Virus record (IMG/VR): IMGVR_UViG_3300027151_000013 | Location: 1 to 40,951 of that record | DNA from: a virus | Direction: 5' to 3' (one strand) | DNA length: 40,951 nt | In this document: in pieces, positions 1 through 40,951 of the stretch | Layout: every line of letters begins with the position of its first letter | Position numbering within the stretch: the stretch's first letter is position 1 | The notes under the pieces: model-generated | Told to the model about the DNA's origin: nothing | The model's input: only the letters and a program-made list of their open reading frames with translations | Databases searched by the model: none | Position numbers and translations under genes: made by a program

Positions 1-16
1 ATTGAGTCTGTAGATT

Positions 17-45
17 ATTTACTAGATTAATATTTACTAGATTAA
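17..45. repeat. 14-bp tandem direct repeat
   Basis: Two copies of ATTTACTAGATTAA occur at 17-30 and 32-45 with a 15-bp period, ending just before the ribosome-binding site of the first gene. The array may continue left of the window. It could be an operator or a chance AT-rich repeat. Confidence 0.6.
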
Positions 46-55
46 AAGGAGTGAG

Positions 56-220
56 ATGAATTATAGATACGACATATCACCTGATAGATATCCTTCCACT
101 AAGTGGTTAGTGATTGACACACTCAATAACAATTCGCCTGTGTCGTCTCATGACACTAGGGCAGAGGCGTATAGAGAATGTTTGTTGATTGACAAAAAAG
201 GCACACGGGTAAAGAGATGA
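56..220 (+). CDS. Small hypothetical protein (54 aa)
   Basis: ATG at 56 follows a clear AAAGGAG ribosome-binding site at 46-52. The product is 54 residues, polar, and ends in a basic KKGTRVKR tail. I do not recognise it. The pattern of a short aromatic start and a 'HDTRAEAYREC' helix recalls small phage proteins that handle sequence context rather than catalysis, but no function can be assigned. Its stop overlaps the next start as ATGA (217-220), so the two are translationally coupled. Confidence 0.65.
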   Translation: MNYRYDISPDRYPSTKWLVIDTLNNNSPVSSHDTRAEAYRECLLIDKKGTRVKR

Positions 221-753
221 TTGACATAGCGTTAGAGGTAGAGAAGGTCGCAAAGATAGCGCAACTTCGTAAGACGGAGATATGTAAAGAAGATAATGGC
301 ATTAGCGATATGCAGTCTTTCGTTGTCTTTCAAAGAGGTGATGTATTCGAGTGCCGTCAAAGCGGCGTGGACGGGCATCCTTTTGAGTCGTTGCCTGATG
401 TGTTGAGTGAAGCGTTCAGTGACGGGTTAACTGAGTTTGACACTGTCAGCGTTGTCGTTGATAGTTATGTTCGTCTCAAACCTGTAGACCGTATCGGCGA
501 TTATCAGAGAGGCGATCTAGCACGCGAATATAAACACAACCCCAATTCACCTGTTTCTGAGGCATTGACTGTGGCGACCTACGGGTATCACGGGGAGAGT
601 GTAGGTAAGTGTGTAACTTATGTTTACAACGATAAAGGTTTACCTGAGTTCACTGTTGTTAAAGAACACGATGAAGCAATAGTAAAATCAGAGTTCGTTG
701 ATTATGTAATGTCTAAGTTCATTGACTTTTGTAAGAGGAATAAAACTATATGA
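217..753 (+). CDS. Hypothetical phage protein (178 aa)
   Basis: Begins at the ATGA overlap with the preceding gene and ends in another ATGA overlap with the following membrane peptide, so it is the middle of a three-gene operon. The protein is soluble with no signal peptide or membrane segment, and it has alternating acidic and hydrophobic stretches. I recognise no conserved catalytic motif and do not assign a family. Confidence 0.75.
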   Translation: MIDIALEVEKVAKIAQLRKTEICKEDNGISDMQSFVVFQRGDVFECRQSGVDGHPFESLPDVLSEAFSDGLTEFDTVSVVVDSYVRLKPVDRIGDYQRGDLAREYKHNPNSPVSEALTVATYGYHGESVGKCVTYVYNDKGLPEFTVVKEHDEAIVKSEFVDYVMSKFIDFCKRNKTI

Positions 754-848
754 GTTTCATCACGGGGTTAATCTTGCTCTTAGCCGGTTTATGGTTGTAT
801 CGCATGGGCGTTCGACATGAACAAAGACATGGACGCAAACGAAAATAG
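750..848 (+). CDS. Small single-pass membrane protein (32 aa)
   Basis: The start overlaps the previous stop as ATGA. A short hydrophobic helix (ITGLILLLAGLWLY, about residues 4-17) is followed by a strongly basic tail (RHEQRHGRKRK), which predicts an N-out/C-in membrane peptide. No function is recognised. Tiny hydrophobic phage peptides often sit at operon ends and may affect the host envelope, but that is only inference. Confidence 0.6.
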   Translation: MSFITGLILLLAGLWLYRMGVRHEQRHGRKRK

Positions 849-859
849 TGCTACGGGTG

Positions 860-1213
860 TTATTCCCACGACCGTTTAGCAAGCCCTAAGTCAAACGCCA
901 ACTGAGGGTAGTTGCCTATCCTCGTATGGCAGGGACGGCACACAGCGATACAGTTCCCCTCACTAACCGTTGAGCCACCCTGAGAACGACGCACTAACTC
1001 GTGAATGTCACGAGAGGGCTTACGGGCATAAGTGACTAAGCCATCATGTTCAGCGAACACAGGACACGCAACACAATACGGGTGTTTGTTCAGCATCATT
1101 GCGACAAAGATGCGTCTTTCCACATCAGCAACTTCCCGTTTAGCCGACTTCTGTTTGATTGGTTTTGTGGACCGTTTCAGCGGCGATCGTTTAAGCGGTT
1201 TACGGGGCTTCAA
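860..1213 (-). CDS. HNH endonuclease
   Basis: 117 aa. The N-terminus is very basic (PRKPLKRSPLKRSTKPIK), as usual for phage HNH nucleases. The core has a CxxC pair (about residues 47-50), then the HNH signature DIHELVRRSQGGST...GNCIAVCRPCH, in which the His-Glu, Asn and final His supply the metal and catalytic site and CRPC completes a zinc knuckle. Such small HNH proteins cut DNA and often work with the terminase in packaging; no terminase is visible here. The start is TTG at 1213, directly after the stop of the upstream gene, so it is probably translated by coupling. It is the last gene of a three-gene minus-strand operon. Confidence 0.88.
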   Translation of the reverse strand: MKPRKPLKRSPLKRSTKPIKQKSAKREVADVERRIFVAMMLNKHPYCVACPVFAEHDGLVTYARKPSRDIHELVRRSQGGSTVSEGNCIAVCRPCHTRIGNYPQLAFDLGLAKRSWE

Positions 1214-1603
1214 CTAACGACGATTCCCAAAGTTGACGTTGTCGTTCTTAACCCACAGAACCTTCCCGCACTTCAAACAATCCTCTCTCCAGGGATATGT
1301 TTTACGGAACTCTTGTGGGTGTTCACATACGACAGTGCTTCTTTCAACCTTTTCATTAGCCGCAACACGCAGGAACTCCGCCATAGAAATCCCCAAATGT
1401 TTGGCGCATTCTTCCCACTTTTGTTTGTCTTCAGTTGAAGCCCGGAACAAAACCTGTTCTTGTGCCGGCGAGGAAAGTTCAGTCCCGTCTTTGTCCTTCT
1501 TTTTCTTACCGACGAGCCTGGATCGAGTTGGGGTCAAATCCTTCGCTGCCTCATCGATTGCGATTTCAAGATTGTCTTCTGGTGGCATAATTTCCTCGTT
1601 CAT
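1214..1603 (-). CDS. Ribbon-helix-helix-like protein with C-terminal zinc ribbon
   Basis: 129 aa. An acidic, disordered N-terminus and a Lys-rich stretch (GKKKKDKDG) lead into QVLFRASTEDKQKWEECAKH and GISMAEFLRVAANEKV (about residues 49-86). This resembles the strand-helix-helix of MobC/NikA-type ribbon-helix-helix DNA-binding proteins. The C-terminus has CEH...CLKCGKVL, a plausible zinc site. DNA binding is inferred from that pattern. The ATG overlaps the upstream stop as ATGA, and the downstream HNH gene begins immediately after its stop, so it is the middle gene of the operon. It could assist the HNH nuclease or act as a small-terminase-like DNA binder. Confidence 0.72.
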   Translation of the reverse strand: MNEEIMPPEDNLEIAIDEAAKDLTPTRSRLVGKKKKDKDGTELSSPAQEQVLFRASTEDKQKWEECAKHLGISMAEFLRVAANEKVERSTVVCEHPQEFRKTYPWREDCLKCGKVLWVKNDNVNFGNRR

Positions 1604-2016
1604 TGGACTTCCTCCACATATTCTTCTGCTTCTAAGACTGCATCACGCAAACCGTCCGACCACGCAAATAATAACTTTGGTGCCCATTTTGCGTTCATCC
1701 ACATTGGGATTTCACCTTTTAGTGCCTGCTCCTCAGCAAACGGGTATTTCTCAGCGAGTTTTCTTTGAACCGCATACGACCGGTCTTGCCAAGAAGATTG
1801 TTCATCGAGCCATGCTTTTGCCTGATCCAACTCATCAGTCCCGATCGGATCTTTGTCGAGCCCCAGATGGTTGGCGATGAGGGCCACACACGGCTGCGAC
1901 GGCATTAGTTCCTGAACGTCGAGATGTTCGGTGTTGATATCGGGGTCGGCGATAAAACGACCCACCAGTTCTACGAAGTCTTCGGGCATACGGGCGATTA
2001 GTTCTGTTGTGGTCAT
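1600..2016 (-). CDS. Hypothetical protein (138 aa), first gene of HNH operon
   Basis: Acidic, largely helical and Trp-rich (QSSWQDR, MWMNAKWAPKLLFAWSDGL), with no known motif recognised. The start ATG at 2016 lies exactly 6 nt after a -10-like TAGTGT (2023-2028 on the minus strand) and has no Shine-Dalgarno sequence, so a leaderless mRNA is likely. It overlaps the next gene by ATGA. Because it is expressed divergently from the phosphoesterase operon, the 2017-2115 stretch holds both promoters. Confidence 0.75.
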   Translation of the reverse strand: MTTTELIARMPEDFVELVGRFIADPDINTEHLDVQELMPSQPCVALIANHLGLDKDPIGTDELDQAKAWLDEQSSWQDRSYAVQRKLAEKYPFAEEQALKGEIPMWMNAKWAPKLLFAWSDGLRDAVLEAEEYVEEVQ

Positions 2017-2080
2017 GCAAATACACTACCTTATTTCACGATATATCACAGAAAGCCTTTAAAATAGGGCGTTTATGGGC

Positions 2081-2109
2081 TTGACAATATGACTGTAACG
2101 CTATATAAT
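2081..2109 (+). promoter_or_regulatory. Consensus sigma-70/SigA-type promoter, leaderless
   Basis: TTGACA (2081-2086), 17-bp spacer, TATAAT (2104-2109). This is a perfect housekeeping promoter. The ATG of the phosphoesterase starts at 2116, six nt after the -10, where transcription should initiate. The next upstream in-frame ATG (2089) lies inside the promoter and is rejected as start. Confidence 0.9.
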
Positions 2110-2115
2110 GGAAGT

Positions 2116-2940
2116 ATGAAACAATTAGACAACACTAGACAACTAAACCAAAGAGTTCTATTTGCCGGCGATATCCACGGCGACACGAAACACGCAGAGT
2201 GGGTAATCAAATATGCGAGCGAACAAGATTGCACACACATCATCTCCGTAGGCGACTTCGGATACTGGGTTCACCTACCTCGTGGACAAAAGTTCGTAAA
2301 TCGCGTAGCGCAACTCGCAGAACAAGCACAAATCAAGTTCTTGTGGATTGACGGCAACCACGAAAACCATGACATACTTCGTGACCTCACCGACAAATTC
2401 GGTAAGCACGCACCTATCAACACCCCTAACGAGTGGTGTCAATACATCCCTCGTGGGTGTCGCTTCACCATCGCAGGCAACACCTTGATGGGTTACGGAG
2501 GTGCGTATTCTGTCGATTGGTTAGACCGTGTAGAAGGCGAATCTTGGTGGCGTGGTGAACTCATCAACCCGTTTGATGTAGACCTACTCTCACCTCAACC
2601 TGTAGACATCTTGATGACCCACGACGCACCGTATAACAACGGCGAGAAAATCACATACAAAGATGACATACAAATATCCATCGCACAACGACATCTTGTA
2701 AAAGAAATCCTTGACAAAGTAACACCACAATTCCATGTTTGCGGACACCACCATGTTCGTGAAACTTGGTTGGACGGCGAAACTGAAGTCAATGTTCTTG
2801 GACGAGACGGCATGGGTGCGGACAGTGTGTTGATATTGGACTTGTCGCAACAGGACGACGAACTAATCTCAGCGAATACACACGCATACAACTATCAACT
2901 CGGCGTTGAATTCAACCAACTACTAGAAAGTTACAAGTAA
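2116..2940 (+). CDS. Calcineurin-like metallophosphoesterase
   Basis: 274 aa from the leaderless ATG at 2116. The ordered metal-binding motifs of the family are all present: GDIHGD (residues 18-23), GDFGYW (about 46-51), GNHEN (80-84), MTHDAP (about 173-178) and GHHHV (about 212-216). These bind two metal ions and hydrolyse phosphomonoesters or phosphodiesters. Phages carry such enzymes as nucleotidases, phosphatases or nuclease subunits, and the exact substrate cannot be read from the sequence. It is the first gene of a three-gene operon, and its stop overlaps the next ATG (TAATG). Confidence 0.92.
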   Translation: MKQLDNTRQLNQRVLFAGDIHGDTKHAEWVIKYASEQDCTHIISVGDFGYWVHLPRGQKFVNRVAQLAEQAQIKFLWIDGNHENHDILRDLTDKFGKHAPINTPNEWCQYIPRGCRFTIAGNTLMGYGGAYSVDWLDRVEGESWWRGELINPFDVDLLSPQPVDILMTHDAPYNNGEKITYKDDIQISIAQRHLVKEILDKVTPQFHVCGHHHVRETWLDGETEVNVLGRDGMGADSVLILDLSQQDDELISANTHAYNYQLGVEFNQLLESYK

Positions 2941-3215
2941 TGCGTAAACCAAAAGAGCAAATGCCCCCCGATCGTCCGAAAGACGATTACGAAACAGAAG
3001 CCGATCGTCTACTCGCATACGCGCAATATGTAGCAGATACAAAATGCGGCGCAGTAGACCTCGGCGACTATTTTTATGAATTCTCAGGTGATATCACAGT
3101 TCTTGTGCAACACGACAGAGTGGTAGCACACAACTTAAAAACCGAAACCGTCGTGGTAGCGAACCCACAACCGCAACAAGCAACGGAAGAAGATTGGGCG
3201 TGGGCAATACGATGA
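2940..3215 (+). CDS. Hypothetical protein (91 aa)
   Basis: Starts in a TAATG overlap with the phosphoesterase stop and ends in an ATGA overlap with the next gene, so it is co-translated. The N-terminus is Pro/Asp-rich (MPPDRPKDDYETEADRLLAYAQY), followed by a small beta-rich segment. I recognise no family. Confidence 0.72.
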   Translation: MRKPKEQMPPDRPKDDYETEADRLLAYAQYVADTKCGAVDLGDYFYEFSGDITVLVQHDRVVAHNLKTETVVVANPQPQQATEEDWAWAIR

Positions 3216-3556
3216 GCAAGCAAGCAACAGAACTAGACAACTACGAAGAACTAACAAAACAAAACGAAACACGACAACTAGCAAAAGTTTGGTATCGTCT
3301 CACAACATTGTTCCCGACAACACCCCTGATTGCGACCGTCAGCGGAACTGCGTCTGAAAGCGAAAAGCAGTATGGTGCGTTCGCAAACGGTCAGGAAGCA
3401 TACGAGTGGTATGTCAAGCAACCGTGGACTACGGTGCGTATCAGATTCGTCCCATTACGCAATCCGAATATCAAACGAACATACAACGATTTCTATAACC
3501 CAATGCGTCACGAAAATCTAGAAAAAGAATACGATCACACAATAAAAGAGATATAG
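3212..3556 (+). CDS. Hypothetical protein (114 aa)
   Basis: I chose the start at the ATGA overlap (3212); an earlier in-frame ATG at 3194 lies inside the upstream gene. The protein has a polar helical N-terminus (SKQATELDNYEELTKQNETR) and a Trp/Arg-containing core (AYEWYVKQPWTTVRIRFV). No known motif. It ends the operon before the weak terminator at 3585-3607. Confidence 0.72.
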   Translation: MSKQATELDNYEELTKQNETRQLAKVWYRLTTLFPTTPLIATVSGTASESEKQYGAFANGQEAYEWYVKQPWTTVRIRFVPLRNPNIKRTYNDFYNPMRHENLEKEYDHTIKEI

Positions 3557-3584
3557 AAGAACGGAACTAACAAACATCCCAAGC

Positions 3585-3607
3585 ATCACTCACGGGTGAT
3601 ATTTATT
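3585..3607. terminator. Weak stem-loop with T-rich tail
   Basis: ATCAC (3585-3589) pairs with GTGAT (3596-3600), followed by ATTTATT. It lies between the convergent phosphoesterase operon and ssb. The stem is only 5 bp, so its activity is uncertain. Confidence 0.4.
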
Positions 3608-3630
3608 GGGAGAGTTTGAGAACTAGATTT

Positions 3631-4101
3631 TTACCAAGCCTCTTCTTCTTCAAGTTGAACTTGAGCCATTGGTTTCGGTGTGTTCCGAACCGACCCAGAA
3701 GCCGCTTTTGCTTTCGGTGCATAATTCCCAGTTTGTCCTTCTGGTTTCTGCTTTCTAACAAATGATTCAATGTTGCCAACGGCCAATCCAATATTGTCGG
3801 CCAGAACTTCGACTGTCGATCGTTTCGCGCCGGTTTCCTTGTCGTCCCACGAGCGTTGTTCCAACCGTCCCGTTACTACAACGCGGACACCTTTGGTCAG
3901 GACGTTCGCAGCATCATCGGCCAAATTGCGCCACGCAACAATGTTGAAGAAGGAAACCTTCTCCTGTTTTTCACCATCTGTGTCAGTCCAATAATGGTTT
4001 ACTGCGATGCTGAAAGCCAACTTACCAACTCCTGTTGGTAGAAACTTCAGTTCCGGGTCTGCGGTTAAATTACCAATCAGTGTTACTGGTGATGCACTCA
4101 C
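3631..4101 (-). CDS. ssb: Single-stranded DNA-binding protein
   Basis: 156 aa from a GTG at 4101, which has AGGAGG seven nt upstream; this is the best ribosome-binding site in the neighbourhood, so I prefer it to the in-frame start at 4128. The OB-fold core shows the SSB hallmarks: VTLIGNLTADPELKF (strand 1 region), FSIAVNHYW, KVSFFNIVAWRNLADDAANVLTKG and RVVVTGRLEQRSWDDKETG. A Gly/Ala/Pro linker leads to an acidic tip ending EEEEAW, a variant of the DDDIPF-type tail that recruits replication partners. It coats ssDNA during phage replication. Confidence 0.95.
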   Translation of the reverse strand: MSASPVTLIGNLTADPELKFLPTGVGKLAFSIAVNHYWTDTDGEKQEKVSFFNIVAWRNLADDAANVLTKGVRVVVTGRLEQRSWDDKETGAKRSTVEVLADNIGLAVGNIESFVRKQKPEGQTGNYAPKAKAASGSVRNTPKPMAQVQLEEEEAW

Positions 4102-4149
4102 TTCGTATCCTCCTAATGTAAATCCCAACCCTTATGGTTGGGTAGTTGC

Positions 4150-4178
4150 TTGAATTATAGTCAAGACGGGACTAAGAT
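4150..4178 (+). promoter_or_regulatory. SigA-like promoter, leaderless
   Basis: TTGAAT (4150-4155), 17-bp spacer, TAAGAT (4173-4178). ATG at 4186 follows the -10 by seven nt, which fits initiation at the start codon. Confidence 0.75.
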
Positions 4179-4185
4179 ACAACAC

Positions 4186-4446
4186 ATGAGCGCGACAACT
4201 CCGGATGAAGCCCGGCTTAAAGTCCATGATTTGCTGGTCGATATTCTTGTTTCCCTGGCGGTCGACGACGAAACGACCGACGAAGAAATCACTGCTTTTG
4301 AAGAAGATATGGCAGGTGTGGCTAATTTAGTGCTTGATTCGCTTGGGTTTAAGGTTACATCTGTGGACAACGAAGAAGGAACCAGATTTACAGCAGCAAT
4401 CGAAATCATCGAGGGGGATCCGCTGGAGGCAGCAGATCTGATCTAA
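4186..4446 (+). CDS. Small acidic hypothetical protein (86 aa)
   Basis: Start chosen at 4186 because it sits seven nt after the -10 box; the in-frame ATG at 4138 lies upstream of the promoter. Very acidic (DDETTDEEITAFEEDM), predicted mostly helical with a short beta C-terminal part. No family recognised. Its last codons overlap the convergent minus-strand gene by 4 nt. Confidence 0.7.
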   Translation: MSATTPDEARLKVHDLLVDILVSLAVDDETTDEEITAFEEDMAGVANLVLDSLGFKVTSVDNEEGTRFTAAIEIIEGDPLEAADLI

Positions 4447-4889
4447 AACGCCGGCTGTTCGACAGTCCCGTCTTTGGCCAATACTTCCGCAATTGCGCGA
4501 GCAATGTATTTCTGGGAGAGTTTAAAGGTTTCATGGTGAAGATCGGATATTGCGGTGGTGTTCATCACTTTGTCCCACATGTGTTCGTCAAAAATATTGT
4601 GTTTTGCCATCAGCATTTCGTCTATATCTCGGCGTTCGGCAAGCAACTCCACATCCCAATGGTGTCGGCGTTGGAGGTAGGAAACGATATGTGATGCGGC
4701 GACATCATCATCGGCTATCTCTCGGTATAACTCATCTAACACCTCGGTGGTAAAACTCATTAATTTGTCTTCTTTCTCTAAAGCATTCTGAACAAACTCA
4801 GATAACTCTCTCAATAAATCTTTCGGGATGTTTGTGAGGGGTAACTCTATCTTTTTACCTATGAAATCGTCCCATAAACTGTCGCCCAT
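4443..4889 (-). CDS. Hypothetical helical protein (148 aa)
   Basis: I take the ATG at 4889 (MGDSLWDDFIG); the in-frame ATG at 4928 would begin inside a perfect terminator stem. The start has no Shine-Dalgarno and is 6 nt after a -10-like TATTCT, so it may be leaderless. The protein is helical and charged with His-rich motifs (YLQRRHHWDVELL, SDLHHETFKLS). No known domain. Start assignment is uncertain. Confidence 0.68.
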   Translation of the reverse strand: MGDSLWDDFIGKKIELPLTNIPKDLLRELSEFVQNALEKEDKLMSFTTEVLDELYREIADDDVAASHIVSYLQRRHHWDVELLAERRDIDEMLMAKHNIFDEHMWDKVMNTTAISDLHHETFKLSQKYIARAIAEVLAKDGTVEQPAF

Positions 4890-4896
4890 AAAACAA

Positions 4897-4926
4897 GAAT
4901 ACCACCCCAGCGTCGGGGTGGTATTC
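4897..4926 (-). terminator. Rho-independent terminator of the DUF932 gene
   Basis: A perfect 12-bp stem (4897-4908 with 4915-4926, 6-nt loop) is followed on the minus strand by TTGTTTTAT. It lies 26 nt after the DUF932 stop and immediately before the ATG of the next gene. Confidence 0.85.
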
Positions 4927-4951
4927 AAGTCTCATCGAGGGGATGTGAGAT

Positions 4952-5977
4952 TTATGCGAGTTGCAACACTGCTTGCTGTGCGGTGATCTTTGCTTTGTTT
5001 ACCCACGAATTTTCTTCAATGGTTGCCAATGCTCGGTCATTTGCATCGCCTTTACGGTGATGATCAAGATATTCAACGACTGAGTTATAGATACTCCATC
5101 CGTTGAAACCATAACCACCGGCATTCTTTTGGGAACCATACAACGCTCGGATAGTCCCCGTGATTTCCTCACGGTTGCGTCGCTGAGGATCGGTTTCAGA
5201 TTTTTTGACTGGGAATACTGTGTTAAGAACCTTATCTATCCGCTGTGATACCTGAGGGACAGGAATCGCCAACATTTGTTCTGCCATAATCTTGAACGAT
5301 TTTGCCCACTCGGTAGAGATTTGTAACGCCTCTTGTGCTGTGTTGAGGTATTCATCTGCATTACGGGTGTGTCGTGCGGTGAATAGACGCTCTGCATCCT
5401 TGATACCCATAACTACAGTATTTTGACATACTGCCCGAACATCGGTGTTTGCATATCGAATCGGCCAAAAACCATCGTGTCCGTGAGACACAACCAAGTA
5501 ACGCGCAATCTTGTCGTTCACGCCCGTTGGGTCAATTACTAGAGTCCCCAAGTCAATGCCTGCGAAGAATCGTGCTCCACCCTTGAGGACACCACAAGTG
5601 TCAATAACCGCATCGCCCTTTGACGCACCCACAACTGCCATTGCTCGTTCAAGAACTTCTCGGTTCTGGCGAACTTCGTAACGGGTGCCTACGGTTGCGA
5701 ACGGAGAGAACGAACCATCTTCGTTCATTCTTACAGTTGCCCTGTCGTCCTGTAGGACTACGGGTGTGCCGTCAGGGTTCCTGATGATGTTTCCTTCGTC
5801 GTCCACTACTGCGATCTTGGTGAGTAACACTTGGTAGTCCGCTTGTGCCGCTTCCAACATTGCGTCAATGGTTTGAAGCCCGTTCATTGACTTACCGAGT
5901 TTGTGCCACGGCGTTTGGTTGCCTGCATACGCAAACCGTGCTGTTCCATCTCTGTTTATCTCAATATTCGCTGCCAT
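4952..5977 (-). CDS. DUF932 phage/plasmid-like protein
   Basis: 341 aa, the usual length for the DUF932/TIGR03299 family. Diagnostic features are the N-terminal NQTPWHKLG, the central KGGARFFAGIDLG, YLVVSHGHDGFWPIRYANTDVRAVCQNT, and the C-terminal GYGFNGWSIYNSVVEYLDHHRKG. These proteins are frequent in phages and plasmids near replication or recombination genes; their biochemical role is unknown. A strong CAGGAGGT ribosome-binding site precedes ATG 5977, and a strong terminator follows at 4897-4926, so it is a single-gene unit. Confidence 0.92.
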   Translation of the reverse strand: MAANIEINRDGTARFAYAGNQTPWHKLGKSMNGLQTIDAMLEAAQADYQVLLTKIAVVDDEGNIIRNPDGTPVVLQDDRATVRMNEDGSFSPFATVGTRYEVRQNREVLERAMAVVGASKGDAVIDTCGVLKGGARFFAGIDLGTLVIDPTGVNDKIARYLVVSHGHDGFWPIRYANTDVRAVCQNTVVMGIKDAERLFTARHTRNADEYLNTAQEALQISTEWAKSFKIMAEQMLAIPVPQVSQRIDKVLNTVFPVKKSETDPQRRNREEITGTIRALYGSQKNAGGYGFNGWSIYNSVVEYLDHHRKGDANDRALATIEENSWVNKAKITAQQAVLQLA

Positions 5978-6067
5978 CAGATACCTCCTGGGTGTCTGTT
6001 TAGTTTATACACAATAGTTTATATGAGGAGGATTGATTATGCAACTACCAAAACAAAGGAATTTGGC

Positions 6068-6634
6068 TTATTTACAGCCTTTTGCCGTCGGGTTCCAAGA
6101 GCATACATCCCACGGGCTCCAGCCCGAATAGTCGTAAAGGAGTTTCCCTGCCCTGAGATTGGTGACCGCATCAAGCAATGGTTCCTGGGTGCAGATTTTT
6201 AGATCCCGGCAAACAGCCGCCCATTTGTTCCTGCTCATATCGTAATTCACGCCATTGATTTGCAGTAGTCCCGTGTCAGATCGGTGATTCCGTTCGGAGA
6301 CGCCTGTGATGTTGCAGTTCTTATCAACCATGTCTCCGCCTTTACGGTTCGGGCATCCGCCCGATTCGCGAAGAATGATTTCGCCTAACTTTTTGAAATG
6401 TTCAGGTTGCCATCCGGCTTTCGTAGCCAGTTCGGGCAACCAACTGATGTCTCCGTGCGTGAAAACGACTGGTTTTACAGGGTTTTCTACACGGTCTACC
6501 CGAAGGATACTCAGGGGGGCTAGGGCAACAAATTGCTTCTTGGAAGAGTCATCGGGTGCTGATGCTCTGGCGACAGGAGCCAGAAAAGTCAGGGTATAAA
6601 TAGTAAGTATCAGAAATGTTGCTTTGCGTATCAA
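6068..6634 (-). CDS. Secreted lysozyme / transglycosylase-like protein
   Basis: 188 aa from TTG at 6634, preceded by AAGGA. A signal peptide is clear (KATFLILTIYTLTFLAPVARASA, cleavage near residue 26). The mature part is lysozyme-like: GEIILRESGG with catalytic Glu near residue 90, SDTGLLQING (the GLxQIN substrate-binding motif), and LRAGKLLYDYSGWSPWDVC at the end, as in SLT/Rpf-like folds. It should cut peptidoglycan glycan strands from outside the membrane. Four or more cysteines suggest disulfides. It may aid lysis or virion entry. A good promoter lies at 6708-6737. Confidence 0.85.
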   Translation of the reverse strand: MIRKATFLILTIYTLTFLAPVARASAPDDSSKKQFVALAPLSILRVDRVENPVKPVVFTHGDISWLPELATKAGWQPEHFKKLGEIILRESGGCPNRKGGDMVDKNCNITGVSERNHRSDTGLLQINGVNYDMSRNKWAAVCRDLKICTQEPLLDAVTNLRAGKLLYDYSGWSPWDVCSWNPTAKGCK

Positions 6635-6707
6635 AAGATTGTCCTTCAGTTATGGGATAGGTCTCGGGTCTCTTGTGCCCGTCTATGTCAAGTATTCTTA
6701 TATCTCT

Positions 6708-6737
6708 ATTATAGCAAATGGGTGTCCCAACAAGCAA
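6708..6737 (-). promoter_or_regulatory. Minus-strand promoter with ACACCC spacer element
   Basis: On the minus strand: TTGCTT (6732-6737), 18-bp spacer, TATAAT (6708-6713). ACACCC (6720-6725) ends exactly 6 nt before the -10, as in the plus-strand promoter family of this window. It drives the lysozyme-like gene. Confidence 0.8.
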
Positions 6738-6760
6738 ACATTAGGTGAACTCCTTGCTGG

Positions 6761-8704
6761 TTAAGGGTTTTGTGTGCTTTTTAATCCTCGCTGTGCAAAC
6801 AAGCCGACAATCATTTGCCCGACTGATTCCTCCCTTGGATCAACCATTCCACCCTCTGTTGCTGCATTGACCACTCCGCGTTTCCGGCTTATCAAGTTAT
6901 AAATCTCCTCATCGACGGTTCCTTCGCATAATAAATAAGTTGCAGTTACGGAGCCCCGTTGACCCAACCGATGGCAGCGGCTATACGTCTGGTCTACGTC
7001 TGCTGGTGTCCATGGAAGTTCAACAAACAACACGTCCTGGGATGCGGTCAAAGTATGCCCGGTTTTAGCGGCTTGGATCGACAGAACGATTACCGGCGCA
7101 TCTTCGATCGACATATCTTGGAAACGGGACTTTGCATCTTCGACCTCCGAAACCAGCATTCCTCCCTGGATTTTAAGCCCCCCAAATTTGTTGGCGAGTT
7201 CGTCGACGATTTCCCGGTGGTGTGCTGCAACCACGACTTTCAAGCCTGCGTCTCGGTGAGATTCAATAAACTCCACAACTGAGTCCATTTTTGCCTTCGC
7301 AGCCAGACGGCGCAACACAGAAATACGAACTAAGTGTTCGTTCGATTCGGCTTTGATGCGCGCAACAACGGCTGCTGACCCAGGTGATTTACCAATCTCG
7401 ACGGCAATTTGTTTGGCTCGTTCGACTAAATACTCTACGATGTCCCGTTCCGCTTTTTGATACTCGACCATCTGTGTTGGGCTGCCGGAAACAACAATGT
7501 TCGCGTGTCGAACAGGTGGTAAATCTTTTAAAACCTGGTCTTTGGTTCTTCGTATATAACAGTTCCCACGCAACCTTTCATTAAGTTCATCAAGGTTGGA
7601 ATTGCCGCTTATGTTCCATTGACCAAATCTGTCCCTAAAAGCACCGCAATACCGTCGGTAAAAACCCCAAAGTCCACCGAATGTGTTGAGTTTTCCCAGA
7701 ACGTCGAGTTGGCTCGCGTATTCAGCCGGGCGATTGGTTACCGGTGTGCCGGTTAGACACAAAATGATGCCATCTAACGGGGCTGTTCTGGCAATTTTTA
7801 CGGCCGTTTTGGTGCGCTGTGACGTTGGTGTTTTAACGTAATGCGATTCGTCGAAAATGTAACTCCGGAACCCCTCCAACTGTTTTCTCCAATGAGAAAT
7901 GTTGGAATATCCAATAACAAGGACATCAAAGTCTCTATGTTCAGGGAAAGTCTTTCGGTCTGTAACCGTTACGATTTGCCTTTCAGGCAACCACTTTCCG
8001 TATTCTTTTTGCCAGTTTAAAACCAGATTCGGTGGGCAAACAACCAACGCAGGATACGAGTTCGGTGTGTTTTCTAAAGTCGCAATCGCTTGCAAAGTTT
8101 TACCCAATCCCATGTCGTCGGCAATGAAGCAGCGTTTGGCCCGGCTGGCATAAACAACGCCGGCTTTCTGGTATGGAAGAAGTGGTAGTCCCGATACTTC
8201 CAAATCGGCTTCGGTCGATCGTGATTGCCGGACCGACGCGTCATGTGTTTCTTTTAGTTGGGCTGCGAGTTGGCTTAAGTTGCTGGGAACTCCTTGGTTA
8301 AACTTATCTGCCCACTCAATGCACTCGGCGATACTTGCGACGGGTGCTCTCCACGCCATAGTTTTTGCGTGCCAAGTTACGCTCGGTATCTGTTTGACGG
8401 CTTTTACTTTTACAGGGTCATAGGCGAATGACATATAAATAAAGTCGGCTTCAAGAGTTACGCCGAAAGTTGGATTAAGTTTCTCGGGTAGGTCGAATGT
8501 TAAGACTTGTGGGTCTATGGTGAACCCGTTATGCATAGCGAACTCTCGGGCTTCCACGATTGAACTCATCGGGATACGCCAAACCTTGGCTACCTTATCC
8601 CATTTAGCACCGTGTATCGCTTTTATTTGTTCTACTTCGTCTCGGTCATAGGGCGAGGTAGAAATTAAGTCGTCATCGGCTAGGTATAAATGTTTATCTG
8701 ACAC
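6761..8704 (-). CDS. SNF2-family helicase/ATPase (SMARCAL1-like)
   Basis: 647 aa. Two related N-terminal segments (VEQIKAIHGAKWDKVAKVWR, about 24-43, and VKAVKQIPSVTWHAKTMAWR, about 100-119) look like duplicated HARP-type modules. The ATPase has motif I DDMGLGKT (196-203), motif II DESH (285-288), motif III LTGTP (317-321) and C-terminal motif VI QTYSRCHRLGQRG. All key residues are intact. Such proteins use ATP to move on or remodel DNA, and HARP-type members anneal or reverse forks, so a replication/repair role is likely. GTG start, 9 nt after the LysM gene stop, with a weak GGGTGA upstream. Confidence 0.93.
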   Translation of the reverse strand: MSDKHLYLADDDLISTSPYDRDEVEQIKAIHGAKWDKVAKVWRIPMSSIVEAREFAMHNGFTIDPQVLTFDLPEKLNPTFGVTLEADFIYMSFAYDPVKVKAVKQIPSVTWHAKTMAWRAPVASIAECIEWADKFNQGVPSNLSQLAAQLKETHDASVRQSRSTEADLEVSGLPLLPYQKAGVVYASRAKRCFIADDMGLGKTLQAIATLENTPNSYPALVVCPPNLVLNWQKEYGKWLPERQIVTVTDRKTFPEHRDFDVLVIGYSNISHWRKQLEGFRSYIFDESHYVKTPTSQRTKTAVKIARTAPLDGIILCLTGTPVTNRPAEYASQLDVLGKLNTFGGLWGFYRRYCGAFRDRFGQWNISGNSNLDELNERLRGNCYIRRTKDQVLKDLPPVRHANIVVSGSPTQMVEYQKAERDIVEYLVERAKQIAVEIGKSPGSAAVVARIKAESNEHLVRISVLRRLAAKAKMDSVVEFIESHRDAGLKVVVAAHHREIVDELANKFGGLKIQGGMLVSEVEDAKSRFQDMSIEDAPVIVLSIQAAKTGHTLTASQDVLFVELPWTPADVDQTYSRCHRLGQRGSVTATYLLCEGTVDEEIYNLISRKRGVVNAATEGGMVDPREESVGQMIVGLFAQRGLKSTQNP

Positions 8705-8713
8705 TCACCCAGT

Positions 8714-9025
8714 TTAGTCGCACTCCTCGATTACTTGCCCACCGTCGGTAAGTCGTAACTCACAATTCTCGTGCTCGGGTAGGTAAATGTTCTGCCCTAT
8801 TTGGATATTTGTTCCATAGGTGTCTACGAGGTTGTCGGTTACTCGTTGAATGTCGCCTTCGCACTTGCTCTCTGCTATTCCCCATAGGGTGTCGCCTTGC
8901 TGAACAGTGTGAGGTGCTAGTTCGCAATTAAAGTTGTTGCTAGTTTTCTCGCCGATAACGAACGCCGCCGTTACCCCAATAATTGCCGTTGCTAACAATA
9001 AGGTGCTTTTAAAATTCCGGTTCAT
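8714..9025 (-). CDS. Membrane-anchored LysM protein
   Basis: 103 aa from ATG 9025, which overlaps the previous stop (TAATG). An N-terminal membrane anchor (FKSTLLLATAIIGVTAAFVIG, residues 5-25) precedes one LysM domain (HTVQQGDTLWGIAESKCEGD...NIQIGQNIYLP), which binds peptidoglycan outside the membrane. The C-terminal tail is Cys-containing and acidic. It lies between the helicase gene and two small coupled genes. No catalytic domain is present, so the role is wall tethering or a wall-exclusion function rather than lysis. Confidence 0.88.
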   Translation of the reverse strand: MNRNFKSTLLLATAIIGVTAAFVIGEKTSNNFNCELAPHTVQQGDTLWGIAESKCEGDIQRVTDNLVDTYGTNIQIGQNIYLPEHENCELRLTDGGQVIEECD

Positions 9026-9510
9026 TACGCACCCACCTTTTCGAATGGACACTCGGCAACCTCGCTGAATACTCGCTCATAGAGTTCACGCCCTGCCTGC
9101 CAGTCTTGCCAGTTGCCGTCAGATGAGATAGAGACACAAGAGCCGTAGATATGCTTGGCTCGTATGAGTATCGCCGTAACTACGGCATCATAAGGTTTGT
9201 AGGCAGTCTTACAGAAACTAAAGAACTCGGGTTCACCTTCACGATGCTTAGGGTGAGTTGGAATGCCTGCCCAGTAAAAAGTCTCGTGCGCTAAGTCTCG
9301 CCCGTCTTCACTAAAGCCCTCAGCGTCGCCGTTTATGGAAAAACTGAACTCCGTGAACTCAGGTTCGCCTAAGCCCTCGCCATTACGAATACGAATACCG
9401 TTGGCGTTTGCGTAGTCGCATAGTTTCTTAGCGTCTAATGCTAACTTGCCATAGAAATAGGCAGAGCCTGCGTTCTTAACTGGTCGACAGGCGTAGTGTG
9501 TGTATCCCAT
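9025..9510 (-). CDS. Conserved phage-type hypothetical protein (161 aa)
   Basis: Begins MGYTHYACRPVKN and continues with KLALDAKKLCDYAN, ETFYWAGIP and FFSFCKTAYKPYDAVVTAILIRAKHIYG. This MGYTHY...F.FCKT.YKPYD..V layout is one I associate with a widespread small phage protein of unknown role. The TAATG overlaps at both ends tie it to its neighbours. Its last codons (KVGA) encode the downstream ribosome-binding sequence. Confidence 0.8.
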   Translation of the reverse strand: MGYTHYACRPVKNAGSAYFYGKLALDAKKLCDYANANGIRIRNGEGLGEPEFTEFSFSINGDAEGFSEDGRDLAHETFYWAGIPTHPKHREGEPEFFSFCKTAYKPYDAVVTAILIRAKHIYGSCVSISSDGNWQDWQAGRELYERVFSEVAECPFEKVGA

Positions 9511-9734
9511 TACGCACCTACCTTGTATGTGTCTTTTAATTCGCCTACGCTGCGAACTTGAACTTCTTTAAAATACTCACGCAATCTTTTTGCAAAAAAA
9601 TCTGCTGACTGTAACGCGTTTACTCCGTCAAAGATTGACCACTCGCACTGTTGGTAGTAACCGTCTTTGAACGCTATGTCATTGACATCTTTTGGGTCAG
9701 TTGCCAAGACTATATATTTTGTATATTCGCTCAT
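9510..9734 (-). CDS. Small hypothetical protein (74 aa)
   Basis: Start ATG 9734 has an AAGGAGAA ribosome-binding site, and the promoter lies at 9774-9802. The protein has a compact alpha/beta look (TKYIVLATDPKDVNDIAFKDG, FFAKRLREYFKEVQVRSVGEL), without a recognised motif. It ends KVGA, with the same AAGGTRGGTGCGTAATG junction as the next gene. Confidence 0.75.
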   Translation of the reverse strand: MSEYTKYIVLATDPKDVNDIAFKDGYYQQCEWSIFDGVNALQSADFFAKRLREYFKEVQVRSVGELKDTYKVGA

Positions 9735-9773
9735 CTAATTTCTCCTTGTTGTCTAGGTTTATATAACAATATA

Positions 9774-9802
9774 AGTATATGGGCTGGGTGTTACAAAGTC
9801 AA
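9774..9802 (-). promoter_or_regulatory. Minus-strand ACACCC-class promoter
   Basis: Minus strand: TTGACT (9797-9802), TTGTA, ACACCC, six nt, TATACT (9774-9779); 17-bp spacer. Same register as the plus-strand family. Drives the 9734-6761 gene block. Confidence 0.82.
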
Positions 9803-10398
9803 ATACCCCTACGCATCTCTGCGACTATGTCGGGTATCCCTAACTCTTTTGGTGATACTTGCCAGTCGGGGGCTTTACGGTAAATTGTGTTCCACTTCTC
9901 TAGGTAATACGAATACAAAACCGAACCAACTGGGAAAGTCCAAAACTTCTCCGTTCGATACATCAAATGAATTGGGTGCGGCTTCGGGTCCCGGTTGTGA
10001 ACTTCCATATCCGAAAACGGGACTATCAGGGTTTCATCAACGAACATATTGCGTTCGGGTCTAGAAAACTGGATCGCGGTTGGATCAAAAAAATAGTTCT
10101 TCGTCTGGATTACGATGTGTCCGCCAAACCCTTTACCGGGTGATGCGCTTGAACAATGAACCTGCCATGCATCGGCGGGCAGCCGATTCACCGGAACTCC
10201 AAAAAGTTCCCAACCTCTTCGATTGAATACGGTAGTCCCGATGGGAATCACCTTGTGCTCCACCCCCATCTTGACCAATATCTGATGCGCGAAGTTACAG
10301 CCCAGGATACATGAATCTTTTCGAACGTCGTTTTTGGTGCGCCAAGAAACCCATTGTTTACTTACTTCATTTAATATTTCTATTTCAGTTGGAATCAT
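9799..10398 (-). CDS. Putative Cys-His-Asp (transglutaminase/protease-fold) protein
   Basis: 199 aa. A conserved-looking Cys in DSCILGCNFAHQILVKMG starts a helix (about residue 30-34), then GGHIVIQTKNYFFDPTAIQF supplies a His (about 93) and Asp (about 105). Cys at a helix start followed by His and Asp on adjacent strands is the order of papain-like transglutaminase/peptidase folds. I infer a thiol enzyme or a degenerate relative; no specific substrate is visible. ATG has CCGGAG five nt upstream and a good promoter at 10423-10451. Confidence 0.6.
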   Translation of the reverse strand: MIPTEIEILNEVSKQWVSWRTKNDVRKDSCILGCNFAHQILVKMGVEHKVIPIGTTVFNRRGWELFGVPVNRLPADAWQVHCSSASPGKGFGGHIVIQTKNYFFDPTAIQFSRPERNMFVDETLIVPFSDMEVHNRDPKPHPIHLMYRTEKFWTFPVGSVLYSYYLEKWNTIYRKAPDWQVSPKELGIPDIVAEMRRGI

Positions 10399-10422
10399 AA
10401 AACTCCGGTCTAGTATCTTTTA

Positions 10423-10451
10423 AGTATAACTGGGATCTCAATAAATAGCAA
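10423..10451 (-). promoter_or_regulatory. Minus-strand promoter of the Cys-His-Asp gene
   Basis: TTGCTA (10446-10451), 17-bp spacer, TATACT (10423-10428) on the minus strand. A second weaker candidate with an ACACCT element lies just upstream (about 10470-10495). Confidence 0.75.
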
Positions 10452-10553
10452 GTCTTTTAAATGTGTAGTCCCGAGGTGTTACAAAAACCAGAATTCCCGG
10501 TCAAGCGGATTAGAACAATCCCTTGCGCCCGCCCACCCAAGATCTTCAGCAAC

Positions 10554-10575
10554 CTGAACGGCAGCGTATATAAAC
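10554..10575 (+). repeat. GAACGGTGGCGTATATAA-family element, copy 1
   Basis: CTGAACGGCAGCGTATATAA followed by AC. First of ten same-orientation copies; two differences from the consensus. It lies 38 nt before the -35 of the 10613 promoter. Confidence 0.85.
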
Positions 10576-10612
10576 TTAAACAAGGAGAGGCGAACATTTG
10601 TTTGCCCGGTGG

Positions 10613-10641
10613 TTGCTTTTATACTCATAGGCATATATAAT
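10613..10641 (+). promoter_or_regulatory. TTGCTT-17-TATAAT promoter
   Basis: TTGCTT (10613-10618), 17 bp, TATAAT (10636-10641). Its flanks (GGTTGCTTTT ... ATATATAATGG) recur at 20622-20655. Drives the gene at 10688 through a short leader. Confidence 0.82.
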
Positions 10642-10687
10642 GGATATGTTAGATAAACCTAGAACTCTTTAAGGAGTAATAAAAATA

Positions 10688-10951
10688 GTGAAAATAGAAA
10701 GAAAGTCATTAGAAGAAATCTTTGAGCAGGACGTATTGAGCCTTGCTCGAGTGTTGAAGGCGGTGCAGCGAACCGATGATGTAATTCTGTCGGAACTACA
10801 TCGAACTGAACAAATTAACCAGTCGGCTGTTTTTAAAAGCACATTACTGGAACTTCACCAAAAACTTTATGATCTGGAAAGTCTGGTGGTAAAAGTTCAA
10901 AGCGTTCTGCAAGTCCCAGAGTCTCTCCGTAAGGAAAGCGAGATATTTTAA
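10688..10951 (+). CDS. Small coiled-coil-like protein (87 aa)
   Basis: GTG start with AAGGAG 11 nt upstream (10671-10676). The sequence is almost wholly amphipathic helix (ERKSLEEIFEQDVLSLARVL, LHQKLYDLESLVVKVQSVLQV), suggesting a helical dimer. No enzyme motif. First gene of the plus-strand accessory region, downstream of repeat copy 1 and the 10613 promoter. Confidence 0.7.
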   Translation: MKIERKSLEEIFEQDVLSLARVLKAVQRTDDVILSELHRTEQINQSAVFKSTLLELHQKLYDLESLVVKVQSVLQVPESLRKESEIF

Positions 10952-10956
10952 TAAAG

Positions 10957-10985
10957 CACACCTTGTTACACCCAGTTCGTAACAT
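10957..10985 (+). promoter_or_regulatory. ACACCC-class promoter
   Basis: CACACC (10957-10962), N5, ACACCC, N6, TAACAT (10980-10985); 17-bp spacer. Drives the gene at 11028. Confidence 0.8.
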
Positions 10986-11027
10986 AGGTAAGAAGAAAAC
11001 ATAAATATACTAAACAGGGAGATAGAC

Positions 11028-11531
11028 ATGAAACAACTAACAGAGAGTTTTATAGACCAAACATTCAAGTCATTGTTTGCGGAACGAAACGCGAAATATG
11101 GTGAAGGTTGGTCGTGGCGAAAAGAGCACCAAGAAGAAAGCACATTTCTCGGCGAAATCTATAGAGGTCTGAGCGTCCTGTCGAAGTGGCAGAGTGAAGG
11201 CGCAAAAGGCGCACCCGAAGTTTTCTTAAACGGTTACAGTGTCCACGAACAAGTGATCCCTGTCCTCGTCACCGAATACCTCGGTAAAGAAGTTTGTGCG
11301 AAACCTGAAGAACTCCGGGTGGAGACACGAGAACAAAAATTCAACAGGTTCTTGAAATGGGCGAATGAGCACCATTTTGAGCAATACACAACTGAGCAAT
11401 TGACCGAGCAAAGCGGCTTCTCCTACCAAACCACCTTGAAGTATTTACAGGAGACCCCAACTTTCCGTAAACTCAAAAAGGGTTTGTGGGAAATCCGTGA
11501 CGCAAAAGCAGACAGAGAAGCACAGAAGTAA
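11028..11531 (+). CDS. Hypothetical protein with C-terminal winged-helix-like region (167 aa)
   Basis: AGGGAG precedes ATG 11028. The N-terminal half is helical and acidic/basic mixed (FIDQTFKSLFAERNAKYGEGWSW). The C-terminal third (QYTTEQLTEQSGFSYQTTLKYLQETPTFRKLKKGLWEIRD) has the spacing of a helix-turn-helix followed by a wing, so DNA binding is plausible. It could be one of the regulators of this region. No family is recognised with certainty. Confidence 0.7.
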   Translation: MKQLTESFIDQTFKSLFAERNAKYGEGWSWRKEHQEESTFLGEIYRGLSVLSKWQSEGAKGAPEVFLNGYSVHEQVIPVLVTEYLGKEVCAKPEELRVETREQKFNRFLKWANEHHFEQYTTEQLTEQSGFSYQTTLKYLQETPTFRKLKKGLWEIRDAKADREAQK

Positions 11532-11571
11532 TTAAACATAAACAACTAAATAGAAAGGCAGACAATAAACA

Positions 11572-11784
11572 ATGAAACTAAGAAAACAAAAGCGCACATT
11601 CGAGACAACCTCAACCCGAATCCATGAACTCCGTTCACAGATAGAGGCTGCGAAAACAGAACTTGCAGAGGAACTCGCATACTTGGAGCAATACAAGGTC
11701 GATGTTGAGGTAACTTCCCGTTGCATCAACGACGAACTCGGTGTCAAACCAATGTTCACATGGCAAGTAGACGCATTCGTATGA
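11572..11784 (+). CDS. Coiled-coil protein (70 aa)
   Basis: Residues 8-45 form a heptad-rich helix (TSTRIHELRSQIEAAKTELAEELAYLEQYK), followed by a short C-terminal segment with one Cys and a Trp. AGAAAGG lies about 17 nt before the ATG. The final codons overlap the next ATG (ATGA). Function unknown. Confidence 0.68.
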   Translation: MKLRKQKRTFETTSTRIHELRSQIEAAKTELAEELAYLEQYKVDVEVTSRCINDELGVKPMFTWQVDAFV

Positions 11785-11993
11785 CCAAGCCTTACCTAGT
11801 CCGTTGGGAAATGATCTACGAAGCAGACAACCACATAGACGCAATCACACAGGCATACGCAGAGATTTGCGACCTAGCGAAAGACCCTTCACAAGGTGCA
11901 AACTATGTGACTGTTATGTATGACGGCGACCATTCCATCAAGACATCCATGCAAATAGACGAAGCGTTAAACCTCGTTGGTGAGCATGAATAA
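11781..11993 (+). CDS. Small hypothetical protein (70 aa)
   Basis: Start at the ATGA overlap. Begins KPYLVRWEMIYEADNHIDAITQAYAEICDLAKDP, a beta-alpha layout common in small phage proteins that resemble half a ferredoxin-like fold. No motif. The next gene starts inside its last codons. Confidence 0.68.
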   Translation: MTKPYLVRWEMIYEADNHIDAITQAYAEICDLAKDPSQGANYVTVMYDGDHSIKTSMQIDEALNLVGEHE

Positions 11994-12135
11994 ACGCACG
12001 GTCGGTATCTTTTTAACTATCAAGGTGTTCTTGATGGCATTCTTTGGTGTCCCAATTCTTTTTGCGTTGTATCAAATACGCAAGTTGGCACGCAACAACC
12101 CCAAAGAGAAGCCGGCAAAACCTTTTTACGAATAA
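11986..12135 (+). CDS. Small single-pass membrane protein (49 aa)
   Basis: ATG at 11986 overlaps the end of the previous gene by 8 nt. One hydrophobic helix (VGIFLTIKVFLMAFFGVPILFALY, residues 6-29) is followed by a basic/Pro-rich cytoplasmic tail. Function unknown. Confidence 0.62.
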   Translation: MNKRTVGIFLTIKVFLMAFFGVPILFALYQIRKLARNNPKEKPAKPFYE

Positions 12136-12170
12136 AATAAGATAAACTATTAACCTAGACGAGGAACTTA

Positions 12171-12332
12171 ATGAACCCTGTTATTGAACTCATCGACAAA
12201 TCAATCAAAACCATCTCGAGCCGTGAACTTGTTGCGTCCTCGGAGATGGTTGATCTACTTTTAGATCTCCGTATGTTGTGCGAACTGCAAACCCCAACAG
12301 CAGAACTTGCGATCGTCGGCGCAGAAATCTAA
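12171..12332 (+). CDS. Small helical protein (53 aa)
   Basis: GAGGA lies 6 nt upstream of ATG 12171. Amphipathic helices with paired Leu residues (EMVDLLLDLRMLCELQTP). No family. Ends just before a terminator hairpin at 12333-12352. Confidence 0.6.
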   Translation: MNPVIELIDKSIKTISSRELVASSEMVDLLLDLRMLCELQTPTAELAIVGAEI

Positions 12333-12352
12333 TTCTGGGGAAGAACCCAGAA
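12333..12352. terminator. Hairpin between convergent genes
   Basis: TTCTGGG (12333-12339) pairs with CCCAGAA (12346-12352) across a 6-nt loop. Lies between the plus gene ending at 12332 and the minus gene ending at 12365; it may end both transcripts, though no long T run follows. Confidence 0.6.
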
Positions 12353-12364
12353 CTTAACAATTAT

Positions 12365-12565
12365 CTAGAACAATGTTGGTGCGTCGTCAAAGGCGTTACG
12401 CGATTCTGTGCATATTCTGTGGGCATACCCAAGCGGCATTGAAGGGCTTCGGGGTGAGCCAATATATTTCCCGTCCTTGTGTTCCACCCAACTTACTATT
12501 TTGACGGAATAAGAAGTGTTTACCGTGTCGAACTCGACATTACAAATAGAGCAGGAAACTTTCAC
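12365..12565 (-). CDS. Small zinc-binding protein (66 aa)
   Basis: GTG start at 12565, six nt after a -10-like TAAGAT (12572-12577), so probably leaderless. CSICNVEF at residues 5-12 and HRICTES near residue 50 give a C-x2-C...H-x2-C pattern expected to hold zinc. A lone minus-strand gene within the plus region, with its promoter in the repeat-rich intergenic stretch. Function unknown. Confidence 0.62.
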   Translation of the reverse strand: MKVSCSICNVEFDTVNTSYSVKIVSWVEHKDGKYIGSPRSPSMPLGYAHRICTESRNAFDDAPTLF

Positions 12566-12639
12566 AACCGGATCTTATCTGCTATTGGGAGTCCCGTGCC
12601 TTTACGATAAGACACGGGGCTTATGCGCCGCCACCAAAC

Positions 12640-12701
12640 AAAAGTCGAACGTTCCCGGCAAAAAGTCGAACGTTCCCGGCAAAAAGTCGAGTCTTCCCGG
12701 C
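12640..12701 (+). repeat. Three tandem 20-bp iteron-like repeats
   Basis: AAAAGTCGAACGTTCCCGGC at 12640-12659 and 12661-12680 (identical) and a diverged copy at 12682-12701, with a 21-bp period (two helical turns). Same-face spacing favours a protein-binding array. Confidence 0.9.
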
Positions 12702-12826
12702 AAATCAACAGTCCAGTTTTGTAAAGTGTCAACGGGGCTGTCACAAAGAATCAAATTTTCACGGGGCTTTCAAGTTCTGGCGCGCAATCGACCGGATCTC
12801 GAACCTGGGCAACCGGTCGCGCCAAT

Positions 12827-12848
12827 CTGAACGGCGGCGTATATAAAC
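12827..12848 (+). repeat. GAACGGTGGCGTATATAA-family element, copy 2
   Basis: CTGAACGGCGGCGTATATAA followed by AC; one difference from consensus. Followed by an AT-rich segment. Confidence 0.88.
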
Positions 12849-12926
12849 CGTATATCGGATCGTATATATGGATCTCAGATATATCGGATATGCGATATAT
12901 CTTTAATGCCCCCGATAGTCGTAGCG

Positions 12927-12955
12927 CACACTCTGATACACCCATACCGTAATAT
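12927..12955 (+). promoter_or_regulatory. ACACCC-class promoter
   Basis: CACACT (12927-12932), N5, ACACCC, N6, TAATAT (12950-12955); 17-bp spacer. Drives the gene at 13008 through the AAACCAACTAGACAT leader. Confidence 0.85.
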
Positions 12956-13007
12956 AGTTAGTAATAAGTTAATCAATATAAACCAACTAGACATGGGAGA
13001 TAAATAA

Positions 13008-13469
13008 ATGACACAACCAACAATCACACTAGACGCAAATTTTGCGCAGGCAACTCGCAAGGTGGGCGATCGTGAGATCACTTACACTTGGCGCAGCCCG
13101 TCTCAAAATATTGAATTCGAAGGCGAGTTAGTCGGTGGGCAAGTCAGTTTGACTATCTCGCACGACTCAGGTCGCAAAGAGTTCAGGTCGTTCATCCAGT
13201 TCGCACACTACGACAATTCCGGCGGCTATATGTGTGTAAAGTTCACGATATTTGACACGGTGAACTACCCACACGGCACGGTCGCAACGCAACCGATCGC
13301 ACGCTATAGCGCTAAGGCGTTAGGCGAGTTTGAGACTCGAGTCATTAACTACCTGACGCATGGAGTTCACGGCGGCAGTGAGTCAGTTCATCAGGCGTGG
13401 GCACGGGCAACCGAGATCGCAATGGGTGGCGATGGCACACTTCGTTATAGCGAAGCGATGTCAATGTAA
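13008..13469 (+). CDS. Hypothetical protein (153 aa)
   Basis: GGGAG ribosome-binding site upstream of ATG 13008. The N-terminal two thirds look beta-rich (ITYTWRSPSQNIEFEGELVGGQVSLTISHD, GYMCVKFTIFDTVNY), the C-terminal third helical (AKALGEFETRVINYL). I do not recognise the family. Single-gene unit with its own ACACCC promoter and a highly structured downstream segment. Confidence 0.75.
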   Translation: MTQPTITLDANFAQATRKVGDREITYTWRSPSQNIEFEGELVGGQVSLTISHDSGRKEFRSFIQFAHYDNSGGYMCVKFTIFDTVNYPHGTVATQPIARYSAKALGEFETRVINYLTHGVHGGSESVHQAWARATEIAMGGDGTLRYSEAMSM

Positions 13470-13472
13470 GAC

Positions 13473-13551
13473 ACTCACTTAGGTGAGTCGCCTAGCCCGT
13501 TAGGGGTAGCCCGTCATAGGGCAACTAGGCACTAGCGCCACAATCGTGGCG
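13473..13551 (+). ncRNA. Structured RNA leader / three-way-junction candidate
   Basis: Four nested or consecutive stems lie between two genes: ACTCAC/GTGAGT (13473-13488); an outer GCCTAG/CTAGGC (13490-13495 with 13525-13530) enclosing CCC/GGG (13496-13505) and GCCC/GGGC (13509-13522); then CGCCAC/GTGGCG (13536-13551). This could be a structured 5' leader of the gene at 13577 or a processed small RNA. It is not a tRNA. Confidence 0.55.
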
Positions 13552-13576
13552 TGATAACAACAACGAAAGGTAAAAA

Positions 13577-13855
13577 ATGCTATTAGAAGATTCATTAAGC
13601 GAAGTATTGGCAGAGAATTATCATGGCGTCGGTGCGATCGGTATGGAGATCGTAGAATCGGTGATTGACGATCTGACTCACAACCGTTATGAAGACGATT
13701 GGATCGAAGCGATGGAGATCACTAGAGATGACTTATCGCGTGAGTTATTCAGTCTTGTGCGTGGGATTATTGAAGGCGGATATTTGAATTCAATGCGAAC
13801 CCCCGATGGTTGGGTGGAGTTGCATCGGATTAAACTCGCAGATCACGACGAGTAA
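13577..13855 (+). CDS. Acidic hypothetical protein (92 aa)
   Basis: GAAAGG precedes ATG 13577. Helical and acidic (DSLSEVLAENYHGVGAIGMEIVESVIDDL), with no recognised motif. It follows the structured 13473-13551 segment and ends before a strong terminator at 13878-13906. Confidence 0.72.
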   Translation: MLLEDSLSEVLAENYHGVGAIGMEIVESVIDDLTHNRYEDDWIEAMEITRDDLSRELFSLVRGIIEGGYLNSMRTPDGWVELHRIKLADHDE

Positions 13856-13877
13856 TCCAAACTCTTAGGCGTTCAGT

Positions 13878-13915
13878 AGCCCGTCTGCCGTTCCGGCAGG
13901 CGGGCTATTTATGTT
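13878..13915. terminator. Strong bidirectional terminator
   Basis: AGCCCGTCTGCC (13878-13889) pairs with GGCAGGCGGGCT (13895-13906) around GTTCC, with one T-G pair, followed by ATTTATGTTT. Separates convergent genes. Confidence 0.85.
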
Positions 13916-14247
13916 TATACCGTCAATAGTTCACGCCAGTAGCGTGCTTGGTCGTCAGCGTGCAAGCGTGCCCACGACATAAGCGTGCGTCTGAGTGTCG
14001 TTAGTTCATGCGTCTCGAGAGTCTTATCTAGGTGCTTATCGCATATTACGGGCGCAATAGCGTCTCGCAATAGTGCATAGGCTGGATTATCGGTATCTAT
14101 CCGATCTAGCCGTGCCGATACCTTAACGGGCATAAGTGCTGCACTCTCATTGTCAAATAGATCGGGGTCGGAGTCTGCCAATGTATTAACAACTTCAGCG
14201 ATCTGCAAATTATGAGATCGACGGCGGGGTCTGAGTGGTGAAGACAT
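13915..14247 (-). CDS. Hypothetical protein (110 aa)
   Basis: Basic N-terminus (SSPLRPRRRSHN), then helical segments with two Trp-containing helices (LRRTLMSWARLHADDQARYWREL). The ATG at 14247 is six nt after TACCCT and lacks a Shine-Dalgarno, so leaderless is likely. A lone minus gene beside the DnaA-box region, so a replication or partition role is conceivable but unsupported. Confidence 0.65.
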   Translation of the reverse strand: MSSPLRPRRRSHNLQIAEVVNTLADSDPDLFDNESAALMPVKVSARLDRIDTDNPAYALLRDAIAPVICDKHLDKTLETHELTTLRRTLMSWARLHADDQARYWRELLTV

Positions 14248-14419
14248 ATTTGAAGGGTATCGCCAATCGACGCAAACCTGCCAACAGCCCCGTAAAGAAT
14301 TTGTGAAGACATGAGTCCCGTAAGATGTTTTACATTCACGGGGCTCTCAACTGGCTCGACATTTTGACCGGCTCTCGACCGGCTCTCGACGCAGCCAGGC
14401 GCGACCAAGTTCCCCCAAC

Positions 14420-14441
14420 CTGAACGGTGGCTTATATAAAC
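14420..14441 (+). repeat. GAACGGTGGCGTATATAA-family element, copy 3
   Basis: CTGAACGGTGGCTTATATAA followed by AC; one difference from consensus. Lies 44 nt before the DnaA boxes. Confidence 0.88.
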
Positions 14442-14484
14442 TACAACGAGCCTGAGACAAAAGTGCCAATCTGTCTCACGACAG

Positions 14485-14514
14485 TTATCCACAGGCATAG
14501 GCAAGTTATCCACA
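14485..14514 (+). other. Two DnaA boxes (origin candidate)
   Basis: Two identical TTATCCACAGG sequences begin at 14485 and 14506, 21 bp apart (two helical turns, same face). TTATCCACA is the high-affinity DnaA consensus. Confidence 0.8.
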
Positions 14515-14570
14515 GGTTGGGGGTAGGTTTGACGACCACAACACAATGAAAAAAAGTTTAGAAAAGAGGA

Positions 14571-14599
14571 CACACTTTACAACACCCGTGCCGTAATAT
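14571..14599 (+). promoter_or_regulatory. ACACCC-class promoter
   Basis: CACACT (14571-14576), N5, ACACCC, N6, TAATAT (14594-14599); 17-bp spacer. Drives the gene at 14650. Confidence 0.85.
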
Positions 14600-14649
14600 A
14601 TATAGTAATAACAAATATAAATATACACACTAAAAATAGAGAGGTAAAA

Positions 14650-14937
14650 ATGCTAGTAAATATAAAACCAAAATATCCAAACATAAGCATTGACTTATCA
14701 GACCAAGACGGTAATGCGTTCGCAATAATTGGCACTTGCACTCTTGCGTTAAAGCGAAACGGGCTGCGCGACCAAGTGAAACCTTTTATCGCAGAAGCGA
14801 CATCTGGCGACTACGACAAAGTTCTTAGAACAGTTTTGGCGTGGTTCTCGGTTGAAATAAATGTAGAGGAAATAAACACAGCGACGAATTGCAATTACTG
14901 CGAAGAACTTCACGAAGATTGCGAGTGCGAGGGTTAA
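14650..14937 (+). CDS. Small protein with C-terminal Cys cluster (95 aa)
   Basis: GAGAGG precedes ATG 14650. The body is alpha/beta (ISIDLSDQDGNAFAIIGTCTLALKRNG), and the tail has CNYCEELHEDCECEG, a Cys/His cluster that could bind metal. I recognise no family. First gene after the DnaA boxes. Confidence 0.72.
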   Translation: MLVNIKPKYPNISIDLSDQDGNAFAIIGTCTLALKRNGLRDQVKPFIAEATSGDYDKVLRTVLAWFSVEINVEEINTATNCNYCEELHEDCECEG

Positions 14938-15002
14938 TCACCTCGCGTAAGCAACCCCCCTTACACCTCGGGCGTGGCTCTTCAATGAGCATAGGGGACT
15001 AA

Positions 15003-15018
15003 CCGAACAACCGTTCGG
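15003..15018 (+). promoter_or_regulatory. Leader hairpin before small gene
   Basis: CCGAAC/GTTCGG 6-bp stem with AACC loop, 30 nt upstream of the ATG at 15048. May stabilise the mRNA or attenuate transcription. Confidence 0.45.
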
Positions 15019-15047
15019 CGACAACAGACAACAAAGGAAAAATAATT

Positions 15048-15209
15048 ATGAGCGAAATTAAAGAAGGTTCAAGGGTCAAATATCAAGACCGAAATGGCAC
15101 GGTGGTAGCACTCGCGATATATCCATATTGTTATTTCAATGATGACCTAAATAAAAAAGGTAATGATGGAATGTATCTTGTTCAACTTGAAGATTTAACT
15201 CTAATCTAA
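15048..15209 (+). CDS. Small SH3-like barrel protein (53 aa)
   Basis: AAAGGAAAA before ATG 15048. Sequence pattern EGSRVKYQDRNGTVVALAI...GMYLVQLEDLTLI resembles small KOW/SH3-like barrels, similar in layout to the protein at 15604. Function unknown. Confidence 0.62.
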   Translation: MSEIKEGSRVKYQDRNGTVVALAIYPYCYFNDDLNKKGNDGMYLVQLEDLTLI

Positions 15210-15235
15210 TAAAACAAACACAACAAGGAGAAGTA

Positions 15236-15367
15236 ATGAAAACGGTTTGTCAAACAGTTACACAACACGAATGGAAATGCACTCAAGTTGCAGGACAATT
15301 CAAGTGCGCGAAATGCAACAAGAAAGCAATTTTTAATAGGTTCACCCAACAGAAGGAGATTAAGTAA
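15236..15367 (+). CDS. Small zinc-ribbon protein (43 aa)
   Basis: AAGGAG lies 6 nt upstream of ATG 15236. KCTQVAGQFKCAKCNKKAIF gives a C-x8-C-x2-C cluster (plus Cys 5), typical of a small metal-binding knuckle. TAATG overlap with the next gene. Function unknown. Confidence 0.65.
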   Translation: MKTVCQTVTQHEWKCTQVAGQFKCAKCNKKAIFNRFTQQKEIK

Positions 15368-15603
15368 TGGAAACACAAACAGCAACAACAGTAGATGACT
15401 CAATCATTGGAGCAACAATCGTTGATATCCGACCAATGAGTAAAGAAGAAATGGACAAAGAGGGCTGGAGCAAAAACGAAATCCCTATGGTTCTCGTTCT
15501 CTCAAGTGGCACAATTCTTTATCCATCGCAAGACACAGAAGGCAACGATGCAGGAGCATTGTTCGGCGTTCTCGCAGACAGCACGGCGTTTGGTCTCTAC
15601 TAA
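15367..15603 (+). CDS. Hypothetical protein (78 aa)
   Basis: Coupled to the zinc-ribbon gene by TAATG, with AGAAGGAG inside that gene as ribosome-binding site. Beta-rich: IIGATIVDIRPMSKEEMDKEG, IPMVLVLSSGTILYPSQDTEGNDAGALFG. The last segment resembles small proteins that report a stored value, but no family is assigned. The next ATG directly follows its stop. Confidence 0.75.
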   Translation: METQTATTVDDSIIGATIVDIRPMSKEEMDKEGWSKNEIPMVLVLSSGTILYPSQDTEGNDAGALFGVLADSTAFGLY

Positions 15604-15810
15604 ATGACAGACAAAACTGAATATATAGGCAAGCGCGTTAGGTTCTTGCGTTCATCAGATCCATACACCAAGTTGGTGTATGGTGATGAGGGCGTTGTAA
15701 TGAGTGTTGATGACTTAGGCACGGTTCACGTCGCATGGGACAACGGCAGCACTCTGGGCATGATTACAGAGGAAGGCGACCGTTTTCAACTTGTTAGGGG
15801 AACTAAATGA
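15604..15810 (+). CDS. SH3-like barrel protein (68 aa)
   Basis: YIGKRVRFLRSSDPYTKLVYGDEGVVMSVDDLGTVHVAWDNGSTLGM is a clear small barrel with the GDEGVV...DLGTVHVAWDNG pattern, common among uncharacterised phage and bacterial proteins with DUF4314-like sequence. Role unknown, perhaps a nucleic-acid or partner binding adaptor. Coupled at both ends. Confidence 0.75.
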   Translation: MTDKTEYIGKRVRFLRSSDPYTKLVYGDEGVVMSVDDLGTVHVAWDNGSTLGMITEEGDRFQLVRGTK

Positions 15811-15953
15811 CGACCCTCGACCTACGAGAAAAGTGTGAAGAGTGTGCTGAACTCGTGGATTACTGCGAGTGCCGCCGATGCGAAAAGTGTGAAGAACTCA
15901 CCTTAATTCGAGAGGCAAAGAAAAAATGCAAATGCGGTGGAAAGTTTTACTAA
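15807..15953 (+). CDS. Cys-rich double zinc-knuckle protein (48 aa)
   Basis: Starts at an ATGA overlap. Nine Cys in 48 residues: EKCEECAEL, YCECRRCEKCEEL and KCKCGG, suggesting two zinc sites. Last gene before the strong terminator 15977-16013. Confidence 0.66.
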   Translation: MTTLDLREKCEECAELVDYCECRRCEKCEELTLIREAKKKCKCGGKFY

Positions 15954-15976
15954 ACGCGCCAGACTGAAAAACAAAG

Positions 15977-16013
15977 AAATCCCCAACTCGAAAACCGGGT
16001 TGGGGATTTTTTG
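15977..16013 (+). terminator. Strong Rho-independent terminator
   Basis: AAATCCCCAAC (15977-15987) pairs with GTTGGGGATTT (15999-16009), followed by a T tract. Ends the 14650-15953 operon. Confidence 0.93.
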
Positions 16014-16143
16014 TATCTAGCCCCGTTGTGGAAACAACGAAACGGGGCTCTCCGAAGATCCTCAATCCACGGGGCTTTTGACAAAGCCGGCTCAGATCCA
16101 GATCCAATCGACTCCCAGCGCCAGGGCTGATCGACTCCCCAAA

Positions 16144-16165
16144 CTGAACGGTGGCGCATATAAAT
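16144..16165 (+). repeat. GAACGGTGGCGTATATAA-family element, copy 4
   Basis: CTGAACGGTGGCGCATATAA followed by AT; one difference from consensus. Directly precedes DnaA-like boxes. Confidence 0.88.
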
Positions 16166-16174
16166 CTAAACGAG

Positions 16175-16208
16175 TTACCCACAAGCCTGTGGATAAACCT
16201 GTGGAAAA
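16175..16208. other. Cluster of three DnaA-like boxes
   Basis: TTACCCACA (16175-16183, plus), TGTGGATAA (16188-16196, i.e. TTATCCACA on the minus strand) and TGTGGAAAA (16200-16208). One perfect and two near-consensus boxes in both orientations. Confidence 0.72.
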
Positions 16209-16226
16209 GATTTTCTAAAAAGACTG

Positions 16227-16255
16227 CACACTTTTGACCCTTCAGAGCGTAATAG
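16227..16255 (+). promoter_or_regulatory. Promoter CACACT-17-TAATAG
   Basis: CACACT (16227-16232), 17 bp, TAATAG (16250-16255). Same hexamers as the ACACCC class, but the spacer element is shifted (TGACCC). Drives the gene at 16290. Confidence 0.78.
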
Positions 16256-16289
16256 ATATGTAACAACAACCCGAACAATAGGAGTAATT

Positions 16290-16559
16290 ATGAAAAAGCA
16301 GCACGAAGCAACCGTCACATTGACATACACCCAACTAATGCAACTGGGATACGCGTTATCAAATCGCATTGCGAAAGCAGTGACGACCACCCCATTCGAG
16401 GAACAGGACGACTACTTCCAATACCTCTTAGAGGAAATGATGAGCGCACACAGCCTCTTAGAAGCAGAGGCAGACCGTCTCGGTGGAGTTATTGAGGACG
16501 AAACCGTTACGGAGTTCGCAACCAACCTAGATCAAACAATTTCAGAAATCTTGAAGTAG
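16290..16559 (+). CDS. Helical hypothetical protein (89 aa)
   Basis: GGAG lies 6 nt upstream of ATG 16290. Mostly helix (YTQLMQLGYALSNRIAKAV, YFQYLLEEMMSAHSLLEAEADRL) with an acidic C-terminal helix. No family. Single-gene unit behind region D. Confidence 0.72.
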   Translation: MKKQHEATVTLTYTQLMQLGYALSNRIAKAVTTTPFEEQDDYFQYLLEEMMSAHSLLEAEADRLGGVIEDETVTEFATNLDQTISEILK

Positions 16560-16587
16560 AGGTTGTTTTCCCCCCACAAGTGGTATT

Positions 16588-16614
16588 AGACTACCTATCA
16601 TAGATAGTTAGTCT
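16588..16614 (+). promoter_or_regulatory. Long imperfect palindrome
   Basis: AGACTA-C-CTATC (16588-16599), loop ATA, GATAG-T-TAGTCT (16603-16614). Eleven pairs with one mismatch, located between two genes and 12 nt upstream of a -35 box. No T tract follows, so an operator or mRNA-end hairpin fits better than a classical terminator. Confidence 0.6.
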
Positions 16615-16626
16615 GATATAAAGAAA

Positions 16627-16655
16627 GTAACCGTGTTACACCCCTCATATAGAGT
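16627..16655 (+). promoter_or_regulatory. ACACCC-class promoter
   Basis: GTAACC (16627-16632), N5, ACACCC, N6, TAGAGT (16650-16655). Drives the gene at 16715. Confidence 0.75.
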
Positions 16656-16714
16656 GGTGGTTAAGAAGTTAGAAATATCCCATAGACATAAACATAGAAA
16701 GATAGGTAATAAAA

Positions 16715-17116
16715 ATGATTACAAATACAGCAAAGCAAGTGTTGGAAATGCGAGAAGCATTGGCAGCAGCAGAACAAAATCTCGCGCAAGCAGAAGCAAG
16801 TTTCAAACTGGAACTCGCAAAGCAGGGCGTGGATTTCGCAGTCGTCGATGGCGTGAAAATCGCAGTCGTCAAGGGCGAGCGTCCGAACTACAGCGTGGAA
16901 GCGTTGAAGGATCTCGTGTCTGACAAAGTTTTCAAGACGGTTACAAAAGCAACCATTGACGGAAAGAAGTTCAAGTCGGCGGTTGAAGTTGGTGTCATCA
17001 AAGCAGATGTCGCAGACGCAGTAACCACGATCACTGCATACGAGCAAATCCGTGTTACCGAACTCAAGGGCGCAAAGTCTGAGAGCAAGGCAAACGTTGA
17101 AGCGCAAGTTGCGTAA
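16715..17116 (+). CDS. Hypothetical helical/beta protein (133 aa)
   Basis: GATAGG precedes ATG 16715 by about 8 nt. An N-terminal coiled coil (EMREALAAAEQNLAQAEASFKLELAKQG, residues 11-38) precedes a small beta segment (VDFAVVDGVKIAVVKGERPNY) and a Lys-rich half. No recognised domain. It lies directly upstream of the MoxR-like gene with a similar promoter, so it may work with that system. Confidence 0.74.
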   Translation: MITNTAKQVLEMREALAAAEQNLAQAEASFKLELAKQGVDFAVVDGVKIAVVKGERPNYSVEALKDLVSDKVFKTVTKATIDGKKFKSAVEVGVIKADVADAVTTITAYEQIRVTELKGAKSESKANVEAQVA

Positions 17117-17145
17117 GTAACCCTACAACACCCCCTACCTAAAGT
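17117..17145 (+). promoter_or_regulatory. ACACCC-class promoter with inverted repeat over the -10
   Basis: GTAACC (17117-17122), N5, ACACCC, N6, TAAAGT (17140-17145). ACACCCCC (17128-17135) and GGGGGTGT (17147-17154) form a stem around the -10. Confidence 0.75.
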
Positions 17146-17203
17146 GGGGGGTGTAAGTAACAAAACAACCAAATCACAAATCAACCAAACGAAGGGCAAT
17201 AAA

Positions 17204-17941
17204 ATGACAGAACAAAAACAAGAAGTCCGACAAGACTTACCACAATGTTGGAAAGATGTTGAGAATGCTCTCAACGCTGGCGTAGACCGATTGATCTTAT
17301 TCGGACCTCCAGGCACCGGCAAAACTTTTGCAGGTCTCAACTACGGTGATACAACAGCAGGCGCATTCCGACTTATCTGCACAGAGGATATGTCCAACGC
17401 GCAAGTTGAAGGACACTACAAGATGAACGGCGAAGGCGGCTGGTCTTGGACAGACGGTAAAGCAGTATCAGCATGGAAGGGTGACGGTTTGCGTGGCGGT
17501 CGTCTCGTTATCGACGAGATTGACAAAGCAGGCGCAGATGTTTTCGCAACACTTCTCGCATTCACTGACTCACCAGAGTCGGCAAAATGGGAAAGCCCTG
17601 ACAACCAACGGGTAATCACTCCGAAAGACGGTTTCAGTGTCGTGATGACCACGAACATTGAGACTATGGAAGAGTTGCCTGAAGCGTTGAAAGATCGTTT
17701 CCCTGTAGCAATCCGTATTGACCAACCTCACCCTGACGCACTCAAAAAGTTGTCGGCAGATTTGCGTGAGTATGCAGTTCGTATGGCAGACGCAGGCGAG
17801 CGCAGGATTTCATTGCGAACTTTCTACGCATTTGACCAACTCCGAAAGTCGTTGGGCGACAAAGAAAGTGCGCGACTGGTATTCGGTAAGCAAGCAGAAA
17901 GCGTCCTAGACGCAATCGCAATCAATAAGGTAGCAGTTTAA
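17204..17941 (+). CDS. MoxR-like AAA+ ATPase
   Basis: 245 aa from ATG 17204. Walker A FGPPGTGKT (33-41), Walker B RLVIDEID (100-107), then VVMTTNIETMEELPEALKDRFPVAIRID, which contains the sensor-1 TTN and the arginine-finger region. The layout is that of the MoxR branch, whose members act as chaperones that insert metal or activate a partner carrying a VWA domain. The next gene encodes exactly such a partner (HExxH plus VWA). Each has its own ACACCC promoter. GAAGGG precedes the start. Confidence 0.9.
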   Translation: MTEQKQEVRQDLPQCWKDVENALNAGVDRLILFGPPGTGKTFAGLNYGDTTAGAFRLICTEDMSNAQVEGHYKMNGEGGWSWTDGKAVSAWKGDGLRGGRLVIDEIDKAGADVFATLLAFTDSPESAKWESPDNQRVITPKDGFSVVMTTNIETMEELPEALKDRFPVAIRIDQPHPDALKKLSADLREYAVRMADAGERRISLRTFYAFDQLRKSLGDKESARLVFGKQAESVLDAIAINKVAV

Positions 17942-17970
17942 ATAACCCCGTTACACCCCTCATCTAAAGT
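17942..17970 (+). promoter_or_regulatory. ACACCC-class promoter with inverted repeat over the -10
   Basis: ATAACC (17942-17947), N5, ACACCC, N6, TAAAGT (17965-17970). TTACACCCC (17951-17959) and GGGGTGTAA (17973-17981) flank the -10 as a 9-bp inverted repeat. Leader AAACCAACTAAACAT follows at 18007-18021. Confidence 0.78.
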
Positions 17971-18034
17971 GGGGGGTGTAATCAAGTCGCCATAAGCAAG
18001 CGGCATAAACCAACTAAACATAGAAAGAGAAAAT

Positions 18035-19528
18035 ATGAAAACAGAAATTAGACCACTCCCCGAAATGTTGGGGCGTAAAGACAAAGACGCAGGCGCATGG
18101 CGAGTAGATACTTGTGCCCCTGTTCGAGGCAAACCATTTACCAATGTTGTGAGCAAGCATATGGTTGTTCCTATTGGTGACGAGCAAGTTGATCGTGTTA
18201 TTCGTGCACACGAAATGGCTCACGCAAGGTTCTCGCCAGCAGATGATTTTCCAAAGTGGGTAGCACGAGGTATCGCAACAGAAACCGGTCTCACGGTCGT
18301 TGAGGAAGTTCGTGTGAACTTTCTCATTAAGAAAGCAGGATTCGATGTAGATCTACTTGCAGACGGAAGCGAGAAAGCGTCAGGCGTTCGCATTGCGGAG
18401 CAGGCAGATTGGACTCAGGCTGTTTATATTGCAGTTGGTTATTCAATTTGTGGCGGCGGCAAAGATTTCATCACTGGCGTAAGGCGTGTGAACCCAGCGT
18501 GGGCAAAAACATTGCGCGAAATTATTAAAGCAGTTGAGAAGGAGTTTGTCAAAGCATTCAAAACTGGCACTCTTGGTTCAACCGAAGTAGACCCTAGACA
18601 CGGTCTTGCACCTTTTGGTTTCTCGCATACTGAGCGCATTGCAGAATGGGTAGATCGTCTCGCAAATCCACCAGTCGATGAGGACAAGCAAGATGAACAG
18701 AACAAGCAAGATGAACAGAACAAGCAAGGCGAGCCAAAGCCTGAGGACAAAGAAAAGAAAGACGGCGACAAAGGTGTCGGCGCAACCGATAAGCCTCAAC
18801 CGAAAGCAGATCCAAAAAAAGTTCGTCCTGCGGAAGTAAGCAGAGGTGAGGGAGTTATCCCTAGTTGGGGCAAACTTATTGTCGGCAACCTTCCACTCAC
18901 TCGCAAAGCGCACGGCGGTCTTGGTCGCAAGCGTGTCGCAAGCAACATGGGGCGCAACCCTCGCAGAATTGGCAACGCGCTTGCAGACCCTGAGAAGCGA
19001 GTGTTTGACCGATACAAAAAAGGTAACGGCGGTATTGTTTTGATTGACGGTTCAGGTTCAATGTCTTTAAACAATAAAGATATTCTTGACATCACCGAAG
19101 CGTCACCAGGTTGCACTGTTGCTGTTTATTCAGCAGATAGAACAAATGTTAAACCCAACCTTCTTGTCATTGCACAAAACGGAAAAATGATTGACAAACT
19201 TCCTGAACGAAACGGCGGCAACGGCGTAGACGGTGAAGCAATCCGTTGGGCAACAAAACAGCGCAAGCGATCATCGACCCCTATCGTTTGGATTACTGAC
19301 GGTAAGGTTCACGGACTTGGCAACGGCGGTCAATGGGGTGGATACCACGACATCTTGGCAATGGACTGTATTAAAGAAGTTCTAAAACATAAAGTGTTTA
19401 TGGCGCACGATGTCAAGCAGGGTCTTGCAGTTCTCAATCAATTAAAAGTCGGCAAGAAACCGACTCGTTGGTATCCGAGATGTTGGCAGGAAACATATCA
19501 GAAACTAAACGGAAAGCGTTTAGGGTAA
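18035..19528 (+). CDS. HExxH / von Willebrand factor A domain protein
   Basis: 497 aa. Residues 59-63 are HEMAH, a zinc-peptidase HExxH motif, with TVVEEVRVN (about 87-95) as a possible third ligand. A low-complexity charged linker (about 214-265) contains near-perfect DEQNKQ repeats. The C-terminal domain begins GGIVLIDGSGSMS, with the DxSxS metal site of VWA domains (338-342), followed by VVWITDGKVHG-like strands. This HExxH+VWA arrangement (DUF2201/CobT-like) usually partners a MoxR ATPase, which is the adjacent upstream gene. It probably forms a metal-dependent chaperone or protease complex acting on a phage or host target; the target is not visible. Confidence 0.88.
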   Translation: MKTEIRPLPEMLGRKDKDAGAWRVDTCAPVRGKPFTNVVSKHMVVPIGDEQVDRVIRAHEMAHARFSPADDFPKWVARGIATETGLTVVEEVRVNFLIKKAGFDVDLLADGSEKASGVRIAEQADWTQAVYIAVGYSICGGGKDFITGVRRVNPAWAKTLREIIKAVEKEFVKAFKTGTLGSTEVDPRHGLAPFGFSHTERIAEWVDRLANPPVDEDKQDEQNKQDEQNKQGEPKPEDKEKKDGDKGVGATDKPQPKADPKKVRPAEVSRGEGVIPSWGKLIVGNLPLTRKAHGGLGRKRVASNMGRNPRRIGNALADPEKRVFDRYKKGNGGIVLIDGSGSMSLNNKDILDITEASPGCTVAVYSADRTNVKPNLLVIAQNGKMIDKLPERNGGNGVDGEAIRWATKQRKRSSTPIVWITDGKVHGLGNGGQWGGYHDILAMDCIKEVLKHKVFMAHDVKQGLAVLNQLKVGKKPTRWYPRCWQETYQKLNGKRLG

Positions 19529-19540
19529 AACCTAATCGAT

Positions 19541-19573
19541 TCAGAATGACATATTGGTTGTATGTTATTCTGA
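19541..19573 (+). terminator. Stem-loop after the VWA gene
   Basis: TCAGAAT-ACATA pairs with TATGT-ATTCTGA around a 7-nt loop, with a single-nt mismatch. Two further hairpins follow: CGAAAGG/CCTTTCG (19587-19613) and GGGCGCAC/GTGCGTCC (19627-19650), then TGCTGTGTTT. Together they separate convergent genes. Confidence 0.7.
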
Positions 19574-19658
19574 TTGCCAGAGGAAACGAAAGGGCTTCTC
19601 CTTTCACCTTTCGGCTTCTCCGCAGAGGGCGCACTCGCAAGGGTGCGTCCTGCTGTGT

Positions 19659-20009
19659 TTATCGGATCTCTTTCATCACTCCTGCGTCAACGTAACGAAT
19701 AAAAGCGACACCGGCGGTCACGATTACCGCTTCGGTGAACGACAAAGTGTCTACACCTAGCGCAAGCGCAACACGATAAACAACGAACGACATACCGCCG
19801 ACACCGAGCAACATACCGAACAATGCGACAATCGACTTGCCTAGTTTGCTGCTCACGGTTTTGCGTCCCAATTCTTGATCATAGAAATCATCTTCGTCTT
19901 CTCTAAACAATTCATTTAGATCGTTGTCAGAAATACTATGCGACCACTCACTCATCTTTTTCCAAGCATCACGCTTACGGTGATCGTGTCCAAACTCTTG
20001 GTTAGACAT
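19659..20009 (-). CDS. Two-TM membrane protein (116 aa)
   Basis: A polar acidic N-terminal half (NDLNELFREDEDDFYDQ) is followed by two hydrophobic helices (SIVALFGMLLGVGGMSFVVYRVALAL and FTEAVIVTAGVAFIRYVDAGV). The start ATG at 20009 lies within the end of the upstream HTH gene (8-nt overlap). No family. It could tether a partner to the membrane. Confidence 0.74.
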   Translation of the reverse strand: MSNQEFGHDHRKRDAWKKMSEWSHSISDNDLNELFREDEDDFYDQELGRKTVSSKLGKSIVALFGMLLGVGGMSFVVYRVALALGVDTLSFTEAVIVTAGVAFIRYVDAGVMKEIR

Positions 20010-20388
20010 TTTGTTTTGAAACTTTCTTCACGATCTGGTGAACTCGTTGGCGCGACAAATTGTAACTATCTGCGATAACACCTACGCGCTCCCCGCTCTT
20101 GTAACGCTGAGTGATCTCTGCGTCTCGTTTCTTATCGTAGCGTCTGCCAGGTTTTTGCTTAGCCCAATGCCACCCCACGAGGCTCTCTAACGCTCGCTGA
20201 CGATCTACGGATAACTCACCTGCTCGATACTGCTGACGGTTGTAGGCAACCCACGCACCAAGCGCAACATTTTTCCCTTGATAAATCTCAACTTGAGTAG
20301 CGGGCACAAGCGAAGTTCTCGTGCGATCGGCGTATTGTTTTAATGCCTCGAACCTGTATTGCCACCTGTTTGTCCGGGAAATTGTCAT
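20002..20388 (-). CDS. Helicase-associated / helix-turn-helix protein
   Basis: 128 aa from ATG 20388, seven nt after TAATAT (20396-20401), so probably leaderless; a TTG at 20406 is an alternative. The middle (LGAWVAYNRQQYRAGELSVDRQRALESL.GWHWA) matches the 'helicase-associated' three-helix DNA-binding repeat. The end (RDAEITQRYKSGERVGVIADSYNLSRQRVHQIVKK) is a resolvase/sigma-4-like helix-turn-helix. It should bind DNA. It is transcribed divergently from region E and is one candidate reader of the repeat elements. Confidence 0.82.
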   Translation of the reverse strand: MTISRTNRWQYRFEALKQYADRTRTSLVPATQVEIYQGKNVALGAWVAYNRQQYRAGELSVDRQRALESLVGWHWAKQKPGRRYDKKRDAEITQRYKSGERVGVIADSYNLSRQRVHQIVKKVSKQNV

Positions 20389-20540
20389 AGCCTTGATATT
20401 AGTCAAGCGAACAGGTGTTTGTGTGCAATAGCCCCGTGCTCAGAAGATAGGCACGGGACTCCCGCCCCACCTCTGGGCAAACGGGGCTGTCTAATTTGCA
20501 ACGATTGTTATTTAGCATCAGTTGATCGGATGTATCTAAC

Positions 20541-20562
20541 CTGAACGGTGGCGTATATAAAC
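20541..20562 (+). repeat. GAACGGTGGCGTATATAA-family element, copy 5
   Basis: Exact consensus CTGAACGGTGGCGTATATAA followed by AC. Confidence 0.9.
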
Positions 20563-20623
20563 CCGGCTCCAGCGATCGAGTCGCGATCGGTTGGCTAGAT
20601 CAAAGGGTTCTTGAAACAAAAGG

Positions 20624-20653
20624 TTGCTTTTTGTTTTTGGTCATGTATATAAT
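20624..20653 (+). promoter_or_regulatory. TTGCTT-18-TATAAT promoter
   Basis: TTGCTT (20624-20629), 18 bp, TATAAT (20648-20653), flanked by the same GGTTGCTTTT and ATATAATGG as the 10613 promoter. Confidence 0.78.
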
Positions 20654-20689
20654 GGTGATGTAATTAAAAATACTTTATTAAAAAAACTA

Positions 20690-20718
20690 GATACTCTACA
20701 ACACCCATAACTTACTAT
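20690..20718 (+). promoter_or_regulatory. ACACCC-class promoter
   Basis: GATACT (20690-20695), N5, ACACCC, N6, TACTAT (20713-20718). Downstream of the 20624 promoter; both would transcribe the gene at 20761. Confidence 0.78.
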
Positions 20719-20760
20719 AAATATGACGGCAACAACGCCGCCACTTACAGAAAGACACAA

Positions 20761-21021
20761 ATGACAATTAAAACAAAACGTGACTACAAAAGTTTCGTCA
20801 CCGAAGTTCTAGCGATAACCCGAGATTGCGAGGGCGCAGGATTAGTTAGCGAGATAAACGAAGTAGCGAAGCAATACGAAACATACTTTGCGGCGACACC
20901 GATACCACAAAGCGTTGCACTATGGGTGAATGATTTATTCAGCCTTATTGACAATGTTGAAGGTTCAGAGTTGGAACGCGAACTAAAAGAAATCAAATCA
21001 CCATTGAAAGGAAACAAATAG
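20761..21021 (+). CDS. Hypothetical protein (86 aa)
   Basis: ATG 20761 with weak AGAAAG upstream. Helical and acidic (FVTEVLAITRDCEGAGLVSEINEVAKQYETYF). No recognised domain. Two nt before the next gene, so in the same operon. Confidence 0.72.
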   Translation: MTIKTKRDYKSFVTEVLAITRDCEGAGLVSEINEVAKQYETYFAATPIPQSVALWVNDLFSLIDNVEGSELERELKEIKSPLKGNK

Positions 21022-21023
21022 AA

Positions 21024-21344
21024 ATGGAAAAAGTAAAAAAGACGCTGGAAGAAATGTTCGAGGATGTTGAACTGGCGACCGAAACAGCACTACAAATTGC
21101 GTTTGACGGTTGTCATAAAATCTATCTCTCAATGGACAAAGCAGAGGCAGACTCAATTAACGAACTTGGTTGTTATGAGATCTTCAAAGGGACACCTGAG
21201 GAGATGTATGAACAACTCGTTGAGTGGTATGAGATGTCTTGTGATCTTAAGTTCATCAGCGCAGTTAGCACCAACCTCGAAGACCCTAATGCGGGTTTTA
21301 AGACTCTTGTTCCTCAATCTTGGGATATTGAAGACGAAGACTAA
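21024..21344 (+). CDS. Acidic hypothetical protein (106 aa)
   Basis: GAAAGG before ATG 21024, encoded in the end of the upstream gene. Very acidic at both ends (EEMFEDVELATETA; SWDIEDED). The central KIYLSMDKAEADSINELGCYEIFKGTPEEMYEQLVEWYEMS suggests a small alpha/beta fold. The net charge would suit DNA mimicry or partner binding, but that is speculation. Confidence 0.74.
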   Translation: MEKVKKTLEEMFEDVELATETALQIAFDGCHKIYLSMDKAEADSINELGCYEIFKGTPEEMYEQLVEWYEMSCDLKFISAVSTNLEDPNAGFKTLVPQSWDIEDED

Positions 21345-21373
21345 TTAACCGTGTCACACCCTCGCTCTACCAT
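21345..21373 (+). promoter_or_regulatory. ACACCC-class promoter with inverted repeat over the -10
   Basis: TTAACC (21345-21350), N5, ACACCC, N6, TACCAT (21368-21373). CCCTCGC (21359-21365) and GCGAGGG (21379-21385) flank the -10. Confidence 0.75.
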
Positions 21374-21429
21374 ATAGGGCGAGGGTTAATACCCGAAACA
21401 TAAACCAACTAAATCAAGGAGAAATAGAA

Positions 21430-22047
21430 ATGCCAAATCATTGTATCAACTACCTAACAGTCTCAGGCGACGCGAAAGAAATTAAGCGTTTCCATGAAGC
21501 GATCACAGCAGGCGAACTTCAAGATCACGAACAATTCCGTATTCTTGACAATCTGCTCCCAACACCACAAGAACTTTGTAACACGGTGAAGGGGTATTCG
21601 ACTTCCGGCGAACAAAATGCGGCAAACGAAGAAAAACGAAAAGCAAATTTGGAAAAGTTCGGCGTTCCTGACTGGTATGAATGGAACTGTAAGAACTACG
21701 GTTCTAAGTGGTCAGACTTTGACGGCGGATTCGGTGCAATTACCGATAACGAAATCAACATGACTTTCGTGTCAGCGTGGTCTCCAGTCGGCGAGGGCAT
21801 CCGTAATGTGTCCAAGCAGTTTCCGACACTTGACTTTGTTCTGTCATACGACGAGGGTGGTATGGCGTTCTGTGGTGGTTACGCAATTCGTAACGGCGAG
21901 TTCTTCGCAGACATTGAAGGCGAATATCCGTCAATGACTGAAGAGCAGTCAGAGAATGAAGAGTATGACGAGTTCTACGAACAAGTCTTGCAAGTCGTCC
22001 AAGCGATTGAAGTTCAATGCAAAGAAGCGTTTGGCGTAGGCGTTTAA
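21430..22047 (+). CDS. YubB / ferredoxin-like-fold (DUF1281-like) protein
   Basis: 205 aa. MPNHCINYLTVSGDAKEIKRF at the start, DWYEWNCKNYGSKWSDFDGG in the middle and FVSAWSPVGEGIRNVSKQFPTLDFVLSYDEGGMAFCG later are the signature blocks of the YubB-type ferredoxin-like-fold family found on phages and plasmids. The function of the family is unknown. AAGGAG ribosome-binding site, leader AAACCAACTAAAT, own ACACCC promoter. Confidence 0.88.
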   Translation: MPNHCINYLTVSGDAKEIKRFHEAITAGELQDHEQFRILDNLLPTPQELCNTVKGYSTSGEQNAANEEKRKANLEKFGVPDWYEWNCKNYGSKWSDFDGGFGAITDNEINMTFVSAWSPVGEGIRNVSKQFPTLDFVLSYDEGGMAFCGGYAIRNGEFFADIEGEYPSMTEEQSENEEYDEFYEQVLQVVQAIEVQCKEAFGVGV

Positions 22048-22076
22048 CTAACTGTGCAACACCCTTACCCTATTAT
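22048..22076 (+). promoter_or_regulatory. ACACCC-class promoter with inverted repeat over the -10
   Basis: CTAACT (22048-22053), N5, ACACCC, N6, TATTAT (22071-22076). ACCCTTACCC (22061-22070) and GGGTAAGGGT (22080-22089) form a perfect 10-bp inverted repeat around the -10. Confidence 0.8.
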
Positions 22077-22133
22077 TTGGGGTAAGGGTAAACAGTCCGA
22101 ATAACTAAACCAACTAGACATAAGGAACTAAAA

Positions 22134-22343
22134 ATGAAAAACATTTATGAAATCAAGATCACATTCGAAACAGATATTGAATTGACATCGGACGAACTAG
22201 ATCATTTAGTGTTCGCTGCTGAGGTTCAAATTGAAGATCCAGCAGATCATCTTGGCGAAAGCAAAAGAGCACGGTTCGCGACTCGAATGATAAATACCGA
22301 ATACGGCAAGAAAACAAATCAACCAAACGAAGGAGCAAAATAA
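22134..22343 (+). CDS. Small hypothetical protein (69 aa)
   Basis: AAGGA before ATG 22134 and the AAACCAACTAGACAT leader upstream (22107-22121). A beta strand-rich start (YEIKITFETDIELTSDEL) precedes a helix. Ends NEGAK with the repeated ACGAAGGAGCAAAATAATG junction. First of four coupled genes. Confidence 0.74.
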   Translation: MKNIYEIKITFETDIELTSDELDHLVFAAEVQIEDPADHLGESKRARFATRMINTEYGKKTNQPNEGAK

Positions 22344-22690
22344 TGTCATTACTTAAAGACGGAATACAAACCAAATACCCTGAGGGCGTTATCCTGTTCG
22401 AGTTAAACACACCAACAGCAGAGTTGTTCGTGGTCTCAACCGACCCCGATACAGAATACTTCAATGAGTTCATTTTCATTTGGGGCGACTATGTTGCAAA
22501 TGTTTGGGAAGAGAAATACGAGTTCCTCTCACAAGCGACAGCACGAATGGCGCAACTTATTCATTGCGTTGAGCAAGACGAAGTTAGTGAAACCGTGATG
22601 TTCGACAAGCACGGAGACGAGTTCACTTCTGCTTGGGATAACTTCATCAAAGAAACAACAATCGTTGTTGATTACGAAGGAGCAAAATAA
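22343..22690 (+). CDS. Hypothetical protein (115 aa)
   Basis: Coupled by TAATG to the previous gene. Alternating strands and helices (VILFELNTPTAELFVVSTDPD, NVWEEKYEFLSQATARMAQLIHCVEQ). No known motif. Ends YEGAK with the second copy of the repeated junction. Confidence 0.74.
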   Translation: MSLLKDGIQTKYPEGVILFELNTPTAELFVVSTDPDTEYFNEFIFIWGDYVANVWEEKYEFLSQATARMAQLIHCVEQDEVSETVMFDKHGDEFTSAWDNFIKETTIVVDYEGAK

Positions 22691-22860
22691 TGAAAGTTAT
22701 AGACACGACTGGAACTAATGTAAAAATCAGACGGACACCGGGTAAAAACGAATGGTTCTATTCAGTTGATGGAGCAGAGTTCGTAAAAGCAACATTCAAT
22801 AAATGTTTAGAAATTGTCACAATCGCCCGTCAATCAACAAAAAACGAAGGAGCAAAGTAA
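22690..22860 (+). CDS. Small hypothetical protein (56 aa)
   Basis: Start ATG 22690 in a TAATG overlap with GAAGGAG upstream. Basic, beta-rich start (VKIRRTPGKNEWFYSVDGAEF) then one helix. Ends NEGAK with the third copy of the junction. Function unknown. Confidence 0.68.
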   Translation: MKVIDTTGTNVKIRRTPGKNEWFYSVDGAEFVKATFNKCLEIVTIARQSTKNEGAK

Positions 22861-23213
22861 TGGAAACCCAAAGAGCGAAACGTAGACACTTACTACTCAC
22901 TCAAGAGATCAGGGACACTCTCTCACCTCTCTACGACAGCGAGAAGCACCCTGAGAAGGAGTCGGTCGCAATGGTCAAGTTCTTCTCACCGTATTCCCAA
23001 TGGACTTGGTATGCGGTTGAGTTTGACGGCGACGACCTCTTTTGGGGGCTCGTAGACGGCTTTGAAATGGAGTATGGATATTTCTCATACAGCGAACTAG
23101 AAGCAGTGACCGTCTTTGGCGGCGTTCCAGCAATCGAACGCGATTGCCATTGGAGTCCTCGTCCAGTAAAAGAGATTGAAGCAGAGATTCGAAGTAGGGC
23201 GGTTCGGGTATAA
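22860..23213 (+). CDS. DUF2958 family protein
   Basis: 117 aa from the TAATG-coupled ATG 22860. Family blocks are visible: LSPLYDSEKHPEKESVAMVKFFSPYSQWTWYAVEFD, DLFWGLVDGFEMEYGYFSYSELEAV and ERDCHWSPRPVKEI. DUF2958 proteins are common on plasmids and phages beside anti-restriction or replication genes; their activity is unknown. Last of the four coupled genes. Confidence 0.88.
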   Translation: METQRAKRRHLLLTQEIRDTLSPLYDSEKHPEKESVAMVKFFSPYSQWTWYAVEFDGDDLFWGLVDGFEMEYGYFSYSELEAVTVFGGVPAIERDCHWSPRPVKEIEAEIRSRAVRV

Positions 23214-23230
23214 CAACCCGACCGTTCAGG

Positions 23231-23260
23231 GTTGCAAAACATTTTTGCAACCTATATAAT
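23231..23260 (+). promoter_or_regulatory. Promoter with palindromic operator
   Basis: TTGCAA (23232-23237), 17 bp, TATAAT (23255-23260). The -35 and most of the spacer lie in a perfect 9-bp inverted repeat, GTTGCAAAA (23231-23239) and TTTTGCAAC (23243-23251), which looks like a repressor site. Confidence 0.75.
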
Positions 23261-23305
23261 AAATATACACAATAAATAAATCAACTAGAAATGGAGTTAC
23301 TAAAA

Positions 23306-23740
23306 ATGGGCAAGTTAATCATCAACACTATGGACGGCACGGTCTGTGAGTTCACAGGCACGGTCATAGTGGACACAGACACATTTGACGAAGCAGGCAA
23401 AGCACTGTTTCAAGAATGGCAAGACGGTGGGAACGACGGAACAGCGTGCGAACTTGGCGAGAAATACGGAACAGCGTTGGAGAGGTTCACCGACAACGAT
23501 CTCACTTACGCGAACTCAATCGCATTCAGTGTGAAAGCGTTGCGTGAAGAAATCACCGATCGTTTAGATAGCGGTTACGAAGGCGCAGAATACAGGTTCG
23601 CAAAAGAACTAACAGACGACCAACTAAACGAGTTGGGGCAATACATATTGTCATCAGATTACTTGTGGAATGTTTACACGGAAGAACTACTTTCGGGCAT
23701 CCGCAACTACGCAAGCGACATCATGGGGAGAAAAATATAA
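23306..23740 (+). CDS. ArdA-like antirestriction protein candidate (144 aa)
   Basis: I use ATG 23306, which has ATGGAG nine nt upstream in the position used by the other genes here; ATG 23291 is an alternative. The protein is strongly acidic. The segment FQEWQDGGNDGTACELGEKYGTALERF, then ANSIAFSVKALREEITDRLDSGYEGAEYRFAKELTDDQLNELGQYILSSDYLWNVYTEEL, has the acidic-helix character of DNA-mimic proteins. I cannot confirm ArdA; it may be an unrelated acidic protein. Regulated by the palindromic promoter. Confidence 0.5.
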   Translation: MGKLIINTMDGTVCEFTGTVIVDTDTFDEAGKALFQEWQDGGNDGTACELGEKYGTALERFTDNDLTYANSIAFSVKALREEITDRLDSGYEGAEYRFAKELTDDQLNELGQYILSSDYLWNVYTEELLSGIRNYASDIMGRKI

Positions 23741-24000
23741 TGCAAGGCAGAGACCTAGTTAGCAAAATCCAAACAATGGTTCTACCCGACGAAGAAGTTT
23801 TAGCAATCTTCTTCAAAAAAGAGGACTTTGAAATAACTGAACCAATGTTCAACGATGAAGAGGCATATCTCATCTCCGACGAAGATTGGCGATCAGCAAT
23901 CAACATGATTGGTAGAGAGTTGGACAGCATCTACGAACAGTGTCACGAAATCATCAACGACGCATTACACCGAGTTTACTTCAGCAGGGAGAAAGCATAA
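23740..24000 (+). CDS. Acidic hypothetical protein (86 aa)
   Basis: Start in a TAATG overlap. Acidic alpha/beta pattern (LPDEEVLAIFFKKEDFEITEPMFNDEEAYLISDEDW) then a helix. No family. Second gene of the 23306-25112 operon. Confidence 0.72.
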   Translation: MQGRDLVSKIQTMVLPDEEVLAIFFKKEDFEITEPMFNDEEAYLISDEDWRSAINMIGRELDSIYEQCHEIINDALHRVYFSREKA

Positions 24001-24182
24001 TGATTAAAGAAACAGAACTCGAATACACAGTGAACACACTTGTAGACCTGTCACGATACCTATGGGGTGACAACTCCACAGAGTTCCTAGCAGGCGCACT
24101 GGAAAGCGTTATATCCCACAAACAAATGGTGGTCTTAATAGACGACCTGAAACGACAAGTAAAAGAAACGGTAACCCAATGA
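24000..24182 (+). CDS. Small helical protein (60 aa)
   Basis: TAATG-coupled, with AGGGAG in the upstream gene's end. Two helices (EYTVNTLVDLSRYLWG, EFLAGALESVISHKQMVVLIDDLKRQVKE). Function unknown. ATGA overlap with the next gene. Confidence 0.68.
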   Translation: MIKETELEYTVNTLVDLSRYLWGDNSTEFLAGALESVISHKQMVVLIDDLKRQVKETVTQ

Positions 24183-24484
24183 TTAAACAACCAGTGTTGG
24201 ACTTTGGCTTATGGTGCGACGAATATAAACCACAAACCAATCATCTCGATAAGAATGCGTCGTTTGACGACGAGCAAGGTGGGATTATGTTCGAAACCTA
24301 CGGACCAGAACTTGAATATGTCTTGTCTGTGGCTAAAACTAAACCACTAAATGTCTGGACTTATATGGACGGCGAACATCAACCAATCGTCTGTGAGGGC
24401 TATCACTTAGTAAACAGAATTGGATACTTCATAACAGAGAAGCCGGCAAATCCAGATACTCAATACGAAATAACTTTATCATAA
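24179..24484 (+). CDS. Hypothetical protein (101 aa)
   Basis: Starts at ATGA. A conserved-looking beta pattern (GIMFETYGPELEYVLSVAKTKPLNVWTYMDGEHQPIVCEGYHLVNRIGYFITEKP) is typical of small single-domain phage proteins. No catalytic motif. TAATG overlap with the next gene. Confidence 0.74.
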   Translation: MIKQPVLDFGLWCDEYKPQTNHLDKNASFDDEQGGIMFETYGPELEYVLSVAKTKPLNVWTYMDGEHQPIVCEGYHLVNRIGYFITEKPANPDTQYEITLS

Positions 24485-24582
24485 TGAAAAACTACACCAG
24501 TTCGAGACCTCCGTTCATAAAGGGCGCAGGTAAAAATATTCCAAATCCAAAAACAAAAGTAAAGAAAAAGGAGAAAAAATAA
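24484..24582 (+). CDS. Tiny basic peptide (32 aa)
   Basis: ATG 24484 in a TAATG overlap and stop in another. Disordered and Lys-rich (KTKVKKKEKK at the end). Its AAAAAGGAG end doubles as the ribosome-binding site for the next gene, so it may be mainly a translational coupler. Confidence 0.55.
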   Translation: MKNYTSSRPPFIKGAGKNIPNPKTKVKKKEKK

Positions 24583-25112
24583 TGCATACATATCATCGAC
24601 TAGCGGTAGTAGCAGACAACGAGGAAGAAGCAAAATACACGGCACTTCATTTCGCAGAAGAACAAGAGTGGTCTGATTGGTGCTGCATCCTCGAAGAGGA
24701 TCGTGTTAGTGAAGAAGAATGTAAAATAGCGACAAACTTCAAGAACGATCCGGAAATCTTCAATAAACTTATTGAGCAGGCGCGTGAGTGGACACAATCA
24801 ACCGTGAACCTAGCAATAGAACTTTATGGAGATATCCCATTGAAGGATTTACTCACTAACCCTGAATACGACTTTGGTGGTTTCTCGGGGTCTGTAAAAG
24901 AACTTACAGATGAAGAACGAGACACTAAACTTAAAAACTCCCTCGCAGTATTTAAGGCTGGGAGGGCGTTTCGTGTCAAAAACGGAGAATACAACTCAGA
25001 CATGATGTTCTACGATACGGTCGAATACACATCCAATCCTAAATGGGTGCATGAGCGTTCGAATGCCGACCCTGATAAACAGTGGATCGTGATCGTGGAC
25101 TACCACTTCTAA
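24582..25112 (+). CDS. Hypothetical protein (176 aa)
   Basis: TAATG start with AAGGAG. N-terminal segment HTYHRLAVVADNEEEAKYTALHFAEEQEWSDWCC is alpha/beta, followed by acidic helices and a C-terminal strand pair (KQWIVIVDYHF). No family recognised. Ends the operon at an 8-bp hairpin (25103-25122). Confidence 0.75.
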   Translation: MHTYHRLAVVADNEEEAKYTALHFAEEQEWSDWCCILEEDRVSEEECKIATNFKNDPEIFNKLIEQAREWTQSTVNLAIELYGDIPLKDLLTNPEYDFGGFSGSVKELTDEERDTKLKNSLAVFKAGRAFRVKNGEYNSDMMFYDTVEYTSNPKWVHERSNADPDKQWIVIVDYHF

Positions 25113-25122
25113 ACAGAAGTGG
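25103..25122 (+). terminator. Hairpin overlapping the stop of the 24582 gene
   Basis: CCACTTCT (25103-25110) pairs with AGAAGTGG (25115-25122) around AAAC, followed by CTTTAT. The stem includes the stop codon and directly precedes repeat copy 6. Confidence 0.6.
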
Positions 25123-25133
25123 CTTTATCCAAA

Positions 25134-25154
25134 TTGAACGGTGGCGTATATGCC
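25134..25154 (+). repeat. GAACGGTGGCGTATATAA-family element, copy 6
   Basis: TTGAACGGTGGCGTATATGC; extends to an imperfect palindrome, GGTGGCG-TATA-TGCCGCC. Confidence 0.85.
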
Positions 25155-25171
25155 GCCAGAAAGAAGTAGAC

Positions 25172-25495
25172 ATGGACTTCAAAGACTTTTTAGAAGAAGA
25201 TAACGACGACGTAATGATCCGTATGGAGCACGAAGACGGAACTAAGGTCACATTCTTGACCGCACCTCCTGAGGTGTTCACACAGCGCGAAGAACTAGAA
25301 CCGTTGGTGTATGGCATCGGCGATAAAGATGTGTGCGTCGCATTCAACAGCGACCTCATAGAACGGTTGATTGCAGAGTCGATAGAAAAGAACGGAGAAA
25401 CATATGGTGCGCAAGCATCAGCGTTTCTCCCGATCACCATGATCTTAAACAAAGGTCTGAAAGCGGTGGATAAATATATACGGGATCAAAAGTAA
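25172..25495 (+). CDS. Acidic hypothetical protein (107 aa)
   Basis: ATG 25172 with only AAGAAG upstream; longer in-frame starts overlap the previous gene and the repeat, so I reject them. Acidic N-terminus (DFKDFLEEDNDDVMIRMEHEDG) then alpha/beta. No family recognised. Flanked by repeat copies 6 and 7. Confidence 0.72.
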   Translation: MDFKDFLEEDNDDVMIRMEHEDGTKVTFLTAPPEVFTQREELEPLVYGIGDKDVCVAFNSDLIERLIAESIEKNGETYGAQASAFLPITMILNKGLKAVDKYIRDQK

Positions 25496-25504
25496 CCCCA
25501 CAAA

Positions 25505-25526
25505 CTGAACGGTGGCGTATACGCCG
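25505..25526 (+). repeat. GAACGGTGGCGTATATAA-family element, copy 7
   Basis: CTGAACGGTGGCGTATACGC; centre GGCGTATACGCC is a perfect 12-bp palindrome, which suggests a dimeric protein site. Confidence 0.88.
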
Positions 25527-25565
25527 TTGAACTAAACTATAAACATAGATAAAGGAAACCACATA

Positions 25566-25907
25566 ATGAAACCATTTAACAGAATCCACACCAAACAGAT
25601 AGACATGGGAGTCTGCCCCAGATGTGAAGGGCTGATCCCCTCTAACGACAAACACAAACAATATGTGGGCGCAATCTCCCGGCTAACTCGGAGCATACGA
25701 AACGGCAAACCAATAGAGATATGTTCTGACTGTGGAACAGAAGAAGGAATGCAAGAACACTTTGAGGGTTTTGCAACACCAATTAAAGACTGGCCGATTA
25801 TGACAGATAAAGCAATTTTGCGACGATCAGAAGCGTTCAGCATCTTGTTGGAATGGGAACAAAAAATAGATGAAGCGATGGAAGGCGACGATGAAGAACC
25901 GTTCTAA
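25566..25907 (+). CDS. Zinc-ribbon protein (113 aa)
   Basis: AAAGGA precedes ATG 25566. CPRCEGLIPSNDKHKQYVGAIS at the start and CSDCGTEEGMQEHFEG in the middle form a C4 zinc site; the CSDCGTEEGM block is frequent in phage and plasmid proteins of unknown role. The C-terminal helix is acidic. The next small gene starts inside its end. Confidence 0.78.
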   Translation: MKPFNRIHTKQIDMGVCPRCEGLIPSNDKHKQYVGAISRLTRSIRNGKPIEICSDCGTEEGMQEHFEGFATPIKDWPIMTDKAILRRSEAFSILLEWEQKIDEAMEGDDEEPF

Positions 25908-26016
25908 AAAGAAACCGAAGTTATCCATACTGCACGGTGGCGTATACGACGATCTTGCACGCTCGATGCGCAACCACCCAACTCACAAAAAGCCCACACT
26001 TAAATTAGTTAAGTAA
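25891..26016 (+). CDS. Small basic protein containing repeat copy 8 (41 aa)
   Basis: ATG 25891 overlaps the end of the zinc-ribbon gene by 17 nt. The product is very basic (MKNRSKKKPKLSI...THKKPTLKLVK). The repeat element (25930-25950) encodes ILHGGVYDD in its middle. This may be a real basic peptide that hosts the element, or a chance reading frame through it. Confidence 0.5.
   Translation: MKNRSKKKPKLSILHGGVYDDLARSMRNHPTHKKPTLKLVK
25930..25950 (+). repeat. GAACGGTGGCGTATATAA-family element, copy 8
   Basis: CTGCACGGTGGCGTATACGA; preceded by TTATCCATA, a degenerate DnaA-like box (25921-25929). Confidence 0.82.
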
Positions 26017-26333
26017 GAAACGGGCACTACGACACTTAACCCGACGGAAAGTTCGTAGTCCCGTTCCTTACAACGACGAGTCTTTAGATGGGGGTCTTCA
26101 GAGCCCTGTCGATATACAGAAGACTAGCAAGCCCCGTTCTGGTGAAACAACACCACAACATATTGGGGGTAATCAGGCTGCACGGGGCTTACAACCACAA
26201 CATAGAGATATATAACAGTACTAGTGGTTTTTCTTTCAAATGTGCTTGCGACGGGGCTATCGGCCTGCTAACTTGTACAAACACATCACGGGACTGCGAC
26301 GAATAAAATAGTAAGCGCGGATAAGCATCTAAC

Positions 26334-26355
26334 ATGCACGGTGGCGTATATAACC
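26334..26355 (+). repeat. GAACGGTGGCGTATATAA-family element, copy 9
   Basis: ATGCACGGTGGCGTATATAA followed by CC. Confidence 0.85.
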
Positions 26356-26534
26356 TTTCGTCGACGATTAATAATCAAATCTAGATCTCCGATCATCAAA
26401 AATCGTAGATCCGGTTCTGGCTGTCCGCCAACTAAAATAGATTCGGTAAAGGTTTTCACACTTTCCAAAATGATTTAATTTATGTAACTTTAATAAGTTA
26501 TTTCATCGTTGTTTATAACTATCTAATTTGGAAC

Positions 26535-26563
26535 TTGACCTTTTACTGAAAAGGGTGTAGAGT
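26535..26563 (+). promoter_or_regulatory. SigA-like promoter, leaderless
   Basis: TTGACC (26535-26540), 17 bp, TAGAGT (26558-26563). ATG 26571 follows by seven nt. Confidence 0.85.
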
Positions 26564-26570
26564 CTGTTTT

Positions 26571-26996
26571 ATGATTGCGGAAAAGAATCCAGAGATGTTC
26601 CCCAACCCGAACGGTGGCGTAAACAACTCAGATAAACCTAAACAGAAGCGACCCCGGATATCTGCAAAGCAGCGCGCTGAAAAAGCCAAATCAATATCCG
26701 ACGAAGCAGTCAAAATTGTTTGGGACTATTGGGTTAAGACTATGGGCGCATCCAAGTTGGCTGTCCTAGACCACGACCGCAAAGTCAAGATAGCGGCATC
26801 AATCCACGACTACGGCATAGAAGCCTCCTGCCTCGCTATAGACGGCTGTGCTTCATCTCCCTTCCATATGGGCGACAACCCTCGGCAAAAGAAGTACAAC
26901 GGCATAGACCTGATCTTTCGAGACGCCGACAAGATAGAAGGCTTCATACAACGAACAGAGAAGCGCAATGCGCGTCAAGAGTTCCTAGATGAATAA
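26571..26996 (+). CDS. Phage replication-type protein (141 aa)
   Basis: Leaderless ATG at 26571. The core AVKIVWDYWVKTMGASKLAVLDHDRKVKIAASIHDYGIEASCLAIDGCASSPFHMGDNPRQKKYNGIDLIFRDADKIEGFI has the pattern I associate with the C-terminal domain of phage replisome organisers and DnaT-like proteins (AIDGC..SPFHMGDN...Y..I.LI.RD..KIE.F). It probably recruits the helicase or loader to the origin. Codons 12-17 contain repeat copy 10 (PNPNGGVNN). Overlaps the next gene by 8 nt. Confidence 0.78.
   Translation: MIAEKNPEMFPNPNGGVNNSDKPKQKRPRISAKQRAEKAKSISDEAVKIVWDYWVKTMGASKLAVLDHDRKVKIAASIHDYGIEASCLAIDGCASSPFHMGDNPRQKKYNGIDLIFRDADKIEGFIQRTEKRNARQEFLDE
26606..26624 (+). repeat. GAACGGTGGCGTATATAA-family element, copy 10 (in CDS)
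   Basis: CCCGAACGGTGGCGTAAAC, inside codons 12-18 of the replication-type gene. The most diverged copy at its right end. Confidence 0.7.
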
Positions 26997-27438
26997 CGAG
27001 CCCAAAGACCCAACTAAAGCAGTCACCACCCGTATTGTTGACCTCGCCTACGCCCTCTGGAACAAAGAACTCCCTAACGACCCAGATCAAAGGAAACTCA
27101 CCTATAAGTCCTGGCATCTCGTACTACGGGGATGCCCATACGAAGAGATAGAAGCCGTGTTAGTTAAACTAAGCAGAACAGAACGGTACTTGCCTACATC
27201 AGGCCTTGTGTACGAACACTGGCTGCAAACCCAGCCCGGCGCAGAACCCACAGCCTCACAAGCCTGGAACACCTACTGCCACATACGAGACACCGTAAAC
27301 TCCGGAACGGCTAAGCCCGATCAACACATCACAGATAAACTAAAACAAGTAATCAAGATAGTAGGTCTCTCTCTTTCCACAGGCGCAGACAGAGAGCACT
27401 TCAAGCAAACCTACAACCAGCACATAACACAGGGATAA
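26989..27438 (+). CDS. Putative replicative helicase loader/inhibitor-like protein
   Basis: 149 aa. The N-terminal region KDPTKAVTTRIVDLAYALWNKELPNDPDQRKLTYKSWHLVLRGCPYEEIEAVLVKLSRTERYLPTSGLVYEHWL is a helical domain resembling small helicase-loader or G39P-type phage proteins. Its position directly after the replisome-organiser-like gene supports that role, which remains an inference. ATG inside the end of the previous gene. Confidence 0.62.
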   Translation: MNNEPKDPTKAVTTRIVDLAYALWNKELPNDPDQRKLTYKSWHLVLRGCPYEEIEAVLVKLSRTERYLPTSGLVYEHWLQTQPGAEPTASQAWNTYCHIRDTVNSGTAKPDQHITDKLKQVIKIVGLSLSTGADREHFKQTYNQHITQG

Positions 27439-27442
27439 CATA

Positions 27443-27535
27443 ATGACTCAATACATACACGGCATCATCATAGGACTCTCGCACGGAATCTTAATTGGGT
27501 TATATATCGCACAGAAAAGAAACAAACCAAAATGA
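27443..27535 (+). CDS. Tiny membrane peptide (30 aa)
   Basis: ATG 27443 four nt after the previous stop. One short hydrophobic helix with Gly/His (YIHGIIIGLSHGILIGLYIA) and a basic end. ATGA overlap with the next gene. Function unknown. Confidence 0.55.
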   Translation: MTQYIHGIIIGLSHGILIGLYIAQKRNKPK

Positions 27536-27708
27536 AAAAACGGCACGGGCGCCCACCAGTACGCGCACAAGCAAATACAAAAACAACCCTGACTATAAAA
27601 ATTGACGCAAAACTAAAGAATTTGATGGTTGATCAGGCCGATGCTTATGACTTATCAATCTCAGAGTACTTAGGGATTCTGGTCGTGAGGGATTCAGGTG
27701 GGGTTTAA
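27532..27708 (+). CDS. Ribbon-helix-helix DNA-binding protein (58 aa)
   Basis: Starts at ATGA. KKRHGRPP, then TTLTIKIDAKLKNLMVDQADAYDLSISEYLGILVVRD, is a textbook ribbon-helix-helix: one strand, two helices, with the basic arm in front. A dimer would bind an operator. It overlaps the next, related gene by 11 nt. Confidence 0.8.
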   Translation: MKKRHGRPPVRAQANTKTTLTIKIDAKLKNLMVDQADAYDLSISEYLGILVVRDSGGV

Positions 27709-28036
27709 GTCTAAGCGTGCCCGTGATGAGGACACAGTGTATGTGACCGTTCCTGTGCCAGGCTGGTTAAAGAATCAGTTAGTGGATTTGTCTGTGTTGC
27801 GTGAGTTGTCATTTCAGCGTCTTGTGAACTTCTTACTGATTAACGGTATTCGTGATGCTGAAGGTCTTGCTCTATTAGAGGTCTCTGAACCTGTTAAGCC
27901 TTTGTCAGGTGTTGTGGCGTATCTTCGGGGTGAGCGGAGGCTTGAGCCTTGTGGTTTAGCAGTCTGCGATAAAAAACCTGTTGATGTATTGGGTTCTACC
28001 TTTTGCGATACCTGTGGTGTGTGTTTAAGACTGTAA
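27698..28036 (+). CDS. RHH-like protein with C-terminal zinc site (112 aa)
   Basis: GTG start overlaps the previous gene. TVYVTVPVPGWLKNQLVDLSVLRELSFQRLVNFLLINGI reads as strand-helix-helix like the upstream protein. The C-terminus LEPCGLAVCDKK...FCDTCGVCLRL carries five Cys for a zinc knuckle. Likely DNA binding; possibly works with, or as a second regulator to, the upstream RHH protein. Confidence 0.7.
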   Translation: MGFKSKRARDEDTVYVTVPVPGWLKNQLVDLSVLRELSFQRLVNFLLINGIRDAEGLALLEVSEPVKPLSGVVAYLRGERRLEPCGLAVCDKKPVDVLGSTFCDTCGVCLRL

Positions 28037-28038
28037 AT

Positions 28039-28353
28039 CTACGATAGATCCCACATCTGACTGATTGATGGTCGGATGGGTTTGATGCCTCTGCGTTTTT
28101 GTTCGGCGGCTAGTTGTCGTGATGTCAGTCCTGCCCATACTCCGTGCATATCAATCGGGTGATACTCAAGGGCTTCCTTCAGGCACTGTGGTCTCACTGT
28201 GCAATGGGCGCAGATGTCTCTTGCTTCCAGGATATAGGTGATGTCTTTATGGTGTTGAGGGAACATGAGGTGTGTCTTTCCTCGACAGGCAGCCATCGTT
28301 TGCCAGCGTTTTGTTTGTATATCATCCCTCTGTTTGTGGTGTTGTTGTTTCAT
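28039..28353 (-). CDS. WhiB-like Fe-S transcription factor
   Basis: 104 aa with the four cluster-binding cysteines in WhiB order: C23 (AACRGK), then C48, C51 and C57 in ICAHCTVRPQCLKEAL, followed by GVWAGLT, the G[VI]WGG-type turn that contacts SigA. A basic RRGIKPIRP tail would contact DNA. WhiB proteins bind SigA in actinobacteria, and phage versions (e.g. TM4 WhiB) repress host WhiB genes. Last gene of the minus modification operon, ATGA-coupled. Confidence 0.93.
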   Translation of the reverse strand: MKQQHHKQRDDIQTKRWQTMAACRGKTHLMFPQHHKDITYILEARDICAHCTVRPQCLKEALEYHPIDMHGVWAGLTSRQLAAEQKRRGIKPIRPSISQMWDLS

Positions 28354-28970
28354 TTAGATTTATCTGAGTTCTGCTTGGTTTGTTGGATCTGAGTGTGATA
28401 TGGACTCCCTGTGTTCGGGTCATACCTTGATGCTGTGGCTAGTGCTTTGATGGCTTGTTTCTTGGCTTGGGCTGGGTTCTTTGGGGCTGGCATGTTATGT
28501 AATGCACCGAGCGCATATGCTGCTCCTGAGCCAAGTGTGTAGATTCCTGTTTGGTCTGTGAACCATGAGTAGTCACCGTCTATGTGGTAGAGGGTTTGGT
28601 TAATGGCAACTAAGAGTTCTGAGTCGTGTTCGGCTTTTGTTGGGGTGTTGGTTTCGTTTGTTGTGTACCCGTTCTTTTCAAACATTTCTTTGATGGCGGG
28701 GATGAGTTTGTTAGTTACGAACTCGTCTAGTTTTTTGCCTTTGAGGTTTAGTGGGCATACTGGAGGGTTGAGAGTATGGGTCAGGAGATTGATTGCTCTT
28801 AGGTCTCCTGCTGTACCTATCAAGTATTTCCCATTAGCCGCTATTTTGGAAGTCTCGGGTTTGAGGGTCATGATTTGGTATGGAACGCCAGCGCTGTCTG
28901 TTGAGGTGATACGAGTATCTGCCGCTAGTAGGCAGTAGCCGTCTCCTTGTATTCCTACTATTGTTGTCAT
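28350..28970 (-). CDS. Proteasome-beta-like Ntn hydrolase
   Basis: 206 aa. The start MTTIVGIQGDGYCLLAADTRIT gives a Thr immediately after Met, a candidate Ntn nucleophile; Asp in AADTR (mature position 17) and the Lys of TSKI fit the catalytic layout. IGTAGDLRAINLL and TLGSGAAYALGAL (SGxxYAxGAL) are proteasome/HslV hallmarks. It has no long propeptide. It may be a phage self-compartmentalising protease or a decoy subunit. 36 nt after the C5 methyltransferase gene, in one operon. Confidence 0.87.
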   Translation of the reverse strand: MTTIVGIQGDGYCLLAADTRITSTDSAGVPYQIMTLKPETSKIAANGKYLIGTAGDLRAINLLTHTLNPPVCPLNLKGKKLDEFVTNKLIPAIKEMFEKNGYTTNETNTPTKAEHDSELLVAINQTLYHIDGDYSWFTDQTGIYTLGSGAAYALGALHNMPAPKNPAQAKKQAIKALATASRYDPNTGSPYHTQIQQTKQNSDKSK

Positions 28971-29006
28971 GTGCTTCAGGCTTTCTTTGGTATTCCGTTG
29001 ATTTAA

Positions 29007-30803
29007 TTACGCATCTTTGCTTAGTTCAAGATCCATCAACTGTTCGCCGATCCATTGGGCGACAGGTGATGCAACACCATTGCCACACTGTTTATAGCGA
29101 TGAGTGTCGGATTGAATGGTGCCATTAGCCTTATATCGGGTGTGATCATCGGGCCACCCCATAAGTCGCTCACATTCGAGAGGTGTAAGGCGGCGCACTA
29201 CCATCGTTGTTGAGGCTTCGCTGGTTTCTTTAAGGGTTGGCGTCACCGTTGTGGTGTTTCCACTGGATTCCAGAACTAGGTGTTCGCCTCGGCTTGAAGG
29301 TACACCACCATCTCCACCCGAACGAAGTGTGCCAACAACCTCATTAACTACTACGCCTGTGGATTGTTTTGTGCCAGCCCGTAGTGCGTGATGGACATCG
29401 CCACCCAAAGCATCGTTATATTCGTCGTAAGCAACAGCATGAATGTCAGTGCCAGTAAGGGTGAACATCGGGTCTCCTTCGTCGGTGTGTCCTTTACCGG
29501 CAGGTCCGTTGTGGTCTTGCCTGCCAATCACATTCCCTTGAATGCCGATGGCTACGGCTTGCGCCCCTGTTTGGTCAATCGTGTACGAAGGTGCGCCTTC
29601 ATCGGCAACACCTAAACCGTTCTGGTTCTTCTCTATCTCTCGACCGTCTTGAATTGGTATTGCTACGGCGTGTCCGTTGCCTTCTTTGCGTAAAGTCGGC
29701 CACGCCGACTCTGACGGTTGCGCATCTAAACCCTGCGTGTGAGAGAACGCAACCATTGGCACATTGTTGCCACCTGTTCCCATGCGTTCTTTTAATGTCT
29801 GTACTGGTGATTCATAGACTCGTACATCGTCAACTCTGGTGCCGTCAAGCAACATAGGTTCTAATACAAGTTTGCCGTCACGTGCGCCTTCATGATTCGG
29901 CCCGAAAGAATCACGCCCCAACAACGCTCCTGTTACATCACGATAAGTTCTGTCTTGGTTTACAACCAAAGTTTCGCTTCCCCCACCAAGATCGCCACCA
30001 TTAGACCGAAGAGTGCCGACACCTTGTTCGTATTGGGCAAAACTAGAAGATGTAAATGGTTCTATGACTACATGTCCATTGTTTGCATCTTGATTCACAA
30101 CAGAGCCATGGTGGTAAAGTTCTGCGGTTATTGAGTTTGCGATTTCACGACCGCTTCCAATGCTTCCTGAAGCCGTATTGGTAGGTTCTTGCCTCTTCGC
30201 TGTGCGCGTCGTAGGATTCCAGAGCAAGCCTTCGCTGACAGGTAATAGCGGGTCTGGACATCGGTCTGCGGTTGCAGAATCAAAGATAGCGACGACGAAC
30301 ACTCGTCTACGCCGTTGTGGGACTCCGAAGTATTGCGCATCCAAGACACGCCATTCGCAGAGTAGCGACCCTGCTTCAACCATTTCTTTGAGGATGGCTT
30401 CAAAGTCTTCGCCTTTGTTGGAGTTGATGGCTCCGTAGACATTTTCCCAAATAGAGATTCTTGGATATTTTCCATTGCTTGCCTTTCGTAGTTCGTTGAT
30501 AATTCGCATTCCTTCGTAGAACAGTCCTGATCTGCCGCCTTCTAATCCCGCTCGTTTGCCTGCCACGCTGAGGTCTTGGCATGGTGAACCCCACGCAACA
30601 ACATCAATAACAGGTGCATGAGCAAGAATATATTCGCCCGTGAGCGTAGAAACATCGTCCCATTTCGGTACGGTCGGCCAATGATGGTCAAGGATGGTGC
30701 GACAATGTTTATCCCATTCGCACTGGAATACGGTTTCCATGCCGGCATTCTCAAGACCCATATCAAATCCGCCGACGCCGCTGAAGAGTGATAGTACTTT
30801 CAT
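29007..30803 (-). CDS. DNA (cytosine-5) methyltransferase with repeat-rich insertion
   Basis: 598 aa. Motif I FSGVGGFDMG (7-16), IV GSPCQDLS with catalytic C75, VI ENV (120-122), VIII QRRRR (163-167), and C-terminal RLTPLECERLMGWPDD and YKQCGNGVASPV (IX/X) are intact. Between VIII and IX about 340 residues replace the normal recognition domain and contain repeated short hairpins of the type PTL...HAVAI and GTLRS. It should methylate cytosine in one or more target sequences, protecting phage DNA. ATGA overlap with the upstream methyltransferase gene. Confidence 0.93.
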   Translation of the reverse strand: MKVLSLFSGVGGFDMGLENAGMETVFQCEWDKHCRTILDHHWPTVPKWDDVSTLTGEYILAHAPVIDVVAWGSPCQDLSVAGKRAGLEGGRSGLFYEGMRIINELRKASNGKYPRISIWENVYGAINSNKGEDFEAILKEMVEAGSLLCEWRVLDAQYFGVPQRRRRVFVVAIFDSATADRCPDPLLPVSEGLLWNPTTRTAKRQEPTNTASGSIGSGREIANSITAELYHHGSVVNQDANNGHVVIEPFTSSSFAQYEQGVGTLRSNGGDLGGGSETLVVNQDRTYRDVTGALLGRDSFGPNHEGARDGKLVLEPMLLDGTRVDDVRVYESPVQTLKERMGTGGNNVPMVAFSHTQGLDAQPSESAWPTLRKEGNGHAVAIPIQDGREIEKNQNGLGVADEGAPSYTIDQTGAQAVAIGIQGNVIGRQDHNGPAGKGHTDEGDPMFTLTGTDIHAVAYDEYNDALGGDVHHALRAGTKQSTGVVVNEVVGTLRSGGDGGVPSSRGEHLVLESSGNTTTVTPTLKETSEASTTMVVRRLTPLECERLMGWPDDHTRYKANGTIQSDTHRYKQCGNGVASPVAQWIGEQLMDLELSKDA

Positions 30804-32053
30804 TGGGTTGCTCCTATTCGCGCTTTGGCTATTTGGACATATTCGGCTGATTGTTCTATGCCGATGAAGTTGAAGCCTTCTAGTGTTGCGGCTTTACCTG
30901 TTGAACCCGAACCTGTGAACGGGTCAAGGACTGTGCCGTTTGATGGTGTTATCAGTCTGACTAGGTAGCGCATTAGTTCTGTTGGTTTGACTGTTGGGTG
31001 GTGATTGGCTTGCTTGGCAACACCTTTCTCATCAAATGTTCCCATCCCTGTTGTGGTTCGTTCATCAGGGCGTTTCTCAGCAAATCCGTCTAAGCCTTGG
31101 TTGCGGTCTTTCTTGCTGGCTTTCGCACAATAAAAGAACCGAGCAGCAGAACCGTCATCACCCATCTTCCTGAATCCACCTTCTGTTTCTTGACCGCTTG
31201 CGAACGCCGTGTTCACAGCCTGTCCACGCTTCGCTGGATATGCGCCACCTTTGCTGTCTGGGAATAGTTCTAATACTTCGTCTGAGCCATCGTGAATAAA
31301 GTTTGCAGGAAACCGACCCTGATTCGTAACCGTGTATTCAACTGTGCCAGAAGCGTTGTTGTAGTTGTTGCCACGAATGTCAGGATATTGAACTGTCTTA
31401 GTTTCTCCAGTTCCTTCGCCCACTCTGCATCCGTCAATGTTGATACCACCTGTACCATAAGTCAAAACATTATTGGCAACAGTTCCCACCAACGGCTTAC
31501 GAGCCAACACAATCGGTTCGTGCGCCGGTTTGAGTGCTGTTCCCCAACCTTCCCACTGCTTAGCCTCATCTGTAGCAGGGGCAATAATCGGAACATCAAT
31601 CCCTATTTGCTTTATGCCGACAGCACCACGATTAATACCGCCAAAATTATTATCTTCTGCAGATACACCAACACCTCTGCTGTATCCGATGATTTCACCC
31701 TTTACGCCAGCAGTCTTGTCAATTGCTTTGCTGATATTCAACGACTTAGGGAACCCTGACCCATAAACCCACATAATCTGGTCACGGATTTCAAATCCTG
31801 CGTCTTCTATGGCGCAAACCATACGGTGATATGTGCGTGAACCCGAGAAAGCGAGCATATGTCCACCGGGTTTAAGTACGCGCAAACATTGAACCCATAC
31901 CCTTTGGTCGTAGGCGATACCTGACGCATCCCAAGATTTGCCCATGAATCCAAGTTCATAAGGTGGATCGGTGACTATTGAGTCAATGCTGTTATCTGGC
32001 AGAAGTTCTAGTTCATTACGGCAATCACCGTGCAGTACTTGTACTGATATCAC
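30800..32053 (-). CDS. DNA N6-adenine/N4-cytosine methyltransferase
   Basis: 417 aa from GTG 32053, which forms a GTGA overlap with the upstream stop; a longer TTG start at 32074 is an alternative. SIDSIVTDPPYELGFMGKSWD carries the DPPY catalytic motif near the N-terminus, and FTGSGSTGKAA near the C-terminus is the SAM site, which is the beta-class order. The central variable part would read the target. Together with the C5 enzyme this suggests double modification of phage DNA. Confidence 0.92.
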   Translation of the reverse strand: MISVQVLHGDCRNELELLPDNSIDSIVTDPPYELGFMGKSWDASGIAYDQRVWVQCLRVLKPGGHMLAFSGSRTYHRMVCAIEDAGFEIRDQIMWVYGSGFPKSLNISKAIDKTAGVKGEIIGYSRGVGVSAEDNNFGGINRGAVGIKQIGIDVPIIAPATDEAKQWEGWGTALKPAHEPIVLARKPLVGTVANNVLTYGTGGINIDGCRVGEGTGETKTVQYPDIRGNNYNNASGTVEYTVTNQGRFPANFIHDGSDEVLELFPDSKGGAYPAKRGQAVNTAFASGQETEGGFRKMGDDGSAARFFYCAKASKKDRNQGLDGFAEKRPDERTTTGMGTFDEKGVAKQANHHPTVKPTELMRYLVRLITPSNGTVLDPFTGSGSTGKAATLEGFNFIGIEQSAEYVQIAKARIGATQ

Positions 32054-33258
32054 AGGACTGCCATATCTGACCAACCTTTAGGGTCATGCTTACCGACAAG
32101 GAATGTGAGTGTCCCTGGTGTTGACCAGTTGCCCGTCATATCTGTATACCATTTGGAGCCACCGTCGTTAGATGGGCATTGGAATCTATACCAAGGTCCG
32201 AAGTCTTGAACCTGTAAATGGTGTCTGTGTGCAGTCACCCAGATATCTGGTTCACGTCCTTCTTCACGAAGTATCTTTATTGACTGCCCTCGTAACCATT
32301 CCACTTCTTTGCCACTAATTTTGTGTCCGTGATGGAAGGCAATTTTGATACCTGATAGCACGGAGGTGACAACCATTTCATCGTGCGGTATTTTCCATTT
32401 AAGTTTATCTAACTCTGGTCTGTCTTCTACGATGCGTTTCACAGTGTCTGCAAGAAAGCCACCCACATTGTCAGAGTCGCTAGTTACCTGTTTGCCGTTA
32501 CGGCGCATCCATTCACCATGGTTACAGTGAACAGATATAAACTCTGCTTGGTCAGCCAATGGGGCTAACTGTCGCAACCCTTGAGACCAAAGGTCTATTG
32601 CTAAAAGAAGTTGTTCCCGTTGAGTGAGTTCAACTGTAAACAACTGGCTTGAATACTGTCCATCACATCCTTCTACAGGGTCGCCCATGTTCACGATGGC
32701 TATCTTTTCTATGTTGCGCCCGATCTTGCGAAGTTCTTTAACCCGTTCAATCGTTGCTGTGTAACTATCAAGGATTCTTTCAACTGTTGCGTCCACTCCA
32801 CCACCAGCAGATTTACCTAACTGTTGATCTGCCCAACAGACAACCAATGTTGCGCCCACCTCTTTTGAAGGGGTGGTTGTTGTCTTGTTTACAGGTTTCC
32901 ATTTCTGTACATAGTTACGGATCTCATTGACTTGTTCTTCGTTTAAACCTGTAAGGCTTTTGCGCCGGAATCTAGCCTTGTACGAGTAAAGCCATATCAG
33001 GTCTCGGTCGCCGTTCTCTAGGCGTTTAGATGACTGCCATTTAGACATCTTGACGGTGTCGTCAACTATTTCAAAGATGTTCGGGTCTAGTCCAAATCCT
33101 TTGAGGACTGTGTCCCAATCTGAGCCAAGTTCTGTTGGCATTGCCCCTGTGGATAACTCTCCGCCGTCTGGTGAGACGGTTGCCCATGCTTTGTCTCCGT
33201 TTGGATGACCGTCCGCATCTAAAGCGATATCGGTCAGTGTGTTTTTGAGTTTGCTCAT
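32050..33258 (-). CDS. Phage calcineurin-like phosphoesterase (nuclease-like)
   Basis: 402 aa. An N-terminal helical region ends in ARFRRKS. The phosphoesterase motifs then appear in order: CWADQQLGK (D-x-Q replaces the usual D-x-H), NMGDPVEG, VHCNHGEW, FHHGHK and TAHRHHL. This variant is common in actinophages, where it is annotated as a metallophosphatase or exonuclease. It probably acts on nucleic acid ends. Overlaps its neighbours by 4 nt (ATGA and GTGA). Confidence 0.85.
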   Translation of the reverse strand: MSKLKNTLTDIALDADGHPNGDKAWATVSPDGGELSTGAMPTELGSDWDTVLKGFGLDPNIFEIVDDTVKMSKWQSSKRLENGDRDLIWLYSYKARFRRKSLTGLNEEQVNEIRNYVQKWKPVNKTTTTPSKEVGATLVVCWADQQLGKSAGGGVDATVERILDSYTATIERVKELRKIGRNIEKIAIVNMGDPVEGCDGQYSSQLFTVELTQREQLLLAIDLWSQGLRQLAPLADQAEFISVHCNHGEWMRRNGKQVTSDSDNVGGFLADTVKRIVEDRPELDKLKWKIPHDEMVVTSVLSGIKIAFHHGHKISGKEVEWLRGQSIKILREEGREPDIWVTAHRHHLQVQDFGPWYRFQCPSNDGGSKWYTDMTGNWSTPGTLTFLVGKHDPKGWSDMAVL

Positions 33259-33551
33259 TTTGATGCTCCTAGGTTGCTAGGGAAACATTGGCATTCTTTA
33301 TGCCCGCCTTCTCTGAAACATCCTCGTTTTTGGTTGATGGTTGTGCGCGATATTGAGAACCCTTCGTCAATTAGTGCTCGATGTATCTGCGAGTTTGACG
33401 CTGGTGATTGAAGTGCATTCATTAACGCAACTTGCGTTTCAGGATCTAATTGTTTGTGTATTTTCCCTATTGGGCATGGTGCGCTAACGGTTTTAGACAT
33501 CTGCGAAAGTTTGTTGAGCAGGTCTTTCTTTGACTTATCTGGACTAGTCAT
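33255..33551 (-). CDS. Small helix-turn-helix-like protein with Cys/His cluster (98 aa)
   Basis: CAGGAG precedes ATG 33551. PETQVALMNALQSPASNSQIHRALIDEGFSISRTTINQKRGCF has the pattern of a helix-turn-helix recognition unit like that in phage HTH proteins. The end (CFREGGHKECQCF) has several Cys/His. First gene of the modification operon, and possibly its regulator. A TTGACA box lies at about 33600-33605 (minus). Confidence 0.7.
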   Translation of the reverse strand: MTSPDKSKKDLLNKLSQMSKTVSAPCPIGKIHKQLDPETQVALMNALQSPASNSQIHRALIDEGFSISRTTINQKRGCFREGGHKECQCFPSNLGASK

Positions 33552-33694
33552 GTGTTCTCCTGTCTTTCTATTATGACATACAACTACATTATTTATCTTG
33601 TGTCAAGCACTGTTATTGACTTTTAGCAAATACAAATGTAAATAAATAAAATATTTAAGGGGTTTTAGAAAAAACACTCCTGATATCACTGTGG

Positions 33695-33700
33695 TAATCT
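33695..33700 (+). promoter_or_regulatory. -10 box of a leaderless gene
   Basis: TAATCT six nt before ATG 33707; a weak AACACT lies 16 bp upstream. No Shine-Dalgarno. Confidence 0.6.
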
Positions 33701-33706
33701 GCGCAG

Positions 33707-34150
33707 ATGGTTTCAAATCACGACAACAGACGAGACCATGCGATACGTGGACCGTTAGAACGAATAGTCAAAAACGCTCAAACAAAGAACCTTTCCGCCA
33801 AACAACTAGTCGAGTCAATCCTTGAAGAACTAGATGAACAAAACATCATCGCCTACACCCCAAAAAGTAATGTGAACCTATTGACCCCACCCGGCAGAGT
33901 ATTGCTTTACCTCATACAAACACCAGGCTTAACCGTCAGAGAACTATCCACAACCCTTGGCGTCACCAATACTGCCATTATCAAAGCCATATCTTTATTG
34001 AGTAAAAACAAGTTGGTAGCAAGAACAAAAGTCAAAGGACGCTACGAATATCGGATAAACCTAAACGAGGTGGTATATCATCCCGATCTCCGCAGGTTGA
34101 TAAAGACACTTTTTGAAGCACTCCCTTCAACTAATGTGATATCACCATGA
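33707..34150 (+). CDS. Winged-helix (MarR-like) regulator
   Basis: 147 aa. PPGRVLLYLIQTPGLTVRELSTTLGVTNTAIIKAISLLSKNKLVARTKVKGRYEYRI is a classical winged helix: helix 2-turn-recognition helix TNTAIIKAISLL, then the wing KGRYEYRI. Leaderless start. It overlaps the oxygenase gene by ATGA, so it probably controls that gene. The N-terminal 45 residues may be a dimer arm. Confidence 0.85.
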   Translation: MVSNHDNRRDHAIRGPLERIVKNAQTKNLSAKQLVESILEELDEQNIIAYTPKSNVNLLTPPGRVLLYLIQTPGLTVRELSTTLGVTNTAIIKAISLLSKNKLVARTKVKGRYEYRINLNEVVYHPDLRRLIKTLFEALPSTNVISP

Positions 34151-34917
34151 GTTGGACACTGATTAAAGGCGCAGAAATAGGGAAGATACCCCCTACGCCA
34201 ACATCTCTTGAAGAAACACCACAGATAGATCAAGCAATAGCGTCCCTAAAAAAGATTGCTTACAAACACGGGATACCGACAGGCTACAAACAAGAACAAA
34301 ACGGGCGACTTATTCAAAGCATCTTCCCAATTCAAAAATCAGAAACCTCACAAATATCCTCATCGTCAAAAGTCAATCTAGAACTCCACACAGAAACAGC
34401 GTTCCACCCATATGCGCCATCTCATGTGATCTTGATGTGTCTAAGAGAAGACCCAACCGCCTTAACGACATTTGCCCATGTGGACGACATCGTCAAATCT
34501 TTAGACGAAGAAACAATGTTTTACTTAAAAGAACCACTCTTCATTACAGCAATTGACGAGAGTTTCCGTATGAATGGCGAACCTAACAAGAATATACTTT
34601 TACCCATCCTCACCGAAAAAGACAACAAACTATCCATCTGCTTTGACGAGTTCTTCATGCGGGGTAAAACATTTCAAGCACAAGAAGCCTTAGACAAACT
34701 CCTTGAATCAATCAGAGAAAACACAAAACAAATCGCACTACAAGGCGGCGATGTACTTGTTTTAGATAACAGAAAACTTGTTCACGGCAGAAAATCCTTC
34801 AAAGCGAAATACGACGGAACAGACAGATGGTTACTTAGGGTGCTCACAGTAGACAAAACACCGCCAGACACCGAATATATCTACGATGACCACATGGTTA
34901 TCATTACAGAAATGTAG
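34147..34917 (+). CDS. 2-oxoglutarate/Fe(II) oxygenase, AsnO/VioC-like
   Basis: 256 aa. LHTETAFHPYAPSHVILMCLRE holds the H-x-E metal motif (H81, E83) typical of amino-acid hydroxylases of the clavaminate-synthase-like group. GGDVLVLDNRKLVHGRKSF gives the distal His (H213), and YDGTDRWLLRVL the 2-oxoglutarate-binding Arg (R227 region). Family members beta-hydroxylate free or carrier-bound Asn or Arg. A phage copy may modify an amino acid, peptide or translation component; the substrate cannot be told. In an operon with a regulator. Confidence 0.87.
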   Translation: MSWTLIKGAEIGKIPPTPTSLEETPQIDQAIASLKKIAYKHGIPTGYKQEQNGRLIQSIFPIQKSETSQISSSSKVNLELHTETAFHPYAPSHVILMCLREDPTALTTFAHVDDIVKSLDEETMFYLKEPLFITAIDESFRMNGEPNKNILLPILTEKDNKLSICFDEFFMRGKTFQAQEALDKLLESIRENTKQIALQGGDVLVLDNRKLVHGRKSFKAKYDGTDRWLLRVLTVDKTPPDTEYIYDDHMVIITEM

Positions 34918-34921
34918 ATAA

Positions 34922-35389
34922 ATGTTTAAAATAATAGAAAAATTCTTTCGTGGGATCGTCACCGTAACGCCATCATCATGGCAAATGGATGAAGATATGC
35001 CCCTATCGCACGATTACAGACTGGAACCAATCAAGCAAAACATCTACAAAAGTTTTGGAAAGGGTTGGGGGAAATCAATAGATTGCGATGACGGATGGAT
35101 AGACATTGTTGCAAAATGCCACAGTGAACTAATCGCCATTGATAAGAACTACAGCATCCAACAGATCAAACAAAAGTTTGGAACACTTCGCTACTACTGC
35201 ACACCATCAAATTCTAAACACAAAGAACAATTCGCTAAAATCGTTGGCAAATATGAACTACTATCAATCAAAGTCTGCGAGATTTCAGGGACCGATGGTG
35301 TCCTCATGAAAAAAGACGGCTGGTTCAAGACCCTGAACCCAACTTTAGGTAAGACACTGGGATACAAAAAATGTAAAGTCAACCAATGA
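34922..35389 (+). CDS. Conserved phage-type hypothetical protein (155 aa)
   Basis: Starts 5 nt after the oxygenase stop. IDCDDGWIDIVAKCHSELIAIDKNYSIQQIKQKFGTLRYYC is a conserved block (C.DGW..I...C..L........VKEKFG.LR.Y) I have seen in many small phage proteins of unknown role. The later ISGTDGVLMKKDGWFKTL fits the same family. ATGA overlap with the next gene. Confidence 0.78.
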   Translation: MFKIIEKFFRGIVTVTPSSWQMDEDMPLSHDYRLEPIKQNIYKSFGKGWGKSIDCDDGWIDIVAKCHSELIAIDKNYSIQQIKQKFGTLRYYCTPSNSKHKEQFAKIVGKYELLSIKVCEISGTDGVLMKKDGWFKTLNPTLGKTLGYKKCKVNQ

Positions 35390-35484
35390 CAGTTATTGGA
35401 GCAAGACAATATAAATGCCCATGTCGGCAACTAATACCTCAACAACCCGAATGCGGAGACAAAGGCGTAGAGGACGACGAATAA
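35386..35484 (+). CDS. Tiny Cys-containing peptide (32 aa)
   Basis: ATGA start. YKCPCRQLIPQQPECGDKG carries three Cys and an acidic end (EDDE). It may continue the zinc site of the preceding protein as a separate chain. Ends immediately before a convergent gene. Confidence 0.5.
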   Translation: MTVIGARQYKCPCRQLIPQQPECGDKGVEDDE

Positions 35485-35820
35485 CTATTGTTGGGTAGAA
35501 ATCCAAGCAGAGAATGCTTCATCTTCTGTCGGAATAATCCAAACTTGACACGCCCCTAAATCTTTGTGCCTGTCACCAAGAAAAGCCCATGCTACAGAAA
35601 TTTTTCCGCTAGGTTCTACAACTCCGACATTGCATTCAAGTCCGTACAACTTTAAGAAATGGTCGACAACACACGCCACATCATCATGTGCGCACGGGGA
35701 ATCTTCTTTACCTGTATTTGGGCAAGTAACATCAACAATTTCAAGTCTGTCTTTGTTCAACAAAAGGCAAACAACATGCCCGTCGTTGTGCCATTTAATT
35801 TCTTCGTCGGTGTCAACCAT
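35485..35820 (-). CDS. Hypothetical protein (111 aa)
   Basis: ATG 35820 lies six nt after TAGTCT (35827-35832), with a weak TGGTTT -35 and no Shine-Dalgarno, so leaderless. Cys/His-rich middle (VTCPNTGKEDSPCAHDDVACVVDHF) and VGVVEPSGKISVAWAFLGD. No family recognised. Confidence 0.7.
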   Translation of the reverse strand: MVDTDEEIKWHNDGHVVCLLLNKDRLEIVDVTCPNTGKEDSPCAHDDVACVVDHFLKLYGLECNVGVVEPSGKISVAWAFLGDRHKDLGACQVWIIPTEDEAFSAWISTQQ

Positions 35821-35921
35821 AAGGAAAGACTAGTTCGTTTAAACTACAAAAACCAGTAACAGCACCCCTGCACGCAAAAAGATAGGGCTACTTCTCCTAC
35901 CTCTATTCTACCACCAACCCC

Positions 35922-36167
35922 TTAGGGCTCAATAAAGATGCATTCTCCGGGACACTCCTCGGCAGACTCAATCACATCATCAAGACGATCGTCTGCGAAA
36001 GACGCCAAACCAGCGGCTCCTTGAGGGTTCCCCACAGATGAGGCAAATATCTTGTCACCCTCTTTTACGTATGCTAAACCGTCTGGCATCATCGTAAAGA
36101 CATCTGGTGCTATCTCCGCGCATAGTCCATCTCCAGTGCATAGGTCTTGGTCAATCCAAACTCGCAT
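35922..36167 (-). CDS. 3Fe-4S ferredoxin
   Basis: 81 aa. MRVWIDQDLCTGDGLCAEIAPDVF gives C10-x2-D13-x2-C16, the [3Fe-4S] form in which Asp replaces the second Cys, and EECPGEC supplies C72-P. These ferredoxins pass electrons to cytochrome P450s and other oxygenases. No P450 is encoded here; the 2-oxoglutarate oxygenase does not need a ferredoxin. TAATG overlap with the upstream membrane gene, so it belongs to the lysis-type operon. Confidence 0.9.
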   Translation of the reverse strand: MRVWIDQDLCTGDGLCAEIAPDVFTMMPDGLAYVKEGDKIFASSVGNPQGAAGLASFADDRLDDVIESAEECPGECIFIEP

Positions 36168-36454
36168 TACTTGCCTTCTAAATGGTCGGGGATGCCGTTC
36201 CCATCTTTGTCTTCAGCGTTTCGTCCTGTTGAAATCATCAACCCTGCAAGAGTGCCAGTGATGAAAGTTGCGACCGATGAAAGAACACCAAAGAACATTT
36301 TGTCGTTTTCGGCTTGAGCGCCAATCGGTTGCGTAACAAACACAAGTGCCCAAAGAACACCAACTGTCGTTATCAGAAGTACGAAACCAAGAATGCATCC
36401 GATAACAAATTTGAGTCGTGCATCAAGTTCTGCTGGAGTTAAACGCTTTTTCAT
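36167..36454 (-). CDS. Two-TM membrane protein (95 aa)
   Basis: I use ATG 36454 at the ATGA overlap; the reading frame upstream lies inside the lipoprotein gene. Two hydrophobic helices (KFVIGCILGFVLLITTVGVLWALVFV and MFFGVLSSVATFITGTLAGLMI) with a charged C-terminus (NAEDKDGNGIPDHLEGK, a DxDxNGxxD calcium-like motif). May be a holin or holin partner. Confidence 0.72.
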   Translation of the reverse strand: MKKRLTPAELDARLKFVIGCILGFVLLITTVGVLWALVFVTQPIGAQAENDKMFFGVLSSVATFITGTLAGLMISTGRNAEDKDGNGIPDHLEGK

Positions 36455-36678
36455 GGTGTTACCGTTTCCTCTGTTGGAACCGTTGCTTCTACGGTTGTTT
36501 CTGTAGGATCCCATCCAAGCAATGTTTTTGTGCAGTTCCCATCTACTTCGCATAGGGGTGGTTCACATTCTTGTTTCCCCCAGTTTTGAGGGTCTTGGCA
36601 AGAATAGCGATAACTACCGTCGTAACCGCACCCAACAAGCAGAAAAGCAAGACCCAACCCAAGACTAAACCGTTTCAT
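36451..36678 (-). CDS. Phage lipoprotein (75 aa)
   Basis: ATG 36678 lies inside the end of the holin-like gene. A signal segment ends in the lipobox LVGCGYDG (lipidated Cys at about 18), then YSCQDPQNWGKQECEPPLCEVDGNCTKTL. Small Cys-rich phage lipoproteins of this YSCQDPxNW...CxPPxC type are common next to lysis genes. Role unknown. Confidence 0.8.
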   Translation of the reverse strand: MKRFSLGLGLAFLLVGCGYDGSYRYSCQDPQNWGKQECEPPLCEVDGNCTKTLLGWDPTETTVEATVPTEETVTP

Positions 36679-36934
36679 TCGCCTTTGCCTTCGGTGCTTT
36701 CTTGTCAACCTTGTTGAAGACATCGTTAATTTCTGAATTTGTAAGTTTGCCATCCTCAAGGAATGCCCTAGAGAGACCTTCGATTACGACTGCAACCCCT
36801 GCAATTCCAGCCATAAAGACGGCTTTGAGTACTGGTACACCAGCAATTGTTCCTGCGCCGATAACCCCAAGACCAGATGCGGCAAAAGTAGCAAGAATCC
36901 TAAGAAGGACATTCGTTACCAAATCTTTTTTCAT
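36665..36934 (-). CDS. Holin-like membrane protein (89 aa)
   Basis: Two or three hydrophobic stretches (NVLLRILATFAASGLGVIGAGTIAG and LKAVFMAGIAGVAVVIEGLSRAFL) precede an acidic/basic tail (INDVFNKVDKKAPKAK). Size, topology and position downstream of the endolysin gene suit a holin. Overlaps the zinc-ribbon gene by ATGA. Confidence 0.72.
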   Translation of the reverse strand: MKKDLVTNVLLRILATFAASGLGVIGAGTIAGVPVLKAVFMAGIAGVAVVIEGLSRAFLEDGKLTNSEINDVFNKVDKKAPKAKANETV

Positions 36935-37161
36935 ACTCCACCTGACTCACTTTCCTTTTTAAACGCAGATACACAGCCTTTACTGCAAAACAAAGTTCCT
37001 TTATATTCTTGAATCATTCCCCTTCTGGTGGTTTTCCCGCATTTAGGGCAAACAAACATGGTGGTTTTTGATCCAACATAAAGAACCCGAACCCCATAAT
37101 CAACTTTTGGGGCGAGCGGAGTCGGTTCAGTAATTTTTCTTTTTGCAGGTTTTTTGCTCAT
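36931..37161 (-). CDS. Zinc-ribbon protein (76 aa)
   Basis: A basic N-terminus (SKKPAKRKI), then MFVCPKCGKTTRRGMIQEYKGTLFCSKGCVSAFKK, a treble-clef-like CxxC...CxxxC site. Function unknown. ATGA-coupled on both sides. Confidence 0.75.
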   Translation of the reverse strand: MSKKPAKRKITEPTPLAPKVDYGVRVLYVGSKTTMFVCPKCGKTTRRGMIQEYKGTLFCSKGCVSAFKKESESGGV

Positions 37162-37382
37162 TTCTTTTTACTGCCATGCGATTTCGTGTCGTTTAGGTGT
37201 GCGTCAAGTTTGTGTTCAATGACAGCGATATCCCCGTCAATGTCTTTCACATCTGCTTTTAGGTCATCAAGTTTTTGTGCAACATAGCCGTGGTCACGAA
37301 CATTTTCGCGGCGACCCTTTTCTATCAACAACATTAAAAGAGCAAAAGCGCCAGTTACAACAGCAGCCCATGTAGCGTCCAT
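37158..37382 (-). CDS. Single-TM coiled-coil protein (74 aa)
   Basis: N-terminal membrane helix (WAAVVTGAFALLMLLIEKG) followed by a coiled coil (VAQKLDDLKADVKDIDGDIAVIEHKLDAHL). This N-out TM plus coiled-coil plan matches small phage holins or spanin-like proteins (DUF2746-type). AAAGGAG lies 11 nt upstream. Confidence 0.72.
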   Translation of the reverse strand: MDATWAAVVTGAFALLMLLIEKGRRENVRDHGYVAQKLDDLKADVKDIDGDIAVIEHKLDAHLNDTKSHGSKKK

Positions 37383-37389
37383 GACAAAA

Positions 37390-37524
37390 TTACTCCTTTA
37401 ATGATTTCTTTTTTTTAGAAGTTTTTTTAGATGGCTTAGCGACAACTTCAGTTTTGACGGAAGAAAGGAACTCTTCGTTGCGAACTTCTTTTATGGTGCT
37501 TTCCCCTTGCGCATACTTGCTCAT
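37390..37524 (-). CDS. Small basic protein (44 aa)
   Basis: ATG 37524 overlaps the endolysin stop (ATGA). Ends in a Lys-rich tail (PSKKTSKKKKSLKE) that also encodes AAAGGAG for the next gene. Role unknown. Confidence 0.58.
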   Translation of the reverse strand: MSKYAQGESTIKEVRNEEFLSSVKTEVVAKPSKKTSKKKKSLKE

Positions 37525-38288
37525 TTCAAACCCAACAACGCTTTCACTTTGCCGCCAATAGTAAAATCTGGATTCAAACCATTTTTTTGTTTGAAACTTT
37601 TGAGTGCTTGTTGAAATTCTGCGGTAGCAATGTTGCCGTCAATTGCTCCGTTATAAAAACCTTTGTTTTTTAGAGCCTGTTGGATTGCTGAGTTTTCATC
37701 TGCTGGCGCTGAAGTGGGTGCCGATGGTGTTGTTGTGGGTGCTGGTGCGGTTTCTCCGCCGAAAGCGACTACTGCTGGTGGTGGTGTATCGCCACATACA
37801 TAGCGCAAATGCCATGGCTCGCTTGGAACCACTTCCCAACTAAAACCAAAATCTTTAACGTTTGCAATCAACCAATTGAGACGCTTTGGTTCACCTGCTG
37901 AATGAACGTCAACCGCAATCCCAAGATTGTGCATTGACTTACCTGGTGTCGCAAGCATTGCCATACCTTTTTTGAGGTACCAAGTTTTGCCTTCAAATGA
38001 TTTTGTGCTTGTTCCTGCAATTGGTTCCAAAACATAGCGTTGCTTGAAGCCTGCCAGTTGCGACTCGTAGGAACGGTATAGGTCTCCTGACGAGGTTGGC
38101 TTAAGTTCAAGTCCATCGGCTTTGGCTTTAGCGACCATTGCGTTCCATGCGTTGGCGGCAAGCCAATGAAGTTTTCCACCGCTCTTAATTGGGCGTAGGA
38201 GTGAGTCAGGAAGTTTGCCGGGTTCAATGCCTTTTAAATCTTTGGGCATTTTTACGGGAACAATGTAGTCCCAAGCAACTTTTGCCAT
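37521..38288 (-). CDS. Endolysin: M15 D,D-carboxypeptidase with peptidoglycan-binding domain
   Basis: 255 aa. The VanY/M15 zinc site is intact: SMHNLGIAVDV (H120, D127) and EPWHLRY (E157, H160). An Ala/Pro/Thr linker (about 175-200) joins it to a C-terminal PGRP-type peptidoglycan-binding domain (IQQALKNKGFYNGAIDGN...FQQALKSFKQKNGL). It cleaves D-Ala-D-Ala or peptide bridges during lysis. No signal peptide, so a holin is required. AAAGG precedes the start; promoter at 38326-38354. Confidence 0.92.
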   Translation of the reverse strand: MAKVAWDYIVPVKMPKDLKGIEPGKLPDSLLRPIKSGGKLHWLAANAWNAMVAKAKADGLELKPTSSGDLYRSYESQLAGFKQRYVLEPIAGTSTKSFEGKTWYLKKGMAMLATPGKSMHNLGIAVDVHSAGEPKRLNWLIANVKDFGFSWEVVPSEPWHLRYVCGDTPPPAVVAFGGETAPAPTTTPSAPTSAPADENSAIQQALKNKGFYNGAIDGNIATAEFQQALKSFKQKNGLNPDFTIGGKVKALLGLK

Positions 38289-38325
38289 GTGCGAAACCTT
38301 TATGTTTATGGGGTAGAACTTAAAT

Positions 38326-38354
38326 ATTATACACCATAAGATATATTACATTAA
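38326..38354 (-). promoter_or_regulatory. Promoter of the endolysin operon
   Basis: TTAATG (38349-38354), 17 bp, TATAAT (38326-38331) on the minus strand, 37 nt before the ATG. Confidence 0.75.
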
Positions 38355-40951
38355 TTATTGTCAGGTTCCCGCATGTGAAGATACATTGCGCCCATTAACG
38401 CAAGAACAGATGAGATGCCAGCGATTCTTTGAATAGCGCCCGACAGCGTCAAGTAGACAACCAAAGACCCTGAAATTGTGAAGCCCAAATTTAAGATACC
38501 AAATGTAAACTTTTTCATAAAAAGACCCCAATCTAAAATTTTAACTCCATTATTATACCTGAAAATACTTAACTGATTTATCCACTCCACGCCATCCCAA
38601 GCAAGTTCCCCGTTCATCTCTTCTTCCTCGGGCTTACGGGCGACATTATTACCTGAACTAGGTGAACCACCGGCACCGGAACCGCCACCAGAACCACCAC
38701 CAGAACCACCAACAGCCCCAACAGCGCCAACTATGGCAACAGCAGCCCCAACAGCAAGAACCGTTCTACGATCACCGACATCAATATTTGAACCCAAAGC
38801 AACATATGTATCAAACACACCAGCGAACACATTGATTTCTTCCTCAAAAGATTCTTTAACTTCTACTGGGGCGTCCGTAAGTGCCTCGGCAATTTCAATA
38901 CCCGTTTCTTCCGAGACCTCGGCAACAACGATTGCGGCAAACACTTCTGTCGCTTGTTCGCCGTCAATGCTTTCAAGCACTTTGGGGCTCGTTGCCAGTT
39001 CCGTTGCTTGGTCACTAGGAATACCACCTTCCTGTTCAATTACCAATGTGACAACTTGTCCAACTTGCTCGCTCGTAATCGTGTCTGATTCCAAGACGTC
39101 CACGATGACGCCAAGCGACTCTTCGTTAAGTTCATTACCCAAGACGGCGGTAAAGGTTTCAATCAAAACCTCGGTGCTTACTTCTTCGTCAAAGACTGCA
39201 TCAAGTGCGGCGCCCAAATTGTCTGCGGTAAGACCGTCTTTCAATACATCAACGATAAGGTCAATGGTTTCTGCATCGGAAAGGTCATCGTCAAACACGC
39301 TGTCAAATATTGCTTCTGTTTCTGCTTGACTGAGATTTGTTTCAAGCAAGTCGTCAAGTACGGTCATAGTGTCTGCAGCGGAAATGTCCTCGTCAAATAC
39401 TGCGTCCATAACTTTGTCTAGGTCGCCAGAACTAAGCGGACCATCAAAGATTGATTCCAAAGCCGACACCATATTCTCAGCAGAAGTATCTTCTGAGAAC
39501 GCTGAATCCAAAACTGCCGCCAACTGTTCGCTAGTGATGTCTGCATCCAGCATTGTTGTTAGTGCTTCGGTGAATACATCTGCCGAAACATCTTCGGTAA
39601 ACACGGCTTCTAGGACATTGTCGAACTGAATGTCGGTAAGTTCTGCGCCAAGGAGCGTGTCAAGAACAGCGCCAACCTCGTCAGCCTCAATATCAGTAGT
39701 GAACGTATTTTCAAGAATATTGTCCAATATGACTGTTGTGATTGGCTCGTTGTCTTCTATATCGACGACGGTATAATCATCTGGTGGAATTATTACTACT
39801 ACCGTTTCAGTTTCTGTTTCAACTGGTTCAAGTTCTATTGGGTCTACTTCAATTGGTAGTAAAGTTGTTTCTGTTGATTCCCACCCTTCTGGGATGGTTA
39901 CTGTTGGCAATTCGGTTCCAGGTAATGTTTCTGTTGGAAGCGTCACCGTTGTGGATTCTGTGTCAGGGTCTGGGTATTGCGGCAGTGGCACTGTGGGTAC
40001 GGTTGGCAATACAACGGGTTCGGAGACTGTAGACGTAGTGCCAGTGTCTACTGGCGGAACATAAACAGGGGTAGCGATAGTCGTCGTAGTTGTAGTAGTC
40101 GTAGTAGTCGTAGTTACTGGAGTCGGGTCAAGAACGGTTGCATCAACAGTTACTTCAGGACCATAGGTGCAACTACCAGTTCCAACTCCAACACACCCAC
40201 CCGTCATTGCTTTGATACCAAAGCGAACTGGTCCGTATCCAGTCGTGACAGGATTACTACCAGAAAACATTCCTGTGCTTAACGAGTAGTTGGTTCCTTG
40301 ATTAGTCCAAACTCCCCAACCACCTGATTGTGCTCCACCGATTACGGTGAGGTCGTAGAAACTAACCGAGTAACCGTAGATAACGCAATTGCTTGCCGCC
40401 GATGCATCCCAATCAAGGTCAACACTTCCGTCTGCGTTTGCAACAGCAGTCAAGTTTGTGACTGGATTCAGATAAGCCGCAGTGATTGTGTTATTGGACT
40501 CGACATACCCAGAGCCAGAGAAATTGTTTGTGTTTTGCGCAGTGGTGCCAAATGTGTTTCCACTGGCTGTGGAGAACGAGTTGGAACTTACTCCGTTGTA
40601 CACGGAGGAGCCGTTATTCCAATTATTTGCAAACTGAATAGCAGTCGTGTTGCCGTTGAATGTGTTACCTGAAACCATTTGATTGCCAGCGCCAACTGTC
40701 CAACTTGTCGGAATCCATGACGATAAGTACACGCCAACACCGTTTGAAGTAAATGTTGAGTTGGTTACCTGCTGACGGTTGAGCCCTCCTAGATACGCAC
40801 CAAACTGCGTGTTGCCTGTGAACTGACTGTTATTTATTTTGACAAAGCGCTCGGTACGAATGCCATAAGTATTTGATGTAAATGTAGAGCCATTGACATA
40901 AATACGATTTGAGTAATCAGTATCCGTAAGGCTCAGGGCTGTAGGTGTTCC
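38351..40951 (-). CDS. Partial long surface/fibre protein: beta-helix, FnIII-like, 17-aa repeats, membrane anchor
   Basis: The frame is open to the window edge, so the N-terminus is missing; 866 residues are visible. The start has beta-helix coils (NSTFTSNTYGIR, NSQFTGNTQFGAYL, NTFNGNTTAIQF), then an FnIII-like segment (VTNLTAVANADGSVDLDWDA), a poly-Thr tract, a Pro/Thr/Glu linker, and thirteen 17-residue repeats of the type LxxVFxEDxSxxxxxxx. A hydrophobic helix (VLAVGAAVAIVGAVGAVGG), a Gly/Ser run, and a C-terminal pair of TM helices follow. It may be a receptor-binding fibre or a host-surface protein; the membrane segments are unusual for a fibre. Upstream of the endolysin. Confidence 0.8.
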   Translation of the reverse strand, partial: GTPTALSLTDTDYSNRIYVNGSTFTSNTYGIRTERFVKINNSQFTGNTQFGAYLGGLNRQQVTNSTFTSNGVGVYLSSWIPTSWTVGAGNQMVSGNTFNGNTTAIQFANNWNNGSSVYNGVSSNSFSTASGNTFGTTAQNTNNFSGSGYVESNNTITAAYLNPVTNLTAVANADGSVDLDWDASAASNCVIYGYSVSFYDLTVIGGAQSGGWGVWTNQGTNYSLSTGMFSGSNPVTTGYGPVRFGIKAMTGGCVGVGTGSCTYGPEVTVDATVLDPTPVTTTTTTTTTTTTIATPVYVPPVDTGTTSTVSEPVVLPTVPTVPLPQYPDPDTESTTVTLPTETLPGTELPTVTIPEGWESTETTLLPIEVDPIELEPVETETETVVVIIPPDDYTVVDIEDNEPITTVILDNILENTFTTDIEADEVGAVLDTLLGAELTDIQFDNVLEAVFTEDVSADVFTEALTTMLDADITSEQLAAVLDSAFSEDTSAENMVSALESIFDGPLSSGDLDKVMDAVFDEDISAADTMTVLDDLLETNLSQAETEAIFDSVFDDDLSDAETIDLIVDVLKDGLTADNLGAALDAVFDEEVSTEVLIETFTAVLGNELNEESLGVIVDVLESDTITSEQVGQVVTLVIEQEGGIPSDQATELATSPKVLESIDGEQATEVFAAIVVAEVSEETGIEIAEALTDAPVEVKESFEEEINVFAGVFDTYVALGSNIDVGDRRTVLAVGAAVAIVGAVGAVGGSGGGSGGGSGAGGSPSSGNNVARKPEEEEMNGELAWDGVEWINQLSIFRYNNGVKILDWGLFMKKFTFGILNLGFTISGSLVVYLTLSGAIQRIAGISSVLALMGAMYLHMREPDNN

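Follow-up and report, generated by a model that had tools for sequence, protein, structure and literature searches.

Array of element S in the window

The window analysed here is identical with a linear IMG/VR record of 40,951 nucleotides. A search allowing up to three mismatches located ten copies of a short asymmetric element, S, all on the + strand, while 100 dinucleotide shuffles of the window contained none. Ten copies in one orientation had been proposed by an earlier sequence-only reading, together with their absence outside 10.5-26.7 kb; both claims are borne out, as the record holds no further copy. Nine of the start positions given there are correct, and the last one has to be shifted from 26606 to 26607.

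The first copy, S1 (CTGAACGGCAGCGTATATAA; 10554..10573), lies where the gene 9799-10398, read leftward, and the rightward block diverge, in the gap between them. S2 (12827..12846), S3 (14420..14439) and S4 (16144..16163) lie 5' of the genes 13008-13469, 14650-14937 and 16290-16559, respectively, and the perfect copy S5 (20541..20560) again falls into a divergent gap, with the HA-HTH gene starting about 139 bp away. S6 (25134..25153) is situated in the tight gap that separates the gene 24582-25112 from the ATG at 25173, S7 (25505..25524) between the genes 25173-25495 and 25566-25907, and S9 (26334..26353) approximately 220 bp 5' of the gene of RepI, a replication-initiation-like protein (26571..26996, + strand). 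Thus, eight copies are outside genes, as had been stated, the exceptions being S10 (26607..26626), inside the start of the RepI gene, and S8 (25930..25949), within a small ORF of 41 aa (25891-26016); in our reading of the alignment, the codons of this ORF downstream of S8 differ among relatives mainly at third positions. The distance between the end of the site and the next called start is 19-217 bp in eight copies and 621 bp at S8.

Structure of the motif and its constraint

The 20-mer originally described understates the element: S is a 30-bp motif with the core ACGGTGGCG(G/T)A. Conservation spans approximately positions -8 to +21 (TTNYCCAAMYTGAACGGTGGCGKATAYAAA; n = 74 sites), the information content of the matrix is 38.8 bits (n = 67 sites), and the ACGGTGGCGGA core is embedded in a longer bipartite site; CGGTAGCG variants of the core are found naturally. 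In the clade of the window the 3' half of S is AT-rich (TATAYAA), and start codons follow S6 and S7 by 0-40 bp, whereas in most phages S runs on into GGAAAGC and AT enrichment after the site is slight. The local palindrome GGCGTATACGCC at S7 is real. Its interpretation as a dimer site does not hold in general: most copies and nearly all relatives have no palindrome, and hence a symmetric dimer site is unsupported.

We also considered that the repeat could originate from a protein motif (L-N-G-G-V-Y). The copy inside RepI encodes x-G-G-x in 21 records and T-V-x-x in 10, its third codon positions being invariant and one second position variable. The invariant third positions and the difference in frame between phages rule out the protein-motif origin, and, since the reading frame of this copy changes from phage to phage, S is under selection as nucleic acid rather than as protein.

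Distribution among related phages

In the IMG/VR relatives we observed 9-11 copies of S each, in conserved order and on one strand, within a single early/replication block of approximately 16-20 kb; outside the array, neither of two long relatives (138 and 145 kb) had a site scoring above background. The element is also shared by phages far more distant than these relatives. Across the arrays, 10-18 sites are distributed over 16-45 kb at gene boundaries, mostly 0.3-5 kb apart, and the records reach up to 100-170 kb. Among 41 dereplicated array phages, 351 sites are in the sense and 13 in the antisense orientation (chance expectation, 14), the antisense number being at chance level. The motif search in relatives that had been suggested as a test thus favours the element, as relatives with the same genes keep S and its orientation is not random.

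Neither megablast nor tblastn yielded a match among INPHARED phages, and two matches to a 23-bp pattern in genome contigs, both from Bacteroidales MAGs and with the same flanks, were attributed to chance similarity within a gene. The array phages form a large uncultured family whose hosts are probably actinobacteria. The S system itself is old, as the 11-bp core is retained across the array phages despite HA-HTH proteins down to about 40% identical and loci of 44-63% GC. Metagenomes can be screened for such phages by means of the array, and S opens gene control in these uncultured, probably actinobacterial, phages to direct testing.

Predicted promoters and the position of sites

Both S1 and S5 are located in divergent intergenic regions upstream of predicted sigma70-like promoters, TTGCTT-N17-TATAAT (10613..10641, + strand; footprint conserved in 7 relatives) and TTGCTT-N18-TATAAT (20624..20653, + strand; predicted from sequence), respectively. 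The RepI gene is preceded by a conserved putative promoter, TTGACC-N17-TAGAGT (26535..26563, + strand), from which a leaderless mRNA, with its 5' end at the ATG or close to it, would be expected. Its conserved form in the clade of the window is TTGAC(C/T)-N17-TA(G/A)A(G/C)T; S10, located about 35 bp into RepI in the window, would thus be just within the transcript. In one related clade, S overlaps the -35 element of the predicted promoter upstream of RepI, TTGACG(S)-N17-extended -10 TGCTANNNT. Elsewhere in the block, the sites are upstream of promoters or in tight intergenic gaps. TANNNT at offset +20 occurs at 22 of 413 sites versus about 4 per offset, which fits an operator position, and promoter-like sequences downstream of S were found in 12 phages.

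The array is conserved, strictly co-directional and under selection at the nucleic-acid level. We consider it about an even chance that S is an operator or stoperator-like DNA site for a phage regulator, which would control the host RNA polymerase over the rightward early/replication block. A protein would bind S and, depending on the position of the site, would either block initiation or halt elongation in a polar way, and the early region would be shut down or staged as an outcome. The positions of S1 and S5 upstream of their predicted promoters are not those at which a roadblock would act, and they count against the roadblock part of this reading.

If S were itself a promoter element, with a phage factor making the host RNA polymerase initiate immediately 3' of it (middle promoters), one would understand its presence on one strand before genes, the AT-rich 3' half and the nearby starts at S6 and S7, the possible role of its TTGAC as a -35 element upstream of RepI in one clade, and the occurrence of TGCTANNNT in most copies of the array of one phage, G062; the repeats of halovirus HF2 provide a precedent (PMC8707807). 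Nevertheless, more than 90% of sites have no -10 element at a fixed distance, most phages show the GGAAAGC continuation with little AT enrichment, S1 and S5 have separate promoters downstream, and no phage sigma factor was found by search, making a promoter role rather improbable in our estimate. A search for a T7-type RNA polymerase gave no match, its controls likewise remaining without one. As the spacing between S and the promoter varies among phages, an activator of fixed geometry is ruled out; the variable spacing also weighs against the operator reading.

Strict co-orientation could also be expected of an elongation pause or antitermination element similar to ops, acting as the non-template strand or as RNA and bringing a factor to the elongating polymerase. 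The core CGGTGGCGT is identical in 8 of 9 positions to the ops core, CGGTAGCGT, the CGGTAGCG variants being natural, and GC hairpins AGCCCCG..CGGGGCT are found 60-140 bp upstream of many sites. At the same time, no phage-encoded counterpart of the NusG paralogue that accompanies ops in the RfaH system was found: a search for the NusG family (PF02357) had no match in five long records (G001, G025, G004, G012 and G029), while control genomes matched; a paralogue of the host may take its place. Since S1 and S5 precede promoters in divergent intergenic regions, little sense transcription would be expected there; S covers the -35 element in one clade; and an Rfam search of the window gave no match. 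We therefore hold this possibility to be slightly less probable still than the promoter one. The purely RNA reading, one of the alternatives initially offered, is similarly disfavoured by the location of S1 and S5.

DnaA boxes and replication genes

Two DnaA boxes TTATCCACA are situated downstream of S3 (14485..14514, + strand; starts 14485 and 14506), and two more just 3' of S4 (16175..16196): TTACCCACA at 16175 on the + strand, with one mismatch, and TTATCCACA at 16188 on the - strand. The position just downstream of S4 carries a DnaA-type box in most relatives. In total, the array blocks contain 94 boxes versus 6.7 for scrambled 9-mers, and 47 of the boxes lie within 150 bp of S, whereas 2000 rotations gave 10.2 on average and 36 at most; in one phage, G065, 35 boxes were counted over 39 kb.

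As host DnaA boxes cluster near S, we retain a role in replication as a rival: S, the boxes and RepI/Rep2 would constitute a replication-control module marking dispersed origin-like sites or sites that recruit or titrate DnaA, with a secondary effect on transcription. RepI is encoded in 54 of the 57 long array loci, the remaining ones ending early, and is missing from the array-less G063; S10 lies within its gene, and the origins of lambda and SPP1 are located in initiator genes. On inspection by eye, none of the proteins of at least 250 aa in G001 and G025 looked like a DNA polymerase. Conversely, the 10-18 sites dispersed at gene boundaries are unlike the tandem cluster that iterons form at one origin, so that the iteron alternative of the sequence-only reading also loses ground. 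Many sites have no DnaA box (only 2 boxes in 151 kb in G060 and 3 in 138 kb in G001), RepI (matching the C-terminal part of phrog_16167) resembles initiators in that part only, no DNA-binding domain being recognised, and the strict co-orientation with transcription is left without explanation. We judge the replication module unlikely, while ranking it above the promoter and ops-like explanations.

Comparison with known repeat systems

To our knowledge, unidirectional intergenic control sites are known in few phage groups, the stoperators being best studied. Cluster A stoperators (L5, D29) are asymmetric, present in many copies, mostly intergenic and predominantly in one orientation to transcription; their positions are conserved between relatives, the motif drifts between genomes, and one copy overlaps a promoter (PMC5712189, PMC6550527, PMC9283540). 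S shares the asymmetry, the multiple copies, the single orientation, the mostly intergenic placement (8 of 10 copies in the window), the conserved positions and the drift of the motif between genomes. As for the promoter overlap, a copy in a related clade would supply the -35 element of the predicted promoter at RepI, and in the clade of the window S10 is just 3' of the putative RepI promoter. The L5 consensus is GGTGG(c/a)TGTCAAG (PMC5712189); both elements contain GGTGG, as well as TTGAC, though the latter on opposite strands. The consensus itself does not occur in the window, which has one match with two mismatches versus 1.5 expected. S further differs in its sequence, with the core inside a longer bipartite site, in the nearby DnaA boxes, in its confinement to one early block, and in that no recognisable stoperator repressor was found in PDB searches with two candidate regulators, nor a tyrosine integrase in five long records. 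Hence, of the stoperator likeness noted earlier, the arrangement stands and the membership does not; on the best reading, S would resemble L5 stoperators in the mode of action, by analogy, not being one by sequence.

The Start Associated Sequences of cluster K are likewise a short asymmetric repeat (11-19 copies), nearly all in one orientation and restricted to the non-structural region (PMC3203893), but they are located 3-7 bp before start codons and have a Shine-Dalgarno core. The distances from S to starts are highly variable and, across phages, hardly differ from those of random positions, and S also occurs within genes and upstream of promoters. In halovirus HF2, intergenic repeats of 29-58 bp with sequences and relative positions conserved among related viruses carry AT-rich motifs and function as promoters (PMC8707807); S is similar in placement and conservation, yet has a GC-rich core and mostly no -10 element.

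Candidate reader proteins

Three proteins were considered as readers of S: HA-HTH (20002..20406, - strand), with a Pfam HA domain and a C-terminal HTH (LSRQRVHQI); sRHH (27532..27708, + strand), a ribbon-helix-helix protein of 58 aa with an N-terminal GRP (AT-hook-like) stretch; and the overlapping RHH-Zn (27698..28036, + strand), an RHH-type candidate reader or partner with a C-terminal four-cysteine stretch. Of the binders suggested earlier, the HTH protein encoded at 20.0 kb and an RHH pair are both plausible candidates. HA-HTH is found in 55 of the 57 long array loci, and in 19 of 24 genomes its start codon has S nearby; the RHH pair is present wherever its region is covered. No single candidate tracks S perfectly, and co-occurrence is confounded by shared ancestry. 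HA-HTH as the sole reader, initially favoured (17 of 30 records), is weakened by G059-G061, which keep the array and have no HA-HTH, and by G062, whose array differs although HA-HTH and both RHH proteins are encoded. The RHH pair as the sole reader is weakened by G063, where both proteins are present and the array is absent. G060, G062 and G063 thus constitute natural, ready-made tests for the reader protein.

A weaker part of the operator reading is that the regulator would be either the tandem RHH pair at the block end or HA-HTH. The asymmetry of S would suit an RHH heterodimer, and the pair would control its own expression by way of the RepI operon. An old phage control in which the RHH heterodimer reads S and acts together with host DnaA at the neighbouring boxes, with early transcription, the replication start of the phage and competition for DnaA controlled jointly by these sites, seems to us improbable, at the level of the ops-like element.

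PDB searches with the HA-HTH profile and with the HTH protein of the block revealed nothing resembling the solved stoperator repressor or an L5-type two-domain immunity repressor, and the likeness of the HA-HTH two-domain architecture to the latter is only an analogy. The structure search with the HA-HTH model had no significant match; for the sRHH model the top matches were mostly RHH folds, with E-values near 1. A ParB-like protein is also encoded. In the covariation of motif and protein columns, sRHH had the highest mean association, at core position 7 (C/T/A), a value confounded by phylogeny.

Conservation and polarity of the element

All ten copies of the short element S (S1-S10) that the sequence-only reading had described in one orientation were recovered, all on the plus strand, and none appeared in shuffled sequences; nine start positions stood, while the last copy begins at 26607. 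The window is an entire linear IMG/VR record. Since no INPHARED phage was similar to it by DNA or matched by tblastn with two block proteins, relatives were drawn from IMG/VR contigs, where an exact 15-mer scan yielded 66 stretches. The multi-copy relatives (records of 138, 145, 101 and 74 kb among them) mostly carry 9-11 copies each, in every case on a single strand and within a single block. Six divergent relatives match the window in the order S1-S10 along the block, except that G001 carries an additional copy and S10 is missing from G011. The consensus of 74 sites is TTNYCCAAMYTGAACGGTGGCGKATAYAAA, and a position weight matrix (38.8 bits) recovered true sites at ≥25 bits in the pieces making up the relatives G001 and G025, nothing else there exceeding 8 bits.

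With the HA-HTH protein (window 20002-20406, minus strand) as a query, we found phages at 40-53% identity, whose arrays read GACGGTGGCGGAAAGC; pattern scanning, and searching with the block AAA ATPase, added many more loci. Dereplication left 41 array phages (0.93 Mb), which contain 351 sense and 13 antisense copies of the core, with 14 expected by chance. The element is bipartite, the core being fixed and the CNAA-type half approximately 9 bp upstream drifting from phage to phage.

S10 occupies the first codons of RepI, a replication-initiation-like gene (26571-26996, plus strand), and is translated as D/N-G-G-x in 21 records and, in a different frame, as T-V-x-x in 10. In the core codons third positions are invariant, yet one second position varies. 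Judged from these codon patterns, S is constrained as nucleic acid, not as protein.

Position relative to predicted promoters

All promoters near S are predictions. In one clade a promoter-like sequence lies a few hundred bp before RepI, its -35 being the TTGAC that opens S and its extended -10 (TGCTANNNT) following 17 bp later. Among 413 sites, TANNNT is most frequent at offset +20 from S (22 sites vs about 4 at other offsets). In the window clade, a conserved predicted promoter, TTGAC(C/T)-N17-TA(G/A)A(G/C)T, abuts the RepI ATG, and S10 starts some 35 bp into the coding sequence (RepI begins at 26571 and S10 at 26607). The gaps holding S1 and S5 are divergent, and 60-80 bp beyond these copies stand conserved predicted promoters; S6-S8 occupy tight gaps or a small ORF. 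In 12 phages S is followed by promoter-like sequences (10/12 or better), the -35 mostly at 49-118 bp.

A GC hairpin, AGCCCCG..CGGGGCT, lies upstream of many copies. Hairpins of the form AGYCCCGY..RCGGGRCT recur in the window (about 16015-16080 and 20430-20490) and at comparable spots upstream of many S. Some have an additional 3' arm and could thereby fold into an alternative hairpin; read by eye, arm changes between relatives appear compensatory. Between S1 and its downstream promoter (10590-10605) there is a LexA/SOS-box-like imperfect palindrome, GCGAACATTTGTTTGC, of which most clade relatives have some version.

DnaA boxes

S could instead have a role in replication: the DnaA box TTATCCACA is enriched 14-fold in array blocks and concentrated near S (47 of 94 boxes within 150 bp; mean 10.2 and maximum 36 in 2000 rotations), although some array phages have almost none. 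Boxes can be unusually dense in S-array phages, reaching 35 in 39 kb in the whole G065 record. Such dense boxes may possibly serve DnaA recruitment or titration. They are often paired, 12-13 bp apart (window 14485-14514 and 16175-16196).

Candidate readers and comparison with stoperators

S is conserved, polar, constrained as nucleic acid and overlaps promoter-like sequences, and it is best read as an operator/stoperator-like DNA site. A protein, for which HA-HTH and a tandem RHH pair are candidates, would bind it and repress in a polar manner. Of 57 long array loci, 55 encode HA-HTH (Pfam HA plus HTH; LSRQRVHQI invariant across eight compared sequences). In 19 of 24 genomes S lies 57-204 bp from the HA-HTH start codon. 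The 151-kb record G060, however, carries an array of eleven copies without HA-HTH. The pair at the block end, sRHH (27532-27708, plus strand) and RHH-Zn (27698-28036, plus strand), was found wherever that region was covered, HA-less phages included. Both are putative RHH-type proteins: matches to RHH are weak but consistent, and the structural model has RHH proteins, CopG and Arc among them, as its top neighbours, with E-values that are not significant. G063 encodes both without an S array, and G062 encodes all candidate readers with an array unrelated to S. With these exceptions, HA-HTH and the RHH pair are each a possible reader. NusG family, sigma-70 region 2 and tyrosine integrase were not found in five long records searched; a T7 RNA polymerase search was empty, its controls likewise giving no signal.

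S would work in the manner of the mycobacteriophage L5 stoperator set (PMC5712189, PMC9283540), but its sequence does not fit the L5 stoperators, and no repressor was identified for it. Thus, we regard S as a new variant beside the L5 stoperators, not a member. The phage WhiB gene suggests an actinobacterial host (compare PMC6802176).

Other repeats and genes

The G062 array, TGTCCGACCCC, has 12 copies on one strand. In locus L289 of this related high-GC phage it reads TTGTCCGACCCCCCTGCTACACT, wholly unlike S, in the same block (copies about 1100-8350), and most copies include the extended -10 (TGCTANNNT). G060 (L360-L367) carries a second one-strand repeat, GAGCCAGTTCAGCCACCGGTTGAGCC, its core in eight copies over 151 kb. 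The AAA ATPase gene and the conserved 497-aa gene (phrog_33218) that follows it (window 17144-19528) are present in 57 of 57 long array loci and also in the array-less L304.
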